64,000 nucleotides of DNA. Origin: Sinorhizobium glycinis. GTDB lineage: Bacteria > Pseudomonadota > Alphaproteobacteria > Rhizobiales > Rhizobiaceae. The position numbers and the translations under genes were made by a program. Below are positions 1-64,000 of this stretch, in pieces (positions within the stretch are counted from its first letter, which is position 1; each line of letters starts with the position of its first letter). The notes under the pieces are model-generated. The model searched no databases and had not been told where the DNA came from. It worked only from the letters and a program-made list of their open reading frames with translations. The stretch covers positions 682,001-746,000 of the forward strand of contig NZ_LPUX01000053.1 in NCBI RefSeq assembly GCF_001651865.1, read 5' to 3'.

Positions 1-96
1 GCCGACGGCGACGATCCGCATCCCGGCCCGCTCGAAGATTGCCGAGGCATCATCCTTCATCCGCCCCTTGGACGGAAGCGCAATGGTAATGGTCAT
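1..96 (-). CDS. hisG: ATP phosphoribosyltransferase catalytic subunit, N-terminus only
   Basis: HisG catalyses the first step of histidine synthesis, joining ATP and PRPP. Only the first 32 codons lie in the window; the gene runs off the left edge on the minus strand. The translation opens MTITIALPSKGRMKDDA, the typical HisG start with the conserved LPSKGR segment. Its ATG (96-94) overlaps the hisZ stop (95-93) as ATGA, so the two are translationally coupled. A neighbouring HisZ implies the short form of HisG, which lacks its own C-terminal regulatory domain; that part is inference because the C-terminus is not visible. Confidence 0.9.
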   Translation of the reverse strand, partial: MTITIALPSKGRMKDDASAIFERAGMRIVAVG

Positions 97-1235
97 TTCG
101 CGCCCCCTGCGGCAGCGATCGCCCTTTCGATCCGGTCGAGCCAGAGAGAGAAACCGACCGCCGGGATATGCTCGCGGGCGCCGAGCAATGTCAGCAGCCG
201 ATCGAAGCGCCCGCCGCCCGCCAGGACCGCCGGCGCTCCTTCAATCCCGATTTCGAAGACTAGACCCGTGTAGTAGTCGAGCGGACGGCCGAAGGCGGCG
301 CGGTAGCGGATGAGGTCCGGATCGGCGCCTGCCTCGGCAAGCGCCGCGACACGTGCGTCGAAGAACGACAGGGCGCCATCTATCTTCAGTTTCGATTTCT
401 TCGCGAATGCGTGGAGTGCCGCTGGAGCCTCGGAAAGCGGCAGGTCGAATGCCAGGAATTCGCGCATGACGGCAAGTGCAGCCTTGTCGAGCCGCGTCGT
501 CGCAAGCTCCATCTTCTCCTTGAGGCGACGGGCTATGTCGCGCGGCGAACGGCTGACATTGGTGGAATAGCCGGTCGCCTCCATCGTCTCGGCAAGATGG
601 GCGACGAGCCGCTCTTCGTCGTCCAGGACGCCCATCTTGGCGAGCCGCTCGACCTCGGGGCCGAAGACGCCGGACGCCTTGGGATCAGCAAGTTCGCCCA
701 GGAGCCTCTGCAGCTGTTTCTGGTCGCCGAAGGCGTGGATCAAGCGCTTCTGCCAGCCGCCCGGCAATCCGCAGGCGGCGATGACCGCCTCGAAGACGGA
801 TTGGTCGCCGAGCGTCACCTTGAGCCGCTGACCCGGCAGCCGGTTGGCCAGCACCTGCATCGCGTCGCCGATCGCCCGCGCGTCGGCGCCGGCCGTGTCG
901 GCGTCGCCGAGGTCCTCAATGCCCGCCTGGTAGAATTCGCTCGAGCCCTCGCGGCGCTGCCGGAACACCTCGCCGAGATAGGCGTAGCGCTGCGGCGTCC
1001 CTGTCGCGGTCTCGATATGGCGAAGACAGACAGGGATGGTGAATTCCGGCCGCAGGCAGAGGCTCTCGCCGGTCTCGCTTTCGGTCATGAATATCCGCCG
1101 GCGCAGGTCTTCTCCCGCCATGTCGAGGAAAGGCTCGGCAGGCTGGATGACCGGCGTGTCGACGCGCAGAGTCTTCAGCCGCTCGAAATCGGCTAGAAGA
1201 TCGCCGGCAAAGGCGGGAAGGTTGATCAGCGGCAT
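93..1235 (-). CDS. hisZ: ATP phosphoribosyltransferase regulatory subunit HisZ
   Basis: HisZ is a catalytically inactive paralogue of histidyl-tRNA synthetase that assembles with short-form HisG into a hetero-octamer and confers activity and histidine feedback control. The 380-residue product keeps the class II synthetase scaffold: motif 2-like LCLRPEFTIPVCL near residues 60-72, YLGEVFRQRREGSSEFYQAG near residue 90, and GRPLDYYTGLVFEIG and LAGGGRFDRLL towards the end. It lacks the C-terminal anticodon-binding domain. It overlaps hisS by one base (TGATG) and hisG by four bases (ATGA), so hisS-hisZ-hisG form a tightly packed minus-strand operon. Confidence 0.93.
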   Translation of the reverse strand: MPLINLPAFAGDLLADFERLKTLRVDTPVIQPAEPFLDMAGEDLRRRIFMTESETGESLCLRPEFTIPVCLRHIETATGTPQRYAYLGEVFRQRREGSSEFYQAGIEDLGDADTAGADARAIGDAMQVLANRLPGQRLKVTLGDQSVFEAVIAACGLPGGWQKRLIHAFGDQKQLQRLLGELADPKASGVFGPEVERLAKMGVLDDEERLVAHLAETMEATGYSTNVSRSPRDIARRLKEKMELATTRLDKAALAVMREFLAFDLPLSEAPAALHAFAKKSKLKIDGALSFFDARVAALAEAGADPDLIRYRAAFGRPLDYYTGLVFEIGIEGAPAVLAGGGRFDRLLTLLGAREHIPAVGFSLWLDRIERAIAAAGGAK

Positions 1236-2749
1236 CAGCCTGCCCTTTTCCGGTCCTCGGCTTGCTCTGCGAGAATTTCGCGGACCTTTGCGACGAGGTC
1301 GCTCTCCGGAACCGAGACCTGGGCGACGCGGGCCTCGCGCCAGGCGACGTTGTCCTCGATCTCGCCCGAAAGCCGCTTGCCCTCGATCAGGTCCTTGATC
1401 TGAACAACGCCCGAGGCGCGCTCGTCGCCGCCCTGGATGACGGCGATCGGCGAGCCGCGCCGGTCGGCATATTTCAGCTGGTCGCCGAAATTCTTCTTGT
1501 TGCCCTGATACATCTCGGCGCGGATGCCGGCATGGCGCAGCTGCTGCACAAAGCGCTGGTAGCGCCCCATGCTGTCGATATCGCGGTCCATGACGCAGAC
1601 CACGACCGGCGCGACCACCTCTTCGACCCCCAGCTTTCCGAGGTTCTTGAGGGCCGTCATCAGGCGCGACACGCCGATCGAGAAGCCCGTTGCCGGCACC
1701 GGCTGGCCCATGAAGCGCGAGACGAGGCCGTCGTAGCGGCCGCCTCCGCCGACGGAGCCGAAGACGACCTTCTCGCCCTTCTCATTGGTGACGGAAAACT
1801 GCAACTCGGCCTCGAAGACGGGGCCGGTATAGTATTCGAGGCCGCGCACGACCGACGGGTCGATCTTGATGCGATCCGCCTCATAGCCTGCGCTGACGAC
1901 GAGACTGCGGATCGTGTTGAGCTCCTCTACGCCTTCCTTGCCTCTGCTTGTGCCGGCGACGAGGTCGGCGAGTTGATCGGCGCTCTTCGCGTAGTCGGTA
2001 ATGCCGACGAAGAAGAGGATCTTGCGGATTTGCTCCTCATTCAGGCCGGCGCCCTTGGTGAAGTCGCCGCTTTCGTCCTTGCGCCCCTCGCCAAGCAGCA
2101 GGCGCACGCCTTCCGGGCCGAACTTGTCGAGCTTGTCGATGGCGCGCAGGACCGTCAGCCGCGCATTCGATCGGTCGTCGCCGCCAAGACCGATCGCCTC
2201 GAGCACGCCGTCCAGGACCTTGCGGTTGTTGACCCGGATCACATAGTCGCCGCGCGCAATCCCGAGCGCCTCCATCGTGTCGGCCATCATCATGCACATC
2301 TCCGCATCGGCCTGGACGCCGGCGGCGCCGACCGTGTCGGCATCGAACTGCATGAACTGGCGGAAGCGGCCCGGCCCGGGCTTTTCGTTGCGGAACACGT
2401 AGCCGGCGCGATAGGTGCGGTAGGGAAGCTGTATCTCGTTGAAGGTCTCGGCCACATGACGGGCAAGCGGCGCGGTCAGGTCATAGCGCAGGCTCATCCA
2501 TTGCTCGTCGTCATCCGTCAGCGAGAACACGCCTTCGTTCGGGCGGTCGCTGTCGGGGAGGAACTTGCCAAGCGCGTCGGTGTATTCGAACAGCGGCGTT
2601 TCCACGGGGTCAAAACCGTAGCGCTCATAGACTTCGCGGATCTTCGCGATCATCTCGTCGACGGCACGGATATCCGCTGCCGAACGGTCGACGAAGCCGC
2701 GCGGCAGGCGCGCCTTGAGCTTCTGCGGTTTCTTCGGTTTGTCGTTCAT
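1235..2749 (-). CDS. hisS: Histidyl-tRNA synthetase
   Basis: Charges tRNA-His with histidine in the cytoplasm. The 504-residue class II synthetase shows motif 2 ([11 protein letters not shown], then [19 protein letters not shown]), the histidine-binding region [12 protein letters not shown], motif 3-like [13 protein letters not shown] and GFSIGVSRL, and a C-terminal anticodon-binding domain (VVVCVMDRD onward). I chose the ATG at 2749 ([18 protein letters not shown]) rather than an upstream in-frame ATG at 2815, because the extra 22 residues are unlike the family and the chosen product has the usual alphaproteobacterial length. First gene of the hisS-hisZ-hisG run. Confidence 0.95.
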
Positions 2750-2992
2750 GGAAGGCATTCCGGGCTGTGAAGCTTGATCGGTGCCTTCCCTACCGGATCG
2801 CGTCAAGGGCGGCAAGGGCGGCGGTCGACAAAGGCTGCCAGCCCTGCCGGCGTGAAGGTCACGGAACCGGGTCGCGCTGCAATGCGTTCCGCGTTGACAG
2901 GCACGATCACAAAGCGATGATTGTAAAACTATGCCGATACGCTTATAAGTTAAGGCGTTCGAGCAAGGGCATCAAACGGAGGCTTTGGCAAA
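2750..2992. other. Intergenic region between hisS and a PAS-like gene
   Basis: 243 bases separating the divergent hisS operon and the gene at 2993. It should hold promoters in both directions. A TTGACA hexamer at 2894-2899 could be a plus-strand -35 element, but the base run at the matching -10 distance (ATGATT, 2917-2922) is poor. No hairpin or riboswitch-like structure is evident. Confidence 0.3.
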
Positions 2993-3421
2993 ATGCTGAC
3001 TGTCATGACGCCCGGGGCGGCAGCGATAAAGCCGCTGAATCCGGAGACCCACGGGGCCTGGACCCGCACGATAGTGAAAGCCGGCTGTATGATCGAGCCA
3101 TGGCGTTGTGACGTCGACAGCGGCGCCTTTCTGGTCGGTCCGCGGACCCTTTCTCTTCTTGGGCTGAGGCAGAATCCCTGTGGCATCATCGACCTCGTGC
3201 GGGCCTGTGACCAAGTAGACCGGTCGACGATCCTGAGCATTCTCGAACAGGCGACCGAGACGTCCTCCTCCTTCTGTTTTTCCGCGATTGTCCGACGGCC
3301 AGACGGAAGCTCGTACCAGCTTTGCTGCATCGGAAATTCGACGCTCGGCGAGCATGGCGAAGGAGGTTCCCTGCAAGGCGTCTTCGCGGTTCCGCGGAGC
3401 GGAACGGGGCTGTCGGCGTGA
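2993..3421 (+). CDS. Small PAS-fold-like protein
   Basis: A 142-residue protein that appears to be a lone PAS-like sensory module without an output domain. The pattern supporting this is a G-x-LSLLGL segment (about 52-58), a middle helix with ACDQVDRSTILSILEQA, and the strand motif FSAIVRRPDGSSYQLCCIGN (about 95-114), which resembles the PDG-containing beta strands of PAS domains. There is no signal peptide or transmembrane segment. GGAGGC lies about nine bases before the ATG. It is followed by two small exported-protein genes on the same strand. The target or ligand is unknown, and the family call is by fold pattern only. Confidence 0.55.
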   Translation: MLTVMTPGAAAIKPLNPETHGAWTRTIVKAGCMIEPWRCDVDSGAFLVGPRTLSLLGLRQNPCGIIDLVRACDQVDRSTILSILEQATETSSSFCFSAIVRRPDGSSYQLCCIGNSTLGEHGEGGSLQGVFAVPRSGTGLSA

Positions 3422-3497
3422 TACAAGTCGATCACGACTTGGCGATCTTCTCGCATCGCCCCTTCTTATTCGGGACCGACTAGCCTATCTTCCCGCC

Positions 3498-3872
3498 ATG
3501 CTGCGTTGGCTCGCCATCACCCTTCTGCTTCTGTCCGCCCCGCTTGGTGGAGCCCTTCCCGCCATTGCACAGGCGCGCGATGCTGCGGCAAAGACGGTGA
3601 GCGCACACCATCACCCGGTGACCTCCGATACCATGCACCACGCCTCCACGGATCCCGGCAGCCATTGTGCGCAGCAGGCTCGTTGTCCAAGCCCGGCAAA
3701 GTCAGACCATCCGGTGCTCTGCTCGGCCTGCGTCGCGATCCATGCAACGCCCCTTGGGCTCATGCGATCCGAGGGGCCTTCGACGCGGCTTTCACCACAG
3801 CGTCACGCGGCGCTCATCGACCAAGCTCCAAAGCCACTGTCTCCCCCGCCCAAATACAGCCTTTCCATCTAG
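3498..3872 (+). CDS. Small secreted His/Cys-containing protein, DUF2946-like
   Basis: A 124-residue predicted exported protein of unknown function. It starts MLRWLAITLLLLSAPLGG, a clear signal peptide ending near AIAQA. The mature part is rich in His (SAHHHPVTSDTMHH) and has paired cysteines (HCAQQARC, then VLCSAC), a layout seen in small periplasmic metal-associated DUF2946-type proteins. I chose the ATG at 3498 because it begins the signal peptide; an upstream in-frame start at 3288 would add an unlikely leader overlapping the previous gene. It lies 86 bases before a DUF305 gene, a family often found with copper handling, so a metal-related role for the pair is plausible but unproven. Confidence 0.55.
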   Translation: MLRWLAITLLLLSAPLGGALPAIAQARDAAAKTVSAHHHPVTSDTMHHASTDPGSHCAQQARCPSPAKSDHPVLCSACVAIHATPLGLMRSEGPSTRLSPQRHAALIDQAPKPLSPPPKYSLSI

Positions 3873-3958
3873 CAACGGATTTTCCCGGCGAGCGCGAAGA
3901 CGCTCCGTCGCGGTCGCTCCGACCTCATGAACTCAGATTGAATGGAAAGGTACTTATT

Positions 3959-4324
3959 ATGTCCTTGAAAAGGATCATAATTGCTTTGATGCTTGCCGCA
4001 TCGTTCGGCATTCCCGCCGGCGCCCAGGAAGGCGGCCACCAAGCCATGCATACGTCGGCGGCCGAGCCGGCCCCGTCCAGCAAGGCCTTCGCCGAGGCGA
4101 ACGCCAAGATGCACAAGGACATGGATATCGACTTTACCGGCAATGCCGACATCGACTTCCTGCGCGGCATGATCGCCCACCACCAGGGCGCGATCGACAT
4201 GGCGAAGGTCGAACTCGAGCACGGCAAGGATGCGAAGCTGCGCAAGCTGGCGGAAGACATCATCAAGGCCCAGGAGGCCGAGATCACGATGATGAAGGAA
4301 TGGCTCGCCAAAAACGGCGAGTGA
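3959..4324 (+). CDS. DUF305 family exported protein (CopM-like)
   Basis: A 121-residue exported protein of the DUF305 family. It has a signal peptide (MSLKRIIIALMLAASFGIPAGAQ) followed by the diagnostic helical core: MHKDMDIDFTGNADIDFLRGM, then IAHHQGAIDMAKVELEHGKD and KLAEDIIKAQEAEITMMKEWL. The conserved HHQGAIDMA and the many Met and His residues are typical of the family, some members of which (CopM) bind copper in the periplasm. Translation starts at the ATG at 3959; the upstream in-frame extension is not protein-like. Metal binding is inferred from the family, not demonstrated here. Confidence 0.85.
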   Translation: MSLKRIIIALMLAASFGIPAGAQEGGHQAMHTSAAEPAPSSKAFAEANAKMHKDMDIDFTGNADIDFLRGMIAHHQGAIDMAKVELEHGKDAKLRKLAEDIIKAQEAEITMMKEWLAKNGE

Positions 4325-4328
4325 TGAT

Positions 4329-4361
4329 GAAGCCCGCTGCGCCGACTGCGCGGCGGGCTTC
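4329..4361. terminator. Hairpin between convergent genes
   Basis: GAAGCCCGC (4329-4337) pairs with GCGGGCTTC (4353-4361), nine base pairs around a 15-base loop. It sits exactly between the stop of the DUF305 gene and the stop of the minus-strand gene at 4360, so it could end transcription in either direction. There is no U-run, so factor-independent termination is uncertain. Confidence 0.5.
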
Positions 4362-4943
4362 AGTTCGAAGTCGCGGACGGTCGCAGCAGATGCGCCAATT
4401 CCGGTGGAATCTCGTCGCCCCTCTCGGCGAGCTTTTGCGCATACTTGCGCATTTCCGCGGGCGCAAAGGCGACAAGATTAGCCACATGTGGGTTTGCTTT
4501 CAAATTGATGGCTGTAGTGCGCCCTGTCTTGCGCGGCATGATGTTAAGCAGATGTCTCTTGCCTTTTGTCACATAAACATACTTGACCCTGACGTCTCCC
4601 AGCTCGAATTCATATCTATACACGTTAAACATGTGGCAGCCAGTTTCGACGAGCTTTCCGTGCTGAACGAACATCAGATCCCGATCGCGAGACAGTGCTG
4701 GCACAATCGCGATGAGCGCGACCGCTCCGACGAAAAAAAGATGATGCACAGTGTTGCGCGCCGCTCTCCGGGAGTAGGTGCGGGCAGGGCATTGGCAGGT
4801 TTCACCCACGCCTCGACGCGCAGGCGCAGAAATACCGCACTTGCCAGCAGTGCGGCGACCGCGAGTGCAGCCAGATAGACCCGCCCAGGCCGAGCCGCAC
4901 AGGACCAGTCCGACCACCACGAACCGGCATCAAGAATAAGCAT
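4360..4943 (-). pseudogene. Putative membrane protein gene split by a frameshift at a homopolymer
   Basis: Two overlapping minus-strand frames look like halves of one gene. The first frame (from 4943) gives an N-terminal membrane helix VYLAALAVAALLASAVFL. The second frame, ending at 4360, gives another helix (LFFVGAVALIAIVPAL) and a soluble part containing VYRYEFELGDVRVKYVYVTKG and LNIMPRKTGRT. They meet at a run of seven T on the coding strand (A at 4733-4739). Adding one T joins them cleanly (CIIFF then VGAVALIAIV) into a protein of about 190 residues. This may be a true frameshift, a slippage site or a sequencing error. The second frame alone could also be expressed. No family was recognised. 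Confidence 0.45.
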
Positions 4944-5023
4944 AGTCTTTCTGCCCCGGTGATCCGATAAGACGCACTACAATCAAAAGCCGAATTGAAT
5001 CCGTCTGCAACCGAAAGATTGCG

Positions 5024-5680
5024 TCAGCGTGTGGCTCCGGCGGGCGCTCGCAGGGGCCTGACCAGTTTCCGCCGCATCTCCTCCACCCGCGCGCGACAAT
5101 GGCAGCCTTCCAGGTGATCGTTGACGAGCCCCATGGCCTGCATGAAGGCATAGACGGTTGTCGGACCGACGAAGGTCCAGCCGCGCTTCTTCAGGTCCTT
5201 CGAAATCCGGACCGATGCCGGCGTCGTCGGATTGGCGATCAGCGTTGCGTGGTCGACGATCTTCGGGCGCTCGCTTCCGTCCGGCTCGTGCGCCCAGAAA
5301 TAGGCGGCGAGCGAGCCGAACTCCGAACGCAATTGCTTGGCCCGCCGCGCATTGTTGATGGTCGAGACGATCTTGCCGCGGTGGCGGACGATGCCGGGAT
5401 CAGCCAGGCAGCGCTCGATATCGGCGTCGCCGAATTCCGCAACCACATCAAAATCGAAGCCGGCGAATGCGGAGCGAAACCCCTCGCGCTTCCTCAGGAT
5501 CGTCAGCCAGGAGAGGCCCGACTGGAAGCCCTCAAGGCAGATCTTCTCGAACAGCCGGCGATCGTCTGTCACCGGCCGGCCCCATTCCTCATCGTGGTAG
5601 CGGCGGTAGTCTTCGAGATTGCCGTGCCAGGCGCAACGCTGCAGCCCATCATCGCCCGTAATCAGGCCCCTTGCCGCCAT
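5024..5680 (-). CDS. tag: DNA-3-methyladenine glycosylase I
   Basis: Removes 3-methyladenine from alkylated DNA, starting base-excision repair. The 218-residue product carries Tag signatures: CAWHGNLEDYRRYHDEEWGRP at 16-36 (zinc-ligand Cys and the Trp/His substrate pocket), FEKICLEGFQSGLSWLTILRKRE at about 44-66 (the conserved glycosylase helix with the catalytic-site Glu), and GWTFVGPTTVYAFMQAMGLVNDH followed by the HLEGCHCR zinc-ligand cluster near the end. Start ATG at 5680. It stands alone between an unclear membrane gene and the divergent transpeptidase genes. A 222-base stretch upstream holds no other gene. Confidence 0.95.
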   Translation of the reverse strand: MAARGLITGDDGLQRCAWHGNLEDYRRYHDEEWGRPVTDDRRLFEKICLEGFQSGLSWLTILRKREGFRSAFAGFDFDVVAEFGDADIERCLADPGIVRHRGKIVSTINNARRAKQLRSEFGSLAAYFWAHEPDGSERPKIVDHATLIANPTTPASVRISKDLKKRGWTFVGPTTVYAFMQAMGLVNDHLEGCHCRARVEEMRRKLVRPLRAPAGATR

Positions 5681-5902
5681 GCCGACTTCTCCCGTTGTTT
5701 CCTCTTTGTTCCATTTACCATTTGCAAACCAGATTCATAAAGCGGGGAATAACCCTACTCAAAGCTTTATCCACATCGCGGCACTCTAGCGAACCGGCGT
5801 TTACCATTCGGTGGCGGAGGAGTGCGAGCATCGCGCCATCCAAGGTGCAGCCGCCGCGCTGCCCCAAGAAGTCTATTCGGCGTAAGGTAGCGAGTCGGTC
5901 CG

Positions 5903-6649
5903 ATGATGAAGAAATTCCTTTTGCTTGCCACGTGCCTTGTCTGCACCCTCCCCGTCGGCGCCGGCGCGCAGGATCGATACCAGAACCGGCCGCCGGTCAT
6001 CGTCAGCCCGGATCTCACCGCTCCCTGGGTGATGCAGTTGACCGGCGAAGGGGTGCGTCCGGCCGTCTATCGGCCGCAGGCACCCGCCGCCACCCGAAAA
6101 CAGGTGAAGCGCAGCCAGATCAAGCGCCAGCTGGAAACGGCGGCCGTGCAGCCTGACGCCGGCCGCGCGCAAAGAGCGGTGAAGTCGCAGTTCGACCCGC
6201 AATTCCTGCCGCAGATGGTGGGCTACGAGACGACCGAGAAGGCCGGGACTATCGTGATCGACACCAACAATCGCTTCCTCTATCTCGTGACCGGCGACGG
6301 ACAAGCGCGCCGTTACGGCGTCGGCGTCGGCAAGCCGGGCTTCGAGTGGGCGGGCGAGCACAGGATCACGCGGAAAGCGGAGTGGCCAACCTGGACGCCG
6401 CCCGAGGAGATGATCGCGCGCGAAGCGGCCAAGGGTCACTATCTACCGGCCCGCATGGACGGCGGTCCGCAGAACCCGCTCGGCGCCCGGGCCATGTATC
6501 TCGGCTCCACGCTCTATCGCATCCATGGCACCAATGCGCCCTGGTCGATCGGCTATGGCGTTTCGTCCGGCTGCATCCGCATGCGCAACGAGGATGTCGT
6601 CGATCTTTACGAGCGCGTCAAAGTCGGCACCAAGGTTATCGTGATATAG
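5903..6649 (+). CDS. L,D-transpeptidase (YkuD domain)
   Basis: Predicted periplasmic peptidoglycan enzyme that forms 3-3 crosslinks or attaches proteins to diaminopimelate. Length is 248 residues, with signal peptide MMKKFLLLATCLVCTLPVGAGA. A basic, proline-rich linker leads to a YkuD domain (about 95-248) starting GTIVIDTNNRFLYLV. The catalytic signature is present: the His in IHGTNAPWS followed by SSGCIRMRNEDVVDLY with the nucleophile Cys. It is followed 191 bases later by a second gene of the same family on the same strand. Rhizobiales use such enzymes heavily in polar growth; the specific role of this copy is unknown. Confidence 0.92.
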   Translation: MMKKFLLLATCLVCTLPVGAGAQDRYQNRPPVIVSPDLTAPWVMQLTGEGVRPAVYRPQAPAATRKQVKRSQIKRQLETAAVQPDAGRAQRAVKSQFDPQFLPQMVGYETTEKAGTIVIDTNNRFLYLVTGDGQARRYGVGVGKPGFEWAGEHRITRKAEWPTWTPPEEMIAREAAKGHYLPARMDGGPQNPLGARAMYLGSTLYRIHGTNAPWSIGYGVSSGCIRMRNEDVVDLYERVKVGTKVIVI

Positions 6650-6840
6650 CGGCAGCCGCCCATAGAATACTTTCGAGGCACACCGTTTATTGCTTGCGCC
6701 TTATCGTGATCTAAAAGCAACAGCCGTTCCCTGCGATACAAGTTCCGGCCCTCGCCTTGTTCTATAGGATGTATTGCGGGCTTGCGCTTGCGTCCAATTC
6801 GCATAGCTTGCCCGCAACGAGGGTTCAGAGGGAATCATAG

Positions 6841-7536
6841 ATGAGACTTCATGCCACCAGGCTGGCGGCGCTCACCGTCGCGGCCGCTGCCTTTCTTGCT
6901 GCCGCAAACGCGTCCGCCTTCACCCCGGCCGACATTGCCGGCGCTCAGGCCAAGCGATCCGATGTCGTCCTGGCTGCCCAGCCGAAAAAGCCGCCGCAGA
7001 AATACTGGCGCACCAAGGTACGCTTCCGCACGGACGAGGCGCCCGGCACGGTGATCGTCGATACCAACAACAAATATCTCTACTACATCGACGGCCCGAA
7101 CCGCGCGACGCGCTACGGCATCGGCGTCGGCCGCGAGGGCTTCGGCTGGTCCGGCGTCGTCAAGGTGGGCCGCAAGGCCGAGTGGCCGGCCTGGACGCCG
7201 CCGGCGGAGATGCGCCAGCGCGAAGCAGCGAAGGGCCGTATCCTGCCGATCACCCAGGAAGGCGGCGTCGACAACCCGCTCGGCGCCCGCGCCCTCTACC
7301 TCTACAAGGGCGGCCGCGACACGATCTTCCGCATCCACGGGACGAACCAGCCCTGGACCATCGGCCAGAACATGTCGTCCGGCTGCATCCGGATGATGAA
7401 CGAGGACGTCGAGCACCTCTACGACCGGGCGCCGGTCGGCACCAAGGTCATCGTCATCGGCCCGGGCAACAAGCAGGGCGACGTCAGCTACGACGACCGC
7501 GGCGTCGATATCTTCCGCCAGATTTTTGGTGGCTGA
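6841..7536 (+). CDS. L,D-transpeptidase (YkuD domain), tandem paralogue
   Basis: A 231-residue exported YkuD enzyme and close paralogue of the gene at 5903. The signal peptide is MRLHATRLAALTVAAAAFLAAANASA. The domain begins GTVIVDTNNKYLYYIDG and keeps AEWPAWTPPAEMRQREAAKG, the His in IHGTNQPWTIG and the catalytic MSSGCIRMMNEDVEHLY. The two paralogues share most motifs almost word for word but differ in their N-terminal linkers. This copy carries a 20-residue C-terminal tail (GPGNKQGDVSYDDRGVDIFR) that the first lacks. Spacing of 191 bases suggests each may have its own promoter. A block of rhizobial palindromic repeats follows the stop. Confidence 0.92.
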   Translation: MRLHATRLAALTVAAAAFLAAANASAFTPADIAGAQAKRSDVVLAAQPKKPPQKYWRTKVRFRTDEAPGTVIVDTNNKYLYYIDGPNRATRYGIGVGREGFGWSGVVKVGRKAEWPAWTPPAEMRQREAAKGRILPITQEGGVDNPLGARALYLYKGGRDTIFRIHGTNQPWTIGQNMSSGCIRMMNEDVEHLYDRAPVGTKVIVIGPGNKQGDVSYDDRGVDIFRQIFGG

Positions 7537-7552
7537 CGAGTAGGGAAGCGTT

Positions 7553-7690
7553 TGCCCCTCTCCTCGGGTTTAACCCGAGGACTCGCCCTCTCCCCGCACG
7601 CGGGGAGAGGGGACTTGGAGCTTGCGGCTAGCCCCTTCTCCCCGTATGACGGGGAGAAGGTCGCGGCAGCGGGATGAGGGGCGGCCCCTT
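7553..7690. repeat. Rhizobial intergenic palindromic repeat cluster
   Basis: Three strong palindromes in a row: CCTCGGGTTTAACCCGAGG at 7562-7580; CCCTCTCCCCG (7586-7596) pairing with its complement at 7601-7611; and CCTTCTCCCCG (7634-7644) pairing with 7650-7660. The C/T-rich arms and the trailing GCGGGATGAGGGG are typical of the RIME-like elements scattered between rhizobial genes. They sit between convergent genes and may end transcription from both sides. Confidence 0.8.
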
Positions 7691-7709
7691 CCCTCGTCTC
7701 ACTCTCCAC

Positions 7710-9005
7710 TCACAGCCCCGCCGGCTTCGGACCCCCATAGGCCCAGTCGAGAAGTTCGACCGTGTGCAGGATCGGGATCGCCGTTCCGCTGGCGATCTGC
7801 GTGATGCAGCCGATATTGCCGGTCGCGATCACATTCGGCTTGGTTGCTTCGATGTTCCGCACCTTGCGGTCCTTGAGCTTCGCCGAGATCTCCGGCTGCA
7901 GGATGCTGTAGGTGCCGGCCGAGCCGCAACAGAGATGGCCTTCCGCCGGTTCGCGAACCGCAAAGCCTGCGCGCTTCAGAAGCTGCTTCGGCGCGAGCGT
8001 GATCTTCTGTCCGTGCTGCATCGAGCAGGCAGAGTGATAGGCCACCGTCAGGCCGCGCGGGACCCGCTCGGGCAGGTCCAGTCCCGCCAGATACTCGGTT
8101 ATGTCCTTTGCAAGTGCAGACACCTTGGCCGCCTTCTCCGCGTAGGCCGGATCCAGCCGCAGCATGTGCCCATAATCCTTGATCATCGTGCCGCAGCCGG
8201 ATGCGGTAATGACGATCGCGTCGAGCCCATCCTCCTCGGCAGCCTTCAGCCAGATATCGATATTGCGGCGGGCGGCATCCAGCGCCTGCTCCTCTCGCCC
8301 CATGTGATGGACCAGGGCGCCGCAGCAGCCCTCGCCCGCGGACACGACGACTTCAATGCCCTGCCCGGTGAGCAGCCGGATGGTCGCCTCGTTGATCTCC
8401 GGCCTCAATACCGGCTGGGCGCATCCGGTAAGCAGCGCGACACGGCCGCGCGGCGTTCCCTTGGCGGCGTAAACGGCTGCCCTCGCCCCGTCCGACGCCG
8501 TGGGCACCGCGCGGGGTGCTAGGTCGAGCATGACGCCGAAGGTCCTGAGCCAGGGAACCCGCTTCAGCAGGCCCGCCAAGGGTCGTGCAAGCCTCGCCGC
8601 CCGGAGCGCCAGCCTGAAGCGCGAAGGATAAGGCAAGGTCGCGGCAATGACGGAGCGGGCAAAACGGTCCTTGAGCGGTCGCTTGTACGTCTTCTCGATG
8701 TGGACACGGGCATGATCGACCAGGTGCATATAATCGACGCCCGACGGGCAGGTGGTCATGCAGGAAAGGCAGGAGAGGCAGCGATCGATATGGGTGACGG
8801 TCTCGGCATCGGCCGCCCGCCCGTTCTCGAGCATATCCTTGATGAGATAGATCCGCCCGCGCGGACTGTCGAGTTCGTCGCCAAGCAGCACATAGGTCGG
8901 ACAGGTGGCGGTGCAGAAGCCGCAATGGACGCATTTGCGCAGGATCTTTTCAGATTCGGCGACATGCGGGTCGGCAAGTTGCTCTGGGGAGAAATTTGTC
9001 TGCAA
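7710..9005 (-). CDS. glcF: Glycolate oxidase iron-sulfur subunit
   Basis: The electron-transfer subunit of membrane-associated glycolate oxidase (GlcDEF), which converts glycolate to glyoxylate. The 431-residue protein carries two [4Fe-4S] ferredoxin motifs: CVHCGFCTATCP near residue 25 and CLSCLSCMTTCP near residue 75. It also has two CCG-type cysteine-rich domains: LLTGCAQPVLRP with GEGCCGALVHHMG, and YHSACSMQHG with HLCCGSAGTYS. It is the last gene of the minus-strand run glcD-glcE-small membrane gene-glcF. The start codon at 9005 (MQTNFSPEQLADPHV) follows the frameshifted small gene by 59 bases. Confidence 0.95.
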   Translation of the reverse strand: MQTNFSPEQLADPHVAESEKILRKCVHCGFCTATCPTYVLLGDELDSPRGRIYLIKDMLENGRAADAETVTHIDRCLSCLSCMTTCPSGVDYMHLVDHARVHIEKTYKRPLKDRFARSVIAATLPYPSRFRLALRAARLARPLAGLLKRVPWLRTFGVMLDLAPRAVPTASDGARAAVYAAKGTPRGRVALLTGCAQPVLRPEINEATIRLLTGQGIEVVVSAGEGCCGALVHHMGREEQALDAARRNIDIWLKAAEEDGLDAIVITASGCGTMIKDYGHMLRLDPAYAEKAAKVSALAKDITEYLAGLDLPERVPRGLTVAYHSACSMQHGQKITLAPKQLLKRAGFAVREPAEGHLCCGSAGTYSILQPEISAKLKDRKVRNIEATKPNVIATGNIGCITQIASGTAIPILHTVELLDWAYGGPKPAGL

Positions 9006-9064
9006 CCGGGTACTCCACTCTCAATTCACGGCGGCGGTTCTCGCGGCGGCCAGGCCGCGACGCG

Positions 9065-9446
9065 CTAGACCAGCCAGCTTTCGGGATCGGTGATCGGCTC
9101 CTCGCGGGCCGCCTTCTGAAGCCCGATGACGCAGTGCACGACGATCCAGACCGCCGTCGCGACGAACCCGAGCACGCCGATAAGCAATACGGACAGAAGC
9201 GCCGAGATGACGGCGAACAGCAGGGCCATCCAGAAGGTGCGGATCGCCCAGATATAGTGCGTCCTCGCCCAGCCGCCATCCTTGTCCCCGGTTGAGATAG
9301 GCAAGCACGATGCCGACGAGCGGGGTGATCGCTACGGCGAAACCGACCAGATAAAGCAGGTAGATGATCTGGATGTTGACCTTGCCCGGCTCCAACCAGC
9401 GATCGGTGTCACGAGAAAGCGGCGTCTGCGGACCCGGATCACTCAT
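9065..9446 (-). pseudogene. Small integral membrane protein gene in glc operon, frameshifted
   Basis: A DUF4870-like small membrane protein broken between two frames. The first frame from 9446 reads MSDPGPQTPLSRDTDRWLEP and then a helix, IIYLLYLVGFAVAITPLVGIVLAYLN. The second frame, ending at 9065, reads DGGWARTHYIWAIRTFWMALL and two further helices, ending DPESWLV. They meet at four C on the plus strand (9286-9289; G on the coding strand). Removing one base gives the continuous segment YLNRDKDGGWARTHY and a 126-residue protein. It may be a real lesion, a strain difference or a base-calling error. The conserved place between glcE and glcF suggests a role with the oxidase, but none is known to me. 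Confidence 0.7.
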
Positions 9447-9497
9447 CGAATTCTCCTTTCGCGTCTCGGCTCGGCTTGCGGCGGCGCCCGCCTCCGA

Positions 9498-10706
9498 TCA
9501 GGCGGCGGCCAACCGGCCCGGGTTGAAGATCCGCGCCGGATCGAACGAGGCACGCACGCGTTCGCTGAGTTGCGCCACGGCCGCAGCCTGCGGTTCGAAG
9601 GCCGGTATCCGGGCGTGCGCTTCGCCGTCGGCGCGGACAAGCGTCGCATGACCCCCGCCTAGCGCGCGCACGTACCGGCGTACGAGTTCAGCCTCGGACT
9701 CAGCTTCCATTCGCAGCCAGACAAGTCCGCCCTGCCAATCGTAGAATGCATCGACACCCGCCTGAAGACGCAGCGCGGCAACGAGCTGGTGCCCCGCGGA
9801 CGGGGCGACCGAGACACGCCAGAGCGGCCTCGCGGTGCCGTCGGCATAAGGCTTAACGTTGCGGATCTCGGCCCAGAGCATCTTCGTCTGCCCGGCGTCC
9901 AGTTGCGAGCCGGGGCCGAAGCGCGACAGCGCCGCAACGAGCTTTTCGGCGCGCATCGCCACCGACTCCGGCACGCCCTCGAGCCTGAGCACCGTTGCCG
10001 CCCCCGCGGGCAGCGCGCCATCGATGAAGCGGCCTCGCACGCTTTCCGGCAGATGCGCAGCACCCGAGACCTCCACCGGCTGGGCCATCGCCTCGGCCAT
10101 GACCGCGGCGGCCTCGGCATCGTTGAGACCAGAAATGACGACGGTCGCGGCGGCCGGCGGGATCGGCAGGACCTTGAATGTTACTTCCGTCAGAATTCCG
10201 AGCGTCCCGTAGGAGCCCGCCATCAGCTTTACGAGATCGAGCCCGGTGACGTTTTTCATGACGCGGCCGCCGGCCTTGATCAGTTCGCCTCGGCCATTGA
10301 CGAAACGCACGCCGAGCAGGCTGTCGCGGGCGGCTCCGGCAACATAGCGGCGAGGCCCGGAGACATTGGCCGCGAAGACCCCGCCGATCGTCGGCTCGCC
10401 CGCCGTTCCGAAGATCGGGCGATGGTCCATCGGTTCGAAGGACAGCATCTGGCCATTGGCCGCGAGCGCTGCCTCGATCTCGGCAAGCGGCGTTCCGGCA
10501 AGCGCGCTCATGGTCATCTCCGCCGGATTGTGGGTGACGATGCCGGAAAGACGCCGCGTCGAAAGCGTCCGGTCGGCCCGCACGGGATTGCCGAGCCCCG
10601 AGCGCGTCCCGCCGCCGACGATGGCAAGCGTGACGCGCTCGGCGGCTGCGGAGCGCACCACGGAGGCGATCCCCTCCTCGCTTGCCGGTTCGAAATGGAC
10701 GATCAT
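9498..10706 (-). CDS. glcE: Glycolate oxidase FAD-binding subunit GlcE
   Basis: Second flavin-binding subunit of glycolate oxidase. The 402-residue protein opens MIVHFEPASEEGIASVVRSA and has the PCMH-type FAD-binding core IVGGGTRSGLGNPV (about 30-43), GTAGEPTIGGVFAANVSGPRR (about 105-125), and RDSLLGVRFVNGRGELIKAGGRVMKNVTGLDLVKLM. It is shorter than GlcD, as usual, with a reduced C-terminal domain ending in SFDPARIFNPGRLA. The ATG at 10706 overlaps the glcD stop by four bases (ATGA), which settles the start against an upstream in-frame candidate at 10757. Confidence 0.94.
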   Translation of the reverse strand: MIVHFEPASEEGIASVVRSAAAERVTLAIVGGGTRSGLGNPVRADRTLSTRRLSGIVTHNPAEMTMSALAGTPLAEIEAALAANGQMLSFEPMDHRPIFGTAGEPTIGGVFAANVSGPRRYVAGAARDSLLGVRFVNGRGELIKAGGRVMKNVTGLDLVKLMAGSYGTLGILTEVTFKVLPIPPAAATVVISGLNDAEAAAVMAEAMAQPVEVSGAAHLPESVRGRFIDGALPAGAATVLRLEGVPESVAMRAEKLVAALSRFGPGSQLDAGQTKMLWAEIRNVKPYADGTARPLWRVSVAPSAGHQLVAALRLQAGVDAFYDWQGGLVWLRMEAESEAELVRRYVRALGGGHATLVRADGEAHARIPAFEPQAAAVAQLSERVRASFDPARIFNPGRLAAA

Positions 10707-12142
10707 GCCGCAGGCCGTCCTTCGAGCGGAAATACTTTCGAGGGATTCAGAAGCCATTGCGGATCGAAGGCCGCGCGCACCGCCATCTGCTGATCGAGAT
10801 CGTTCTTACTGTACTGATGCCGCATCAGGTCGCGCTTCTCGATGCCGACCCCGTGCTCGCCCGTCAGGCAACCACCCGCATCGACGCAGAGCTTCAGGAT
10901 GTCGTTGCCGGCCGCCTCCGCGCGGGCAGCGTCCTTCGGATCGTTGATGTTGTAGAGGATGAGCGGATGCATGTTACCGTCTCCGGCATGGAAGACATTG
11001 GCGACGCGCAGCCCGTAGCTCGCGACGATCTCGCCGGTCCGGCGCAGTACATGGGAGAGTTGGCTGAGCGGGACCGTGCCGTCCATGCAGATATAGTCCG
11101 CGACCCGGCCCGTGGCGCCGAAGGCGGATTTCCGGCCCTTCCAGATCAGAGCCGCCTCGAGCGCCGATTGCGACTCCTTGACCGTTATGACGCCATGGCG
11201 CCGGGCGATCTCGATGATGCCGCGGAGCATCGCCTCCATCTCCGCCTCGGACCCTTCGACCTCGACGATCAGCAGGGCCTCGACGTCGAGCGGATAGCCG
11301 GCATGGGCGAAGGCCTCGCAGATCTCGATCGCCGGCCTGTCCATGAATTCGATCGCCACCGGGATGATGCCCGATCCGATGATATCGGCGACGCAGGAAC
11401 CGGCCGCCTCCGACGAGGCGAAGCCGAAGAGGACGGGACGCGCCCCCTCGGGCTTGGCGATCAGCCGCACCGTCGCCTCGGTGACGATGCCGAGCTGGCC
11501 CTCCGAGCCGCAGACGAGGCCGAGCAGATCGTAGCCTGCCGCATCGAGCCCCTTGCCGCCGAGTTCGATCACCGTGCCGTCGAAGAGCACCATCTTGACG
11601 CCCAACAGGTTGTTGGTCGTCACCCCGTATTTCAGGCAATGGGCGCCGCCGGAATTCATGCCGATATTGCCGCCGATCGTGCAGGCGAGCTGCGAACTCG
11701 GATCGGGCGCATAGAAGAACCCTTCGGCGCTTACCGCCTCGGAAATGTTGAGGTTGGTGACGCCCGCCTCTACCGTCGCCGTCCGGTTGAAGAGGTCGAC
11801 GTCGAGAATGCGCGACATCTTCGAGAGGCCGACGACGATCGCGTCCTCCTGCGGGATAGCGCCCCCGGAGAGCGAGGTGCCAGCCCCACGCGGCACGACC
11901 GGGATCCCGTAGCGGCTGCAATACTTGAGAACGGCGGAGACCTGGTCGGTCGTTTCCGGCAGGACGACGGCCAGCGGCAGGCGGCGATAGGCAAGAAACG
12001 CATCCGTCTCGAAGGGCTTCAGCCCCCGCTCGTCGCTGATCAGGCAGCCTTCCGGCAAGAGCTCGGCGAGGTCCGCGATGATTTCCCGCCGGCGGTCGAG
12101 GACGGCCTGCCTGGGCTTCAGGAACCCGATCGTCTCCGGCAT
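10703..12142 (-). CDS. glcD: Glycolate oxidase catalytic FAD subunit GlcD
   Basis: The 2-hydroxyacid-oxidising flavoprotein subunit of glycolate oxidase. Its 479 residues show the FAD_binding_4 domain (VVPRGAGTSLSGGAIP near 80; FYAPDPSSQLACTIGGNIGMNSGG near 130; GYDLLGLVCGSEGQLGIVTEATV) and the FAD-oxidase C domain with NVFHAGDGNMHPLILY and CLTGEHGVGIEKRDLM. The start at 12142 is preceded by GGAGGAG at about six bases, a strong ribosome site; the frame stays open upstream to 12307 but through repeat sequence. It is the first gene of glcDEF. A palindrome lies 26-50 bases upstream of the start and is described separately. Confidence 0.96.
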   Translation of the reverse strand: MPETIGFLKPRQAVLDRRREIIADLAELLPEGCLISDERGLKPFETDAFLAYRRLPLAVVLPETTDQVSAVLKYCSRYGIPVVPRGAGTSLSGGAIPQEDAIVVGLSKMSRILDVDLFNRTATVEAGVTNLNISEAVSAEGFFYAPDPSSQLACTIGGNIGMNSGGAHCLKYGVTTNNLLGVKMVLFDGTVIELGGKGLDAAGYDLLGLVCGSEGQLGIVTEATVRLIAKPEGARPVLFGFASSEAAGSCVADIIGSGIIPVAIEFMDRPAIEICEAFAHAGYPLDVEALLIVEVEGSEAEMEAMLRGIIEIARRHGVITVKESQSALEAALIWKGRKSAFGATGRVADYICMDGTVPLSQLSHVLRRTGEIVASYGLRVANVFHAGDGNMHPLILYNINDPKDAARAEAAGNDILKLCVDAGGCLTGEHGVGIEKRDLMRHQYSKNDLDQQMAVRAAFDPQWLLNPSKVFPLEGRPAA

Positions 12143-12167
12143 GAACTCCTCCAACCAACGCGCCACC

Positions 12168-12192
12168 AAGTGGTATGTTTTATTTACCACCA
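12168..12192. promoter_or_regulatory. Putative operator upstream of glcD
   Basis: GTGGTA (12170-12175) and TACCAC (12185-12190) form a perfect inverted repeat with a nine-base AT-rich spacer, 26-50 bases before the glcD start. Its outer geometry (AAGTGG, 13 bases, CCAC) matches the palindrome upstream of the FadR-type regulator at 14781-14805. This suggests that one transcription factor reads both sites. Confidence 0.5.
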
Positions 12193-12250
12193 GAGTGGCA
12201 AGAGGGGAAGCACGGGCGGTTCCCGCCTGTTCTCCGCGTCTCAACCTCTT

Positions 12251-12422
12251 ACTGCATGTTTCCTTAAATCGTAGCCGATTTAAGGATAAAAACATGCAGT
12301 AATTCAAGGTGCTACAGCGTCCTTTGTGCGTCTGATAAGACGCACGGCGCTGTAGAATCGATCACGTTTATGACTCGGAATCTTAGAGCATCTTGTCCGC
12401 TTTGTGAAAGCGGAATGCTCTA
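12251..12422. repeat. Three consecutive rhizobial palindromic repeats
   Basis: Three inverted repeats lie in the glcD/LysR divergent intergenic region. (a) 12251-12300 has arms ACTGCATGTTT and AAACATGCAGT with an inner CCTTAAATCG/CGATTTAAGG stem. (b) 12312-12355 has outer arms CTACAGCG/CGCTGTAG and an inner GCGTCT/AGACGC stem. (c) 12384-12422 has outer arms TAGAGCAT/ATGCTCTA and inner TCCGCTTT/AAAGCGGA. Such modular palindromes are typical of rhizobial intergenic mosaic elements. The 338-base gap therefore holds repeats and the glcD operator but no gene. Confidence 0.8.
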
Positions 12423-12479
12423 TGAGGGGCATTCAGCAACTGCTAATCGTCTCTTCGTTTTTGGTAACAACGGCCGGAA

Positions 12480-13379
12480 TTGATGACGAATCTTGGCGAT
12501 CTCGAAGTGTTCGCGCGCGTGGTTTCCACCGGCAGCATGTCCGCGGCCGCACGCGCACTCGGCCTCTCCGCGGCGGTGATCTCCAAGCGCGTCAAGCGGC
12601 TCGAGGAGAGGCTCGGCACGCGCCTCCTGCAGCGCACGACGCGACAGGTCTCACTGACGGAAGCCGGCCAGGGCTTCTATGACCGCGTCCTCGGTGTCCT
12701 CGCCGGGATTGAGGAGGCGGAGGCCTATACTTCGGGCCGTTCGTCGCAGGCTCAGGGGACGCTGCGCATCACGGCGCCCACCTCGTTCGGACGCATGCAT
12801 ATAGCGCCGCATCTGACCGGCTTCATGAAGGACCATCCGGACCTGAAGCTCCATATCGTGCTGAGCGACGAGTTCAGCGACATCGTTGCCGACGGCTTCG
12901 ACCTCGCCATTCGGATCGGCGAACTCAGTGATTCGAGCCTCGTCGCCCGCAAGCTCGCGCCGGTCCGTCGCCTTCTCTGCGCGGCACCGGCCTACATCGC
13001 CCGGCACGGCGCGCCCAAGGAGATCGGCGACCTTGCCCAGCATATCTGCCTGCCGGCGCATAACAACGAGAGCTGGAAGCTGGAGGGCCCGGGCGGTTCG
13101 CTCGCCTACCGTCCGGAGGGACCGCTCGTCACCAATTCGTCGGAGATCATCCGCGAAGCGGTGATCGCCGGAGTGGGCATCGCGCTCCGCTCGACCTGGG
13201 ACGTCAGCACGGAACTGCGCGACGGGCGGCTGTTGCAGATCCTGCCCGAATGGGAAGGATCGCACAAGCTGACGCTCTCGGCCGTGTATCCGAGCCGGCA
13301 GTTTCTGCCCGCCAAAGTGCGGCTGTTCGTCGATTACCTCACCGCCCTCTATGGCCCCGTTCCCTACTGGGAACAGTAA
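12480..13379 (+). CDS. LysR-family transcriptional regulator
   Basis: A 299-residue regulator with an N-terminal winged helix-turn-helix (LEVFARVVSTGSMSAAARALGLSAAVISKRVKRLEERLGTRLLQRTTRQVSLTEAG, about 7-65) and a LysR substrate-binding domain (GTLRITAPTSFGRMHIAPHL onward). The domain resembles the subgroup that includes AaeR and DmlR-type activators. It is transcribed away from glcDEF across a repeat-containing spacer, so it may control glycolate oxidase, although a palindrome match points to the FadR-type gene at 14836 instead. The first two codons are both ATG (12480 and 12483). It ends 17 bases from the convergent DUF3422 gene. Confidence 0.9.
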   Translation: MMTNLGDLEVFARVVSTGSMSAAARALGLSAAVISKRVKRLEERLGTRLLQRTTRQVSLTEAGQGFYDRVLGVLAGIEEAEAYTSGRSSQAQGTLRITAPTSFGRMHIAPHLTGFMKDHPDLKLHIVLSDEFSDIVADGFDLAIRIGELSDSSLVARKLAPVRRLLCAAPAYIARHGAPKEIGDLAQHICLPAHNNESWKLEGPGGSLAYRPEGPLVTNSSEIIREAVIAGVGIALRSTWDVSTELRDGRLLQILPEWEGSHKLTLSAVYPSRQFLPAKVRLFVDYLTALYGPVPYWEQ

Positions 13380-13396
13380 TCCGGCAAATAGCGCCG

Positions 13397-14692
13397 CTAT
13401 TTGTGGGCGCTTTCCTCGTGGTGGCGGCGAATGCGGCGGACCACCAGCCAGACGCCGAGAACCGCGACAGGCACGGCAAGGCCGGTCAGTACACCGGGGT
13501 CGACCGGGATCTCGTGGCTTACCGCCTTGGCGAGATAGCCGAACAACCCGACGACATAATAAGAGATCGCCGCAACCGAGAGGCCCTCGACGGTCTGCTG
13601 GAGGCGAAGCTGCAGTTTCGCCCGGCGGTCCATCGAGTTGAGCAGCGCGCTGTTCTGCCGTTCCAGTTCGACATCGATCCAGCTTCTCAGCAGCGCCGTT
13701 GCGCGGGCGAGCTTGCGCGACAGATTGGCCTGCCGTTCCTCGACCGACTGGCAGGTGCGCATCGCCGGCGCCAGTCGGCGTTCGAGGAAGGTGCCTATCG
13801 TCTCATAGCCGGGCACCGGCATTTCGGAGAGCGTGCGGATGCGTTCCTGGACGATACCGTAATAGGCGCGGCTTGCGCCGAAGCGATAGAGGCTGAGCGC
13901 AGCACCGGCTTCGAGGTCGGCGGCAAGCCGGGTGATCTCCGCCAGCATCTCGTCCGCTTCCTCGCGGACGTTCTCCTTCATCCGTTGGGTGACGCCAGTC
14001 AGGCCATCCTCGGTCCGGCGGATTTCCGGCGACAGCGACTGCGCCAGCGGCAGTCCGAGCATGGCAAGGGTGCGGTAGGTCTCGATGTCGAGCAGGCGCT
14101 GGATGAGAGCCCCCGTGCCCGCCTCCGTCAGGCCCCGGTCGAGGATGAGGATCTGGGTGAGACCATCGCCGTTCTGCCGGAAGTCGGTCAGCAGTACCGC
14201 CTGGCCGTTCTTTGTCTCGCTGTAACAAAGGCTTGTCGGATCGAAGGCCTTGATCGCCTCGCGTGCTTCCGGCGTATCCGGACGGATTTCCAGGCGAATC
14301 CCGGAAATCAGCAGGCCCGGCGGAGAGAAACCGTCGCCGAAAGGATGGATCGGCACCTCGCCGCCGAAGCGTTCCGGCGCCGGCGCGTCCCAGAAATAGG
14401 TGGAGAACTCGGTGTGGCGCTCCCAGCGCAACGTCCCCTGCCCCCAGGCCATGGCGTGGTGGTTGGCATCGCGACCGGGCGGCGCGATGCCGCGCGAGCG
14501 CGACAGTTCCGAGAGCACGGCATGGTCGACGATGGAGCCGCCTTCGGTGATGAAGGCGAGCTGAAAAATGACGCGCGGCGTCGACACCAGCGCATAGGGT
14601 CGAGAATGAACTTCGCCGAGCACCTGGGCGCGCAAGGGCGCCGCCGGAAATCCAAAGCTTGCCTTCGCCATGAAGCGTTTCATCCCCCTCAC
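13397..14692 (-). CDS. DUF3422 family membrane-anchored protein
   Basis: A 431-residue protein of the DUF3422 family, function unknown. The conserved N-terminal part contains GEVHSRPYALVSTPRVIFQLAF and then HHAMAWGQGTLRWERHTEFSTYFW. A long helical section follows, with coiled-coil character around 300-370 (SVEERQANLSRKLARATALLRS). Two membrane helices close the protein (VEGLSVAAISYYVVGLFGYLAKAV and VLTGLAVPVAVLGVWLVVRRI), leaving a short basic tail. The start is uncertain: GTG at 14692, ATG at 14683 or ATG at 14671 all fit, with AGGGGG just before the second. A 19-base palindrome (CAAATAGCG and CGCTATTTG) overlaps its stop. Confidence 0.88.
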   Translation of the reverse strand: MRGMKRFMAKASFGFPAAPLRAQVLGEVHSRPYALVSTPRVIFQLAFITEGGSIVDHAVLSELSRSRGIAPPGRDANHHAMAWGQGTLRWERHTEFSTYFWDAPAPERFGGEVPIHPFGDGFSPPGLLISGIRLEIRPDTPEAREAIKAFDPTSLCYSETKNGQAVLLTDFRQNGDGLTQILILDRGLTEAGTGALIQRLLDIETYRTLAMLGLPLAQSLSPEIRRTEDGLTGVTQRMKENVREEADEMLAEITRLAADLEAGAALSLYRFGASRAYYGIVQERIRTLSEMPVPGYETIGTFLERRLAPAMRTCQSVEERQANLSRKLARATALLRSWIDVELERQNSALLNSMDRRAKLQLRLQQTVEGLSVAAISYYVVGLFGYLAKAVSHEIPVDPGVLTGLAVPVAVLGVWLVVRRIRRHHEESAHK

Positions 14693-14780
14693 GCGTTCAT
14701 CACCTTTTTCTTATCAACCGGGGGCGCAAAGAGAACAGGACGCATTGACGCAGCTTGACTTTTAGCAGCCGCATCTCGGC

Positions 14781-14805
14781 AAGTGGACAATCGATTTGAC
14801 CACTT
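14781..14805. promoter_or_regulatory. Putative autoregulatory operator of the FadR-type gene
   Basis: A near-perfect 25-base palindrome: AAGTGG (14781-14786) with CCACTT (14800-14805), extended inward by CAA (14788-14790) and TTG (14796-14798). It lies about 30-75 bases before the possible starts of the GntR/FadR-family gene, the usual place for an autoregulatory site. The same AAGTGG-N13-CCAC geometry occurs upstream of glcD. Confidence 0.5.
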
Positions 14806-14835
14806 CATGGGGCCTGCTAGATTGCCGCCGATGGC

Positions 14836-15672
14836 GTGAGCGGGAAGAAACAAGCATTTCCGTATCCCGGGAGATTTGCCGTGACCGAAGACCAGAGCGA
14901 CCTCTACGCGCGCATCAGCCACAGCCGCACCGCGGACGAGGTCGTTCAGCAGATCGAACTCCTGATTCTGGAGGGCGTGCTGCGTGATGGGGATAGGTTG
15001 CCGGGCGAGCGGGATCTGTCGAAGAGGTTGGACGTGTCGCGGCCGATCCTGCGCGAGGCGCTCAAGGAACTGGAAACGCGCGGGCTGCTCGAAAGCCGCC
15101 ACGGAGGCGGCACCTTTGTCGCCGACGTCGTCGGCCAGATCTTCTCGAAACCGCTGATCGAGCTCATCGGCCGTCACCACAAGGCAACGCAGGATTATCT
15201 TGAATACCGGCGCGAACTGGAGGGACTGACGGCGGAACTTGCCGCGACGCGTGCCACGGACTTTGACCGCGACCTTCTTACCCGCGTCATCGAGCGGATG
15301 CGCGGGGCACATGCCAGCGGCAATTTCGACGACGAGCTCGAAGCAGACGTCGAGCTGCACAACGCGATCGGCGAAAGCGCGCACAACATCATCCTGCTGC
15401 ACACGCTGAGGGCCTGCTATCGGCTCCTGACCCAGGGCATCTTCTTTCATCGCAGCTCGGTCTTCGGCGCACCGGGCGCGCGCGACCGGCTGCTTGCCCA
15501 GCACGAGGCGATCTACGCCGCCATCATGGCGCGCGACCCCGGGGCCGCCAAGGCTGCCGCACAAGACCATATCGACTTCGTCGCCGCCGCGGCGCGCGAT
15601 GCGGAGCGCAGCGGCGAGTGGGCCCGCATCGCGCGACTGCGCCTGCAACAACGTGACCGCGCCGGCTCCTAA
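14836..15672 (+). CDS. GntR-family regulator, FadR subfamily (FCD domain)
   Basis: A 278-residue regulator of the type that senses small organic acids (LldR/PdhR/GlcC group). The winged helix domain spans about 30-95 (ADEVVQQIELLILEGVLRDGDRLPGERDLSKRLDVSRPILREALKELETRGLLE, then RHGGGTFV). The all-helical FCD ligand domain follows, with metal-binding-type residues in ADVELHNAI and HEAIYAAIMARD. Two starts are plausible: GTG at 14836 and GTG at 14881; the second trims a 15-residue leader. A 25-base palindrome upstream is probably its own operator and matches one before glcD, so glycolate or a related 2-hydroxyacid is a possible ligand. That link is inference. Confidence 0.88.
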   Translation: MSGKKQAFPYPGRFAVTEDQSDLYARISHSRTADEVVQQIELLILEGVLRDGDRLPGERDLSKRLDVSRPILREALKELETRGLLESRHGGGTFVADVVGQIFSKPLIELIGRHHKATQDYLEYRRELEGLTAELAATRATDFDRDLLTRVIERMRGAHASGNFDDELEADVELHNAIGESAHNIILLHTLRACYRLLTQGIFFHRSSVFGAPGARDRLLAQHEAIYAAIMARDPGAAKAAAQDHIDFVAAAARDAERSGEWARIARLRLQQRDRAGS

Positions 15673-15994
15673 AGCGCGTCGCGATCAAACGGGTTCACGC
15701 GACGCGCTTTAGGTCTTTGTCTTTATCCATGTCGTTGTTCCAAAGCGCTGCACACTTCTGGGCGACATGCATCAGGCGCAAGGCCGGCTTTTCCAGGTGG
15801 TGCGCCGCTCGAGGTTTCCAATGTGAAGTGAATGCGACCCGCAATGCCGTTTTCTGGCAAGCGGCGCGCGGAAGCATTACATGTATTCGCAACGGCGTTC
15901 CGCTCACGGAACCGCAACGCACTTTATCGGTTATTGATCGGCGGGCGTCATTTACACGCAAGTCAGGCGCGCCATAATTTTCGAATGTCTGGTT
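15671..15994. repeat. Rhizobial repeat and otherwise empty intergenic region
   Basis: AAAGCGCGTCGCG (15671-15683) pairs with CGCGACGCGCTTT (15698-15710), a 13-base inverted repeat overlapping the regulator's stop and probably acting as a terminator. The next stretch, to about 15775 (CAAAGCGCTGCACACTTCTG and GGCGACATGCATCAGG), resembles the common companion module of rhizobial mosaic repeats. From there to 15994 I see no convincing gene; an open frame at 15717-15977 starts inside the repeat and looks accidental. Confidence 0.65.
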
Positions 15995-16534
15995 TTGAAT
16001 GTGATTCGCAAAGGAGTATCGGTTCCCTTGAACCTCTTGCACCGTCTAGCTTCTGATGTGCATCTGATGCTGCGTCGACCGGCGCGCATGCAATATGCCG
16101 CGCTGTGCTACCGCATCCGCAAGAAGACGAGGTCTCCGGAAATTCTCCTGCTCACCAGTCGCGATACGGGCCGCTGGGTCATCCCCAAGGGATGGCCGAT
16201 GCAGGGAAAGTGGGCGCACGAAGTCGCCGAGCGTGAGGCCTATGAAGAGGCTGGGGTCAAGGGGAAGGCGCAGAAGGCCGCGATCGGCTCCTATGTCTAC
16301 CAGAAACGCATGGACCACGGGCTGAAGATTCCCTGCAAGGTCCAGGTCCACGCCCTCGAAGTCGGCAATCTCTGCAAGAATTTCCCCGAGAAGGGCGAGC
16401 GGAAGCTCGAGTGGGTCGACTACGAGGAGGCTGCCAGGCGCGTCGCCGAGCCTTCGCTGAGGGAGCTAATCCTGGGCTTCGGCAAGCGAATGGCCGCCGC
16501 CCTGCCGCCGGAGCCCGAGACGTCCGAGGACTGA
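15995..16534 (+). CDS. Nudix hydrolase
   Basis: A pyrophosphohydrolase acting on nucleoside diphosphate-linked or inositol-phosphate-like substrates. The Nudix box is visible at about 70-92: GWPMQGKWAHEVAEREAYEEAGV, with the REAYEEAG core. The remainder (YVYQKRMDHGLKIPCKVQVHALEV and RKLEWVDYEEAARRV) resembles the diadenosine/diphosphoinositol polyphosphate group. The start is unclear: 15995 gives 179 residues, but a TTG at 16028 (LNLLHRLASDVHLMLRRP) has AAGGAG eleven bases upstream and may be the true start. The exact substrate cannot be told from the sequence. Confidence 0.9.
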   Translation: MNVIRKGVSVPLNLLHRLASDVHLMLRRPARMQYAALCYRIRKKTRSPEILLLTSRDTGRWVIPKGWPMQGKWAHEVAEREAYEEAGVKGKAQKAAIGSYVYQKRMDHGLKIPCKVQVHALEVGNLCKNFPEKGERKLEWVDYEEAARRVAEPSLRELILGFGKRMAAALPPEPETSED

Positions 16535-16646
16535 CGGTCCAGCGGCCAGCCCATCCGTCGCGCCTTCCCCGTGCCAATTTTTCCGACACTGCTTGAATGC
16601 GCCGTCGCGGACCGCTACTGGCGAATATGACAATGGAGAAATATTT

Positions 16647-18149
16647 GTGGCCAGGCCGCGCCTCGAAAAGCTGACGCTCGACAAGGATCTAGACAAGGTC
16701 AGCCTTGCCGAGGAGGCGTCGCAATACGTCATGCGCGGGCTTGCCGCCCCCGGCCTCGGCCTGCTCTTCCTGATCCTCAGCATGGCATTCGCCGCCAGTT
16801 ATTTCACAGGCGCGTCCGGCACGGCGATTGTCGTGGCCGGGGCCGCAGTCGCCGCCTACATGGCGATGAACATCGGCGCCAACGACGTCACCAACAATGT
16901 CGGAGCCGCGGTCGGCGCGAAGGCCATGACGATGGCGACGGCTCTCTGCATTGCCGCCGTCTTTGAGATTGCCGGAGCCGTGATCGCCGGGCGTAAGGTC
17001 ACGCTCACCATCGAGGCTGGCATCGTTGACGGCGCACGATTACTCGGGCCAGAGGTGCTGGTCTGGGTGATGATGGCCGCGCTGCTTTCGTCAGCGATAT
17101 GGATCAATATCGCCACCTATTCGCGCGCGCCTGTCTCGACCACCCACTCGATCGTCGGTGGCATCATCGGCGCCGGCCTGGCAGCCGAGGGCTTCGCCAG
17201 CGTCAAATGGTGGGCAATCGCCGGGATCACCGCGAGCTGGTCGGTCTCACCCCTGCTCGGCGGCGCCATTGCCGCCCTCTTCCTGGCATTCCTCAAGGAA
17301 TTCGTCATCTACCGCGACGACAAGATCCAGGCGGCACGGTATTGGATGCCGATCGTGCTCGGCGTCACGGCGGGCTCGTTCACGACCTATGTGGCCGTCT
17401 TCGGCCTTGTCCGTCTGCAAATAGCTTCGCTCTGGACCGGCCTGCCTATCGGCATCTTCGCCGGCACTGCATGTTACGTGCTGTGCAGGCCGTGGATTCA
17501 TCGCCAATCCGAGGGACTCGAAAACCGCAACCAGTCGCTTCGCAAGCTGTTCCGCTTGCCGCTGATCTTCTCCGCCGCGCTGCTCTCCTTCGCGCACGGC
17601 GCCAATGACGTATCGAACGCCATCGGGCCCCTGTCGGCGATCGTCTCGGCGGTCGGCGGCGTGATTTCGACGGCGCGGTCGGAAGCGCCCTTCTGGGTGC
17701 TGCTTATCGGCGCCTTCGGCATATCGTTGGGTCTGCTTCTCTATGGGCCGATCCTGATCCGCGTCGTCGGCGAGGAGATCACCCGCCTCAATCCGATGCG
17801 CGCCTTCTGTGTGGCGCTGGCGACTGCGGTCACCGTGCTCCTCGCGTCGGCCTTGGGCCTGCCGATCAGTTCCACGCATACGGCGGTCGGCGCAGTTTTC
17901 GGCGTGGGCTTCTTCCGCGAATGGTACACGCAGCATTCGCGGCGCCGGCTGGAGTATGTCCGGCGCCGCACCGGGCAATCGGGCTTCATGGGCGAGGCCA
18001 TCGAAACGAATTTCGCGGAAGTGCGCCGCCGCAGGCTGGTGCGCCGCTCCTACTTCCTGACGATCGTCGCCGCCTGGGTGATCACGCTTCCGGCCTCCGC
18101 ACTGCTCTCGGCGCTCGTCTATCGCCTCCTCGCCGGCCTGTTTCTGTGA
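16647..18149 (+). CDS. PiT-family inorganic phosphate permease
   Basis: Predicted inner-membrane phosphate:cation symporter of about 500 residues with roughly 12 membrane helices. The two inverted-repeat PiT signatures are clear: MNIGANDVTNNVGAAVGAK in the N-terminal half and SFAHGANDVSNAIGPLSA in the C-terminal half, plus SAIWINIATYSRAPVSTTHS and GLPISSTHTAVGAVFGVG. The protein is longer than classic Pit because of N-terminal and central cytoplasmic parts. I prefer the GTG at 16647, with GGAG eight bases upstream, over a TTG at 16593. It ends ten bases before rsmE and may be cotranscribed with it. Confidence 0.9.
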   Translation: MARPRLEKLTLDKDLDKVSLAEEASQYVMRGLAAPGLGLLFLILSMAFAASYFTGASGTAIVVAGAAVAAYMAMNIGANDVTNNVGAAVGAKAMTMATALCIAAVFEIAGAVIAGRKVTLTIEAGIVDGARLLGPEVLVWVMMAALLSSAIWINIATYSRAPVSTTHSIVGGIIGAGLAAEGFASVKWWAIAGITASWSVSPLLGGAIAALFLAFLKEFVIYRDDKIQAARYWMPIVLGVTAGSFTTYVAVFGLVRLQIASLWTGLPIGIFAGTACYVLCRPWIHRQSEGLENRNQSLRKLFRLPLIFSAALLSFAHGANDVSNAIGPLSAIVSAVGGVISTARSEAPFWVLLIGAFGISLGLLLYGPILIRVVGEEITRLNPMRAFCVALATAVTVLLASALGLPISSTHTAVGAVFGVGFFREWYTQHSRRRLEYVRRRTGQSGFMGEAIETNFAEVRRRRLVRRSYFLTIVAAWVITLPASALLSALVYRLLAGLFL

Positions 18150-18158
18150 AGGTACCGA

Positions 18159-18896
18159 ATGCGCGCCAATTTCCGCATGCAACGGCTGTTCGTCGAAAGC
18201 CCGCTTCACGCCGGGGCAAGGCACGAAGCGACGAAGGATCAGTTCAATTATCTGGTCAACGTGCTGCGCTTCGGCGAGCGCTCGTCGATCCTGGTCTTCA
18301 ACGGACGAGACGGCGAGTGGCGTGCGGAACTGTCCCTGCCTTCCCGGAAGCATTTGGTTCTCACGGCGAGCGAGCAGACGCGTCCACAGCCCGCACCCGC
18401 GGACCTCGTCTACCTGTTCGCCCCGCTCAAGGTGGGGCGACTCGATTACCTGGTCCAGAAGGCTGTCGAGATGGGCGCCGGCGTGCTGCAGCCGGTGATG
18501 ACGCAGCATGTGCAAGGCAAGTTCGGCAATCTCGACCGGCTGCGCGCCAATGTCATCGAAGCGGCGGAGCAGTGCGGTGTTCTCGGCATTCCCTCCGTGG
18601 AGCCGGCGCGAAAGCTCGAAGAACTCCTGGCGAACTGGCCGCGCGAACGGCGCATCATCTTCTGTGACGAGGGCAATGAGAGCCAGAACCCGCTGCCGAT
18701 CCTCAATAGGATCAGCGAGCGCCGTCTCGCGCTGCTGATCGGCCCGGAAGGCGGCTTCTCGGATGCCGAGCGGGTGCTGTTGCGCAGCCTCGACTACGTC
18801 ACCGCGATCCCGCTCGGCCCGCGCATCCTGCGCGCCGATACGGCAGCCGTGGCCGCACTTGCGATCATCCAGGCAACGCTTGGCGATTGGCGATGA
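18159..18896 (+). CDS. rsmE: 16S rRNA (uracil1498-N3)-methyltransferase
   Basis: A SPOUT-class enzyme methylating U1498 of 16S rRNA with S-adenosylmethionine. The 245-residue product starts [16 protein letters not shown], has the PUA-like N-terminal part ([19 protein letters not shown]), the linker [24 protein letters not shown] and the C-terminal knot with [17 protein letters not shown] and [21 protein letters not shown]. These GPEGG and LGxRILRxxTA motifs are diagnostic. It lies just after the phosphate permease and 146 bases before gshA on the same strand, an arrangement found in other rhizobia. Confidence 0.95.
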
Positions 18897-19042
18897 CGCC
18901 ATCGATCGGCAGCGGCACAGGAACCGAGTTTTTTTGAGGGCATCTTGAAAGAAATTGACTTGCACCGCACTTGATTACGGTTCAAGCACCCTCCATCCAG
19001 TCCTGCTATTGGCGGGATCCCGCACATACGAAGAAGACGAAT

Positions 19043-20416
19043 ATGGCCCGAGACACCACCGACCAGACGCCGGTCACCTCCGTTGCCGACTTGACCGCCT
19101 ACCTCGCGTCCGGATCGAAGCCGAAGGATAAATTCCGGATCGGGACGGAGCACGAGAAATTCGCCTTCTTCAAGGCAGACAACACCCCCGTGCCCTATTT
19201 CGGCGAGGCCAGCATCGAGGCGCTTCTGAAGGGCATGGCTCAAAGGAACGGCTGGGAGCCGATCCTCGACGAGGGCAACATCATCGGCCTTGCGGAACGC
19301 GAGGGCAATGGCGCGATCTCGCTGGAGCCCGGCGGCCAATTCGAGCTTTCCGGTGCGCCGCTCGAGAACCTGCATCAGACCTGCAAGGAATCAAACCAGC
19401 ACCTCGCCGTGCTTCGCGAAATCGCCGAGCCGCTCGGCATCCGCTTCCTCGGCATCGGCGGCAGCCCGAAGTGGACCTTCGAAGAGACGCCGCGCATGCC
19501 GAAGTCGCGCTACGCGATCATGACGCGCTACATGCCGAAGGTCGGGACCAAGGGCCTCGACATGATGTATCGCACCTGCACGATCCAGGTGAATCTCGAC
19601 TTCTCCTCCGAGGAGGACATGCGGCGCAAGATGCAGGTATCGATGAAGCTGCAATCGCTCGCCACCGCCCTCTTCGCGAGCTCGCCCTTTACCGACGGCA
19701 AGCCGAACGGACTGCTTTCGTGGCGCGGCGACATCTGGCGCGATACCGACAACCGACGCGCCGGCCTCCTGCCATCCGCCTTCAAGCCCGACTTCGGCTT
19801 TGCCGACTACGTCGAATGGGCCCTCGACGTGCCGATGTATTTCGTCGTGCGCGACGGCCATTATCATGACTGTACCCATGTGACCTTCCGCCAGTTCATG
19901 GACGGGGCGCTGAAGGGCGAGATCGCCGAATGGCGGCCCAACATGGGCGACTGGACCAATCATCTTTCGACGCTCTTCCCCGACGTCCGGCTGAAACGCT
20001 TCCTCGAGATGCGCGGCGCCGACGGCGGGCCGTGGCGGCGGATCTGCGCGTTGCCCGCCTTTTGGGTGGGGCTGCTCTATGACGACCAGTCGTTGGCGGA
20101 TGCCGAGGCTCTTACGCGCGACTGGGGCTACGACGAGGTTCAGGCTCTCAGGGACGCGGTTCCCGCCGAGGGGCTGTCCGCGAAGTTCAGAACGGCGTCG
20201 CTCTTCGACATCGCCCGCGAAGTGTTGGCGATTTCGCGCGCCGGGCTGAAGCGGCGCAACAATCTGAATGGCGATGGCATAGACGAGAGCCACTTCCTGG
20301 AGCCGCTCGACGAGGTGTTGGCGAAGAAGGCGACGCTCGCCGAGGACCTGCTCGCCCTCTACGATGGCCGCTGGAACCGTTCCGTCGATCCGGTCTTCAC
20401 CGAATACCAATACTGA
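19043..20416 (+). CDS. gshA: Glutamate-cysteine ligase (plant/alphaproteobacterial type)
   Basis: Forms gamma-glutamylcysteine from glutamate, cysteine and ATP, the first step of glutathione synthesis. The 457-residue protein belongs to the GCS2 class: FRIGTEHEKFAFF near 30, NGAISLEPGGQFELSGAPLENLH near 95, then RYAIMTRYMPKVGTKGLDMMYRTCTIQVNLDF. The C-terminal half has LSWRGDIWRDTDNRRAGLLP and HVTFRQFMDGAL. I chose the ATG at 19043 (MARDTTDQTPVTS); the open frame continues upstream to 18971 but without family similarity. Glutathione is important in rhizobia for growth and symbiosis. Confidence 0.95.
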   Translation: MARDTTDQTPVTSVADLTAYLASGSKPKDKFRIGTEHEKFAFFKADNTPVPYFGEASIEALLKGMAQRNGWEPILDEGNIIGLAEREGNGAISLEPGGQFELSGAPLENLHQTCKESNQHLAVLREIAEPLGIRFLGIGGSPKWTFEETPRMPKSRYAIMTRYMPKVGTKGLDMMYRTCTIQVNLDFSSEEDMRRKMQVSMKLQSLATALFASSPFTDGKPNGLLSWRGDIWRDTDNRRAGLLPSAFKPDFGFADYVEWALDVPMYFVVRDGHYHDCTHVTFRQFMDGALKGEIAEWRPNMGDWTNHLSTLFPDVRLKRFLEMRGADGGPWRRICALPAFWVGLLYDDQSLADAEALTRDWGYDEVQALRDAVPAEGLSAKFRTASLFDIAREVLAISRAGLKRRNNLNGDGIDESHFLEPLDEVLAKKATLAEDLLALYDGRWNRSVDPVFTEYQY

Positions 20417-20517
20417 GGAGCGGCACGCGTCCCACGTCCAAGCAAAAAGCGGTTTCCAGCCCTTCGATTCCCGTTATAGTGCAATGACATGCGTCGCTCG
20501 CCCGGGAAGGAAATGCC

Positions 20518-21336
20518 ATGGCACCGCTTTTTGACATGTTCGCACAAGCGCAAAATGGCCAGGCGATCGAGCTGATGGCGAAGCAGTTCGGCCTGGCCCA
20601 GGAGCAGATGGCGAAGGCGGCAGCGGCGCTGATGCCGGCCTTTTCCACGGGCTTCAAGCGCAACACCGCCAATCCCTATGATTTCGGCGCGCTGCTGACG
20701 GCACTCTCGACCGGCAATTATGTGAAATATTTCGAGGATATGAGGCAGGCCTTCACGCCCCAGGGCGTGGCAGACGGCAACGATATTCTCGGCCAGCTCT
20801 TCGGCTCGAAGGAGATGTCGCGGGCCATCGCCACGCAGGCGGCGCAGATGACCGGCATCGGCCAGGAAGTCTACAAGCAGATGCTGCCGGTGATGGCGAC
20901 CACGCTCATGGGCGGTCTCTTCAAGGAGACGACCAGCCAGGTGAACGAAGCGCTCGCCAACAATCCGATGATGACGCTGATGCGGCAATGGATGGAGGCG
21001 ACCGGCCTCGCCAAGAAGCCCGAGCCTCCGCCGAACCCGTTCGACAATCCCTTCACCCAAGCGATGCAGGGGTTTTTCGGCGTCGGCAAGGGAGATGCGA
21101 AACCGAAAACACCCGACTTCTTCGCGGACAATCCCTTCGTCAAGGCGTTCCAGGACATGATGGGCAACGGCGGTAAAGCGGCCGAGAAGAAGCCCGACGA
21201 AAACCCCGCCCTCGCGCAGTTCTCGCAGATGATGAACAGCATGTTCGACACTGGCCTTGTGATGCAGAAGGAATATCAGAAGAACATCGACGCCCTGTTC
21301 GAGAGCTACAAGGGCGGTTCAGGTACGAAGGGTTAA
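20518..21336 (+). CDS. DUF937-like cytoplasmic protein
   Basis: A 272-residue protein of unknown function. Its first 60 residues (MAPLFDMFAQAQNGQAIELMAKQFGLAQEQMAKAAAALMPAFSTGF) match the helical pattern of DUF937/YidB-like proteins. The rest is rich in Met, Gln and Phe and holds a repeated short motif NPFDNPFTQAMQGFF / FFADNPFVKAFQDMM, separated by a lysine-rich linker. There is no signal peptide or membrane segment. It follows gshA on the same strand at a 101-base distance. The NPF-type repeats may be short interaction motifs. Phasin-like behaviour is possible given the helical amphipathic character, but that is speculation. Confidence 0.7.
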   Translation: MAPLFDMFAQAQNGQAIELMAKQFGLAQEQMAKAAAALMPAFSTGFKRNTANPYDFGALLTALSTGNYVKYFEDMRQAFTPQGVADGNDILGQLFGSKEMSRAIATQAAQMTGIGQEVYKQMLPVMATTLMGGLFKETTSQVNEALANNPMMTLMRQWMEATGLAKKPEPPPNPFDNPFTQAMQGFFGVGKGDAKPKTPDFFADNPFVKAFQDMMGNGGKAAEKKPDENPALAQFSQMMNSMFDTGLVMQKEYQKNIDALFESYKGGSGTKG

Positions 21337-21344
21337 CGCGGCGG

Positions 21345-21475
21345 AATTGCCCCTCTCCCCGTCTCGACGTCTCGACGGGAAGAGCGGACGAGGTTGGCGC
21401 GCCATACCCCTTCGCCCCGCTTGCGGGTAGAAGGTGCCGGCAGGCGGATGAGGGGCAAAAACTCGGTTCGCCGTT
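21345..21475. repeat. Degenerate rhizobial intergenic repeat
   Basis: Sequence related to the repeat at 7553-7690: GCCCCTCTCCCCGTCTCGACG followed by CCCCTTCGCCCCGCTTGCGGGTAGAAGGTGCCGGCAGGCGGATGAGGGGC. The palindromes are imperfect here, which suggests an older copy. It lies between the DUF937-like gene and a minus-strand terminator. Confidence 0.65.
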
Positions 21476-21489
21476 CCTAATTGACGGAC

Positions 21490-21525
21490 AAAAAAGCCCG
21501 GTACACGTCTTGGCATGTACCGGGC
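21490..21525 (-). terminator. Rho-independent terminator (minus strand)
   Basis: On the minus strand GCCCGGTACATG pairs with CGTGTACCGGGC (21525-21496; ten base pairs plus one across a mismatch) and is followed directly by six U (21495-21490). This is the cleanest terminator in the window. The nearest minus-strand gene, DUF1127, stops 159 bases upstream, so it ends either that transcript or a separate small RNA. Confidence 0.85.
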
Positions 21526-21598
21526 AAGGGGCAGGGTCTATTGGCTCATACCCTGCGGGGAACAGATCGGTGATAAGCGTCACCGTAACTGGAATTTC

Positions 21599-21646
21599 GC
21601 GGCATGATCCGCGCGATGGCGGCAAGCTTTTGCGGGATCATGCCGC
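21599..21646. other. Large hairpin between DUF1127 gene and terminator
   Basis: GCGGCATGATCC (21599-21610) and GGATCATGCCGC (21635-21646) are perfect 12-base inverted arms around a 24-base loop. Together with the terminator at 21490-21525 it frames about 155 bases of structured, non-coding sequence on the minus strand. This could be a long 3' UTR or a small RNA. Confidence 0.6.
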
Positions 21647-21683
21647 AAATGGCGTATCCGAGGCGGGGGACATGCCATTGGGA

Positions 21684-21980
21684 TCAATCGTGGCGGACAC
21701 CCCTGTAGAAGAGATGCGCCCGGTTTCGCGACGCGCGCGTCAGGAAGCTGCCCGGGTTCTCGAAGAAGGACGAGGTCATCGCCTCGTGCAGATCTTCTCG
21801 TTTCAGCCCCATGTCGAGCAGTTGCCGGTCGTCGAGATCGTGAAGACGCGCAATCTGGCAGCGGTTTCGGTACAGGCGCCAGACAGCCGTCAGCACGCCG
21901 ATGACACCTGCCGTGCGGGACGCAAGCGACGGCTTGCCTGCAGCGAGGTCGAGATCGAGGGCGTGTTGGGTCGTGCGCAT
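21684..21980 (-). CDS. DUF1127 (YjiS-like) small protein
   Basis: A 98-residue protein whose central part WRLYRNRCQIARLHDLDDRQLLDMGLKREDLHEA (about 34-67) is a typical DUF1127 domain, an arginine-rich helical motif found in many short alphaproteobacterial proteins. In Agrobacterium and other relatives, such proteins affect RNA turnover and phosphate or stress responses. This copy is longer than the 45-70-residue minimal forms, with about 30 extra residues on each side. It is divergent from the LysR gene at 22186, separated by 205 bases. Confidence 0.85.
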   Translation of the reverse strand: MRTTQHALDLDLAAGKPSLASRTAGVIGVLTAVWRLYRNRCQIARLHDLDDRQLLDMGLKREDLHEAMTSSFFENPGSFLTRASRNRAHLFYRGVRHD

Positions 21981-22185
21981 GGCGGAACTCCTTTTTCAGG
22001 CACGAAGAAACCCGTTCCCTGCGGGGAGGTCATCGCAGGGGCAAACGGGAATGGTTTGGTTGGTCGACGGCTAAAGTCGCCGAGAGGATTGACGTGATTT
22101 GCACGCTATGAATCGCAAATGCTTATTGATCAGTCCAACGAATGTTTTTAATGGTATTCATCAAACAATCTTATGGGTATTGACC

Positions 22186-23136
22186 ATGTCCGCACCGCTC
22201 GACATCGATCAGTTGCAAACCTTCGTCGCCATCGCCGATACGGGCAGCTTCACCAAGGCCGCCGATCGCGTCTTCAAGACCCAGTCGGCGGTATCGATGC
22301 AGATGCGCCGGCTGGAGGAACGCATCGGCAAGCCGCTGTTCATGAAGGACGGGCGCGGCAACCGGCTGACGGTCGAGGGCGACCGGCTTTTGAATTTCGC
22401 CCGGCGGATGATCCGCCTCAACAACGAGGCGATCGCCTCCTTCGACGATAACCGGCTCGAAGGCACGCTCAGGATCGGCACCCCCGACGACTATGCCGAC
22501 CGCTACATGCCCGAGATCATCGTTCGCTTTGCGAAGACGCACCCGAACGTCGAGCTCTACATCGTCTGCGAGCCTTCGCCCGACCTCGCCGAGAAGATGG
22601 CGAAGGGCGACCTCGACATCGCGCTCGTCACCCACAATCCGCGGGTGCGGCCATCCGATGTGGTCAGGACCGAACCGCTCTGTTGGGTCGGCTCGATCAA
22701 CCATCCGCTTCCGGAAAACGCGCCGATTCCGCTCGCCGTCGGACGCCGCGACTGCATCTGGCGCCAGGCCGCCTGTGCCGCGCTCGATGCGACGGGCCGG
22801 GAATACCAGATCCTGTTCACGAGCTGGTCGTCGACGGTCGTCGCCGCCGCGGTGCTCGCCGGCATGGCGGTTTCGGTCCTGCCGGAGTCGGCTCTTCGCC
22901 CCGGCATGAAGGTGCTGACGCTCGCGGACGGGTTCCCGGCGCTCGCCCCCGTGCAGATCGGCATCATGAAGCGCCCCGGGCTTTCGCCATCGCTCTCGAA
23001 CGCGATCACCAACCACATCACCGCCTGCCTCGACAATATCACCCCGGTCGCGGTCAACGACGATCTCGACAACGACATCAAGGGCTATCCGCGCTACCCG
23101 CGCCTCAGGCAGAGCCATATGCTGCCAGGCTGGTAA
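22186..23136 (+). CDS. LysR-family transcriptional regulator
   Basis: A 316-residue LysR regulator. The DNA-binding part is IDQLQTFVAIADTGSFTKAADRVFKTQSAVSMQMRRLEERIGKPLF (about 5-50). The effector domain begins GTLRIGTPDDYADRYMPEIIVRFAKTHPNVEL, and its TPDDYA signature is shared with the LrhA/HexA-like group. I start at the ATG at 22186 (MSAPLDIDQLQ); an in-frame ATG at 22099 would add 29 residues without family similarity. It precedes the oxyR-like gene on the same strand, with a strong hairpin between them, so they are likely separate transcripts. Confidence 0.9.
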   Translation: MSAPLDIDQLQTFVAIADTGSFTKAADRVFKTQSAVSMQMRRLEERIGKPLFMKDGRGNRLTVEGDRLLNFARRMIRLNNEAIASFDDNRLEGTLRIGTPDDYADRYMPEIIVRFAKTHPNVELYIVCEPSPDLAEKMAKGDLDIALVTHNPRVRPSDVVRTEPLCWVGSINHPLPENAPIPLAVGRRDCIWRQAACAALDATGREYQILFTSWSSTVVAAAVLAGMAVSVLPESALRPGMKVLTLADGFPALAPVQIGIMKRPGLSPSLSNAITNHITACLDNITPVAVNDDLDNDIKGYPRYPRLRQSHMLPGW

Positions 23137-23156
23137 GCCCGCCTGACGGCCGAAAC

Positions 23157-23188
23157 GAGGGCCACGCCTCTCCCGAGGCGTGGCCCTC
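23157..23188 (+). terminator. Strong hairpin after LysR gene
   Basis: A perfect 14-base-pair stem, GAGGGCCACGCCTC (23157-23170) with GAGGCGTGGCCCTC (23175-23188), and a four-base loop TCCC, starting 20 bases past the LysR stop. No U-run follows, so it may act through RNA stability or Rho, but it clearly separates the two LysR genes. Confidence 0.7.
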
Positions 23189-23295
23189 GCACCTTACTTC
23201 GGGGTCGCTTGCGCCTTCGCTCCGTGGCGGCGGTTCGTTCAATCCGATAATCAGTGATTGTATCTCAGCCGCATTTTCAATAAGCAATTCCTATC

Positions 23296-24213
23296 ATGTT
23301 GACGCTTCGGCAGATGCGCTATTTCGATGCTCTCGCCACGGCCCGCCATTTCGGCCGAGCGGCCGAGCTCGCTCATGTCAGCCAGCCGGCCCTTTCGGCG
23401 CAGATCATGGAGATGGAAGAGCATCTCGGCGTCAAACTTGTCGAGAGAAGCCGCGGCGGCGTGTTTCTGACCGGCAAGGGCGAGGACGTGCTGGCGCGGG
23501 TCCGGGCCATCCTGGCCGATGTCGACAGGCTGGAGGAGAGCGCCCGCGCGAATTCCGGAACGCTCGAAGGGCGTGTCCGCCTCGGTGTCATCCCGACCCT
23601 GGCACCCTATCTGGTGCCGCGGCTCATTCCCTATCTGCGGGCGCGATACACAGAGATCGAAATCGAGCTCAAGGAGTCGCTGACCGATAGGCTGATCGCC
23701 GATCTTGCCGACGGCCGCCTCGACGCAGTCGTCGCGGCACTGCCGATCGATGCCGACGGCATCGCCACGCGACCTCTGTTTTCCGACCGGTTCTTCATGG
23801 CAGTCGCGGACAACGAACGGAACGTGCTGATGTCGCCCCTGACCGAGCAGCAGGTCGATATCTCGCAACTCCTCTTGCTCGAGGAAGGTCATTGCCTTCG
23901 CGACCAGGCGCTGGCCGTCTGCAATACCGCCGGCAAGCGGCAGCTGACGAGCTTCGGCGCCACTTCCATGGCGACGCTTCTGCAGATGGTGGCCAACGGC
24001 ATGGGCATGACGCTCATTCCGGAGATCGCCATACCGAGCGAGGCGTCGCGCAATTCCATCCGCATCGTGCCCTTTGCCGCGCCCGGGCCGGCGCGCGAGA
24101 TCGGGCTCATCTGGCGCCGCAGCAACCCACGCCGGCGCGATATGGACGCGCTTGCCGAAGCGATCGTCCATTGCGCTCGCTCGATATCCGACGAGGCTGC
24201 CGCCACGGGATAG
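23296..24213 (+). CDS. oxyR: OxyR-type peroxide-sensing LysR regulator
   Basis: A 305-residue LysR protein that likely senses hydrogen peroxide through a disulfide switch. The helix-turn-helix is LRQMRYFDALATARHFGRAAELAHVSQPALSAQIMEMEEHLG (about 4-45). The effector domain contains LLLLEEGHCLRDQALAVC, with cysteines at 200 and 209, nearly identical in sequence and spacing to the redox pair Cys199/Cys208 of E. coli OxyR. Rhizobial oxyR is often divergent from a catalase gene. Here no catalase is adjacent, and the next gene is a convergent dienelactone-hydrolase-like gene, so its targets lie elsewhere. Confidence 0.88.
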   Translation: MLTLRQMRYFDALATARHFGRAAELAHVSQPALSAQIMEMEEHLGVKLVERSRGGVFLTGKGEDVLARVRAILADVDRLEESARANSGTLEGRVRLGVIPTLAPYLVPRLIPYLRARYTEIEIELKESLTDRLIADLADGRLDAVVAALPIDADGIATRPLFSDRFFMAVADNERNVLMSPLTEQQVDISQLLLLEEGHCLRDQALAVCNTAGKRQLTSFGATSMATLLQMVANGMGMTLIPEIAIPSEASRNSIRIVPFAAPGPAREIGLIWRRSNPRRRDMDALAEAIVHCARSISDEAAATG

Positions 24214-24238
24214 GAGAACGCAGCGGTCCCCTATCCCG
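24206..24238. terminator. Hairpin between convergent oxyR and hydrolase genes
   Basis: CGGGATAGG (24206-24214) pairs with CCTATCCCG (24230-24238), nine base pairs around a 15-base loop, overlapping the oxyR stop codon. Its position between two convergent genes fits a bidirectional terminator, though without U-runs. Confidence 0.5.
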
Positions 24239-24253
24239 AGAATTCGTCGCGGG

Positions 24254-25129
24254 TCAGGCGAGCTTCGTCTTCAGGAACTCGATGGTGCGTCCCCAGGCGA
24301 GATCGGCTGCAGCCTTGTCGTAGCGGGCGGCCGAGGTATCGTTGTTGAAGGCGTGGTTGACGCCGTCATAGACGTGGATCGTGGCGTCCTTCCCGTTCTC
24401 CGTCAGCGCCTTGCGGTAAGCCTCGATGCCCGCATTGATGCGCTCGTCGAGCCCCGCATAGTGAAGAAGCATCGCGGCCTTGATCTTCGGCACGTCCTCG
24501 GCCTTCGGCTGGGAGCCGTAGTAGGCGACGCCGGCCTTGAGATCGGGAGAATTGACGGCAAGGCGATTGACCATGCCGCCACCCCAGCAGAAGCCGATCG
24601 CGCCGACATCGCCGGTGCTTTCCGCGTGATCCATGAGGAAGGCAACGGTCGCCACCGCGTTGGAATCGGTTTCACCCGCGTCGAGCGCGCTGATCATCTC
24701 GCGCGCCTTGTCCTCATCACGCGGCGTTCCGCCGCCGGGCGACAGGAAATCCGGAGCGAGCGCGACGAATCCTTCGAGGGCGACGCGGCGCGCGACATCC
24801 CTGATGTGTGGATTGAGGCCGCGATTCTCATGGATGACAATAATTGCCGGGATCTTTCCGGACGCATTGGCCGGCCTGACGAGGTAGCCCTTCATCTCGC
24901 CATCGGCACCGGGATAGGTGATGTCCTCTCCCTTGATCCGCTCGTCCGTCGCGCCGACCATCTCGGCCTTGGCGCTGTCGGCGGCCAGCATCGGGGCAAT
25001 TGCCGCGGCCGCCGCCGCCGAACCGGCAAGCGTCGTCAGCCTCTCCATGAAGCGGCGGCGATCGAGGGTAAGGTGCGTGTATTCGTCATAGGCATCGATC
25101 ATTGCCTGAGTGATCACAGGCTTGTTCAT
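24254..25129 (-). CDS. Dienelactone hydrolase family protein with Tat signal
   Basis: A 291-residue alpha/beta hydrolase. The nucleophile elbow GFCWGGG (Cys nucleophile), the acid DERINAGIEAY segment and VNHAFNND (catalytic His) match the Cys-Asp-His triad of dienelactone hydrolases. The N-terminal region has a twin-arginine motif (LDRRRFMERLTTLAGSAAAAAAIAPMLAADSAKA, with RRRF followed by a hydrophobic stretch) preceded by about 25 cytoplasmic residues, so export by Tat is predicted. I start at the ATG at 25129 (MNKPVITQAMIDAYDEY). The substrate is unknown; export makes a classical chloroaromatic role less likely. Confidence 0.87.
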   Translation of the reverse strand: MNKPVITQAMIDAYDEYTHLTLDRRRFMERLTTLAGSAAAAAAIAPMLAADSAKAEMVGATDERIKGEDITYPGADGEMKGYLVRPANASGKIPAIIVIHENRGLNPHIRDVARRVALEGFVALAPDFLSPGGGTPRDEDKAREMISALDAGETDSNAVATVAFLMDHAESTGDVGAIGFCWGGGMVNRLAVNSPDLKAGVAYYGSQPKAEDVPKIKAAMLLHYAGLDERINAGIEAYRKALTENGKDATIHVYDGVNHAFNNDTSAARYDKAAADLAWGRTIEFLKTKLA

Positions 25130-25317
25130 GATGCTTTCCTCCGGCAGTTTCTTGCGAACCGGTGTCGACAGCCGGCCGCGCGCCGACAGCATAGGTCAGC
25201 AGACGGCAGGCACACGTCAAAACTGCGTTACTTGTCGTGATCTACAGCAGGGTCTGTTCGGGTCGAGAACGATGCGGCCGTCGTCGACCCGCGCAGGGTG
25301 AAGGATGAAGCACGGAC

Positions 25318-25341
25318 GTGGGACGCCGGGCGGCGTCCCAC
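25318..25341 (-). terminator. Hairpin downstream of guaB
   Basis: GTGGGACGCC (25318-25327) pairs with GGCGTCCCAC (25332-25341), ten base pairs with a four-base loop, starting eight bases after the guaB stop on the minus strand. The position indicates a guaB terminator. There is no U-run. Confidence 0.6.
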
Positions 25342-25349
25342 CGCAGACA

Positions 25350-26918
<1,569 letters not shown>

Positions 26919-26983
26919 TCAAAGCTTGTCTTGGAAGTTGGCGAGGGCTCGTAACACGGTTATGTCAGAATGGAAATAGTTAA

Positions 26984-27004
26984 GGCCCGGAAATCTCCCG
27001 GGCC
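26984..27004 (-). terminator. Hairpin downstream of MBL-fold gene
   Basis: GGCCCGG (26984-26990) pairs with CCGGGCC (26998-27004), a seven-base-pair GC stem with a seven-base loop. On the minus strand it is followed by TTAACTATTT. It lies 39 bases past the stop of the MBL-fold hydrolase gene and before the guaB promoter region. Confidence 0.5.
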
Positions 27005-27042
27005 CCGCATATTTGTTGTTGCAGAGCAACAAAGCTCTGAAT

Positions 27043-28026
27043 TCAAATGTCGAACTGGTAGGTTGCCGGCACGAAGCGGTAGCCCTGGTCCTGCCGCTCG
27101 ACGAAGCCGACGGCTGGGAACGGCATGTGGTAACCGATGAAGGGCAGCCGGTCGGTCGCGATCATGTCGAAGACTTTTCTGCGTGTGGCGCTCGCCGCAG
27201 CCTTGTCCATGTCGAAGCGAACCTCCCAATCCGGCCGCTGCAGCGACAGGACGTAGTGGTTGGACGTGTCCGCGGTCAGGATCAGCGCCTTGCCCTCGGA
27301 CTCGAGCCGGTAGATCATGTGCCCTGGGGAGTGGCCGAAAGCAGCGATGGCGGCGATCCCCGGAACCACCTCGGCACCGTCAGCGATGAAGGTGGTCTTT
27401 TCCGCCAGGGGGACGACTTTCTGCAGCACCGCCTTGTGGCCGTTTTCGGCCGGCGTACCGACGCGAGCCTCGTCCTTCCAGAAGTCGAACTCCACCTGGC
27501 CGGTCACATAGCGGGCGTTCGGGAAGGCCGGCTTGCCGCCTTCCACGAGGCCGCCGATATGATCGCCGTGCATATGAGTGATGACGACGACCGAGACCTG
27601 CTCCGGCGCGTAGCCGGCGGCCCGGATCCCTTCGGCGAGTTTTCCGGTTCCGGCCTCCCGGCCACCCTCGCCCAGGCCCGTGTCGAACAACACGATCTCC
27701 GATCCGGTATCGACCAGAACCGGGGCAAAGCCGTTGATAAGACCGGTGGTCGGCAGGAAATTCTGTTCGAGCAACGCGGAGACCGCCTCTGCGGGCTGGT
27801 TGGTGCCATAGGTCTCGTGCGGGTTTTCCGAGGCGCGGGTGCCGTCGCTGATCACCGTCACCTTGAAGGTGCCGAGCTTCAACACCTTGAAAGCCGCATC
27901 ACTTGCCATGGCGCCCATTTCCGCACTTTCCTGAGCCGTTGCGATCCCCGTCAAAAGGCCCGGCGCTGCCAAGGCAGCCGCCCCTGCCCCGAAAAGGGTT
28001 CGGCGCTTGAAACTATGTGTGATCAT
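27043..28026 (-). CDS. Exported MBL-fold metallohydrolase
   Basis: A 327-residue zinc hydrolase of the metallo-beta-lactamase fold. The N-terminus SFKRRTLFGAGAAALAAPGLLTGIATA has a twin-arginine signal, so export as a folded metalloprotein is likely. The metal site shows THMHGDHIGGL (HxHxDH, about 137-147), GHSPGHMIYRL and later LTADTSNHYVL, plus the final FIGYHMPFPAVGFV. This layout resembles lactonase and arylesterase-like members (AttM/MPH group), so quorum-quenching lactonase activity is one option. AGGAG lies six bases before the ATG. It ends before guaB on the same strand. Confidence 0.88.
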   Translation of the reverse strand: MITHSFKRRTLFGAGAAALAAPGLLTGIATAQESAEMGAMASDAAFKVLKLGTFKVTVISDGTRASENPHETYGTNQPAEAVSALLEQNFLPTTGLINGFAPVLVDTGSEIVLFDTGLGEGGREAGTGKLAEGIRAAGYAPEQVSVVVITHMHGDHIGGLVEGGKPAFPNARYVTGQVEFDFWKDEARVGTPAENGHKAVLQKVVPLAEKTTFIADGAEVVPGIAAIAAFGHSPGHMIYRLESEGKALILTADTSNHYVLSLQRPDWEVRFDMDKAAASATRRKVFDMIATDRLPFIGYHMPFPAVGFVERQDQGYRFVPATYQFDI

Positions 28027-28196
28027 GATCGCTCCTGTTGATCGGCGCTGCTCCTGCTCGCCGCAGGCAAGAAGTAGCGGCCTTGACAGAAAAGGTCAGC
28101 CACATCACAGGCTTTTGATCTGCAATCGCCGGTTTTGCCCCGACAAAGCCATCGGGACCGTCTACCGGACACCGAGCCCCGCATCCAAGGCCTCTC

Positions 28197-29606
28197 ATGA
28201 ACCGCATCGTCCCGATGATCCTCGCCATCGCTCTCTTCATGGAGCAGATGGATTCCACCGTCATTTCAACATCGCTGCCGGCGATCGCGCATGACATCGG
28301 GGTCGGGCCGATCACGCTCAAGCTGGCGCTCACCGCCTACATGGTGGCGCTGGCGATCTTCATACCGTTGAGCGGCTGGATGGCGGACCGCTTCGGTGCC
28401 AAGCGCATTTTTCGCGCTGCGATCCTCATCTTCATCATTGGGTCGGTGTTCTGCGCCGTCGCCGACAGCCTCGTCGCCTTCGTGCTGTCGCGCTTCCTGC
28501 AAGGCATGGGTGGCGCGATGATGACGCCGGTCGCACGCCTCGTCCTGGTGCGCGGCACCCCGCGCAGCGAGCTCGTCTCGGCCATGGCGTTGCTCACCAT
28601 CCCCGCCCTTGTCGGCCCCCTGGCGGGCCCGCCGCTCGGCGGCTTCATCACCACCTATTTCTCCTGGCACTGGATCTTCCTGATCAACGTGCCCGTCGGC
28701 ATCGCCGGCTATGTGCTTTCCGGCATCTACCTGCCGGAGATGGAGGTACGAAACCCGCCGCCGGTCGACATCCTCGGCTTCCTGCTCGGCGGCATCGCCG
28801 CGTCGGGCATCGTCTTCGGCCTGTCGGTCGTCAGCCTGCCGGCCCTGCCGCCTGCGGTCGGCATCGCTTCGGTCTCGGCCGGTGTCGCAGCGACCTTCCT
28901 CTACATCTTCCACGCCCGCCGCCATCCGGCGCCGGTGCTCGATCTCGGGCTGTTTCGCGACGGCGCCTTCCGCGCCGCCTCGGTCGGCGGCACGATCTTC
29001 CGTATCTCCGTCGGCGCCGTTCCTTTCCTGATGCCGCTGATGCTGCAGATCGGCTTCGGCCTCAATCCGTTCCAGTCGGGGCTGATTACCTTCATCGGCG
29101 CTGTCGGCGCGATCACCACCAAGTTCTTCGCCCGGCGCGTGCTTGCCCTTGCCGGCTTCCGGACCACGCTGATCGTTGCCGCCGTGATCGCCGCCGTCAC
29201 CACCTTCGCGAACGGTTTCTTCACGCCGGCGACGCCGTACCTTGCCATGCTTTCGATCCTGCTCGTCGCCGGCTTCGCCCGCTCCTTCTTTTTCACCAGC
29301 GTCAACGCGCTCTCATTCGCCGACATCGACGACGCGGACGCCAGCAAGGCGACATCGATGAGCGCCGTGCTGCAGCAGATCAGTCTCGCGCTCGGAGTGG
29401 CGGTGGCCGGTGCGATCCTCGAGATTCAAACCGCGATCGACGGCGGGCCGCTGGCCCTCGACGATTTCCACATCGCCTTCATGATGATCGCGGCGGCCAA
29501 CCTGCTGGCGGCGATCCCGTTCCTGACCATGGCGAAGAATGCCGGAGCGTCCGTATCCGGCCATCGAAAAGCGCTCCGGGAAGCCGAGGCCACGGCGGGC
29601 AAGTAG
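28197..29606 (+). CDS. MFS drug-efflux type transporter (DHA2 family)
   Basis: A 469-residue inner-membrane transporter, probably a proton-driven exporter with 14 helices. The DHA2 signatures are LFMEQMDSTVISTSLPAIAHDIG (motif D1 region), GWMADRFGAKRIFRAA (motif A, about 60-75), SRFLQGMGGAMMTPVARL (motif B) and LVGPLAGPPLGGFITTYFSWHWIFLINVPVG (motif C plus the DHA2 family pattern). The C-terminal tail is short and charged. It is divergent from the MBL-fold hydrolase across 170 bases with no other feature. The substrate is unknown. Confidence 0.9.
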   Translation: MNRIVPMILAIALFMEQMDSTVISTSLPAIAHDIGVGPITLKLALTAYMVALAIFIPLSGWMADRFGAKRIFRAAILIFIIGSVFCAVADSLVAFVLSRFLQGMGGAMMTPVARLVLVRGTPRSELVSAMALLTIPALVGPLAGPPLGGFITTYFSWHWIFLINVPVGIAGYVLSGIYLPEMEVRNPPPVDILGFLLGGIAASGIVFGLSVVSLPALPPAVGIASVSAGVAATFLYIFHARRHPAPVLDLGLFRDGAFRAASVGGTIFRISVGAVPFLMPLMLQIGFGLNPFQSGLITFIGAVGAITTKFFARRVLALAGFRTTLIVAAVIAAVTTFANGFFTPATPYLAMLSILLVAGFARSFFFTSVNALSFADIDDADASKATSMSAVLQQISLALGVAVAGAILEIQTAIDGGPLALDDFHIAFMMIAAANLLAAIPFLTMAKNAGASVSGHRKALREAEATAGK

Positions 29607-29649
29607 AATACAATCTGGGCGGCTGGACGGGAGCTGTTCCAGACATCGG

Positions 29650-29828
29650 CACCCCCCTCTGCCCTGCCGGGCATCTCCCCCACAAGGGTGGAGATTGGCC
29701 GGAAGCATCGCCACGCCCCACATCAAGGCCGCGGATGCCGCAGTGCTGCAAGGCAAATGCGGGAACGAGGGGGTCGCCGCGAGTCGATCTCCTTGTGGGG
29801 GAGATGCCCGGCAGGGCAGAGGGGGGTG
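29650..29828. repeat. Long perfect inverted repeat, rhizobial intergenic element
   Basis: A 38-base sequence at 29650-29687 (beginning CACCCCCCTCTGCCCTGCCG) is repeated exactly in inverted orientation at 29791-29828, with 103 bases between. The arms contain the CTGCC-CGGG-CATCTCCCCCACAAGG core common in rhizobial intergenic elements. The whole could fold into a very stable RNA hairpin or cruciform. It lies between the convergent MFS and VOC genes and carries no open frame with coding character. Confidence 0.85.
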
Positions 29829-29873
29829 GGCTCCGCCAACTGCCCTCACAAAGCGGCCGGGCAGCATCGTGCT

Positions 29874-30257
29874 CTATTCCGGGCGTTCGCAGACGGCGGC
29901 AATCTTGTTGCCATCGAGATCCCGGACCCAGGCGCCATAAAAATGCGCGTGGAACGGCCGCAGCCCCGGCGCGCCCTCGTCGGTGCCGCCGGCAGCCAGC
30001 GCCGCCGCATGGAAGGCATCGACAGCGCTCCGCGTCTCGGCCACGAGCGCGATGCTCACGCCGTTGCCATAGGTGGCAGGCTCGCGGTTGAACGGGGTGA
30101 CCACCCAGAAGCGGACGCGCACATCGCCATCGGCGCCGTAGCCGATCTCGGTTTCGTCCTGCCGCTGGCGACGGTAGCCAAGGGTCGGGAGCACGACATC
30201 ATAGAAGGCGCCGGCGCGTTCGAGATCGTTGGTGCCGACCGTCACGTAAAGCAGCAT
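29874..30257 (-). CDS. VOC superfamily (glyoxalase-like) protein
   Basis: A 127-residue single-domain protein of the vicinal oxygen chelate fold: MLLYVTVGTNDLERAGAFYDVVLPTLGYRR at the start and FYGAWVRDLDGNKIAAVCE at the end, the common glyoxalase/bleomycin-resistance pattern. His and Glu residues suited for metal binding are present (HAHFYGAW and the final CE). The reaction is unknown. The ATG at 30257 is four bases after the rlmE stop, so it is probably cotranscribed downstream of ppx/gppA and rlmE. Confidence 0.88.
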   Translation of the reverse strand: MLLYVTVGTNDLERAGAFYDVVLPTLGYRRQRQDETEIGYGADGDVRVRFWVVTPFNREPATYGNGVSIALVAETRSAVDAFHAAALAAGGTDEGAPGLRPFHAHFYGAWVRDLDGNKIAAVCERPE

Positions 30258-30261
30258 GGTC

Positions 30262-30999
30262 CTATTCCGCCGCGGCGTCCTCCGCCGCCTCCTCGCTCGC
30301 GGCCGCATCCCGGCCCTTGAACCCCTTGGCAAGCAGGAACATCTCGACCGATTCCGCACGCGACGAAGCCGGCTTCACATGAATGACCTGGCGGAAATTC
30401 TGCTTCAGCATGTTGAGAAGATCGCGCTCCGTGCCGCCCTGGAAGGTCTTCGCCAGGAAGTGCCCGCCCTTGGCCAGCACCTCGACCGCGAAATGCGCCG
30501 CCACCTCGCAGAGATGCATGGTGCGCAGATGGTCGGTCTGCCGGTGTCCGGTGGTCGGTGCCGCCATGTCGGAGAGCACGAGGTCCGGCGTCCCGCCGAT
30601 CGCCTCCTTGAGCTTTTCCGGCGCTTGCGGATCTAGGAAATCCATCTGCAGGAAGCGGACGCCGGGGATCGGGTCCATCTCGAGAAAGTCGATCGCCGCC
30701 ACGCGCGGGTCGGCATCGCTCGAATTCGTCACCTTGGCCGCGATCTGCGACCAGCTTCCGGGTGCGGCGCCGAGATCGATAATGCGTCGGGCACCCGATA
30801 GGATCTTGTGCTTCTCGTCGATCTCCAGAAGCTTGAAGGCTGCTCTGGCGCGATAGCCTTCGAGCTGGGCGCGCTGCACGTAAGGGTCGTTGATGTGCCG
30901 TTCCAGCCAGCGGCGTGACGACGCCTTGAGCTTGCCCTTCTTCACCTTCTGGCCGAGCTTGCGACCGCTGCGGTTGCCGCCGATCGGGGATTTCGTCAT
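30262..30999 (-). CDS. rlmE: 23S rRNA 2'-O-ribose methyltransferase RlmE
   Basis: Methylates U2552 in the 23S rRNA A-loop during 50S assembly (also called FtsJ/RrmJ). The 245-residue product has a basic N-terminus ([33 protein letters not shown]), the conserved [14 protein letters not shown] with the first catalytic Lys, the SAM site [16 protein letters not shown], the [16 protein letters not shown] motif, and [12 protein letters not shown] with the second catalytic Lys. Its ATG overlaps the stop of the Ppx/GppA gene by four bases (ATGA), a coupled pair. Confidence 0.95.
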
Positions 31000-32573
31000 G
31001 CCTTGTTCCCTTCGTGGGGCCTCAGCCGCTCCTCGCTTGCAGCCGTGGGTCCCTGACCGCGCTGATAACGACGCGGACGCGCCCGGCGCCAGGCGCCGTC
31101 GTCAGCCATCATGTCGGTCAGCAGGCCCTCGCGCAGCCCCCGGTCGGCGACGCGCATCCGCGTCGACGGCCAGCGGCGGCGGATCGCCTCGAGGATCGCG
31201 CAGCCGGCAAGCACCAGATCGGCGCGATCCGGGCCGATGCAGGGGTTGGCGGCGCGCGCAGCAAAATCCCAGGAGAGCAGGCGCGCCTGCATGGCCGAGA
31301 CTTCTTCGTCGGTGAGCCAGAGCCCGTCCACCCGGCGCCGGTCGTAGCGCGGCAGGTCGAGATGGACGCCAGCAAGCGTCGTCACCGTGCCCGACGTGCC
31401 GATCAGATGGAAGCCGCTGCCGGAGGCGCTTTCCAGCGCTTCGACCGACGGGCCGTCGAACCGGTCGAGCATGCCTTCGACTTCGCGCACCATCGTCTCG
31501 AAGCTCTGCGGCGTCACGTGCTCGCCGCCGTGCCGTTCGGAAAGCGTCACGACGCCGACCGGCAGCGAGGTCCAATGAGTGATGTGGTTGGCGAGCCGGC
31601 TCGAGCGGTTGTCGCCGATGCGGATCACCGCGATTTCCGACGAGCCGCCGCCGATGTCGAAGAGGACGACCGACTTGGTCTCGCGATCGACGAGCGACGA
31701 GCAGCCGGAAACGGCAAGCCGCGCCTCGGTCTCGCGATCGATGATTTCGAGATCGAGCCCGGTTTCCTCAGCGACGCGCATCATGAAGGTCTCGCCGTTC
31801 TCGGCGGCGCGCGCCGCCTCGGTGGCGATCAGCCGGCGGCGGCGGATCGAACGGGCATTGAGCTTGCCGGCGCAGATCTTCAGCGCTTCGACGGAGCGTT
31901 CCATCGCATCGTCGGAGAGCCTGCCGCTGGCGCCGAGCCCCTCGCCGAGCCGGACGATCCGCGAGAAGGCGTCGACGACGCGGAACTGCCCCGGCCGGGT
32001 CGGCTGCGCGACCAGAAGACGGCAATTGTTGGTGCCGAGGTCGAGCGCCGCATAAAGCGGCACGGGCGGCTCGCTGGGCGTGACATATGGAGCGCGCAGC
32101 TCATCCTTGCGCGGCTGTTGCGGCGCGGCCGAGGCCTCGCGCGGCCGCTGGGTTTCGGCGGGCCGTTCCGCCGCAAGCGGCTTGCCGCTGGACGCGAGCG
32201 GCCGCCCCTGCAGGCCGCGCCGTTGGCGCGCCTTCTTGCCGCGCTTCTGGCCCTTCTTGTCGGTGATCGATGTCTCGTGGGCGGCGGCGCCTGAAACGGC
32301 GGGCGCCTGGCCCTGCGGCCTTGCGGCCTTCGAACGGCGGCGCCGCTTGCGCTTGCGCGCCGGCTCCGCTTCGTCCAGTGCTGCGGGACGCCCTGCTTCT
32401 CCGGGATGCCCGGATCGGCTGGCAACTGCAGACGGCGAACCGGACGACTTGCGCCGCCTCCGTTTCCCCTTGCCGCCGCGCGGCACAAGCTTATGCGCCT
32501 CGCCACGACCTGCTGCCGACGCCCCGGATTCAGACGGCTTTGCGCCGTGATCGGGGTCTTTCACTTGTCTCAA
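30996..32573 (-). CDS. Ppx/GppA phosphatase family protein with basic N-terminal extension
   Basis: Exopolyphosphatase or pppGpp phosphatase of the actin-like ATPase fold. The enzyme core covers about 170-525: [18 protein letters not shown] (phosphate-1 loop), [35 protein letters not shown] (phosphate-2) and [18 protein letters not shown]. The first 165 residues are unusual: low-complexity, rich in Lys, Arg, Ala and Pro, with basic clusters ([29 protein letters not shown]). This could bind RNA or polyphosphate. It is coupled to rlmE by a four-base overlap, and the core is of ordinary length. The true start may be internal, but no alternative is clearly better. Confidence 0.88.
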
Positions 32574-32787
32574 CCATCGCGCCGCGCGAAGCCTTCCGGC
32601 CGCTCAAGGCGCTCTCTCGATTTTGCGTTGGCGCGACTGTACCAGCGCCGCCCTTTTTCGCCAAACTTTTTTTGGAGGCGCACAACCGACCGCAGCTCCG
32701 CCGCCTCAGCGTCCAAAAAGCCGGCGATCCGTGCCCGCTGACAGCGCCTTGACCACAGGCCGGCCGCATTTTTTTGCCAAAGGGTAT

Positions 32788-32815
32788 TTGCATCGGCAGT
32801 TCTTTTGTTTATAAG
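32788..32815 (+). promoter_or_regulatory. Probable promoter of tRNA-Gln
   Basis: TTGCAT (32788-32793) and TATAAG (32810-32815) are separated by 16 bases and end 41 bases before the mature tRNA. The rest of the 283-base gap from 32574 holds only AT-rich runs and no gene. Confidence 0.45.
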
Positions 32816-32856
32816 CCCGCCACACCGACGCGGGCGGCCACATCGCCTGCAGGCCT

Positions 32857-32930
32857 TGGGGAATAGGTTAACGGTAGACCAGCGGACTCTGACTCCGTTA
32901 GTCCTGGTTCGAATCCAGGTTCCCCAGCCA
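32857..32930 (+). tRNA. tRNA-Gln (anticodon CTG)
   Basis: A 74-base tRNA with encoded CCA. The acceptor stem TGGGGAA (32857-32863) pairs with TTCCCCA (32920-32926). The anticodon loop CTCTGAC gives CTG, reading CAG (Gln). The T arm CTGGTTCGAATCCAG is canonical. It marks the change from core genes on the left to an accessory-looking cluster on the right. tRNA 3' ends are common integration sites. Confidence 0.97.
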
Positions 32931-32941
32931 CTTGATTATAA

Positions 32942-34003
<1,062 letters not shown>

Positions 34004-34081
34004 AAGCGAAGGATTCTGGTGGCGCGCGAAGCTGTCATCCGTCCGTTGGCGGCAATGGCGCGTCTTTGCAAGCTCGGGCAC

Positions 34082-34320
34082 CTCATGGCCAGGCGCGCAC
34101 AAGCGAACGAGCCCGACGCGGCTCGCCTCGTCCAACAGCGGACTGACGGAAGACGGCTACCATTTCCGGCCGCCCCCGTGGCGGCCGCTCATGCATCTGG
34201 TCCAACTGGGCGGCAATGTCGCGCAGCGACAAGTCGGGATCGGCGATCGCCATGACCGACGCTTCCGAAGGTTCAGGCAGTCCGCGTCCTCCGGCGCCGC
34301 TCGTCTTGTCCGAGATGCAA
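34082..34320 (-). pseudogene. Decayed recombinase-like fragment
   Basis: On the minus strand one frame reads DPDLSLRDIAAQLDQMHERPPRG. After a one-base shift the next frame reads GGRKW, a TAG stop (34159-34157), then PSSVSPLLDEASRVGLV. Joined, this gives the pattern IAxxLxxMxERxPRGGRKWxPSSVxxLLDxAxRxGL seen at the C-terminal end of helix-turn-helix and recombinase-type proteins of rhizobia. Frameshift plus stop indicate a dead remnant. Upstream the frame continues without a recognisable domain. The 418-base gap between ldh and the next gene holds nothing else. The family call is by motif only. Confidence 0.4.
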
Positions 34321-34421
34321 AAGACGGCAGTAGCGGCCGGGCAGTTCGTGGACGGGTTACGAAAGGCAGGCGGGCGCAGTGGATCGGCAGGGCGCCTTCC
34401 GCCCTTCTATGAGCATGCGTG

Positions 34422-35741
34422 TCACAGCCAACCCCCGGTGAACCCGGCTCTGCGCAGCCCCGACACAACGGGTCCGGATCGGCGCATGATGTCCCAGAGC
34501 AAGCCCGTCCGGTAGTTTTCAACCATCAGCACAACCGGTCCCTGGTCGATGCCAAAGTGGTACGGAGTGACCCACCATCCAGTGGGACTGTTTTCCACCG
34601 AAAACGACTGATTGAACGATGGTTTGAACCCGTACAGTCGTGTCATGCCGAGGTTCATTCGGGCAAAGTTGCGGGCTGTCGGAATGACAATTTCAGGCGC
34701 GAATGGAAGCGAAGCGATGACAACCCATGGTGAAACAGTTCCGTCGTCTGGCCCGAATGGAGCCCCTCGGGCGATGTAATCGAAGAACTCCCGCTTGACG
34801 CCATTGACCACTCGCGTGACCCAACCGGGCCCGTCACTTGCGGTGAAACCCCAGCAGTGCTCGCCGTAGCCTACGAACTGCATCGGGTTGCGAATCGCAT
34901 ATTCCTGCTGCACGAACGTCGCCTGTCGGCTGTTCTGGAAGTAGTCGCTGTCGTGCTCGCGCATGAAGGCGTCGCGGATTCCCCGAAAATCAACCCACAT
35001 ATGGGAAAGCTGGTGCGTAAAGAGGGGGCCTGAATAGAGCAGCTCGCGGCCGAATATATTCCTCCATTCGTAGCTTTCCGTATAGGCGGTGTAGGATTCT
35101 GTGGGCAAGGGATGGGTCGGCGAACCCAAGCCGAGGATATAGAGAAGCAGTCCCTCGTCATATCCGCGCCATCGGTAAGGGATGAACCCGCTTTCCGGCC
35201 GCCAGCCGTGGGTGATAGTAGGGCCATGATCGCGGGCCCAGTTCCAGTCGGCACGCCGGTAAAGCGCCGTGGCAAGTTGCCGGATCTCCGCTTCGGCGGC
35301 CGTGTCCTGGTCGAAATAGGCTGCCACGGTCAAAGCGCCCGCAAACAGGAAAGCCGAATCAATGGTCGACAATTCGCATTGCCAGACCCGGCGCCCGGTC
35401 TCGATATCGAGGAAATGATAGAAGAAGCCTTTGTAACCAGAGGCGTCCGGCTCTGGTCCTTGTGGAAGTTCCAACAAGAATCGCAATCGCTTGCGGGTAA
35501 TCTTGGCCGCGAATTCGCGGATGATTACGCCGCGTTCGACAACAACGGGAATCGTCCCCAGCGCCATGCCGATTGCCGCTATGCTTGCCGGGGCGCTCGG
35601 TTCCGTTTTGTCACGAACCAAGCCGTTGTCCGGATTTGTGACCTGCAGGTAGTACAGCAATGTCGTGAACTGCAGCCGCCCGAGGTTTTCATCGGTCGGC
35701 TGCCCATGGAGATCGGCATCGGTCGAGAGCATCTCGGGCAT
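34422..35741 (-). CDS. Glycoamylase-domain (PF10091-like) glucan hydrolase
   Basis: A 439-residue predicted glycoside hydrolase. The conserved region includes GYKGFFYHFLDIETGRR, STIDSAFLFAGALTVAAYF, DWNWARDHGPTITHGWRPESGF, WRGYDEGLLLYILGLGSPTHP, YSGPLFTHQLSHMWVDFRG and HCWGFTASDGP, all typical of the glycoamylase domain. That domain includes GH144 beta-1,2-glucanases and also occurs inside cyclic beta-1,2-glucan synthase (NdvB). There is no signal peptide, so it is probably cytoplasmic. It lies 108 bases downstream of xfp on the same strand and is probably cotranscribed. With the GH94 gene at 40615 it suggests beta-1,2-glucan breakdown; the linkage is inferred from the family. Confidence 0.82.
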   Translation of the reverse strand: MPEMLSTDADLHGQPTDENLGRLQFTTLLYYLQVTNPDNGLVRDKTEPSAPASIAAIGMALGTIPVVVERGVIIREFAAKITRKRLRFLLELPQGPEPDASGYKGFFYHFLDIETGRRVWQCELSTIDSAFLFAGALTVAAYFDQDTAAEAEIRQLATALYRRADWNWARDHGPTITHGWRPESGFIPYRWRGYDEGLLLYILGLGSPTHPLPTESYTAYTESYEWRNIFGRELLYSGPLFTHQLSHMWVDFRGIRDAFMREHDSDYFQNSRQATFVQQEYAIRNPMQFVGYGEHCWGFTASDGPGWVTRVVNGVKREFFDYIARGAPFGPDDGTVSPWVVIASLPFAPEIVIPTARNFARMNLGMTRLYGFKPSFNQSFSVENSPTGWWVTPYHFGIDQGPVVLMVENYRTGLLWDIMRRSGPVVSGLRRAGFTGGWL

Positions 35742-35849
35742 GGTTTCTGCTCCGTCGGGCGATCTCCTGAGGACGAATGCGTTCGTATCCCATGTCCTTG
35801 GGGTTGGTCCCTTGTATCAGGACCCTCGAGTTTCCGACGCGTGGTGTCC

Positions 35850-38315
35850 TTAAACGTTATCCCCTTCAGTCGACGTGCCCTGAGATTTACTGGCGGTACT
35901 TTTCAGGCCCCATCTCCAGCCGCTGATCGCAGGCATGTCGTCGCCGTATTTCTCGATATGCTGCCTATGCTCGATCAGTTTCTCGTGGATCGCCTGCTTG
36001 AAATAGGCGGCACGGGCCCCCAGTTGCGGCAGCCGGTCAATCACGTCCTCGACCAGATGGTATCGGTCGAGCTGGTTCAGCACCACCATGTCGAATGGCG
36101 TGGTCGTCGTACCCTCTTCCTTGTAGCCGCGCACGTGCAGATTTTTGTGATTCGCGCGACGGTAGGTGAGTCGGTGGATCAGCCAAGGATATCCATGGAA
36201 GGCGAAGATGATCGGCTTGTCCTTGGTGAACAATGCATCGAAGTCGCGGTTCGACAGGCCGTGCGGATGCTCTTCCGCTGGCTGCAGCTTCATCAGGTTC
36301 ACCACATTGATGACGCGCACCTTGATATCCGGCAGGTGCTCACGGATCAATTCGACCGCTGCCAGCGTCTCCAGGGTCGGAACGTCGCCGCAGCAGGCCA
36401 TCACCACATCCGGCTCGGCTCCTTTGTCGTTGCTCGCCCACTCCCAGATCCCGAGGCCGGCGGTGCAGTGCTTGATCGCCTGGTCCATGGTAAGCCATTG
36501 CGGCGCGGGCTGTTTGCCGGCGACGACGACATTGACGTAGTCGCGGCTCCTCAGGCAATGATCCGTAACCGATAGCAGCGTGTTCGCGTCCGGCGGCAGA
36601 TAAACCCGGATGACGTCGGCCTTCTTGTTAACGACGTGATCGATGAAGCCGGGGTCCTGATGGCTGAAGCCGTTGTGATCCTGCCGCCAGACATGGGAGC
36701 TCAGGAAGTAGTTGAGAGAGCCGATCGGGCGCCGCCACGGGATTTCCTTCGAGACCTTCAGCCACTTGGCGTGCTGGTTGAACATCGAGTCGATGATGTG
36801 GATGAATGCTTCGTAGCAGGAAAAGAAGCCGTGGCGTCCGGTCAGTAGGTAGCCCTCGAGCCATCCCTGGCACTGGTGTTCGCTCAGCACCTCCATCACT
36901 CGACCATCCGGCGAAAGGTGGTCGTCCTCCGGATAAATCTCTGCCATGTAGCAGCGGTTGGTGACCTCGAGCACATCTTGCCACCGGTTTGAGTTGTTCT
37001 CGTCTGGACTGAACAAGCGGAAGTTCTGGCTCTCCAGGTTCGATTTCATCACATCCCGGAGAAACTTGCCCATGACGCGGGCCGACTCTGCGACAGTCGT
37101 TCCGTGGCCGGAAAGCTCCACGGCATAGTCCTTGAAGTCGGGCATCTTCAAATCACGCAAAACGAGCCCGCCATTGGCATGCGGATTGTCGCTCATCCGC
37201 CGAGCGCCCTCAGGAGCAAGGGAAGCGATTTCGGACTTGAGCCGGCCGGTCTCGTCGAAAAGCTCTTCCGGCCTGTAACTTTTCATCCATTGCTCGAGAA
37301 TGCGGATATGCTCCGGCTTGTCCATCTCGCCCATGGGCACTTGGTGCGAGCGCCAGTAGTCCTCGCATTTCTTGCCGTCGATCTCCGGCGGGCATGTCCA
37401 GCCCTTCGGCGTCCGGAAGACGATCATCGGCCATGCCGGGCGCTTGAGATTACCGTTCGTACGCGCATCGGCCCAGATTTTCTTGATCTCGCCGACGGCG
37501 ATGTCGAGCACGCCGGCGAGCTTCTGGTGGACATCCTCGGGATCGCGGCCCCCGACAAAATACGGTTTGTAGCCCATGCCCTCGAAGAACTTGCGCAGTT
37601 CCTCCTCGGGAATGCGGGCGAGAAAGCAGGGATTGGCAATCTTGTAGCCGTTCAGATGAAGGATCGGCAGCACGCAGCCGTCGCGGGCGGGATTGAGGAA
37701 TTTGTTGCCCTGCCATCCGGTCGCGAGCGGCCCGGTCTCGGCTTCCCCGTCGCCTACGACGCAAGCGACGATCAGGTCGGGGTTGTCGAATGCCGCGCCG
37801 TAGGCATGGCTGAGCGCGTATCCGAGCTCGCCGCCCTCGTGGATGCTGCCGGGCGTTTCAGGTGCGACGTGGCTCGGTATGCCGCCGGGGAAGCTGAACT
37901 GCTTGAACAGCCGCTTCATGCCCTGCGCGTCCTGGCTGATATTGGGATAGACCTCGCTGTAGGTGCCTTCGAGGTAAGCGTGAGCGACGAGTGACGGTCC
38001 GCCGTGGCCAGGGCCGATGACGTAGATCATGTTGAGGTCGTCGCGCTTGATGACCCGATTCAGGTGCACATAGAGCATGTCGAGGCCCGGGGAGGTTCCC
38101 CAGTGCCCGAGCAATCGCGGCTTGATGTGCTCGCGCTTCAGCGGCTCTCTGAGCAGCGGATTGTCGAGCAGGTATATCTGGCCGACCGAGAGATAGTTGG
38201 AAGCCCGCCAGTAAGCATCGAGCAGATGCAATTCGTCAGGCGAAAGAGGACGAGATGCCGCTGAACTCTCGACGGTATCGTGGTTCATGCTGATTGCAGT
38301 GTTGGTCGAAGCCAT
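35850..38315 (-). CDS. xfp: Phosphoketolase (xylulose 5-phosphate/fructose 6-phosphate)
   Basis: Thiamine diphosphate enzyme splitting xylulose 5-P or fructose 6-P to acetyl phosphate plus glyceraldehyde 3-P or erythrose 4-P. The 821-residue protein shows [72 protein letters not shown], the ThDP motif [23 protein letters not shown] and the C-terminal [23 protein letters not shown]. The start at 38315 ([13 protein letters not shown]) has AGAGGAG seven bases upstream; the open frame runs further to 38810 without similarity. It is divergent from fba, and its acetyl phosphate can feed the phosphate acetyltransferase at 63208. A near-consensus FixK box lies 109 bases upstream. Confidence 0.97.
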
Positions 38316-38395
38316 GGGTCGCTCCTCTCGACACAGGCACGCGCCACCACAAGCTGCGGCTGAGCAGCGACGGAGGCACGTCAGCCGAAACCAAA

Positions 38396-38437
38396 ACTTT
38401 ACTTCAATTTCATCGACCCGGCATTGCGTTGAATCAA
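38396..38437 (-). promoter_or_regulatory. Near-consensus FNR/FixK promoter of xfp
   Basis: TTGCGTTGAATCAA (38424-38437) matches TTGA-N6-TCAA with one mismatch. Reading on the minus strand towards xfp, TAAAGT (38401-38396) falls where a class II FNR promoter has its -10 element, placing transcription start near 38389, about 74 bases before the xfp ATG. Confidence 0.5.
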
Positions 38438-38703
38438 TGAGGCGCCCTTGTTCGGACATGAATCGCCCCACGCCTCCGGACCGCAAAGTGCGGCGTTGCA
38501 GATGCGGGGACTCGAAGATTGACGCCGGACAGCGAAGCTCGAACGCCCGGAGCACGTTCCATTCACCCGCCAACACAGCGGCAGAGCTGGAGATGTCGAG
38601 CGAAGACGCCGCTTCGCCTTGCTCATTGTCCCGACTGACGAAGAAGTGATGATCGCCCAGCATGCATTGGATTTGGCCGAGCGAAATTGAATTTCGCGTC
38701 CTG

Positions 38704-38745
38704 TTGATCGAAGTCAAAGCCAGCTCTGATCTCGACTGATATTCT
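38704..38745 (+). promoter_or_regulatory. FNR/FixK-type promoter of fba
   Basis: A perfect box TTGATCGAAGTCAA lies at 38704-38717, with TATTCT (38740-38745) as the -10. The implied start near 38752 puts the box centre at -41.5, the class II position, 16 bases before the fba ATG. The rest of the 452-base xfp/fba gap holds the xfp promoter and no gene. Confidence 0.7.
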
Positions 38746-38767
38746 TTCGAAGACCAGAGGATGTACG

Positions 38768-39787
38768 ATGAACCACGATCTGGGGAGCATCGCGGCGGCG
38801 CTAGTCGCAAAGGGAAAGGGCATTCTGGCGGCGGATGAAACCGTCCCCACTTTGACCAAGCGGTTCGACGCGCTGAAAATCCAGTCCACCGAGGAAAGCC
38901 GACGCACCTACCGTGAAATGCTCTTCGCGTCCGTAGGCGCGGCCGAGTTCATCAGCGGCGTCATCATGCACGATGAGACTATCCGCCAGAAGAGCTCCAG
39001 TGGGGTCTCGTTCGCTCAACTCCTCTCCGACCAGGGCATCCTTCCTGGCATCAAGGTCGATACCGGCGCAAAGCCTCTCGCCGGCTCTTTCGACGAGAAG
39101 ATCACTGAAGGGCTCGACGGGCTTCGAGATCGCCTCTCCGAGTACCGCAGTATGGGCGCCCGCTTCGCGAAGTGGCGTGCAGTTATTCGCATTGCGGACA
39201 ACCTGCCGAGTGCCGCGTGCGTCAGTGCCAACGCACACGCGCTCGGTCGATACGCCGCGCTTTGTCAGGAGCAGCATCTCGTGCCGATCGTCGAACCGGA
39301 GGTGTTGATGGACGGATCGCACACGATCGCCCGCTGCGAGGAGGTGACCGGCGTGGTCCTTCACGCGGTCTTCCGCGCCCTCTTCGAGCAGCGTGTCGTA
39401 CTGGAGTGCATGCTGCTCAAGCCCAACATGGTGATCGCGGGTGAAGAGTGCTCTCCTCCGGACAAGGTGAAGGAGGTTGCGGTTGCCACACTCCGCTGCT
39501 TGCGCCAGCACGTCCCCGCGGCGGTCCCCGGTATCGTGTTCCTGTCAGGCGGTCAGGACGACCTGGTGGCCACCGCCCACCTCAACGCCATCAACCGACT
39601 GCCCGGACCAAACCCCTGGAAGATCAGCTTTTCCTATGGGCGCGCCCTCCAGGATCCGGCGTTGAAGGCGTGGCATGGGCGCGATGAGAACCTGCAGCTG
39701 GGTCAGCAGGCTCTTTACCACCGGGCTCGCTGCAACGGGGCGGCCAGTCTCGGGGCATACACCGATGAGATGGAAGCGCTAGCCTAG
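38768..39787 (+). CDS. fba: Class I fructose-bisphosphate aldolase
   Basis: Cleaves fructose 1,6-bisphosphate through a Schiff base. Its 339 residues match the class I family: [24 protein letters not shown] at the start, [60 protein letters not shown], the catalytic-lysine segment [39 protein letters not shown] and [20 protein letters not shown]. It is first in a plus-strand series with the phosphatase, GH94 and marC genes and is divergent from xfp. An FNR/FixK-type promoter lies immediately upstream. Class I aldolase is a second isoform beyond the usual rhizobial class II enzyme. Confidence 0.94.
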
Positions 39788-39892
39788 GGCATCCGCCCCA
39801 TTGCGGCCAGCCGGGGCGACGAGGAATACCGTCGGTGCATCCTGGCGCCGGTCGGATGGGACGTTCAAACGTCCAAGCTGGGAGGGCTGGAC

Positions 39893-40462
39893 GTGAATAT
39901 ATTCGTAATCAGACATGGGGAGACCGAGTGGAGCCTGAGCGGTCAGCATACCGGCACAACAGACGTCTCCCTGACCGACAATGGACGACGACAGGCTGAG
40001 CGAATGCGGCCGGTACTGGCCAAGCAGACGTTCGCGCTCGTTCTCGTAAGCCCGCTGCAGCGGGCACGGGAGACTTGCGACTTGGCGGGCTTCGGCGAGA
40101 ACGCCATTGTCGATCCGGGCTTGATGGAGTGGAACTACGGCGAATACGAGGGGCTGACGCCTCAGCAAATCGAGGCAAAAAGTCCGGGCTGGTTGATTTT
40201 CCGGGACGGATGCCCGGGCGGGGAGAAACCGGCGCAAGTTGGTGCTCGTGTGGATCAGGTCGTGGGTCGGGCGCGGGCTGCTAACGGCGACGTCGCGCTG
40301 TTCGCACATGGGCACGTGCTGCGCGTGCTCGCGGCAAGGTGGATTGGATTGCCACCGCGTGCAGGACAGCATTTTCTCTTGAATACCGGCACGTTGAGCG
40401 TTCTCGCCTACTACCACGAGATACCCGCAGTGAGGATCTGGAATGGACACCTCGCTGGCTAG
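39893..40462 (+). CDS. Histidine phosphatase family protein (phosphoglycerate mutase-like)
   Basis: A 189-residue member of the histidine phosphatase superfamily. The N-terminal catalytic motif is VIRHGETEWSLSGQHTG (RHG with the phospho-accepting His), followed by SPLQRARETCDLAG, the acid motif LMEWNYGEYEGLT and the second His in ALFAHGHVLRVLAARW. It resembles small-molecule phosphatases such as SHB17/GpmB-type enzymes. The context between aldolase and GH94 suggests a sugar-phosphate substrate, for example sedoheptulose or fructose bisphosphate or glucose 1-phosphate, but this is inference. The start is GTG at 39893, with GGGAGG eight bases upstream. Confidence 0.88.
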   Translation: MNIFVIRHGETEWSLSGQHTGTTDVSLTDNGRRQAERMRPVLAKQTFALVLVSPLQRARETCDLAGFGENAIVDPGLMEWNYGEYEGLTPQQIEAKSPGWLIFRDGCPGGEKPAQVGARVDQVVGRARAANGDVALFAHGHVLRVLAARWIGLPPRAGQHFLLNTGTLSVLAYYHEIPAVRIWNGHLAG

Positions 40463-40614
40463 AACCCGGTGGAGCGCCGGGCGTTTCCGGCGAGCCGGAG
40501 ACCTTTTGCATGCTCGCATGGCTTTTGCGCCCTGCGGGCTCGAACAACGCCACATCTGCGCCGCTCTGGCGCGGGCGCCGTCGTCCAGCTTTGCGTTAAG
40601 GTGGGGAAACGCTG

Positions 40615-43600
40615 ATGTCAAAATCGGTCCTTGGCGCGTCTAAGGCGAGACAGAGTGGCCGTCCTGAGTTGCTAGGTCCGGGGCATGCCGTCGCTTTGCT
40701 CTCTAACGGTCGCTACAGCGTCATGATCACGGGCGCCGGTGCCGGTCGTGGCAGGTGGCGGGACCTTGACGTTACTCGGTGGCGGGAGGATCTGACACGA
40801 GATTGCTGGGGGCAGTTCTGCTACGTTCGAGATCTGGCAGACAACACGCTGTGGTCCATTGGAAGGCAACCAGTCTTCCGACCTGCAACCATCTACGAGC
40901 ACGCTTTTCATGGTGACAGGACCGAGTTCCGCTGTCGCGCCGAAGACATCGATATTTCCTGGAAAGTCTGCGTCCCACCGAATGCCGACGCGGAGGTGCG
41001 GGTGCTTACGGTCCTGAACCATGGCAAAAGGGAACGAAGCCTCGAATTCACCAGCTATTCCGAGGTGTGCCTGAACGATCGCCGCGCGGACCGGGCGCAC
41101 CCGGCATTTGCCAAGCTCTTCGTGGAGACAGACTACGATGATGTGACGGGCGCCCTGTTTGCGCGTCGCAGGCCGCGCCATGCAGAAGAAAGACCAGTCT
41201 GGGCGGTTCATGTTTCGTCGTCCAGCGAACAGGTCGGCGAGGTACTGGAGTATGAGACCGATCGATTGAGATTCCTTGGACGCGGCCGCACGCCGTCAAA
41301 TCCCGCAGCATTTGACGCAGGCACAGCGCTTTCCAGAACGACAGGTCCCGTTCTCGATCCGGTCTTCTGTCTGCGACGGACGGTGCATCTGGAGCCTGGC
41401 GCTACGGCGCGCGTGGCTTTCGTGACGGGAGCCGATGACGACGAATCGGCAGTCCGGGCAATCGCCAAGCAGTATTCGAGTATCGACGCGGTCGATGAGG
41501 CATTCGCTGCCGCGCTGGAGAGTCATCAAACCGAAGATCTGAAGCTGACTGCCGACGAGGTGGCCCTATTCAACCGGCTCGCTGGCTGTATCGTGTTTGC
41601 TAATCCGACCATGCGGCAGGCGGGTCCATTCAAGAAAAGCCGATTGGACCGAGCGGCTCTATGGGCTCACGGAATTTCGGGCGATCTTCCGATCGTGTTG
41701 GTTCGTATCGATAGCGACGGCGACAAGCCACTTGTTCGTGAGGTCACGATTGCGCACGACTTCAGCCGCCGCCGAGGTCTGCAATTCGACCTTGTCTTGT
41801 TCGATGAGCGGGGCGCCACCAGTACCAAGCGATTGATCACGAAACTGCAAGCCGGGTCGGAGGCCGACATGCTGGGCAAGCCAGGAGGAATCTTTGTCTT
41901 GTCAGCCGCCACCGCCTCGGACGATCAAGTGGAAACGATCGCCGCCGCCTCCCGCATCGTCCTGTCGAGTAGATCGGGTTCACTCGCCAAGCAGTTTGAT
42001 CGGCAAGACCCGGTTGAATCGCGTTCCTCACAGGCGCGGACGTCGCGAGCAAGCGACGTACTCAAGGAACCTGCATCCGCCCCAGTGAAGGATCTGCTGT
42101 TTTGGAACGGATTCGGAGGCTTCACCCTTGACGGGCGCGAATACGTCGTTGCGGTGGACGGGGTCAATTCGCAACCGTCGGCACTGCCCCCGGCTCCGTG
42201 GAGCAACGTCATCGCAAACCCGAGTTTCGGCTGCCTAACGACGGAAGCCGGACTTGGCTATTCCTGGGCCGGCAACAGCCAGATGAACCGGTTGACGCCT
42301 TGGTCGAACGACCCGGTTTCGGACACGCCTGGCGAGGTCGTCTACTTGCGGGACGAAGAGACCGGAGAGGTTTGGACTCCGACGCCCTTGCCACTCGGCG
42401 AGCGAACGTTCGTGACCGTTCGGCATGGCCAGGGCTACAGTCGTTATGAAAGCGACAGTCGAAAGCTCCATCAGACATTAACCGTGCATGTTCCGCCGAA
42501 TGATGAAATCAAGATCGTTCGTCTCGGATTGACCAACAGTGACTCCAAGAGTCGCCATCTATCGGCAACTTATTTCGTCGAGTGGGTTCTGGGGGTGCAC
42601 CGTGAAGACGCCGCGATGCAGATCGTCTGCGAACGCGATGCCGCTTCAGGAGCCATCGTGGCGTGGAATCCATGGGCCAACGACTTTGCTGGAAAACTGG
42701 CATTTGTGGCCGCCAATCCCGCTGCGAGTTCAGCCACGTCGGATCGCACGGGGTTTCTGGGCAAATACGGTACCGTTTTTCGGCCGGCAGCCCTGGAGCA
42801 CTCCGGTCTGGCGGAGAGTTTCGGCCCTCTGCAAGATCCCTGCGGTGCGTTGATGGTAGGTGTTTCGTTGGCGCCCGGCGAGAGCAAGGAGATTGTCTTC
42901 GTCCTTGGACAGGCTGCTGGGCTCGACGAGGTCCGCCGGCTTGTTCGCGAACATGCCGAATCCGGCCGTGCTCGTGAAAGCTTCGCCGTCATATCTCGTG
43001 AATGGGACGAAATTCTAAATGCGGTGCGGGTTTCAACGCCGGACATCGGCTTGAACTTGATGATGAATCGTTGGTTGTTGTACCAGGTGCTCGCTTGTCG
43101 CGTCTGGGCGCGCTCTGCCTTCTATCAGTCCGGAGGCGCGTTCGGCTTCAGGGATCAGCTCCAGGATGTGATGGCATTGGTCCACAGTGCGCCGAATGAG
43201 ACTCGTTCGCAGATTCTGCGGGCGGCCGGCCGCCAATTCACGGAGGGCGACGTCCAGCACTGGTGGCATCCTCCGTCCGGCGTCGGGGTGCGCACGCGCA
43301 TGACCGATGACCTGTATTTTCTGCCTTTCGTGGTTCACCACTATGTTTCGATTACTGGCGATGCCCACCTGCTTGATGAGCGGGTACCCTTCATCGCATC
43401 ACCACCACTGAAGGAGGATCAGGAAGAGGATTTCGGCGTTCCTGTACTCAGCGAAGGGGCCGGTACCGTCTACGAGCACTGCGTCCGGGCATTGGAGCAC
43501 GGGTTCCGGCTCGGCCGCCACGGCTTGCCGCTCATGGGAACCGGCGACTGGAACGATGGCATGAACAAGGTTGGAGCCGGCGGCAGAGGTGAAAGCGTTT

Positions 43601-44508
43601 GGAACGGCTGGTTCTTTTTGACGGTACTGAATTCATTTGCGATGACCGCATCTTCGCGCGGCGATGACGGCCGTGCCAAGTGGTGCCTAGAACGCGCCGA
43701 GGAACTGCGCGCTGCCCTGGAAGCACATGCTTGGGACGGCGCCTGGTATCGCCGCGCCTATTTTGACGACGGCACGCCTCTCGGTTCATCCTCCAACGAC
43801 GAATGCCAGATCGATGCCATTCCGCAGGCTTGGGCCGTCATCTCTGGCTTGGCCGACGAGGAGCGCGCGTCGAAGGCGATGAGCGCGGCCTATCAAAGGC
43901 TCGTGCGCCGGCAAGACAAGCTGATTCAGTTGTTCGACCCGCCGTTCGACAGGGGGTCCCTGCAGCCGGGCTACATCAAGGGCTATGTTCCCGGCATACG
44001 AGAAAATGGCGGACAGTATACCCATGCGGCCGCATGGTTCGTGCTCGCGTCGGCACTGCAAGGAGACGGCGATCGGGCCCTGGAGCTTTGGGGCCTGATC
44101 AATCCGATCAATCATGCTTCGACGAAGCGTGATGCCGAGCACTATATGGTCGAGCCTTATGTCGTCAGCGCCGACGTTTATGGTGCACCACCGCACACCG
44201 GACGTGGTGGCTGGACGTGGTACACCGGATCAGCCGCCTGGTTGTATCGAGTGGCACTGGAAGCCATCCTTGGACTGCGCCGACAAGACCAGACCCTGCG
44301 ATTTGAGCCCCGTGTTCCGGCAAGCTGGTCAGGTTATGAGTTGAGCTACAAGCATGGATCGGCGACATACCGCGTCCATTTCGATAATTCAAAAAGGGCA
44401 GGTCGGGGAGTGCGCTCCGTTACGTTGGACGGAACCGTCTTTGCTGACGGGATCGTACCACTTACTGACGACGGGCTGACGCACGATGTTCATGTCGTAA
44501 TTGGTTAG
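40615..44508 (+). CDS. GH94 family protein, NdvB C-terminal-like, without glycosyltransferase domain
   Basis: A 1297-residue protein resembling the C-terminal section of cyclic beta-1,2-glucan synthase (NdvB/Cgs) and stand-alone 1,2-beta-oligoglucan phosphorylases. It has an N-terminal beta-rich unit (GRYSVMITGAGAGRGRWRDLDVTRW, 30-54), a repeat of that unit near 490-560 (FWNGFGGFTLDGREYVV, PWSNVIANPSFGCLTTEAGLGYSWAGNSQ), then the alpha/alpha barrel: RSAFYQSGGAFGFRDQLQDVMAL, QHWWHPPSGVGVRTRMTDD, the catalytic GTGDWNDGMN (DWND at 978-981) and YVVSADVYGAPPHTGRGGWTWYTGSAAW. No GT84 domain, membrane helix or signal peptide is present. Likely reaction: phosphorolysis of beta-1,2-glucan to glucose 1-phosphate. 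Confidence 0.88.
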   Translation: MSKSVLGASKARQSGRPELLGPGHAVALLSNGRYSVMITGAGAGRGRWRDLDVTRWREDLTRDCWGQFCYVRDLADNTLWSIGRQPVFRPATIYEHAFHGDRTEFRCRAEDIDISWKVCVPPNADAEVRVLTVLNHGKRERSLEFTSYSEVCLNDRRADRAHPAFAKLFVETDYDDVTGALFARRRPRHAEERPVWAVHVSSSSEQVGEVLEYETDRLRFLGRGRTPSNPAAFDAGTALSRTTGPVLDPVFCLRRTVHLEPGATARVAFVTGADDDESAVRAIAKQYSSIDAVDEAFAAALESHQTEDLKLTADEVALFNRLAGCIVFANPTMRQAGPFKKSRLDRAALWAHGISGDLPIVLVRIDSDGDKPLVREVTIAHDFSRRRGLQFDLVLFDERGATSTKRLITKLQAGSEADMLGKPGGIFVLSAATASDDQVETIAAASRIVLSSRSGSLAKQFDRQDPVESRSSQARTSRASDVLKEPASAPVKDLLFWNGFGGFTLDGREYVVAVDGVNSQPSALPPAPWSNVIANPSFGCLTTEAGLGYSWAGNSQMNRLTPWSNDPVSDTPGEVVYLRDEETGEVWTPTPLPLGERTFVTVRHGQGYSRYESDSRKLHQTLTVHVPPNDEIKIVRLGLTNSDSKSRHLSATYFVEWVLGVHREDAAMQIVCERDAASGAIVAWNPWANDFAGKLAFVAANPAASSATSDRTGFLGKYGTVFRPAALEHSGLAESFGPLQDPCGALMVGVSLAPGESKEIVFVLGQAAGLDEVRRLVREHAESGRARESFAVISREWDEILNAVRVSTPDIGLNLMMNRWLLYQVLACRVWARSAFYQSGGAFGFRDQLQDVMALVHSAPNETRSQILRAAGRQFTEGDVQHWWHPPSGVGVRTRMTDDLYFLPFVVHHYVSITGDAHLLDERVPFIASPPLKEDQEEDFGVPVLSEGAGTVYEHCVRALEHGFRLGRHGLPLMGTGDWNDGMNKVGAGGRGESVWNGWFFLTVLNSFAMTASSRGDDGRAKWCLERAEELRAALEAHAWDGAWYRRAYFDDGTPLGSSSNDECQIDAIPQAWAVISGLADEERASKAMSAAYQRLVRRQDKLIQLFDPPFDRGSLQPGYIKGYVPGIRENGGQYTHAAAWFVLASALQGDGDRALELWGLINPINHASTKRDAEHYMVEPYVVSADVYGAPPHTGRGGWTWYTGSAAWLYRVALEAILGLRRQDQTLRFEPRVPASWSGYELSYKHGSATYRVHFDNSKRAGRGVRSVTLDGTVFADGIVPLTDDGLTHDVHVVIG

Positions 44509-44589
44509 CGATCACGAGACCGAGTGCTCTCTACTGGCTTCCCCTTGTGACAGCGTCCGTTCACCCGGACAGTAGATGCGCGGATTCTG

Positions 44590-45393
44590 GTGAAAGCAAT
44601 GGCGATTAACACCTGCGACTGCAACGGTAACCCAAAAGATTTGGCGCCGCGACAGTTCGACCGAAACCGCCTGACGTCACTTTGTCTGATGGCGGGGCTC
44701 TCGGTGCTCCTCGCGATGCCTGCGTTCGCGCAAGTGCCATCCGGAACGGTAGCCCAGGGACCAGAATTTGGTGCACGCAAAATTTTTCTCATGCTGTTCC
44801 TGATGCTCGGTCCGATCAAGATTCTGGTTCCGTTTGTAGGCATGACGCAGGGTTTCGATCCCGCCTTTCGCCGTGCTTTGGCGAGAAGAGCCATTCTGTT
44901 TTCCGCAGCTGCGCTTGCCCTTGCAGGTGTGCTCGGACGCAGCATGCTCGAGAATTTCGAGATCTCATTGCCGGTGCTCGCCCTCACCGGCGGCGTGATT
45001 CTGTTTCTTGTGGCTCTGCAAACAGTGCTGCAGCAATCTGCCGGCGCCGTGAACTTCCCAAAATGGGCCGACCAACCGCCCGATCTCAAACTGGCCTTCA
45101 CGCCGCTCGCGTTCCCGACGATAGTAACACCCTATGGAATCGCAGCAGTGATCGTGTTCGCAACGTTGGCCGGAAATCGATACGACGCCGAGTTGACGGT
45201 GGCCGGCATCGTGCTGCTCATCCTCACATTAGACTGGACGGCGATGCTGTTCGCCGAGACCATCCTGAAATGGGTTGGAACGGCGCTTCAGGTATTTGCC
45301 GTTGTTCTTGGCGTTACTCAGGTCGCCCTTGGCCTGCAAGTGATCCTGCACAGCCTCGCCATGATCGGCGTCTTCGCCGAACCCGCGATTTGA
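44590..45393 (+). CDS. MarC family integral membrane protein
   Basis: A 267-residue inner-membrane protein of the MarC/UPF0056 family with about six helices. The diagnostic parts are FLMLFLMLGPIKILVPFVGMTQG (about 67-89), FEISLPVLALTGGVILFLVALQTV and AFTPLAFPTIVTPYGIAAVIVFATLAG. Family function is unsettled; it was once linked wrongly to multiple antibiotic resistance. A cleavable-looking segment (LCLMAGLSVLLAMPAFAQ) precedes the first family helix, an N-terminal addition that is uncommon. The start is GTG at 44590 or ATG at 44599. It lies 81 bases after the GH94 gene and ends the plus-strand run. Confidence 0.85.
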   Translation: MKAMAINTCDCNGNPKDLAPRQFDRNRLTSLCLMAGLSVLLAMPAFAQVPSGTVAQGPEFGARKIFLMLFLMLGPIKILVPFVGMTQGFDPAFRRALARRAILFSAAALALAGVLGRSMLENFEISLPVLALTGGVILFLVALQTVLQQSAGAVNFPKWADQPPDLKLAFTPLAFPTIVTPYGIAAVIVFATLAGNRYDAELTVAGIVLLILTLDWTAMLFAETILKWVGTALQVFAVVLGVTQVALGLQVILHSLAMIGVFAEPAI

Positions 45394-45431
45394 GATCTGA
45401 GACGCCAACCAGGTGACGACGTCATGGGGGC

Positions 45432-45587
45432 TCAGATAGCCCCGAGCCCGTGGAAGATCAGCTCGCCGGCAGATCCATTTTTCGTCCAGGCTAAGAAGGT
45501 GAAGGTTTGTCGATACCGGCCGCGGCGCGATGCTGGCGGCTTGGCCTGTGTAGGCCCGCATCGAAAAACCTTCACCTTCTCGGACAT
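45432..45587 (-). CDS. Possible 51-residue small protein
   Basis: A short minus-strand frame starting MSEKVKVFRCGPTQAKPP, with a very good ribosome site (AAGGGGGAG four bases before the ATG). It spans a 21-base inverted repeat, so both ends of the peptide derive from complementary DNA (EKVKVF and TFTFLAW). No family was recognised. It could equally be an accident of the repeat. It lies just downstream of the cyclase gene on the same strand. Confidence 0.25.
   Translation of the reverse strand: MSEKVKVFRCGPTQAKPPASRRGRYRQTFTFLAWTKNGSAGELIFHGLGAI
45494..45580. repeat. Inverted repeat with 21-base arms between marC and the cyclase gene
   Basis: AGAAGGTGAAGGTTTGTCGAT (45494-45514, 21 bases, given as positions for comparison) pairs with 45560-45580 with a single mismatch around a 45-base spacer. 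It lies in the 264-base space between convergent genes and is unlike the other rhizobial repeats in this window. It may act as a bidirectional terminator or be a small mobile repeat. Confidence 0.65.
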
Positions 45588-45657
45588 CGGCTCCCCCTTT
45601 CCGAAGGGCACATTCCCCGCGAAAACCGGACCTTCCGATACGTTGTCGTCCGCTGCA

Positions 45658-47556
45658 TTAGTTGCGTTTCTCGCCAACCAATTCCCATACATCGACCTTC
45701 TCGGAACGTCCTTTCAGCGGCACCAGACCAATCGGTCGAAGTTCGAAATCGTCGACAACAGCGGCGTGGATGGACGCGCTGGTCAAGATCGACGTGTTGA
45801 ACTCCTTGTTCAATCCTTCCAATCGTGATGCCACGTTGATCGTATCACCCATGGCTGTGTATTGCTGGCGTGAAATCGCCCCGAAGCTGCCTACGACCGC
45901 TGGCCCGGTATGCAATCCGAATCGCGTGCACAGTTCGGGGCGGCCGTGCTTGCGATTGGCGTCGTTCAAGTCATCGATCGCCGCTTTCAGGGCAAGCGCG
46001 CATCGACCGCCGTTTTCGGCATGCCGCAGGTCCTGGATTGGGGCGTTCCACATTGCGAAGACGGAGTCGCCGAAGTACTGGACGACGGTTCCGCCATGGC
46101 GCTCGGCAACAGTATTCACGAGTTCGAAGTAGGTTGACAGGATATCGACCACGTCCTCGGGTGAATGTTGTTCGGATATTGTCGTGAAGTCGCGAATATC
46201 GGTGAACAGGACAGTTACATCCTGCCGCGTCGCCTTTACCAGCGCGCTCCCCTCAGGGCCGACGATCCGCCGCACGACCTCGCGCGGAACATACAGGGCG
46301 AACTGGCCGATAGCGTGACGGCTTGCCGCAAGCGCACGCGCCAGCGTGTTGATCTCTGTTATCCAGGAATGGGACGCGCCTCTCTCGGTGACGTCGAGGT
46401 CGCCGATCCGCCGCGCTTCGTCCGCGAGTTGATAGATCGAGCGGCTGATCATCCGAGAAAGCATTATCGATGCAGCGACGCCCGCGATTACGCAGGCGGC
46501 GGCGACGAGGAGGTTGCGCGCCAGCAGCCGGTTGGCCTCTGCGACAAGGTCCTCCAGCGGCACGATGATTGCGACCAGGCTACCCTTGAACAGGCCGGAC
46601 ACGCTGACGGGGGTGATCTGTACAAGATGGGTCTCGCCATCGAGATCGAGCCGTGTCATGCCCCCGCTTGAATACGCAGGGTCTTGCCGTAGCCGGACCA
46701 CGGTTTCCAGGCTGGTGTCCAAACCGCCGGTAGCACCCGCGCTTCCGGACCACGTTCCCAGCACCCTGCTCATCATTGCCGGGTCGGAATGGGCTACGAG
46801 ATTGTCGCCCCCATCGATTATGAAAGCTCGGGCGCGCGGCGACATCTCTCGCGGATCGAGCAGTCGGCTGATCGTCTGCAGGTGGATGTTGATACCGACC
46901 ACTACCTGTCTGCCCATCAGGGGCGCGGCAATCGTCAGGGTCGGAACTTTGACCGTTCCGGCGACATAGGGCCCGACGGAAACCGGCAAACCCTTTCCGA
47001 TCGCGGAACGGTACCACGGGCGTTGCCGCGGATCGAATGATGCATACTCGAATTTCCGTTCTCCGATCACCCTTGCTTCGCTGTCGAGAAACCGAAGTGT
47101 CGACATCACGTCTACTTCATGTCTCAGAGCGATCGTCCTGATGGCGAACGTCGTGCCGTCGGGTGCAGATAGGCTCTGGCGGACATAAGAACTTGCGGTG
47201 TTGATCACCTGCAGGTACGAGCCGTCAGAATAGCCGCCATAGACGCTCGTTGCGTTGGGGACGTTTCGGAGAACCTCCAGAAAGAACGCATGTTTTGCCT
47301 CCGAGTCTTGAGGCGGGGGGGAACCGAGCTGCGGCAGAGTGGATGCTAGCGCGACGGCCTCGTAACCTCCCTCCAGCGTATTCCTGTATCCCTCGATCAG
47401 GCGCAAGCTCATCTCGCGCATCTGCTTCTCGCCCGAGAGTACGGCAGCCTCTCTCCCCTGGCTGAAAGCCAACCAGATGATCGGCGTCGAAGTGCAAAGG
47501 AGCAGTGCTACGACCAGGACACTAAGATGCAGTCTTAGGGGCTTGGACCAGTGCAC
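45658..47556 (-). CDS. Membrane class III adenylate/guanylate cyclase with Cache and HAMP domains
   Basis: A 632-residue signalling protein: N-terminal membrane helix (LRLHLSVLVVALLLCTSTPIIWLAF), extracytoplasmic Cache-type sensor (about 60-300, with RQRPWYRSAIGKGLPVSVGPYV), second helix (LLVAAACVIAGVAASIML), HAMP-like linker, then the cyclase domain (VTVLFTDIRDFTTISEQHSPEDVV, YFGDSVFAMWNAP, YTAMGDTINVASRLEGLNK). Both metal Asp, the transition-state Asn and Arg, and the adenine-side Asp are present, but the Lys expected before FGD is Gln493. The start is GTG at 47556, with AGGAAGG five bases upstream. It lies 19 bases after the Crp/Fnr gene, evidently cotranscribed. Nucleotide specificity is unsure. 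Confidence 0.87.
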   Translation of the reverse strand: MHWSKPLRLHLSVLVVALLLCTSTPIIWLAFSQGREAAVLSGEKQMREMSLRLIEGYRNTLEGGYEAVALASTLPQLGSPPPQDSEAKHAFFLEVLRNVPNATSVYGGYSDGSYLQVINTASSYVRQSLSAPDGTTFAIRTIALRHEVDVMSTLRFLDSEARVIGERKFEYASFDPRQRPWYRSAIGKGLPVSVGPYVAGTVKVPTLTIAAPLMGRQVVVGINIHLQTISRLLDPREMSPRARAFIIDGGDNLVAHSDPAMMSRVLGTWSGSAGATGGLDTSLETVVRLRQDPAYSSGGMTRLDLDGETHLVQITPVSVSGLFKGSLVAIIVPLEDLVAEANRLLARNLLVAAACVIAGVAASIMLSRMISRSIYQLADEARRIGDLDVTERGASHSWITEINTLARALAASRHAIGQFALYVPREVVRRIVGPEGSALVKATRQDVTVLFTDIRDFTTISEQHSPEDVVDILSTYFELVNTVAERHGGTVVQYFGDSVFAMWNAPIQDLRHAENGGRCALALKAAIDDLNDANRKHGRPELCTRFGLHTGPAVVGSFGAISRQQYTAMGDTINVASRLEGLNKEFNTSILTSASIHAAVVDDFELRPIGLVPLKGRSEKVDVWELVGEKRN

Positions 47557-47575
47557 GAGACCTTCCTGGCAATCA

Positions 47576-48220
47576 CTAGAGGCAGAGATTCTGAAGCGCG
47601 CGATAATCCACGATCTCGATGCCCCTGGCGCCATGCAGCTTGATGATGTCCTTGTTCTTCAGCTTTGTGAGCGACCGCGAGACGGTTTCGATCGTCAGCC
47701 CGAGATAGTCGGCGACATCGACGCGGGGCATGAAGAGTTCGAACCTTCGCGAATGGCCCGCATGGGCAGACATCTCCAGCAGGAAGGCGGCGATCCTTTC
47801 GACGGCGCTTTGACGGCCGATGACCAACTGGTGTTCTTGCGCTGATGAGAAATTTTCCAGTACCGCCGGCAACAAACCATTCCACACGTGCGGACTTTCC
47901 CTGAGGCTGACGCACTTCACGCCAGTGACGCCTATTGCCTCGGCCGTGGAGCGGTGATGGTCACCATTTTGCAGGCCGAACCAGCTCCCCCCAAAATGGA
48001 ATGCAAGAATTTGCCGTCGCCCGTTCGCAAGCACGCGGTATACGCGCACGGCCCCGAACTCGACCCGATAGGCTTGGCCAGCGCGCTCCCCCGAAGAATA
48101 GATGCTTTGTCCGTCGACAAAGCTGCTGGTCGGCCTCGATTCGACTTCCCCCTGTTCGCGCAGTTGCAGGGGGATTGCATTTATTCGCGCTCCCGAAGGA
48201 GCCGACATCGACGTGTGCAT
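47576..48220 (-). CDS. FixK-like Crp/Fnr-family transcriptional regulator
   Basis: A 214-residue regulator. The cyclic-nucleotide-type beta barrel covers about 25-120 (SIYSSGERAGQAYRVEFGAVRVYRVLANGRRQILAFHFGGSWFG). A long dimerisation helix (AVERIAAFLLEMSAHAG) leads to the winged helix DVADYLGLTIETVSRSLTKLKNKDIIKLHG. The recognition helix has E-x-x-S-R (ETVSR), as in FNR and FixK, which reads TTGA half-sites. It has no N-terminal cysteine cluster, so it is unlikely to sense oxygen directly through an FeS centre, which fits FixK-like proteins controlled by other means. It precedes the cyclase gene by 19 bases and is the best local candidate to bind the boxes at 38.4-60.9 kb. Confidence 0.88.
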   Translation of the reverse strand: MHTSMSAPSGARINAIPLQLREQGEVESRPTSSFVDGQSIYSSGERAGQAYRVEFGAVRVYRVLANGRRQILAFHFGGSWFGLQNGDHHRSTAEAIGVTGVKCVSLRESPHVWNGLLPAVLENFSSAQEHQLVIGRQSAVERIAAFLLEMSAHAGHSRRFELFMPRVDVADYLGLTIETVSRSLTKLKNKDIIKLHGARGIEIVDYRALQNLCL

Positions 48221-48363
48221 CGTTTCACTCCCATGACAATGCCCTTTGTCGCTTCGTCGGCGACTAAAGCATCATTGCTTCCTGGTGTTCTAACAGCCCC
48301 GACCAAAGAGCCGGATCGATCAAGCACCGGCCCCGCCGGCTATCGCTGGGTCAGGTTTCCATT
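48221..48363. other. Upstream region of the Crp/Fnr gene
   Basis: 143 bases that should hold the promoter of the FixK-like gene. GGGAGTG precedes its ATG. Only a half-site, TTGA (in GCTTGATCGATCCGG read on the minus strand), is visible, so autoregulation through a full box is not supported. Confidence 0.3.
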
Positions 48364-48642
48364 TCAGATGAAACCCTTTGTAGGCCCGAGCGCCTGTTCG
48401 ATCTCTGCCGCCAGGCCCTCTACTAAGCTCTCGAATTCCGCACGGCGCTCTTCGCGAATATGGGAAGGAAGCTGATCGGCGCGAGCGAGCGCATGTTCAG
48501 CGGCTGCGAAATCCTCGCACATCCCCCTGAAACTCTCGTCCCGGATCGACAACTCCCTGATCTGCAATGAGCGGGCGGGAAATCGGCGCAATGCCGCCGC
48601 AAGCCCGTGTTCCTCGTTGTTTCCCCCCGAGCGCCCGTTCAT
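48364..48642 (-). CDS. Small conserved helical protein of unknown function
   Basis: A 92-residue soluble protein with high helix propensity: LQIRELSIRDESFRGMCEDFAAAEHALARADQL, then HIREERRAEFESLVEGLAAEIEQAL. The segment RDESFRGMCEDFAAAE recurs in short rhizobial proteins I recall but cannot name. A strong ribosome site (GGGGAGGAG, five bases) precedes the ATG at 48642. It lies upstream of the FixK-like regulator gene on the same strand and could be its cotranscribed partner. Function unknown. Confidence 0.65.
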   Translation of the reverse strand: MNGRSGGNNEEHGLAAALRRFPARSLQIRELSIRDESFRGMCEDFAAAEHALARADQLPSHIREERRAEFESLVEGLAAEIEQALGPTKGFI

Positions 48643-48771
48643 TCCGCTCCTCCCCCTCCGGGTCCGAAATGAAATACAACTCCTATAAATTCCCCTATCT
48701 ATATTGCGCTTTGGCCGGGTGAGGACGTAAGATACGGGAGGTTACAGTGCCGGTACAGACAGCCTTATGTT

Positions 48772-50529
48772 GTGTCCATGGGGGCGGCGGACATGGCAAT
48801 TGCAGGCCAGCAGGGCGTCCGGGTTGGACCGACAACCGCTCTACCCACTGACGCGGAAATTCTCGCGCAACTCGATCGGATACGGTCCAGCGCCGATTTC
48901 GATGCACCGGACCGTGCACGCAAATTCCTGGCTTATGTCGTCGACCAGGCGCTTGCCGGTCACGCCGATCGAATAAAGGCCTACTCGATAGCGACCGACG
49001 TATTCGGACGGGATTCCTCTTTCGACGCCCAAACGGATCCTGCCGTCAGAATCGAAGCGGGGCGGCTCCGGCGCGCACTCGAGCGCTACTATCTCGTCGC
49101 AGGTCTGGACGACCCGATCGTGATAAGGGTTCCAAAAGGCGCCTACGTGCCAACGTTCGAGAGGCGCGTCAATGCGCCTGAGCAGTCCGCAAGCGCTTGG
49201 TCGGCACCGTTCGTTCACCGCTCTCGTCGGCCATGGATATGGGCCGGAATTGCAGCGCTCGCGCTTGCCGTCGCCGGCTTGGCGGCAAATACACTCCTCC
49301 GCCCTGTGGCAACCGTCGAAAAAGTCGAGAATGCCCGCATTCGGCCAAACATCCCGAAGCTGGTCGTAGAGCCCTTTGAGGATCTCTCCGGAACACCGCG
49401 ATCGGCGATGATTGCGCGAGGGCTCGCCGACGAGGTAATCAGCAATATAGCCAGGTTCAAAGAGATCACCGTCGTCGCCGATGAAGTGCTCGTTTCGCAT
49501 GTCGCAGGCGATGGTCCGGCATATACGCTGGAAGGTCGGGTCCGGCTCGACGGTGACAAGCTTCGGCTTGGAATACGGCTCGTTCAGCGCTCCGACGGAT
49601 CGGTGGTCTGGGCAAACAACTACGATGAAAGTCTGCAGGCGCACAAGATTATCGAACTGCAGGAGAAGGCCGCTGCGGCTGTCGCCACTGCGGTGGCGCA
49701 GCCTTACGGCATCGTGTTCCAGGACAACGCCACGCGCTTCACCCGGTCGATTCCGGACGATTGGGAAGCATACGCCTGCACCCTGTCCTATTACGACTAC
49801 CGCGGTGATTTGAATCCGCGGACGCACGCGTCCGTTCAAGATTGCCTTGAACAGGCGACCCGGCAGTATCCCGGCTATGCGACGGCGTGGGCGCTGTTGT
49901 CGCTGACTTATATTGACGAATTGCGCTTCAGTTATCGACTCGATCGATCATCGCCAATGTCGCTGGAGCAGGCCATCGCTTCTGCGGCACGCGCCGTCGA
50001 ACTGGATCCTCAGAACGTCCGGGCGCTTCAGGCGCAGATGCTGACCTTGTTCTTCAGAGGCGAAGTGGGCGCGGCTTTGGCGGTGGGGGCGCGCGCCTTT
50101 GCGATCAATCCCAACGACACTGAACTCGCCGGGGAATATGGCTTTCGGCTCGCTCTGTCGGGTCAATGGAGCCGCGGTTGCGGGCTCGTATCGCAAACCG
50201 TCGCGCGGAACCCGGGCCCGATCGGCTATTTCGAGGCGGCGCTGGCGGTCTGCTCCTACATCGACCGTGATTACATCGCCGCCGAGCGATGGGCCCGCCT
50301 GGCCGATCTTCGCTCCAATCCGATTTACCGGGTGATATTGCTTGCGATCCTTGGGAAGCTCGGCAAGACGGATGCGGCACGCGTGGAAATGCAATGGCTG
50401 GAAACGAATGCCGCCGGCTTTCTCGATAATATCCGAAGCGAAGTCGCATTGCGGATTCATCGTCCCGAAGATCAGCAGCATTTCCTTGAAGGCCTGCGCG
50501 CGGCGGGGGTCTCGATATCCCAACAGTGA
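48772..50529 (+). CDS. CadC-like membrane protein: DNA-binding-like N-terminus, one helix, FlgO-like and TPR domains
   Basis: A 585-residue protein. The N-terminal cytoplasmic section (about 25-130, ILAQLDRIRSSADFDAPDRARKFLAYVVDQAL ... DPAVRIEAGRLRRALERYYLVAGLDDPIVIRVPKGAYVPTF) matches a winged-helix-like segment found in TPR proteins loosely annotated as adenylate cyclase. One helix follows at about 153-172 (IWAGIAALALAVAGLAANTLL). A FlgO/TolB-N-like domain comes next (KLVVEPFEDLSGTPRSAMIARGLADEVISNIARF) and then TPR-like helices (about 360-560). No nucleotide cyclase catalytic motif is present. The start may be ATG 48772 or 48793. Likely a membrane-bound sensor regulator; target unknown. 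Confidence 0.72.
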   Translation: MSMGAADMAIAGQQGVRVGPTTALPTDAEILAQLDRIRSSADFDAPDRARKFLAYVVDQALAGHADRIKAYSIATDVFGRDSSFDAQTDPAVRIEAGRLRRALERYYLVAGLDDPIVIRVPKGAYVPTFERRVNAPEQSASAWSAPFVHRSRRPWIWAGIAALALAVAGLAANTLLRPVATVEKVENARIRPNIPKLVVEPFEDLSGTPRSAMIARGLADEVISNIARFKEITVVADEVLVSHVAGDGPAYTLEGRVRLDGDKLRLGIRLVQRSDGSVVWANNYDESLQAHKIIELQEKAAAAVATAVAQPYGIVFQDNATRFTRSIPDDWEAYACTLSYYDYRGDLNPRTHASVQDCLEQATRQYPGYATAWALLSLTYIDELRFSYRLDRSSPMSLEQAIASAARAVELDPQNVRALQAQMLTLFFRGEVGAALAVGARAFAINPNDTELAGEYGFRLALSGQWSRGCGLVSQTVARNPGPIGYFEAALAVCSYIDRDYIAAERWARLADLRSNPIYRVILLAILGKLGKTDAARVEMQWLETNAAGFLDNIRSEVALRIHRPEDQQHFLEGLRAAGVSISQQ

Positions 50530-50568
50530 ACCCGACGATGGTGCTCCTTCCCTGGACCTGCGCCGGGC

Positions 50569-51708
50569 TCACGTCGGGCGCGATATCGGGGAAGGCTCGG
50601 GCAACGGCGTTTCCGGTACCGCATCCGAGCGGATCCAAACCATCAGCAAGTCGTGGAATACGCTAAGAATAATCGGCCCCAGAAAGAGGCCGATCAGGCC
50701 GTAGGCAAGCGTGCCACCGAGCACGCCAAGTAGAATGACCAACGTTGGCGTCGAAAGTCCCCGTGCGACCAGGATAGGCTTCATGACGTTGTCGATGACA
50801 AAGAGGGGTATCAGCAACAGCGTGAGCAGCATTGCCGGAGCGAAATCCATCTCCGCCCAGGCCCAGACGATTACCGGCAGCAAAATCAATGCCGGGCCGA
50901 TCTGAACGATGCAAAGCATGAGAACGACGAAGGCGATTGCGCCGGGCGCAGGGACCTTGAACAGGCTCAGCACCAATCCGCAGAGAAATGCCTGCAGAAG
51001 CGCTACCCCGATGACGCCGCGAGCCACATTGCGGATCGTCGCTGCGGCCAGTCGCACGAAGCCAATCCCCCTGTCGCCGCCGATCCTGCTGGCAAAGCCT
51101 TGCGCCGTGTTGGCAAGCCGTTCGCCGGATCCGAAGAGAAATCCGGCAATGATCACGGAAACGACAAAGCCAAGCAGGTCGACACCGATGCTGGCGATCT
51201 TGCCGAGTGCCTTGCCCCCCGCCTGCAGCAAAGACGGCTCGAACTGCCTCAGAACAGCGTCGAGGCTGCCGGAAGCCATGCTCCAGGCCGAATGAAGGCG
51301 CTCGCCGACGAGCGGCCAGTCGCGCACACCCTCGGGTGGGAGTGGTATCAGCATTGACCCGTCGTTCAGCTTTGTAAGCAGCGTTTGAACCCCCTCGGCA
51401 AAGCTGACGGCGATAGCTGCGAGCGGGCCGACGATGACGACGAGACACACCAGCGTGATCAGGCCCGCTGCCAACCGCGGCCGCGCACCGAGAATGACGG
51501 TAAGGGCGGCATAGGCGGGATAAAGCGCTACGGCCAGGATCGCCGCCCAGACGAGAATGATCGCGAACGGCGCTATTAACGTCAGGGAAAAATAGGCGAA
51601 AAGGCCGACGATTCCGATCCTGGCGATTTCCGTGATCTTCTCCTCCACGGATATTCGATTGGCCGGCCCATCGCGCAGCGGACTCATCCTGTATGGATCG
51701 TCATCCAT
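50569..51708 (-). CDS. AI-2E/PerM family transporter
   Basis: A 379-residue inner-membrane protein with about eight helices, of the AI-2E (PerM/UPF0118) family. The pattern is two N-terminal helices (IGIVGLFAYFSLTLIAPFAIILVWAAILAVALYPAYAAL), a large middle loop, then GVIGVALLQAFLCGLVLSLFKVPAPGAIAFVVLMLCIVQIGPALILLP and the conserved end VMKPILVARGLSTPTLVILLGVLGGTLAYGLIGLFLGPIILSV. Substrates range from autoinducer 2 to protons and sodium and are not deducible here. It is convergent with the TPR gene (39-base gap) and divergent from the operon at 52164. Confidence 0.87.
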   Translation of the reverse strand: MDDDPYRMSPLRDGPANRISVEEKITEIARIGIVGLFAYFSLTLIAPFAIILVWAAILAVALYPAYAALTVILGARPRLAAGLITLVCLVVIVGPLAAIAVSFAEGVQTLLTKLNDGSMLIPLPPEGVRDWPLVGERLHSAWSMASGSLDAVLRQFEPSLLQAGGKALGKIASIGVDLLGFVVSVIIAGFLFGSGERLANTAQGFASRIGGDRGIGFVRLAAATIRNVARGVIGVALLQAFLCGLVLSLFKVPAPGAIAFVVLMLCIVQIGPALILLPVIVWAWAEMDFAPAMLLTLLLIPLFVIDNVMKPILVARGLSTPTLVILLGVLGGTLAYGLIGLFLGPIILSVFHDLLMVWIRSDAVPETPLPEPSPISRPT

Positions 51709-52163
51709 TCTCGCGCCTCATTTCTTTGCGGCAGAGATTCAAAGCAAGCCAGAATGTCGGATGCACGACACGCCCTGCGTTCAGAGATCCGCAAATTGAC
51801 CTGAACGACGCCGTCTCCCGCACGGTCCGCCTCCACCGCCCCCCGACTCTGGTGCTTGGAGATGCTACGCCGGCTGCGGCCGGGCGGCAGTAAGATACCG
51901 TAGCATACGCCATTCGACGTTCCCCGTCCGAGCGTCCCCTCACAGATACATCAACGAGGGGCGGGTCCGCGTCGAGCCTCCCGTCATTGCTGGTCACGCA
52001 CCGATATTGACGGCGATCAATGCCATCGGAGCACATTTTGCTTATCATTCTCCTTGAATAATCAAGGTGATCAGGAAGAGCAGTCTCAATTTTTCCTTGG
52101 GCGTTAAGCGCTTTCGCCACGGCCATGGGCTCACGGCGGCGTTCGGCAAAGAGGAGCGCAGAG
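51709..52163. other. Divergent intergenic region with regulatory sites
   Basis: 455 bases without a convincing gene between the AI-2E transporter gene and the operon at 52164. Open frames here have no codon bias or domain pattern. It contains the FixK-type promoter at 52007-52048 and a palindrome CCTTGA-N4-TCAAGG at 52052-52067 overlapping the predicted transcription start. Confidence 0.5.
52007..52048 (+). promoter_or_regulatory. FNR/FixK-type promoter of the 52164-56532 operon
   Basis: A perfect box TTGACGGCGATCAA at 52007-52020, with TATCAT (52043-52048) as the -10, gives a start near 52055 and a box centre at -41.5. This would produce a 109-base leader before the first ATG at 52164. Confidence 0.7.
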
Positions 52164-52661
52164 ATGGAAGAAGCGTTGCATCCCGCCGCAGTCGAGCACT
52201 TGCCGCCTTTTATAACCGCGCCGGGTCAGACGGACGTCCTGTTCAACGTAATGACCGTCTTCGTTCTGTTGATGATCTTCCTGGTCGGCATCCTTTACCT
52301 GCGGCTACACGCTTTGCCCGAGCACATGGCGCATGGCGCCAGCAAGGTGCAATTGCAGATCGTCGGCGCCTTGGGGCTGATCGCGCTCTTCACCCATAAT
52401 CATCTCTTCTGGATCGCCGCCCTGCTGCTCGCCATGATCGAATTCCCGGATTTTTCCTCCCCCGTCAGATCGATGGCCCGCTCTCTGGAGATGATTGCCG
52501 GCCGCGACAAGGTTGCAGAGGGGCAAGCACCACACGGGATCGAAGCAGAGTCGGAGGTATCGGCACCCCAACCGGGCATGCAGTCACCGGACGTACCGCA
52601 GTGGGTGCCGCTCGAAGTCGCGCCTGCGAAACGGGACGAGAAGGTGGAGCGGAGAGGCTGA
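52164..52661 (+). CDS. Small membrane protein, first gene of transporter operon
   Basis: A 165-residue protein with two or three membrane helices (DVLFNVMTVFVLLMIFLVGILYL, VQLQIVGALGLIALFTHNHLFWIAALLLAMIEF) and a proline- and glutamate-rich cytoplasmic tail of about 65 residues. I chose the ATG at 52164, with GAGGAG seven bases upstream, over an in-frame start at 52125. It ends four bases before the membrane-fusion gene, and the next two genes follow at short spacing. No family was recognised with certainty; comparable small proteins accompany DUF-type HlyD transport genes in proteobacteria. Confidence 0.75.
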   Translation: MEEALHPAAVEHLPPFITAPGQTDVLFNVMTVFVLLMIFLVGILYLRLHALPEHMAHGASKVQLQIVGALGLIALFTHNHLFWIAALLLAMIEFPDFSSPVRSMARSLEMIAGRDKVAEGQAPHGIEAESEVSAPQPGMQSPDVPQWVPLEVAPAKRDEKVERRG

Positions 52662-52665
52662 ACCC

Positions 52666-53895
52666 ATGCTGGAATTCCTGATTTGCTCACTGCTCACGAT
52701 CTTTCCGGACTTCCTCTTCCGCCGCTATGCGCAGGGCAAGCGCATCGGCCGCGAGATCAATCTCTATTCGATGTGGTTCGAACTGCGCTACGGAATCACC
52801 GCCTGCGTGATCCTGACCGTTTCTCTGATCACCCTGATTTTCTACTTTCACCCCTCTACGAAGAACGTCACGGCCGCATTCCGCACCGTGACGATCCTGC
52901 CGGAATCGACGGGTCGAGTGGCCGAGGTTTTCGTTGGCATCAACGAGAAGGTCGCAGCCGGCGCACCTATTTTCCGCCTCGACGATACGGAACAGAGGGC
53001 AGCCCTTGAAACCGCCCGGCGGCGCGTCGCGGAAATCGATGCCGAGAAAACGGTTGCGACGACCGAACTGGCGGCGGCTGACGGTTTGATCGCGCAGGCG
53101 GAGGGCGCCTACCAACAGGCTTTGGACGAGCTCGAGACGCAAGTCGAGCTCAATCGCCTCAATCCGAATGTAGTGGCAAGACGCGAAATCGAACGTCGCC
53201 AGGTGGCCGTGGATGCGCGCAAAGGAGCAGTCGCCGCCGCCGTTTCGAACAAGCAAACGCTGGAGACGAAAATCGGCTCGCTACTGCCCGCGCAGAGGGC
53301 CAGCGCCGAGGCTGCCCTTGCCCAAGCCCAGGTCGAGCTGGACAAGACGGTCGTGCGCGCCGGTACCGGCGGGATGGTCCAGCAATTCGCCCTGCGGCCC
53401 GGTGACATCGTCAACCCGATGATCCGCTCGGCCGGTATTCTGGTGCCCGACGATCGGCGCATAGGACTGGTTGCCGGTTTCGGCCAGATCGAGGCACAGG
53501 TGATGAAGCCCGGAATGATTGCCGAGGCGACCTGCGTCGGCAAGCCATTCACGATTATCCCACTGGTGGTCACCGAGGTTCAGGACGTCATCGCCGCCGG
53601 TCAGGTTCGGCCGACCGATCAGCTCGCTGACGTCCAACAGATGGCCCGGTCGGGAACGTTGACGACCATTCTGGAGCCGCTCTTCGAGGGCGAACTCTCC
53701 GGCGTGCCACCGGGAAGCAACTGCATCGCCAACGCCTACACGAGCAATCATGACGAGCTGCACTCACCGGACATAAGCACATGGCGCTGGTTCTTCCTGC
53801 ATATGGTGGATGCGGTGGCGTTGGTGCACGCGATGATTCTCAGGCTGCACGCGCTGCTCCTGCCGGTGCAGACGCTGGTTCTGACCGGACACTGA
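52666..53895 (+). CDS. HlyD-family membrane fusion protein
   Basis: A 409-residue periplasmic adaptor. One N-terminal helix (YGITACVILTVSLITLIFYF, about 44-63) precedes the biotinyl-lipoyl-like half motif TILPESTGRVAEVFVGINEKVAAGAPIFRLDD (about 75-110). A coiled-coil hairpin follows (AALETARRRVAEIDAEKTVATTELAAADGLIAQAEGAYQQALDELE to AEAALAQAQVELDKTVVRAGTGG) with the second lipoyl half. A final hydrophobic segment (FFLHMVDAVALVHAMILRLHALLLPVQTLVL) is unusual for the family. The ATG at 52666 sits four bases after the previous stop. Probably works with the small membrane protein; no outer-membrane partner is nearby. Confidence 0.87.
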   Translation: MLEFLICSLLTIFPDFLFRRYAQGKRIGREINLYSMWFELRYGITACVILTVSLITLIFYFHPSTKNVTAAFRTVTILPESTGRVAEVFVGINEKVAAGAPIFRLDDTEQRAALETARRRVAEIDAEKTVATTELAAADGLIAQAEGAYQQALDELETQVELNRLNPNVVARREIERRQVAVDARKGAVAAAVSNKQTLETKIGSLLPAQRASAEAALAQAQVELDKTVVRAGTGGMVQQFALRPGDIVNPMIRSAGILVPDDRRIGLVAGFGQIEAQVMKPGMIAEATCVGKPFTIIPLVVTEVQDVIAAGQVRPTDQLADVQQMARSGTLTTILEPLFEGELSGVPPGSNCIANAYTSNHDELHSPDISTWRWFFLHMVDAVALVHAMILRLHALLLPVQTLVLTGH

Positions 53896-53911
53896 TGCGG
53901 AGGCCGGCCGC

Positions 53912-55633
53912 ATGCGTCTGTCTCTCCCCCGACCAGCCCTCTTTGCAAACTTCAAGGCCTATCAGGCGAGTTGGCTGCGCAACGACTTCTCGGCCGGTCT
54001 CGCCATAGCGGCCGTCGGGCTGCCTAGCGCGATCGCCTATCCCGCTATCGCGGGCCTTCCCCCCGAGTCGGGACTATACGCCAGCATCACGCCGCTGGTG
54101 GCCTACGCGTTCTTCGGCCCGTCGCGGCAGCTCATTGTCGGACCCGATGCGGCGACGATGACCATACTCGCCGCGGTGTTGATGACGGTGTTCGCCACGC
54201 CGGGCGTAACAACGGACCGCGTGACGGCGGCAGCACTGCTGGCACTCGTCGTCGGAATTCTGTGTCTCATTGCCCGCGCCGTGCGGCTGGGGGTGCTCGC
54301 AACCTTTCTCTCTCGCCCGATTCTGACAGGTTTCTTCGCCGGCATTTCCCTTTCCATCCTGATCGGACAGATCAAACGGTTCACGGGCGTTGACATTCAG
54401 TCGGAGGGTCTTGTCGGGCCTGTCGTCGAGCTCGTGAAGGAAGCCGGATCGATCCATTGGCCCTCCTTGGTACTTGCCATGGGATGCTTCGCACTGCTGC
54501 AGGTGGCTCGCGCGCTCAACTCCCCCGTTCCCGGACCAGTGATCGTCGTCGTGATCTCCGTGTTCCTTTCATTCCTCTTCGATTTCGAAGGACGCGGCAT
54601 AGCGGTCGTCGGCAGCATCCCGGAAGGTCTGCCGTCGATCGCATTGCCTCGAATGGGAGACCTTCCTTACGAATCAATGCTCGTCGGCGGAGCTGCAATT
54701 TTTCTTGTCAGTTTCGGCTCCGGGGTCATCGCCGCCCGTAGCTTCGGGTCGCTCGGCGGGTATCGGGTCGATCCGAACCGCGAGCTCACCGGGTTCGGCG
54801 CTGCAAACGTGGCTGCCGGGCTCTTCGGGACATTTCCCGTAACGGCCTCCGACTCGCGAACGGCCGTAAACTTCGCCGTCGGTGGCCGCTCGCAGGTCGC
54901 AAGTCTCGTGGCGGCGGGAACCCTGATCGCGGTCCTGCTGTTTCTTGGCAACGTCCTGCGCATCCTGCCGATCCCGGCACTTGGTGCCATCCTGGCTGCA
55001 ACGGCCCTCAGCCTGATCGATCTGGCGGCGCTGAAGCAGATCTGGCGTGTCAACCGCATGGAGTTCGCATTTGCGCTGATTGCTATGTGGGGACCGATTG
55101 GACTGGGTGTTCTCAATGGCGTGGTAATCGCGATTGCCGCTACGCTGGTCTATATCCTGATCCAGAGCATGTATCCGCACGACGCGCTGCTCGGGCGCAT
55201 TCCCGGCCGCGACGGGTTCTACAAGCTGCATCGCGAAGCTGAGGCGCGCGCAGTCCCGGGCTTCGGCGCCTGTATGATCCAGGGCAGCCTGTTATTCTTC
55301 AATACCGATTATATCCAGACGCGCCTGACCTCCATCGCGGAGGGACTGCCGGCACAGACCCGCTGGCTGGTGATAGATGCAAGCGCAATTCCGCAGATTG
55401 ACAGCACCGCGGCAGCCATGATCGAGGAAGTGTACGAGGAGCTCAAGAAGCGCGGAATCGCACTTGGATTGGCGGAATTGCACACCGATGCGCGCGCCCT
55501 GCTCGATCGCGCCGGCGTCATCGGCAAAATCGGGCCCGCAATGATCTTCGAGGGAATGGAGGACGCCCTCCTCGCCTTCGAGGCTGGACATGGGGGCGCC
55601 GCCCGTTTAGCGGGCGCCGGGCCGCAGAAATAA
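53912..55633 (+). CDS. SulP family anion permease with STAS domain
   Basis: A 573-residue inner-membrane anion transporter or channel (sulfate, bicarbonate or related). The SulP core is clear: DFSAGLAIAAVGLPSAIAYPAIAGLPPESGLYASITPLVAYAFFGPSRQLIVGPDAATMTILAAVL, then FLSRPILTGFFAGISLSILIGQIKRFTG and GTFPVTASDSRTAVNF. The C-terminal STAS domain (about 440-565) includes TRWLVIDASAIPQIDSTAAAMIEEVYEELKKRGIALGLAEL. It begins 16 bases after the membrane-fusion gene and is followed 41 bases later by ppk2. Substrate unproven; bicarbonate uptake would fit carboxylating or fermentative metabolism, but that is speculative. Confidence 0.92.
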   Translation: MRLSLPRPALFANFKAYQASWLRNDFSAGLAIAAVGLPSAIAYPAIAGLPPESGLYASITPLVAYAFFGPSRQLIVGPDAATMTILAAVLMTVFATPGVTTDRVTAAALLALVVGILCLIARAVRLGVLATFLSRPILTGFFAGISLSILIGQIKRFTGVDIQSEGLVGPVVELVKEAGSIHWPSLVLAMGCFALLQVARALNSPVPGPVIVVVISVFLSFLFDFEGRGIAVVGSIPEGLPSIALPRMGDLPYESMLVGGAAIFLVSFGSGVIAARSFGSLGGYRVDPNRELTGFGAANVAAGLFGTFPVTASDSRTAVNFAVGGRSQVASLVAAGTLIAVLLFLGNVLRILPIPALGAILAATALSLIDLAALKQIWRVNRMEFAFALIAMWGPIGLGVLNGVVIAIAATLVYILIQSMYPHDALLGRIPGRDGFYKLHREAEARAVPGFGACMIQGSLLFFNTDYIQTRLTSIAEGLPAQTRWLVIDASAIPQIDSTAAAMIEEVYEELKKRGIALGLAELHTDARALLDRAGVIGKIGPAMIFEGMEDALLAFEAGHGGAARLAGAGPQK

Positions 55634-55674
55634 CGTCCGATCGAGACAGTGAAGCCAGAGGAGTGGAGGGTAGC

Positions 55675-56532
55675 ATGGGCAAGCACAAGGAAAACATAAA
55701 GAGAAACAACCACTGGAACACGCAAGGCAGCGAGCTCGACGAGACGCAAGAGCCCGACCGGCGGTCGAATGGTGATTACGGCAAGGAGCTCGCCCGACTA
55801 CAGGAGGAGATCGCCCATCTGCAGGCCTGGGTGAAAAAGACCGGAGCCCGCATCGTCATCGTTTTCGAAGGGCGCGACGCCGCCGGCAAAGGCGGCGTGA
55901 TCAAGCGGATCACCGAGCGCGTCAGCCCGCGCGTTTTCCGCGTCGTTGCCCTGCCGGCGCCGACGGACAGGGAGAAGACACAGATCTACATGCAGCGCTA
56001 CATCCAGCAACTCCCGGCTGCCGGCGAAGTCGTGATCTTCGACCGTTCGTGGTACAACCGACCCGGCGTGGAGCGCGTCATGGGCTTCTGCAGCGAGGAA
56101 AAGGCCCAGCGTTTCCTTGAGCTCGCACCGCGCTTCGAGGCTGCGATGATCGAAAGCGGCATCGTACTGCTAAAATACTTTCTCGACGTCAGCGAGGAAG
56201 AACAGGAACGTCGTTTTCGCCAACGCATCGACGATCCGCTACGCCAATGGAAGCTCTCCCCGATGGACATCGAATCCTATCGACGCTGGTGGGATTATAC
56301 ACGCGCCTATAACGACATGATCCGCATGACCGACACCGACTATGCGCCCTGGTGGATCGTGCCGTCGAACGACAAAAAGCGCGCCCGCATCAACTGCATC
56401 TCGCATATTCTGTCCTCGATTCCTTATGAACGGGTGAAGTTCGAGGAGCCGGAGCTCGGCAAGCGCCAAAAGCGGCCCGATGACTTCGTCGAAGACACGC
56501 GAATCCGCCGCACGGTGCCGAACGTGTATTGA
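55675..56532 (+). CDS. ppk2: Polyphosphate kinase 2
   Basis: Transfers phosphate between polyphosphate and nucleotides, favouring NTP formation from polyphosphate. The 285-residue product has the PPK2 P-loop fold: Walker A IVFEGRDAAGKGGVIKRI (about 61-78), the lid-like ALPAPTDREKTQIYMQRYIQQLP and Walker B region VVIFDRSWYNRPGVERVMGF, followed by DPLRQWKLSPMDIESYRRWWDYTRAYNDM and WWIVPSNDKKRARINCISHIL. This is the one-domain class I architecture. I prefer ATG 55675 over GTG 55663. Last gene of the operon starting at 52164. Useful for ATP supply when respiration is limited. Confidence 0.94.
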   Translation: MGKHKENIKRNNHWNTQGSELDETQEPDRRSNGDYGKELARLQEEIAHLQAWVKKTGARIVIVFEGRDAAGKGGVIKRITERVSPRVFRVVALPAPTDREKTQIYMQRYIQQLPAAGEVVIFDRSWYNRPGVERVMGFCSEEKAQRFLELAPRFEAAMIESGIVLLKYFLDVSEEEQERRFRQRIDDPLRQWKLSPMDIESYRRWWDYTRAYNDMIRMTDTDYAPWWIVPSNDKKRARINCISHILSSIPYERVKFEEPELGKRQKRPDDFVEDTRIRRTVPNVY

Positions 56533-56742
56533 GGAAACTGCGCAGCTCGCTCGTCGTCTTGGGCGGTATCCCACTCATATGCGTTCGCACCACCGTTGTG
56601 CGACGTCAGGCGATTCCAGCGAACGGCAAGTGCTACAAATGCGCAAACCTCGCTGTCGCACGTAAGGAAACATTCGATAGCGAAAAGGATCACGCGGCGC
56701 TTTCACCCCGCAGCCGCGCTCGAAAAGTATATGCAGGCTGGC

Positions 56743-57213
56743 TCAGGCCTTGTCCGGAGCCCAGTTCAGGAAGAGGCCGACGTCGCCAGGCATTCCGCCG
56801 GGAAAGTTGATGATCATCGCCTTCAACTTGTATCCCTGCGGCTTCCCATAGGTTTGATAACGCTCGAAAAATTCCTTGGCCTTGCCCTGCAGCGTTGACG
56901 GCCAGTCGCGATCGCCGCTGTTGATCGCCCGTCCGCTGTCGGTGCAGAGCTCGGAAGGGAAGCTGTAGACCATCGCCTCGAACTTGCCCGCCTTTACGGC
57001 ATTGGCGACGAGGCGGCGCACCATAGCGATCTCTTCTTCCGTCACGTGCTTCTTCAAGAAATCGGCAGCGAAGTCGGCGTGTTTCTGCTCCTCGATCGTC
57101 TTGAGCTTCCGCTCCCTTTCCATTTCCTCCATTTCCCGCTCGAGAACCTGCTTGCGAAGGTCTTCCGCGCTCGGAGGTGCTGCGCCTGCATCAATGTTCT
57201 TATGGTCCGACAT
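56743..57213 (-). CDS. Conserved hypothetical protein
   Basis: A 156-residue soluble protein of unknown function. It begins with a charged, probably coiled-coil segment (EDLRKQVLEREMEEMERERKLKTIEEQKHADFAADFLKKH, about 17-56), then a globular part with VTEEEIAMVRRLVANAVKAGKFEAMVYSFPSELCTDSGRAINSGDRDWPSTLQGKAKEFFERYQTYGKPQGYKLKAMIINFPGGMPGDVGLFLNW. The pattern FPSELCTDxGRAINN and KPQGYKLKAMIINFPGG recurs in alphaproteobacterial proteins of no known function. It stands alone on the minus strand, with a one-mismatch FixK box 112 bases upstream. The 210 bases downstream to 56533 hold no gene. Confidence 0.75.
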   Translation of the reverse strand: MSDHKNIDAGAAPPSAEDLRKQVLEREMEEMERERKLKTIEEQKHADFAADFLKKHVTEEEIAMVRRLVANAVKAGKFEAMVYSFPSELCTDSGRAINSGDRDWPSTLQGKAKEFFERYQTYGKPQGYKLKAMIINFPGGMPGDVGLFLNWAPDKA

Positions 57214-57296
57214 TGCTTTGCTCCACTTCGGGCACAGTGCTGTCGTAGCGGCGGTGCGCGTTCGATCGAATTCGGACCGGCTCGCCCGCGCCCATA

Positions 57297-57338
57297 ACTC
57301 TAGAAACGGACATGGGGCATGTCATTGATTTGGAACAA
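57297..57338 (-). promoter_or_regulatory. Near-consensus FNR/FixK promoter of the 57213 gene
   Basis: TTGATTTGGAACAA (57325-57338) has one mismatch to TTGA-N6-TCAA. On the minus strand TAGAGT (57302-57297) stands at the class II -10 position, giving a start near 57290, 77 bases before the ATG at 57213. Confidence 0.45.
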
Positions 57339-57510
57339 ATGCGAGTTGTCCTCGCGGTCCCCAGGGGCTCGCCAGCGAGCCCCTGGGGACGATGGAGTTC
57401 CGGGATCAGGAGCCCCGCCTGCTCGACCCTCGCATGCCGTTCGTCGAAGACAGGCGCTTTTGCACCACAAGCGATTTCAAGCGGGGAGTGAGCACCGAAT
57501 TTTTCCGACG

Positions 57511-57552
57511 TTGATCGCGATCAACGACTTGCAGCCTTGGTTGCGAGAGAAT
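57511..57552 (+). promoter_or_regulatory. FNR/FixK-type promoter of the DUF3300-DUF2950 genes
   Basis: TTGATCGCGATCAA (57511-57524) is a fully symmetric box. GAGAAT (57547-57552) lies at the class II -10 position, so transcription would start near 57559 and leave a 155-base leader. The 500-base gap from 57214 to 57713 otherwise holds only the minus-strand promoter and no gene. Confidence 0.6.
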
Positions 57553-57713
57553 TCGAGCAGCGATGGTTGCCTTTTCACTGTTGGGAACCGCAACGGCAAT
57601 GGCCCGCGATCGAATATTGCGAAAGCGTCGACACTAATTCGGTCCGCGATGCGAGCATGGTCGCACCGGATCCTCGATCATTCTCAAAGCTGAGACACTC
57701 CCCGGGGGAGAAA

Positions 57714-59084
57714 ATGGACAAGAAGCGGACCCTCATGCTTCGCTATGCCGCGGCAGTAGCGCTGACGCTCCTTACTCCGAACGGTCTTGCGCAGGCCCAA
57801 CAGAAGGATATCCCACCGCCCGTGGCTGCCGAGGCGGCGCCCGAGCCGCTCAACGACGACGAACTCGAGGTCCTGGTCGCCCGCATCGCTCTCTATCCGG
57901 ACGAGCTGGTGGCACTCGTCTCGGCCGCCTCGCTCTATCCCTTGCAGATCATAGAGGCGGAGCGGTTTCTCGAGGCCCGCAAGAAGAAGCCCGAGCTGAA
58001 ACCGAAGGAAAGCTGGGACGGCAGCATCATCTCGCTCTTGAACTATCCCGAGATCGTCAAGATGATGAGCGAGGACCTCGAATGGACGCAGGCCTTCGGC
58101 GAGGCGATCGCCAATCAGCAGAAGGACGTTTTGATCGCCATCCAGCAACTGCGCGACGAGGCGGTGGCCAAGGACATCATCGAGACCGACGACAAGATCA
58201 AGGTGGTCGAGGAGGGTGACAACATCATCATCCAGTCGGCGAACCCGGAAGTCATCTACGTGCCGCAGTATCCGCCGGAGATGCTTTACGAGCCGGACTA
58301 CGCGCCGGTGCCGATCGATTACTATGACGACCCCTATCCCGCCTACTGGTATCCGGGCGCGGCCTTCTTCGCCGGCGCCGTCACCGGCGCGATCTTCGGC
58401 GCCATCGTCGACTGGGACGATTGGGGCGTGTGGGGTGGCCGCTGGGACGGCGACATCGATGTCGACTGCAACAAGTGCTTCAACGACATCGACTTCGACG
58501 GCAAGGTCAACTTCAACGACATCGACTGGAAGAATGTCGACCGCAGCAAGATCAGCTTCGACCGCGATCAGCTCCAGAAATTCGACCGGTCGAACATCAA
58601 GAACAACATCAAGGCCAGGGGCGACAACAACCTGCGCAACCGCGCCGCCGCGATCAATCGGGATCGGCCGCAAGCGCGACCGGGCGGCGGGGGCGGTGAG
58701 CTCAAGGATGTGCGCAAGAGCACACTCGAGGGCCTGAAGGCCCAACCGAGACGCGAAGCCGCGGCACGGCCCGGCGGCCGGACGGCGGCGAAGGCAAAGG
58801 CTGGCGGCGGCAAGCCGAGCGTCAACCGTCCAAAGGGCCAGAAGTCTTCGGTCAACCGGCCGGCCGGCAAGAAGAAGATGGCGGCGAAGGCGCAGAACCG
58901 GCCCAAAAAGCCCTCGGGCCTCGGCAACGTCAACACCGGCCGGCGCGAGGTGGCCTCGTCGCGGCGCGGCGGCCACAGCATGGGCGGCGGCCATCGTGGC
59001 GGCGGACGGCCGCAGATGAGCCGCGGCGGTGGCAGACCGCCGATGGCGCGCGGCGGCGGCCGCGGTGGCGGGCGCAGACGGTGA
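57714..59084 (+). CDS. DUF3300 exported protein with Gly/Arg-rich tail
   Basis: A 456-residue exported protein of unknown function. The signal peptide (MDKKRTLMLRYAAAVALTLLTPNGLAQA) is followed by a DUF3300 domain (about 45-215): DDELEVLVARIALYPDELVALVSAASLYPLQIIEAERFL, SWDGSIISLLNYPEIVKMMSEDLEWTQAFGEAIANQQKDVLIAIQQLR and NPEVIYVPQYPPEMLYEPDY. Next come a glycine/alanine hydrophobic patch, an Asp/Asn-rich section (DIDVDCNKCFNDIDFDG), and a basic tail ending in RGGG repeats. The ATG at 57714 is preceded by GGGGGAG. It is followed by a DUF2950 gene, a pairing known across proteobacteria. Confidence 0.88.
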   Translation: MDKKRTLMLRYAAAVALTLLTPNGLAQAQQKDIPPPVAAEAAPEPLNDDELEVLVARIALYPDELVALVSAASLYPLQIIEAERFLEARKKKPELKPKESWDGSIISLLNYPEIVKMMSEDLEWTQAFGEAIANQQKDVLIAIQQLRDEAVAKDIIETDDKIKVVEEGDNIIIQSANPEVIYVPQYPPEMLYEPDYAPVPIDYYDDPYPAYWYPGAAFFAGAVTGAIFGAIVDWDDWGVWGGRWDGDIDVDCNKCFNDIDFDGKVNFNDIDWKNVDRSKISFDRDQLQKFDRSNIKNNIKARGDNNLRNRAAAINRDRPQARPGGGGGELKDVRKSTLEGLKAQPRREAAARPGGRTAAKAKAGGGKPSVNRPKGQKSSVNRPAGKKKMAAKAQNRPKKPSGLGNVNTGRREVASSRRGGHSMGGGHRGGGRPQMSRGGGRPPMARGGGRGGGRRR

Positions 59085-59101
59085 GGGAGGGGAGCACGAC
59101 G

Positions 59102-60049
59102 ATGACCAGGCTTTTGCACGGACTGCTGCTCGGATCGGTCCTCTCGCTTGCGCTCGCCATTGCACCGGGCGATGCCGCGCTTGCGCAGGCACAGCCGCCG
59201 GACATCGATGACTATGCCGCGGCCGACGACCCGCCCGCCTTCGACGATCCGGCCAAGGCGGTGGAGGCCTTCAAGGAGCGGCTTGCCGCCAATGATTTCG
59301 AGGGCCTTGCAAAACTGCTGGGGCTCGACGCAGCGAAACTGAAGGGCGGCGAAGGGGCGATGGAGACCTTTGCAATTATTCGTGAAGGGGCGGCCCGCAA
59401 CGTCCGCATGCGCGACCTCGAGGGTCGCAAGATCATCGAGATCGGCGACCGGCTCTGGCCCATGCCGTTCCCGATCGTCAAGGGCGAGGACGGCAAATGG
59501 GCCTTCGACACCTATGTCGGGCTCGAGGAAGTTCTCAACCGACGCGTCGGCGAGAACGAACTCGAGGCGATCGAGACGGTACGCGCCTATGTCGAGGCGC
59601 AGAAGGACTATGCGGCTCAGGACCGCGATGCGGACGGCGTCCTTGAATATGCCCGGAAGCTGATCAGCAGTCCCGGGCAGACCGACGGCCTCTACTGGCC
59701 GCCGGACCAGGGGGACGGCGAGAGCCCCGTCGGCGATGCCATCAGCGAGGCGGCCTTGGAAAAGGCCAAAGCGGGCGAGGGCTATTTCGGTTACCGGTTC
59801 CGTATTCTGACTTCGCAGGGCGACAACATCGCCGGCGGCCAGTACGACTATGTCATCAACGAAAACATGATCGGCGGCTACGCCCTGATCGCCTGGCCGG
59901 TCCAATATGCCGAAACGGGCGTCAAGACCTTCGTCGTCAACCAGCACGGCATCGTCTACGAACGGGACCTCGGTTCTAGCACCGAGGCGATCGTGCCCTT
60001 CATCGACCGCTTCGATCCGGACGACAAGTGGAGCGTGGTGCCCGACTGA
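59102..60049 (+). CDS. DUF2950 exported protein
   Basis: A 315-residue exported protein of unknown function. The signal peptide is MTRLLHGLLLGSVLSLALAIAPGDAALAQ. The mature part has FDDPAKAVEAFKERLAANDFEGLAKLLG, GRKIIEIGDRLWPMPFPIVKGEDGKWAFDTYVGLEEVLNRRVGENELEAIETVRAYVEAQKDYAAQDRDADGVLEYARKLISSPGQTDGLYWP and GYFGYRFRILTSQGDNIAGGQYDYVINENMIGGYALIAWPVQYAETGVKTFVVNQHGIVYERDLG, which define DUF2950. The ATG at 59102 has GGGAGGGGAG before it and lies 17 bases after the DUF3300 stop, so the two are cotranscribed and probably act together in the envelope. Confidence 0.88.
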   Translation: MTRLLHGLLLGSVLSLALAIAPGDAALAQAQPPDIDDYAAADDPPAFDDPAKAVEAFKERLAANDFEGLAKLLGLDAAKLKGGEGAMETFAIIREGAARNVRMRDLEGRKIIEIGDRLWPMPFPIVKGEDGKWAFDTYVGLEEVLNRRVGENELEAIETVRAYVEAQKDYAAQDRDADGVLEYARKLISSPGQTDGLYWPPDQGDGESPVGDAISEAALEKAKAGEGYFGYRFRILTSQGDNIAGGQYDYVINENMIGGYALIAWPVQYAETGVKTFVVNQHGIVYERDLGSSTEAIVPFIDRFDPDDKWSVVPD

Positions 60050-60144
60050 GTACCGTCGGGAAGTAGGCGCGCTACCCGGATCGATGAAGAGCGCGGCTTC
60101 TCGCGTCAAGACGGTTCGCCGCTCGGCTCCGCATAGGCGAAACA

Positions 60145-60660
60145 ATGGCACTTGAGATCGAGCGCAAGTTTCAGGTCCTGGACGATCGGTGGCGGAAGTA
60201 CGCCACTACTGGCTCCGAACTGCGGCAGGCCTATCTCATCGCGACGACAAACAGAATGTTGCGCGTGAGGATTATCGATGCGGAGCGGGCGACTTTGACG
60301 TTCAAGTTCCGAAGAGACCATATGAGACGCGAGGAGTATGAATATACGATACCATATTCCGACGCGCTGCAGATGTTCGAGTTCGCGCTGGGTATCGTCG
60401 AGAAGACTCGATACCAGGTTCGCTATGCTGATTATCTCTGGCATATCGACGTCTATTCCGGCACGAATGATGGCCTGGTGATCGCTGAAGTGGAATTGCG
60501 CAACCCTTGGGAAGATCCACCGCACCCGAAATGGATCGGCGGGGAGATCACCGGAAATCCGCTGTACTCAAATCGCACCCTGGCAATGAAAGGCCGCGCG
60601 GCAACTCAAATGCCATTCTCGCCCTCGCCTGTTGGACGGGTGGACCCACCAAGAAGGTGA
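60145..60660 (+). CDS. CYTH domain protein (inorganic triphosphatase-like)
   Basis: A 171-residue triphosphate tunnel metalloenzyme. The CYTH hallmark ExExK is at the N-terminus (ALEIERKFQV), followed by alternating charged beta strands: RMLRVRIIDAERATLTFKFRR, REEYEYTIPYSDALQMFE, KTRYQVRYADYLWHIDVYSG and VIAEVELRNPWEDPPHPKWIGGEITGNPLYSNRTLA. Related single-domain proteins hydrolyse tripolyphosphate. The tail after about residue 150 looks unrelated (SPSPVGRVDPPRR) and may be a readthrough of a shifted end. The neighbouring ppk2 gene makes short-chain polyphosphate a sensible substrate. Confidence 0.9.
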   Translation: MALEIERKFQVLDDRWRKYATTGSELRQAYLIATTNRMLRVRIIDAERATLTFKFRRDHMRREEYEYTIPYSDALQMFEFALGIVEKTRYQVRYADYLWHIDVYSGTNDGLVIAEVELRNPWEDPPHPKWIGGEITGNPLYSNRTLAMKGRAATQMPFSPSPVGRVDPPRR

Positions 60661-60979
60661 ATCCAAGTCGCGGTGTTGGGTGTCCTCGACAGTCAGCGTG
60701 AGGTGGCTGCAATCCCGTAGTCTGTTGTCGACCCAGAGCAGAGCAAGGTGCGGGATATTTGTGCAGCCTCGCGGTCGAGAAGGAGAGCGGCCTTTTGAGG
60801 CGTGGCACCATGCCTCAAGTACATGCGTGCGGCATAAGACTCCATTGCGTTTTCCGCAGCCTCGTACTCAGCGGCTCGGGAGCCACCTGGTTTGACGATG
60901 ATCAATGCTCGACATGCACTGTTGCTGTATATGCGATCAGAGATTGGGACCGACCTTCGTTCAAGCCGAGGAGTAGGCA
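60661..60979. other. Intergenic region upstream of DUF3141 gene
   Basis: 319 bases with no convincing gene; open frames on either strand lack domain patterns and ribosome sites. It ends with the FixK-type promoter at 60892-60933 and the ribosome site GAGGAG before the ATG at 60980. Confidence 0.5.
60892..60933 (+). promoter_or_regulatory. FNR/FixK-type promoter of the DUF3141-phosphate acetyltransferase genes
   Basis: A perfect box TTGACGATGATCAA at 60892-60905, with TATATG (60928-60933) as the -10, places the start near 60940 with the box centre at -41.5, 40 bases before the ATG. This is the most complete of the six predicted promoters. Confidence 0.72.
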
Positions 60980-63181
60980 ATGCCTCAGCCGACCATCCCG
61001 AACCTTGCAGATGCACTCGCCTATTCTCTCGATGCGTGGCAGCGCTCCATTCTCTTTCTCGATGTGATGCGCCAGCGGGCCCGGCAGTACGAAGAGCATA
61101 CGGAGCGCACCGCCCCGCACGTCCTGAATTATGATGCGGAACTGGTCCTTGATGGCCGCAGCCTCGATCGGCCGGTCAATTATGCGCTCGTCCGGATCAT
61201 CCCGCCCGATGGCATCGTCATCGACCCGCTGAAGCGGCCCTTCGTCGTCGTCGATCCGCGCGCCGGCCATGGCCCCGGAATAGGCGGCTTCAAGGCCGAC
61301 AGCGAGATCGGCGTGGCTTTGAAGGCCGGACATCCCTGCTACTTCATCGGCTTTCTTCCCGAGCCTGTTCCTGGCCAGACCATCGAGGATATCGCCCGCG
61401 CCGAAGCGATTTTCCTGGAAACCGTCATAGCCCGCCACCCCGACGCGGACGGCAAGCCCTGCGTGATCGGCAATTGCCAGGCGGGCTGGGCCGTGATGAT
61501 CGTTGCTGCGCTCCGTCCGGACCTGTTCGGCCCGATCATCCTCGCAGGGACGCCGCTCTCCTATTGGGCAGGCGTGCGAGGACAATACCCGATGCGCTAT
61601 TCGGGCGGCCTCCTCGGCGGCAGCTGGCTGACAGCGCTCACGAGCGATCTCGGCGCCGGCATATTCGACGGCGCCTGGCTGGTCCAGAACTTCGAAAACC
61701 AGAACCCCGCCAACACGCTCTGGAGCAAGCAGTACAATCTCTATTCGAAGATCGACACGGAAGCCGAGCGCTATCTCGGCTTCGAGCGCTGGTGGGGCGG
61801 CCATGTGACGCTGAACGCCGAGGAGATGCAGTTCATCGTCGATGAACTCTTCGTCGGCAACAAGCTCGCCGCAGGCGAGATCCGGACCTCGGACGGAACG
61901 GCCATCGACCTGCGCAGCATCCAGGCGCCGGTCGTCGTGTTCTGCTCCAAGGGCGACAACATCACGCCGCCGCAGCAGGCACTCGACTGGATTCTCGACC
62001 TTTACGACAGCGTGGAGGAAATCCGCGCCCACGGCCAGACCATCGTCTACGCCGTCCATGAAAAGATCGGCCATCTCGGCATCTTCGTCTCCGCCGGCGT
62101 CGCCCGGAAGGAGCACGACGAGTTTGCCTCCAACATCGATCTGATCGATGTGTTGCCGCCGGGGCTCTATGAAGCGGTGCTGAAGCCGGCAAACGAGGTT
62201 GTCGACGGCAGGGAACTGGTTGCCGGGGAATGGGTCATGCGCTGCGAGGCGCGCACGCTCGACGACATCCGCGCCTTGGGCGGCAACGATCTCGAGGATG
62301 AGCGCCGTTTCGCTACGGCAGCAAAGGTCTCCGAGATCAACCAGGCCCTTTACCGCACCTGCCTGCAGCCCGCGGTCACGGCAATGGCGACACCGGCCGT
62401 GGCTCAGGCGATGCGGCGCATGCACCCGCTGCGCCTCCAGTACGAGTTCTTCGGCCCGAGCAATCCTTTCATGGCGTGGGTCCCGGCCGTCGCCGAGCGT
62501 GTCCGCGAAAACCGTAGCCCGGCAGCTGCCGAGAATCCGTTCCTGGCGCTGCAGGAAAACATGTCGCGGCAGATCGTCGACGGTCTGGAAGCCTGGCGCC
62601 GGTCGGCGGAACGGCTTGCGGAGGAGACCTTCCGCGCTCTCTACGGTTCGCCCGCCCTCCAAGCCGCAGTCGGCATCGATACCAAGTCCGACCGGCCGCC
62701 GCGCAAGCCGGCAAAGAGCGAGCTGCACCAGGCACTCGTCAAGCAGCGGATCGACGCGCTCAAGGCCGAGATCACCCAAGGGGGTCTTCGCGAAGCCTTG
62801 GCAAGGGCATTGCTGTTCGTCGGAAAGGCGCGCGGCGGCGCCGACGAGCGCGGCTTCGAGGCGATCCGCCGGCTGCGGCGCGCGCATCCGACCGCCAGCC
62901 AACTGCCGCTTGCCGAATTCAAGGCGCTCCTGCGCAAGCAGTTCTTCATCCTGCTGCTCGACGAGGAGGCGGCGCTTGCGGCAATTCCGCAGCTGTTGCC
63001 GGAAGATCTGGAGGAGCGTCGCTCCGGCTTCGGCGCCCTTCGGGAGGTGCTGGAGGCCTCGGGTGCGCTGACGGGCGTCGCCGCCGAGCGGCTGGAGCGG
63101 GTGGCCAGGCTTTTCGGCGTCGGCAGCGAAGCAGTCCGCTTCGTGGCGCCGAAGACCGCACGCCAGCGCACGTCGTCCTGA
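60980..63181 (+). CDS. DUF3141 family PhaC-like alpha/beta hydrolase
   Basis: A 733-residue protein of the DUF3141 family. The N-terminal 380 residues form an alpha/beta hydrolase like polyhydroxyalkanoate synthases: RPFVVVDPRAGHGPGIGGFK, CYFIGFLPEPVPGQTIEDI, the lipase-box-like IGNCQAGWAVMIVAA with Cys166 in place of Ser, LVQNFENQNPANTLWSKQYNLYSK, PVVVFCSKGDNITPPQQALDWI and HEKIGHLGIFVS (His). The C-terminal half is helical and specific to the family. No polymerase activity is established. It lies 26 bases before the phosphate acetyltransferase gene; this pairing is common in Rhizobiales and suggests acyl-CoA or acyl-phosphate metabolism. Confidence 0.9.
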   Translation: MPQPTIPNLADALAYSLDAWQRSILFLDVMRQRARQYEEHTERTAPHVLNYDAELVLDGRSLDRPVNYALVRIIPPDGIVIDPLKRPFVVVDPRAGHGPGIGGFKADSEIGVALKAGHPCYFIGFLPEPVPGQTIEDIARAEAIFLETVIARHPDADGKPCVIGNCQAGWAVMIVAALRPDLFGPIILAGTPLSYWAGVRGQYPMRYSGGLLGGSWLTALTSDLGAGIFDGAWLVQNFENQNPANTLWSKQYNLYSKIDTEAERYLGFERWWGGHVTLNAEEMQFIVDELFVGNKLAAGEIRTSDGTAIDLRSIQAPVVVFCSKGDNITPPQQALDWILDLYDSVEEIRAHGQTIVYAVHEKIGHLGIFVSAGVARKEHDEFASNIDLIDVLPPGLYEAVLKPANEVVDGRELVAGEWVMRCEARTLDDIRALGGNDLEDERRFATAAKVSEINQALYRTCLQPAVTAMATPAVAQAMRRMHPLRLQYEFFGPSNPFMAWVPAVAERVRENRSPAAAENPFLALQENMSRQIVDGLEAWRRSAERLAEETFRALYGSPALQAAVGIDTKSDRPPRKPAKSELHQALVKQRIDALKAEITQGGLREALARALLFVGKARGGADERGFEAIRRLRRAHPTASQLPLAEFKALLRKQFFILLLDEEAALAAIPQLLPEDLEERRSGFGALREVLEASGALTGVAAERLERVARLFGVGSEAVRFVAPKTARQRTSS

Positions 63182-63207
63182 TCGACAAGGCAAGGAGGAC
63201 CGACCCC

Positions 63208-64000
63208 ATGTCCGAGGTGACCGCGTTGACGGCCCAGCCGTCCAAGTACGACCGCCTGATCGCTGCCGCGCGGGCCGAAGTGCCCGCGGTCACCATCGTT
63301 GTCCATCCCTGCGACGAAACCTCGCTGCGCGGCGCCCTCGAGGCCGCGGAGATGGGGCTGATCAAGCCGCTGCTGGTGGGGCCCGAGGCAAAGATCCGCT
63401 ACGTCGCGGCGGAGTACGGGCTCGATCTCGGCGACCGGGAGATCATCGATGCGCCGCATAGCCACGCCGCCGCCGCCAAGGCGGTCCAACTGATCCGCGA
63501 AGGCAAGGGCGAACTTCTGATGAAGGGGAGCCTCCATACCGACGAACTGATGCATGAAGTCGCCGCTTCCGCCACAGGCCTCAGGACCGACCGACGGATC
63601 AGCCACGTCTTCGTCATGGATGTGCCCGGCCACGCCGACACGCTCTTCATCACGGATGCCGCGATCAACATTTTCCCGGACCTCGAAGCCAAGCGCGACA
63701 TCGTCCAGAACGCCATCGACCTCTGGGTGACGATCGGCCTCGGCGAACCGCGTGTCGCCATCGTCTCGGCGGTGGAGACGGTCACGACCAAGATCCCTTC
63801 GACGATCGACGCAGCGTCGCTCTGCAAGATGGCCGAGCGCGGCCAGATCACCGGCGGCCTGCTCGACGGGCCGCTTGCCTTCGACAACGCCATCGACCCG
63901 GAAGCCGCGCGCATCAAGGGCATCAGATCGCCCGTTGCCGGCCACGCGCAGATCATCGTGGTGCCGGACCTCGAAGCGGGCAACATGCTCGCCAAGAACC
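63208..64000 (+). CDS. Phosphate acetyl/butyryltransferase family protein, 5' part
   Basis: The first 264 codons of an acyl-CoA:phosphate acyltransferase; the 3' end lies beyond the window. The start ATG at 63208 (MSEVTALTAQPSKYDRLIAAAR) has AAGGAGGA nine bases upstream. The PTA_PTB fold is shown by GALEAAEMGLIKPLLVGPEAKI, LMKGSLHTDELMHEVA, RRISHVFVMDVPGHADTLFITDAAINIFPDLEAKRDIVQNAIDL and GQITGGLLDGPLAFDNAIDPEAARIKGI. No MaoC-type domain precedes it, unlike some annotated bifunctional relatives. It would convert acetyl phosphate from phosphoketolase to acetyl-CoA; an acetate kinase gene is expected next. Confidence 0.92.
   Translation, partial: MSEVTALTAQPSKYDRLIAAARAEVPAVTIVVHPCDETSLRGALEAAEMGLIKPLLVGPEAKIRYVAAEYGLDLGDREIIDAPHSHAAAAKAVQLIREGKGELLMKGSLHTDELMHEVAASATGLRTDRRISHVFVMDVPGHADTLFITDAAINIFPDLEAKRDIVQNAIDLWVTIGLGEPRVAIVSAVETVTTKIPSTIDAASLCKMAERGQITGGLLDGPLAFDNAIDPEAARIKGIRSPVAGHAQIIVVPDLEAGNMLAKN

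What the first reader, a model, noticed from the sequence alone, without database searches (positions are those of the whole stretch)
38396..60933. Six class II FNR/FixK-type promoters define a low-oxygen regulon across 22 kb
Perfect TTGA-N6-TCAA boxes occur at 38704, 52007, 57511 and 60892, and one-mismatch boxes at 38424 and 57325. All lie in intergenic DNA before genes. Each has a -10-like hexamer at exactly the distance that centres the box at -41.5: TATTCT 38740, TATCAT 52043, GAGAAT 57547, TATATG 60928, and on the minus strand TAAAGT 38401 and TAGAGT 57302. The coincidence of box, position and spacing is much stronger than any site alone. It would put xfp, fba (and perhaps the phosphatase and GH94 genes behind it), the transporter-ppk2 operon, DUF3300/DUF2950, DUF3141-pta and a hypothetical gene under one regulator.
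Basis: partly seen in the sequence, partly recalled or inferred. Interest (0 to 1): 0.88.

Follow-up and report, generated by a model that had tools for sequence, protein, structure and literature searches.

The report
Low-oxygen switch sites beside energy genes
In a Sinorhizobium-like soil bacterium, several energy-metabolism and unknown genes carry the standard DNA switch that rhizobia use to turn genes on at low oxygen; the switch type is well known, but some of the genes behind it were not known to carry it.

Summary
Four perfect TTGA-N6-TCAA boxes lie where stated, each with a -10-like hexamer exactly 22 nt downstream and a gene behind it. The flanks of all 131 perfect boxes of the held genome were compared: the 22-nt signature occurs in 5 of 5 boxes of this region (four in the window, one 3.4 kb beyond it) but in 3 of 69 scattered boxes. 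These are FixK/FNR-type class II promoters. They do not define a regulon of their own: 57 of the 131 boxes lie in two 80-kb clusters on other contigs, with cytochrome-oxidase fix genes and two more xfp copies; this region is the third, smallest group. The DUF3141-pta-ackA-fabI box is conserved: 12 of 13 Sinorhizobium/Ensifer and 27 of 27 Bradyrhizobium loci. Phosphoketolase under FixK is already published. The fba site lacks comparative support; the transporter-PPK2 and DUF3300 sites and the two one-mismatch sites have partial support. Control by the 47576 regulator is unproven: four FixK-type proteins with the same recognition helix were found. Newer point: DUF3300/DUF2950, induced in symbiosis and without a known role, stand behind such a promoter here. 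Ordinary in kind, useful in detail.

The parts
38704..38717 (+). Perfect FixK/FNR-type box, class II promoter of fba (-10 TATTCT 38740-38745, predicted start 38752)
   Evidence: no comparative support: 0 of 58 non-own fba upstream regions, of which only L062 (87%) is close
38768..39787 (+). Class I fructose-bisphosphate aldolase (fba)
   Evidence: Pfam PF00274
39893..40462 (+). Histidine-phosphatase family gene, possibly cotranscribed with fba
   Evidence: Pfam PF00300; same strand, 105-bp gap
40615..44508 (+). GH94 glycoside phosphorylase-type gene, possibly cotranscribed with fba
   Evidence: Pfam PF06165, PF17167; fba and GH94 relatives also neighbour each other on one strand in L062
38424..38437 (-). 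One-mismatch box TTGATTCAACGCAA, probable promoter of xfp (-10 TAAAGT at 38396-38401)
   Evidence: same TTGA-N6-GCAA form as the box published for B. diazoefficiens bll2518; 0 of 7 non-own xfp upstream regions have a perfect box
35850..38258 (-). Phosphoketolase (xfp)
   Evidence: Pfam PF09364, PF03894, PF09363
52007..52020 (+). Perfect box, class II promoter of the transporter-PPK2 operon (-10 TATCAT 52043-52048, predicted start 52055)
   Evidence: perfect box upstream of relatives of the first ORF in 5 of 43 non-own regions, four of them Bradyrhizobium, none with 4 of 6 at 22 nt
52125..56532 (+). Small ORF (52125-52661), HlyD-like adaptor (to 53895, likely start near 52663), SulP-family transporter (53912-55633), PPK2 (55663-56532)
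57325..57338 (-). One-mismatch box TTGTTCCAAATCAA, possible promoter of the 156-aa gene (-10 TAGAGT at 57297-57302)
   Evidence: perfect boxes upstream of its relatives in 6 of 22 non-own regions, none with 4 of 6 at 22 nt
56743..57213 (-). 156-aa protein without a family match, next to PPK2 in several relatives
57511..57524 (+). Perfect box, class II promoter of DUF3300-DUF2950 (-10 GAGAAT 57547-57552, predicted start 57559)
   Evidence: perfect box in same-genus L142 and before the DUF3300 match in 5 of 8 named loci; absent in 22 of 23 non-own loci of the family search
57714..60049 (+). DUF3300 gene (57714-59084) and DUF2950 gene (59081-60049)
   Evidence: Pfam PF11737, PF11453
60892..60905 (+). 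Perfect box, class II promoter of DUF3141-pta-ackA-fabI (-10 TATATG 60928-60933, predicted start 60940)
   Evidence: conserved in 47 of 80 loci, 12 of 13 Sinorhizobium/Ensifer and 27 of 27 Bradyrhizobium
60980..64000 (+). DUF3141 gene (60980-63181) and pta (from 63208, runs off the window); ackA and fabI-like genes follow outside the window
   Evidence: Pfam PF11339, PF01515, PF00871, PF13561
47576..48220 (-). FixK-like CRP/FNR-family regulator; candidate, not shown to act here

Best explanation
The four perfect sites are class II promoters activated by a FixK-type CRP/FNR protein when oxygen is low. The dimer binds TTGAY-N4-RTCAA centred at about -41.5, overlapping the -35 region, and recruits RNA polymerase to a -10 element 22 nt downstream. 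They put fba, the transporter-PPK2 operon, DUF3300-DUF2950 and DUF3141-pta-ackA-fabI into the genome's FixK-type regulon; xfp and the 156-aa gene are probable weaker members. The likely oxygen input is a FixL-FixJ pair acting on FixK (C67:67402), shown here only by domains and gene neighbourhood. The likely use is substrate-level or stored-phosphate ATP supply when respiration is limited: phosphoketolase makes acetyl phosphate, acetate kinase makes ATP, Pta links to acetyl-CoA, PPK2 uses polyphosphate. Shown: sites, spacing, clustering, conservation of the DUF3141 box, gene content. Inferred: binding, activation, oxygen response, physiology.
For: At 22 nt a -10-like hexamer in 5 of 5 boxes of the group, 19 of 57 in C66 plus C67, 3 of 69 elsewhere (Fisher 3.5e-6 for 5 of 5 against 3 of 69). 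At 21 or 22 nt, 32 of 57 against 7 of 69 (2.4e-8). Inner positions fit TTGAY-N4-RTCAA in 5 of 5 against 18 of 69. Boxes stand before known FixK-type targets in C67: COX1/fixN type with fixO, fixG, hemN, Hsp20. DUF3141 box conserved in 47 of 80 loci against 0-3 for 11 permuted half-sites. Two other xfp copies stand in CBS-xfp units behind boxes with TATGCT at 22 nt; three sister Sinorhizobium have CBS-ADH-xfp behind a perfect box with TATCGT or TATCAT at 22 nt. FixK2 dependence of B. diazoefficiens phosphoketolase and acetate kinase (PMC9104804 Table 2).
Against: No transcript start, binding or expression data for this strain. The 22-nt spacing was first noticed in the window, so 4 of the 5 are not independent. 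The GAGAAT of the DUF3300 site is weak. Boxes before relatives of DUF3300, the small ORF and the 156-aa gene reach at most 3 of 6 at 21 or 22 nt, and most relatives of DUF3300 in the family search have no box (22 of 23). 32 of 40 DUF3141 loci outside Sinorhizobium/Ensifer and Bradyrhizobium have no perfect box within 160 nt. No perfect box within 450 nt upstream of fba (0 of 58), xfp (0 of 7), the adaptor (0 of 43), DUF2950 (0 of 29) or GH94 (0 of 8) in non-own loci. An earlier table for B. diazoefficiens lists phosphoketolase as microoxia-induced but not as a FixK2 target (PMC6515984 Table 2).
Confidence: 0.8

Rival explanations
1. The local FixK-like protein at 47576, perhaps with the Cache-domain cyclase gene next to it, is the dedicated regulator of this group, and answers to a signal other than oxygen.
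For: It lies inside the group, has the same GLTIETVSR helix as the C67 FixK, is 46% identical to it, and the next gene encodes a Cache-guanylate/adenylate cyclase protein.
Against: No box within 350 nt upstream of its gene; only two relatives of it were found near DUF3141 in the 80 loci (L077, L100) although the DUF3141 box is conserved in 47 of them; its cyclic-nucleotide pocket was not tested.
Confidence: 0.12
2. Another regulator of the same DNA specificity (the C66 FixK-like pair, or a nitric-oxide-responsive DNR-type protein) is the physiological activator.
For: C66:126283 and C66:135958 have the same ETVSR helix; FNR, FixK and DNR recognise virtually identical sites (PMC2908626 passages).
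Against: They sit far from the group; no test here separates them from C67 FixK.
Confidence: 0.25
3. Chance: the boxes and hexamers are coincidences chosen after the fact from a 64-kb window.
For: 4 boxes within 22.2 kb occur somewhere in 18% of random placements; one-mismatch boxes are at chance level; the fba site is unsupported.
Against: Spacing result (5 of 5 against 3 of 69, with the independent C66 and C67 sets peaking at 21-22 nt) and conservation upstream of DUF3141.
Confidence: 0.03

Closest known systems
FixK2 regulon of Bradyrhizobium diazoefficiens (PMC9104804, section 33 with Table 2 read; PMC6515984, passages)
   Same: TTGA-N6-TCAA-type boxes before phosphoketolase-acetate kinase, CBS, Hsp20, hemN and other genes; bll2518 (box TTGACCTCACGCAA at -89) and bll2517 fall about 10-fold without fixK2
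   Different: Different species and gene order. Table 2 does not list DUF3141, pta, PPK2, DUF3300 or DUF2950 by those names. PMC6515984 Table 2 lists bll2518 as microoxia-induced but marks it minus under FixK2 targets
Computed core and extended FNR/FixK/DNR regulons of alpha-proteobacteria (PMC2908626, passages)
   Same: Phosphoketolase, an HlyD-type protein, a CBS protein, Hsp20 and a zinc alcohol dehydrogenase are in the FixK list
   Different: pta, polyphosphate and acetate kinase terms are not in the main text
Rhodopseudomonas palustris TIE-1 FixK (PMC3050613, passages)
   Same: FixK boxes, one class II promoter mapped, and a phosphoketolase among putative targets, about 9-fold lower in the fixK mutant in one condition
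   Different: In the other five values listed for that gene the change is small or opposite; the mapped box is at -44.5
FnrN/FixK regulon reconstruction in Rhizobiales (PMC4999443, section 24)
   Same: Complex FnrN/FixK networks in Rhizobiales; a poly-beta-hydroxybutyrate polymerase gene (phbC) named as a possible target, which might be the DUF3141 gene, since DUF3141 is called poly-beta-hydroxybutyrate polymerase in PMC11878206 (passages)
   Different: That identity is not established here
blr3456-blr3459 operon of B. diazoefficiens (PMC10888616, passages)
   Same: A hypothetical protein followed by pta (blr3457) and ackA (blr3458); gene order like DUF3141-pta-ackA
   Different: Described as raised in a phaR mutant with PhaR motifs; a FixK2 box is not mentioned in the main text. 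That blr3456 is the DUF3141 gene is my inference

Membership tests
FixK/FNR-dependent class II promoter | TTGA-N6-TCAA box | tested here: met
   Four perfect boxes; two more with one mismatch
FixK/FNR-dependent class II promoter | Box centred near -41.5, with a -10 element 21-22 nt behind it | tested here: met
   By sequence only: 5 of 5 in the group, 3 of 69 elsewhere at 22 nt
FixK/FNR-dependent class II promoter | Mapped transcription start and activation | not testable with these tools
   No transcript data
FixK/FNR-dependent class II promoter | A regulator of matching DNA specificity in the genome | tested here: met
   Four proteins with ETVSR helix among the 9 best of 31 HTH_Crp_2 matches; that this helix reads TTGA is recalled
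FixK subfamily, for the 47576 protein | CRP/FNR fold with FNR-like helix but without the full set of four iron-sulfur cysteines (definition in PMC2908626 passage) | tested here: met
   Cysteines only at 103 and 213; Pfam HTH_Crp_2 and cNMP_binding
FixK equivalog (NCBIfam NF050806), for the 47576 protein | Score above the curated cut-off | tested here: not met
   155.1 bits against a cut-off of 300; best of 7 models all the same
FixLJ-controlled FixK, for the 47576 protein | Gene next to fixLJ | tested here: not met
   Sensor-kinase and LuxR-type response-regulator genes lie beside C67:67402; control at a distance was not tested
FNR (iron-sulfur), for the 47576 protein | Four cluster cysteines | tested here: not met
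   Two cysteines, neither near the N-terminus

The most novel reading that the evidence does not exclude
The symbiosis-induced DUF3300-DUF2950 pair and the DUF3141-pta-ackA-fabI operon belong to a FixK-driven emergency-energy programme (phosphoketolase, acetate kinase, polyphosphate) in rhizobia, rather than to a set of dedicated plant-interaction effectors; and in this genome the group can also be driven by a local FixK paralogue paired with a Cache-sensor cyclase, so that one set of class II promoters reads two signals.
Probability: 0.2. Interest if true: 0.5.

Novelty: new member of a known kind. Interest (0 to 1): 0.36.

Why it matters
It gives single-nucleotide predictions for where transcription starts. 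It offers a simple reason why DUF3300 and DUF2950, singled out in 2015 as induced in symbiosis, always adjacent and without a clue to function from their neighbourhood (PMC4653623, passages), would rise in nodules: low oxygen acting through a FixK-type protein. And it extends the published phosphoketolase-acetate kinase branch of the FixK regulon to DUF3141-pta-ackA-fabI, with a box conserved from Sinorhizobium to Bradyrhizobium, and possibly to PPK2.

Tried and rejected
Density as evidence: rejected, since 4 boxes in 22.2 kb arise somewhere in 18% of random placements. One-mismatch boxes as a class: rejected; kept for xfp and the 156-aa gene as partly supported. fba footprint by family and order searches: no relative above 62% appeared in the rows shown, so that test is nearly empty; the only close one is L062 (87%), without a box within 450 nt. 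A copy of the tRNA-Gln end as a sign of island insertion: no exact repeat of 13 bases or more of 32857-32960 elsewhere in the window. FNR proper as the regulator: no match to NCBIfam NF008365 over its cut-off (7 matches), but that cut-off was passed in only 1 of 14 control genomes, so it is strict and does not by itself exclude an FnrN; of 31 HTH_Crp_2 matches I read 9. Broader DUF3300 footprinting failed.

Novelty searches: (open-licence PubMed Central only). In what I saw of the papers (passages, and the sections named) none names DUF3141, DUF3300, DUF2950 or PPK2 as FixK targets; the FixK2 microarray paper cited there (Mesa et al. 2008) I did not see.
Full report
CHECK OF THE OBSERVATION. 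The four perfect boxes are at 38704, 52007, 57511 and 60892 (shuffle mean 0.60, none of 100 with 4). The -10-like hexamers are at the stated places, 22 nt behind each box, which centres the boxes at -41.5 if transcription starts 7 nt behind the hexamer. The two one-mismatch sites exist too, with TAAAGT and TAGAGT, but one-mismatch boxes as a class are not above chance (20 found with at most one mismatch, 13.4 expected).

GENOME-WIDE TEST. The held genome (6.04 Mb, 68 contigs; the window is C53:682001-746000) has 131 perfect boxes; the pattern read backwards has 29. I listed all 131 and read the flanks of all 131. Thirty-six lie in C66:92-174 kb, 21 in C67:26-106 kb, 5 in C53:720-750 kb (four in the window and one at C53:749436, window coordinate 67436), and 69 elsewhere. 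A hexamer with at least 4 of 6 matches to TATAAT at 22 nt, in either orientation, is found in 5 of 5 boxes of the C53 group, 19 of 57 in C66 plus C67, and 3 of 69 elsewhere. At 21 or 22 nt: 5 of 5, 32 of 57, 7 of 69. The next highest spacing is 6 of 36 (30 nt) in C66, 3 of 21 (25 nt) in C67, 2 of 5 (32 nt) in C53 and 6 of 69 (33 nt) in the rest. Fisher tests: 3.5e-6 for C53 against the rest at 22 nt; 2.4e-8 for C66 plus C67 against the rest at 21 or 22 nt. Density alone is weaker: 18% of random placements give 4 boxes in 22.2 kb and 2.6% give 5 in 28.7 kb.

WHAT THE LARGE CLUSTERS ARE. In C67 a CRP/FNR regulator gene, a LuxR-type response-regulator gene and a PAS sensor-kinase gene lie side by side; I read them as fixK, fixJ and fixL from domains and order. 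Behind boxes in C67 stand genes for COX1 (fixN type) with FixO, FixG, HemN, Hsp20 and a zinc alcohol dehydrogenase. C66 holds P-type ATPases, an NDP-forming acyl-CoA synthetase-like protein, ornithine carbamoyltransferase, a universal stress protein and others. Each contig has a further xfp (67.8% identical to the window's) behind a CBS-BON gene and a box with TATGCT at 22 nt. So the window's group is a satellite of a large FixK-type regulon.

COMPARATIVE TEST. The organism is a Sinorhizobium/Ensifer relative (nearest DUF3141: 87% in S. shofinae). In 80 named loci with a DUF3141 relative, 47 have a perfect box within 160 nt upstream: 12 of 13 Sinorhizobium/Ensifer (the thirteenth, L033, has one mismatch), 27 of 27 Bradyrhizobium, 8 of 40 others. 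Eleven permuted half-sites give 0 in ten cases and 3 in one. These loci are related and not independent trials. Of 54 boxes within 450 nt upstream, 26 have at least 4 of 6 at 21 or 22 nt, and no other spacing from 14 to 33 has more than 4; the closest Sinorhizobium copies have TATGTG or TATTTG, 3 of 6, at 22 nt. In S. psoraleae, Sinorhizobium sp. 8-89 and S. americanum (L034, L035, L037) CBS, ADH and xfp genes, with GH94 next, run away from DUF3141 from their own perfect box with TATCGT or TATCAT at 22 nt (CBS and ADH named by Pfam in L034).

The other sites fare less well. DUF3300: a perfect box in one same-genus genome (L142), but in 1 of 23 non-own loci of the family search; among 8 named loci with a DUF3300 match 5, all Bradyrhizobium, have a box 211-231 nt before the matched stretch, with at most 3 of 6 at 21 or 22 nt. 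The small ORF that heads the transporter-PPK2 operon: 5 of 43 non-own upstream regions, four Bradyrhizobium; the 156-aa gene: 6 of 22; the AI-2E-type gene divergent from box 52007: 7 of 15; PPK2 itself: 3 of 16; pta: 5 of 73; fba 0 of 58 (nearly all distant); xfp 0 of 7; adaptor 0 of 43; DUF2950 0 of 29; GH94 0 of 8. For xfp a looser motif TTG[AC]-N6-[GT]CAA occurs in 3 of 7 non-own regions, one of them, L034, with a 4-of-6 hexamer at 21 nt.

REGULATOR. The protein at 47576-48220 is FixK-like: helix GLTIETVSR, cysteines only at 103 and 213, so not FNR; it scores 155 bits on NCBIfam FixK, below the cut-off of 300. Of 31 HTH_Crp_2 matches in the genome (15 over the cut-off) I read the best 9; four have an ETVSR helix: C67:67402, the window protein, C66:126283 and C66:135958. 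No match to the NCBIfam Fnr model passes its strict cut-off. Sequence cannot say which of the four acts here. FixLJ-FixK is the best guess because it is the one with a sensor pair beside it.

WHAT IS KNOWN. In B. diazoefficiens bll2518 (phosphoketolase) and bll2517 (acetate kinase) fall about 10-fold without FixK2, with a box TTGACCTCACGCAA, the same TTGA-N6-GCAA form as the window's xfp site TTGATTCAACGCAA (PMC9104804, section 33 read). Against this, PMC6515984 Table 2 lists bll2518 as microoxia-induced (fold change 8.2) but with a minus under FixK2 targets (passages). A Rhodopseudomonas palustris phosphoketolase is about 9-fold lower in a fixK mutant in one condition and little changed or higher in the others (PMC3050613, passages). 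Phosphoketolase, an HlyD-type protein, a CBS protein and Hsp20 are in a computed FixK regulon (PMC2908626, passages). B. diazoefficiens pta (blr3457) and ackA (blr3458) are raised in a phaR mutant, with PhaR motifs before blr3456 (PMC10888616, passages); that blr3456 is the DUF3141 gene is my inference from gene order. DUF2950 and DUF3300 were flagged as induced in two RNA-seq studies of symbiosis and always adjacent, with no hint of function from their neighbourhood (PMC4653623, passages).

JUDGEMENT. A real set of FixK-type class II promoters; ordinary in kind; new in some targets. Support is highest for DUF3141-pta, moderate for the transporter-PPK2 operon and DUF3300-DUF2950 (good promoters here, patchy in relatives), fair for fba (one genome), fair for xfp (degenerate site, but the gene is FixK-linked in several relatives and in two other copies here), lower for the 156-aa gene. 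Binding, activation and oxygen response are inferred.

Noticed in passing
L029:12222-13436 (C53:748222-749436, outside the window): A sodium/calcium exchanger-type gene with a perfect box at its upstream end and CATACT at 22 nt is the fifth member of the group; its first possible start overlaps the box, so the true start is probably further downstream.
   Followed up: partly
32857-57213: A tRNA-Gln gene (32857-32930) marks the edge of a block whose genes have lower third-position GC (about 0.70 against 0.82 around), beginning with a lactate/malate dehydrogenase gene (32963-34003); it may be an acquired island, but no repeated tRNA end was found in the window.
   Followed up: partly
C66:92-174 kb and C67:26-106 kb of the same genome: 57 of the genome's 131 perfect boxes lie in these two stretches, which share several gene pairs at 70-90% identity, among them xfp with its CBS gene.
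   Followed up: partly
C64:441799, 442869, 442989 (and 466667) of the same genome: The exact palindrome TTGACAGCTGTCAA occurs three times within 1.2 kb, and TTGACGGCTGTCAA 24 kb on; none has a 4-of-6 hexamer at 21 or 22 nt, so it may be the operator of another regulator.
   Followed up: no
45658-47634: A protein with Cache and class III cyclase domains is encoded next to the FixK-like gene on the same strand.
   Followed up: no
60145-60660: A CYTH-domain (triphosphatase-type) gene lies between DUF2950 and DUF3141 in a region with PPK2 and, at 30996-32573, a Ppx/GppA-family gene: several polyphosphate-related genes together.
   Followed up: no
C64:469254-470552 and C50:415423-416655 of the same genome: Near-identical second copies of DUF3300 (96%) and of the transporter adaptor (87%) lie on other contigs.
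   Followed up: no
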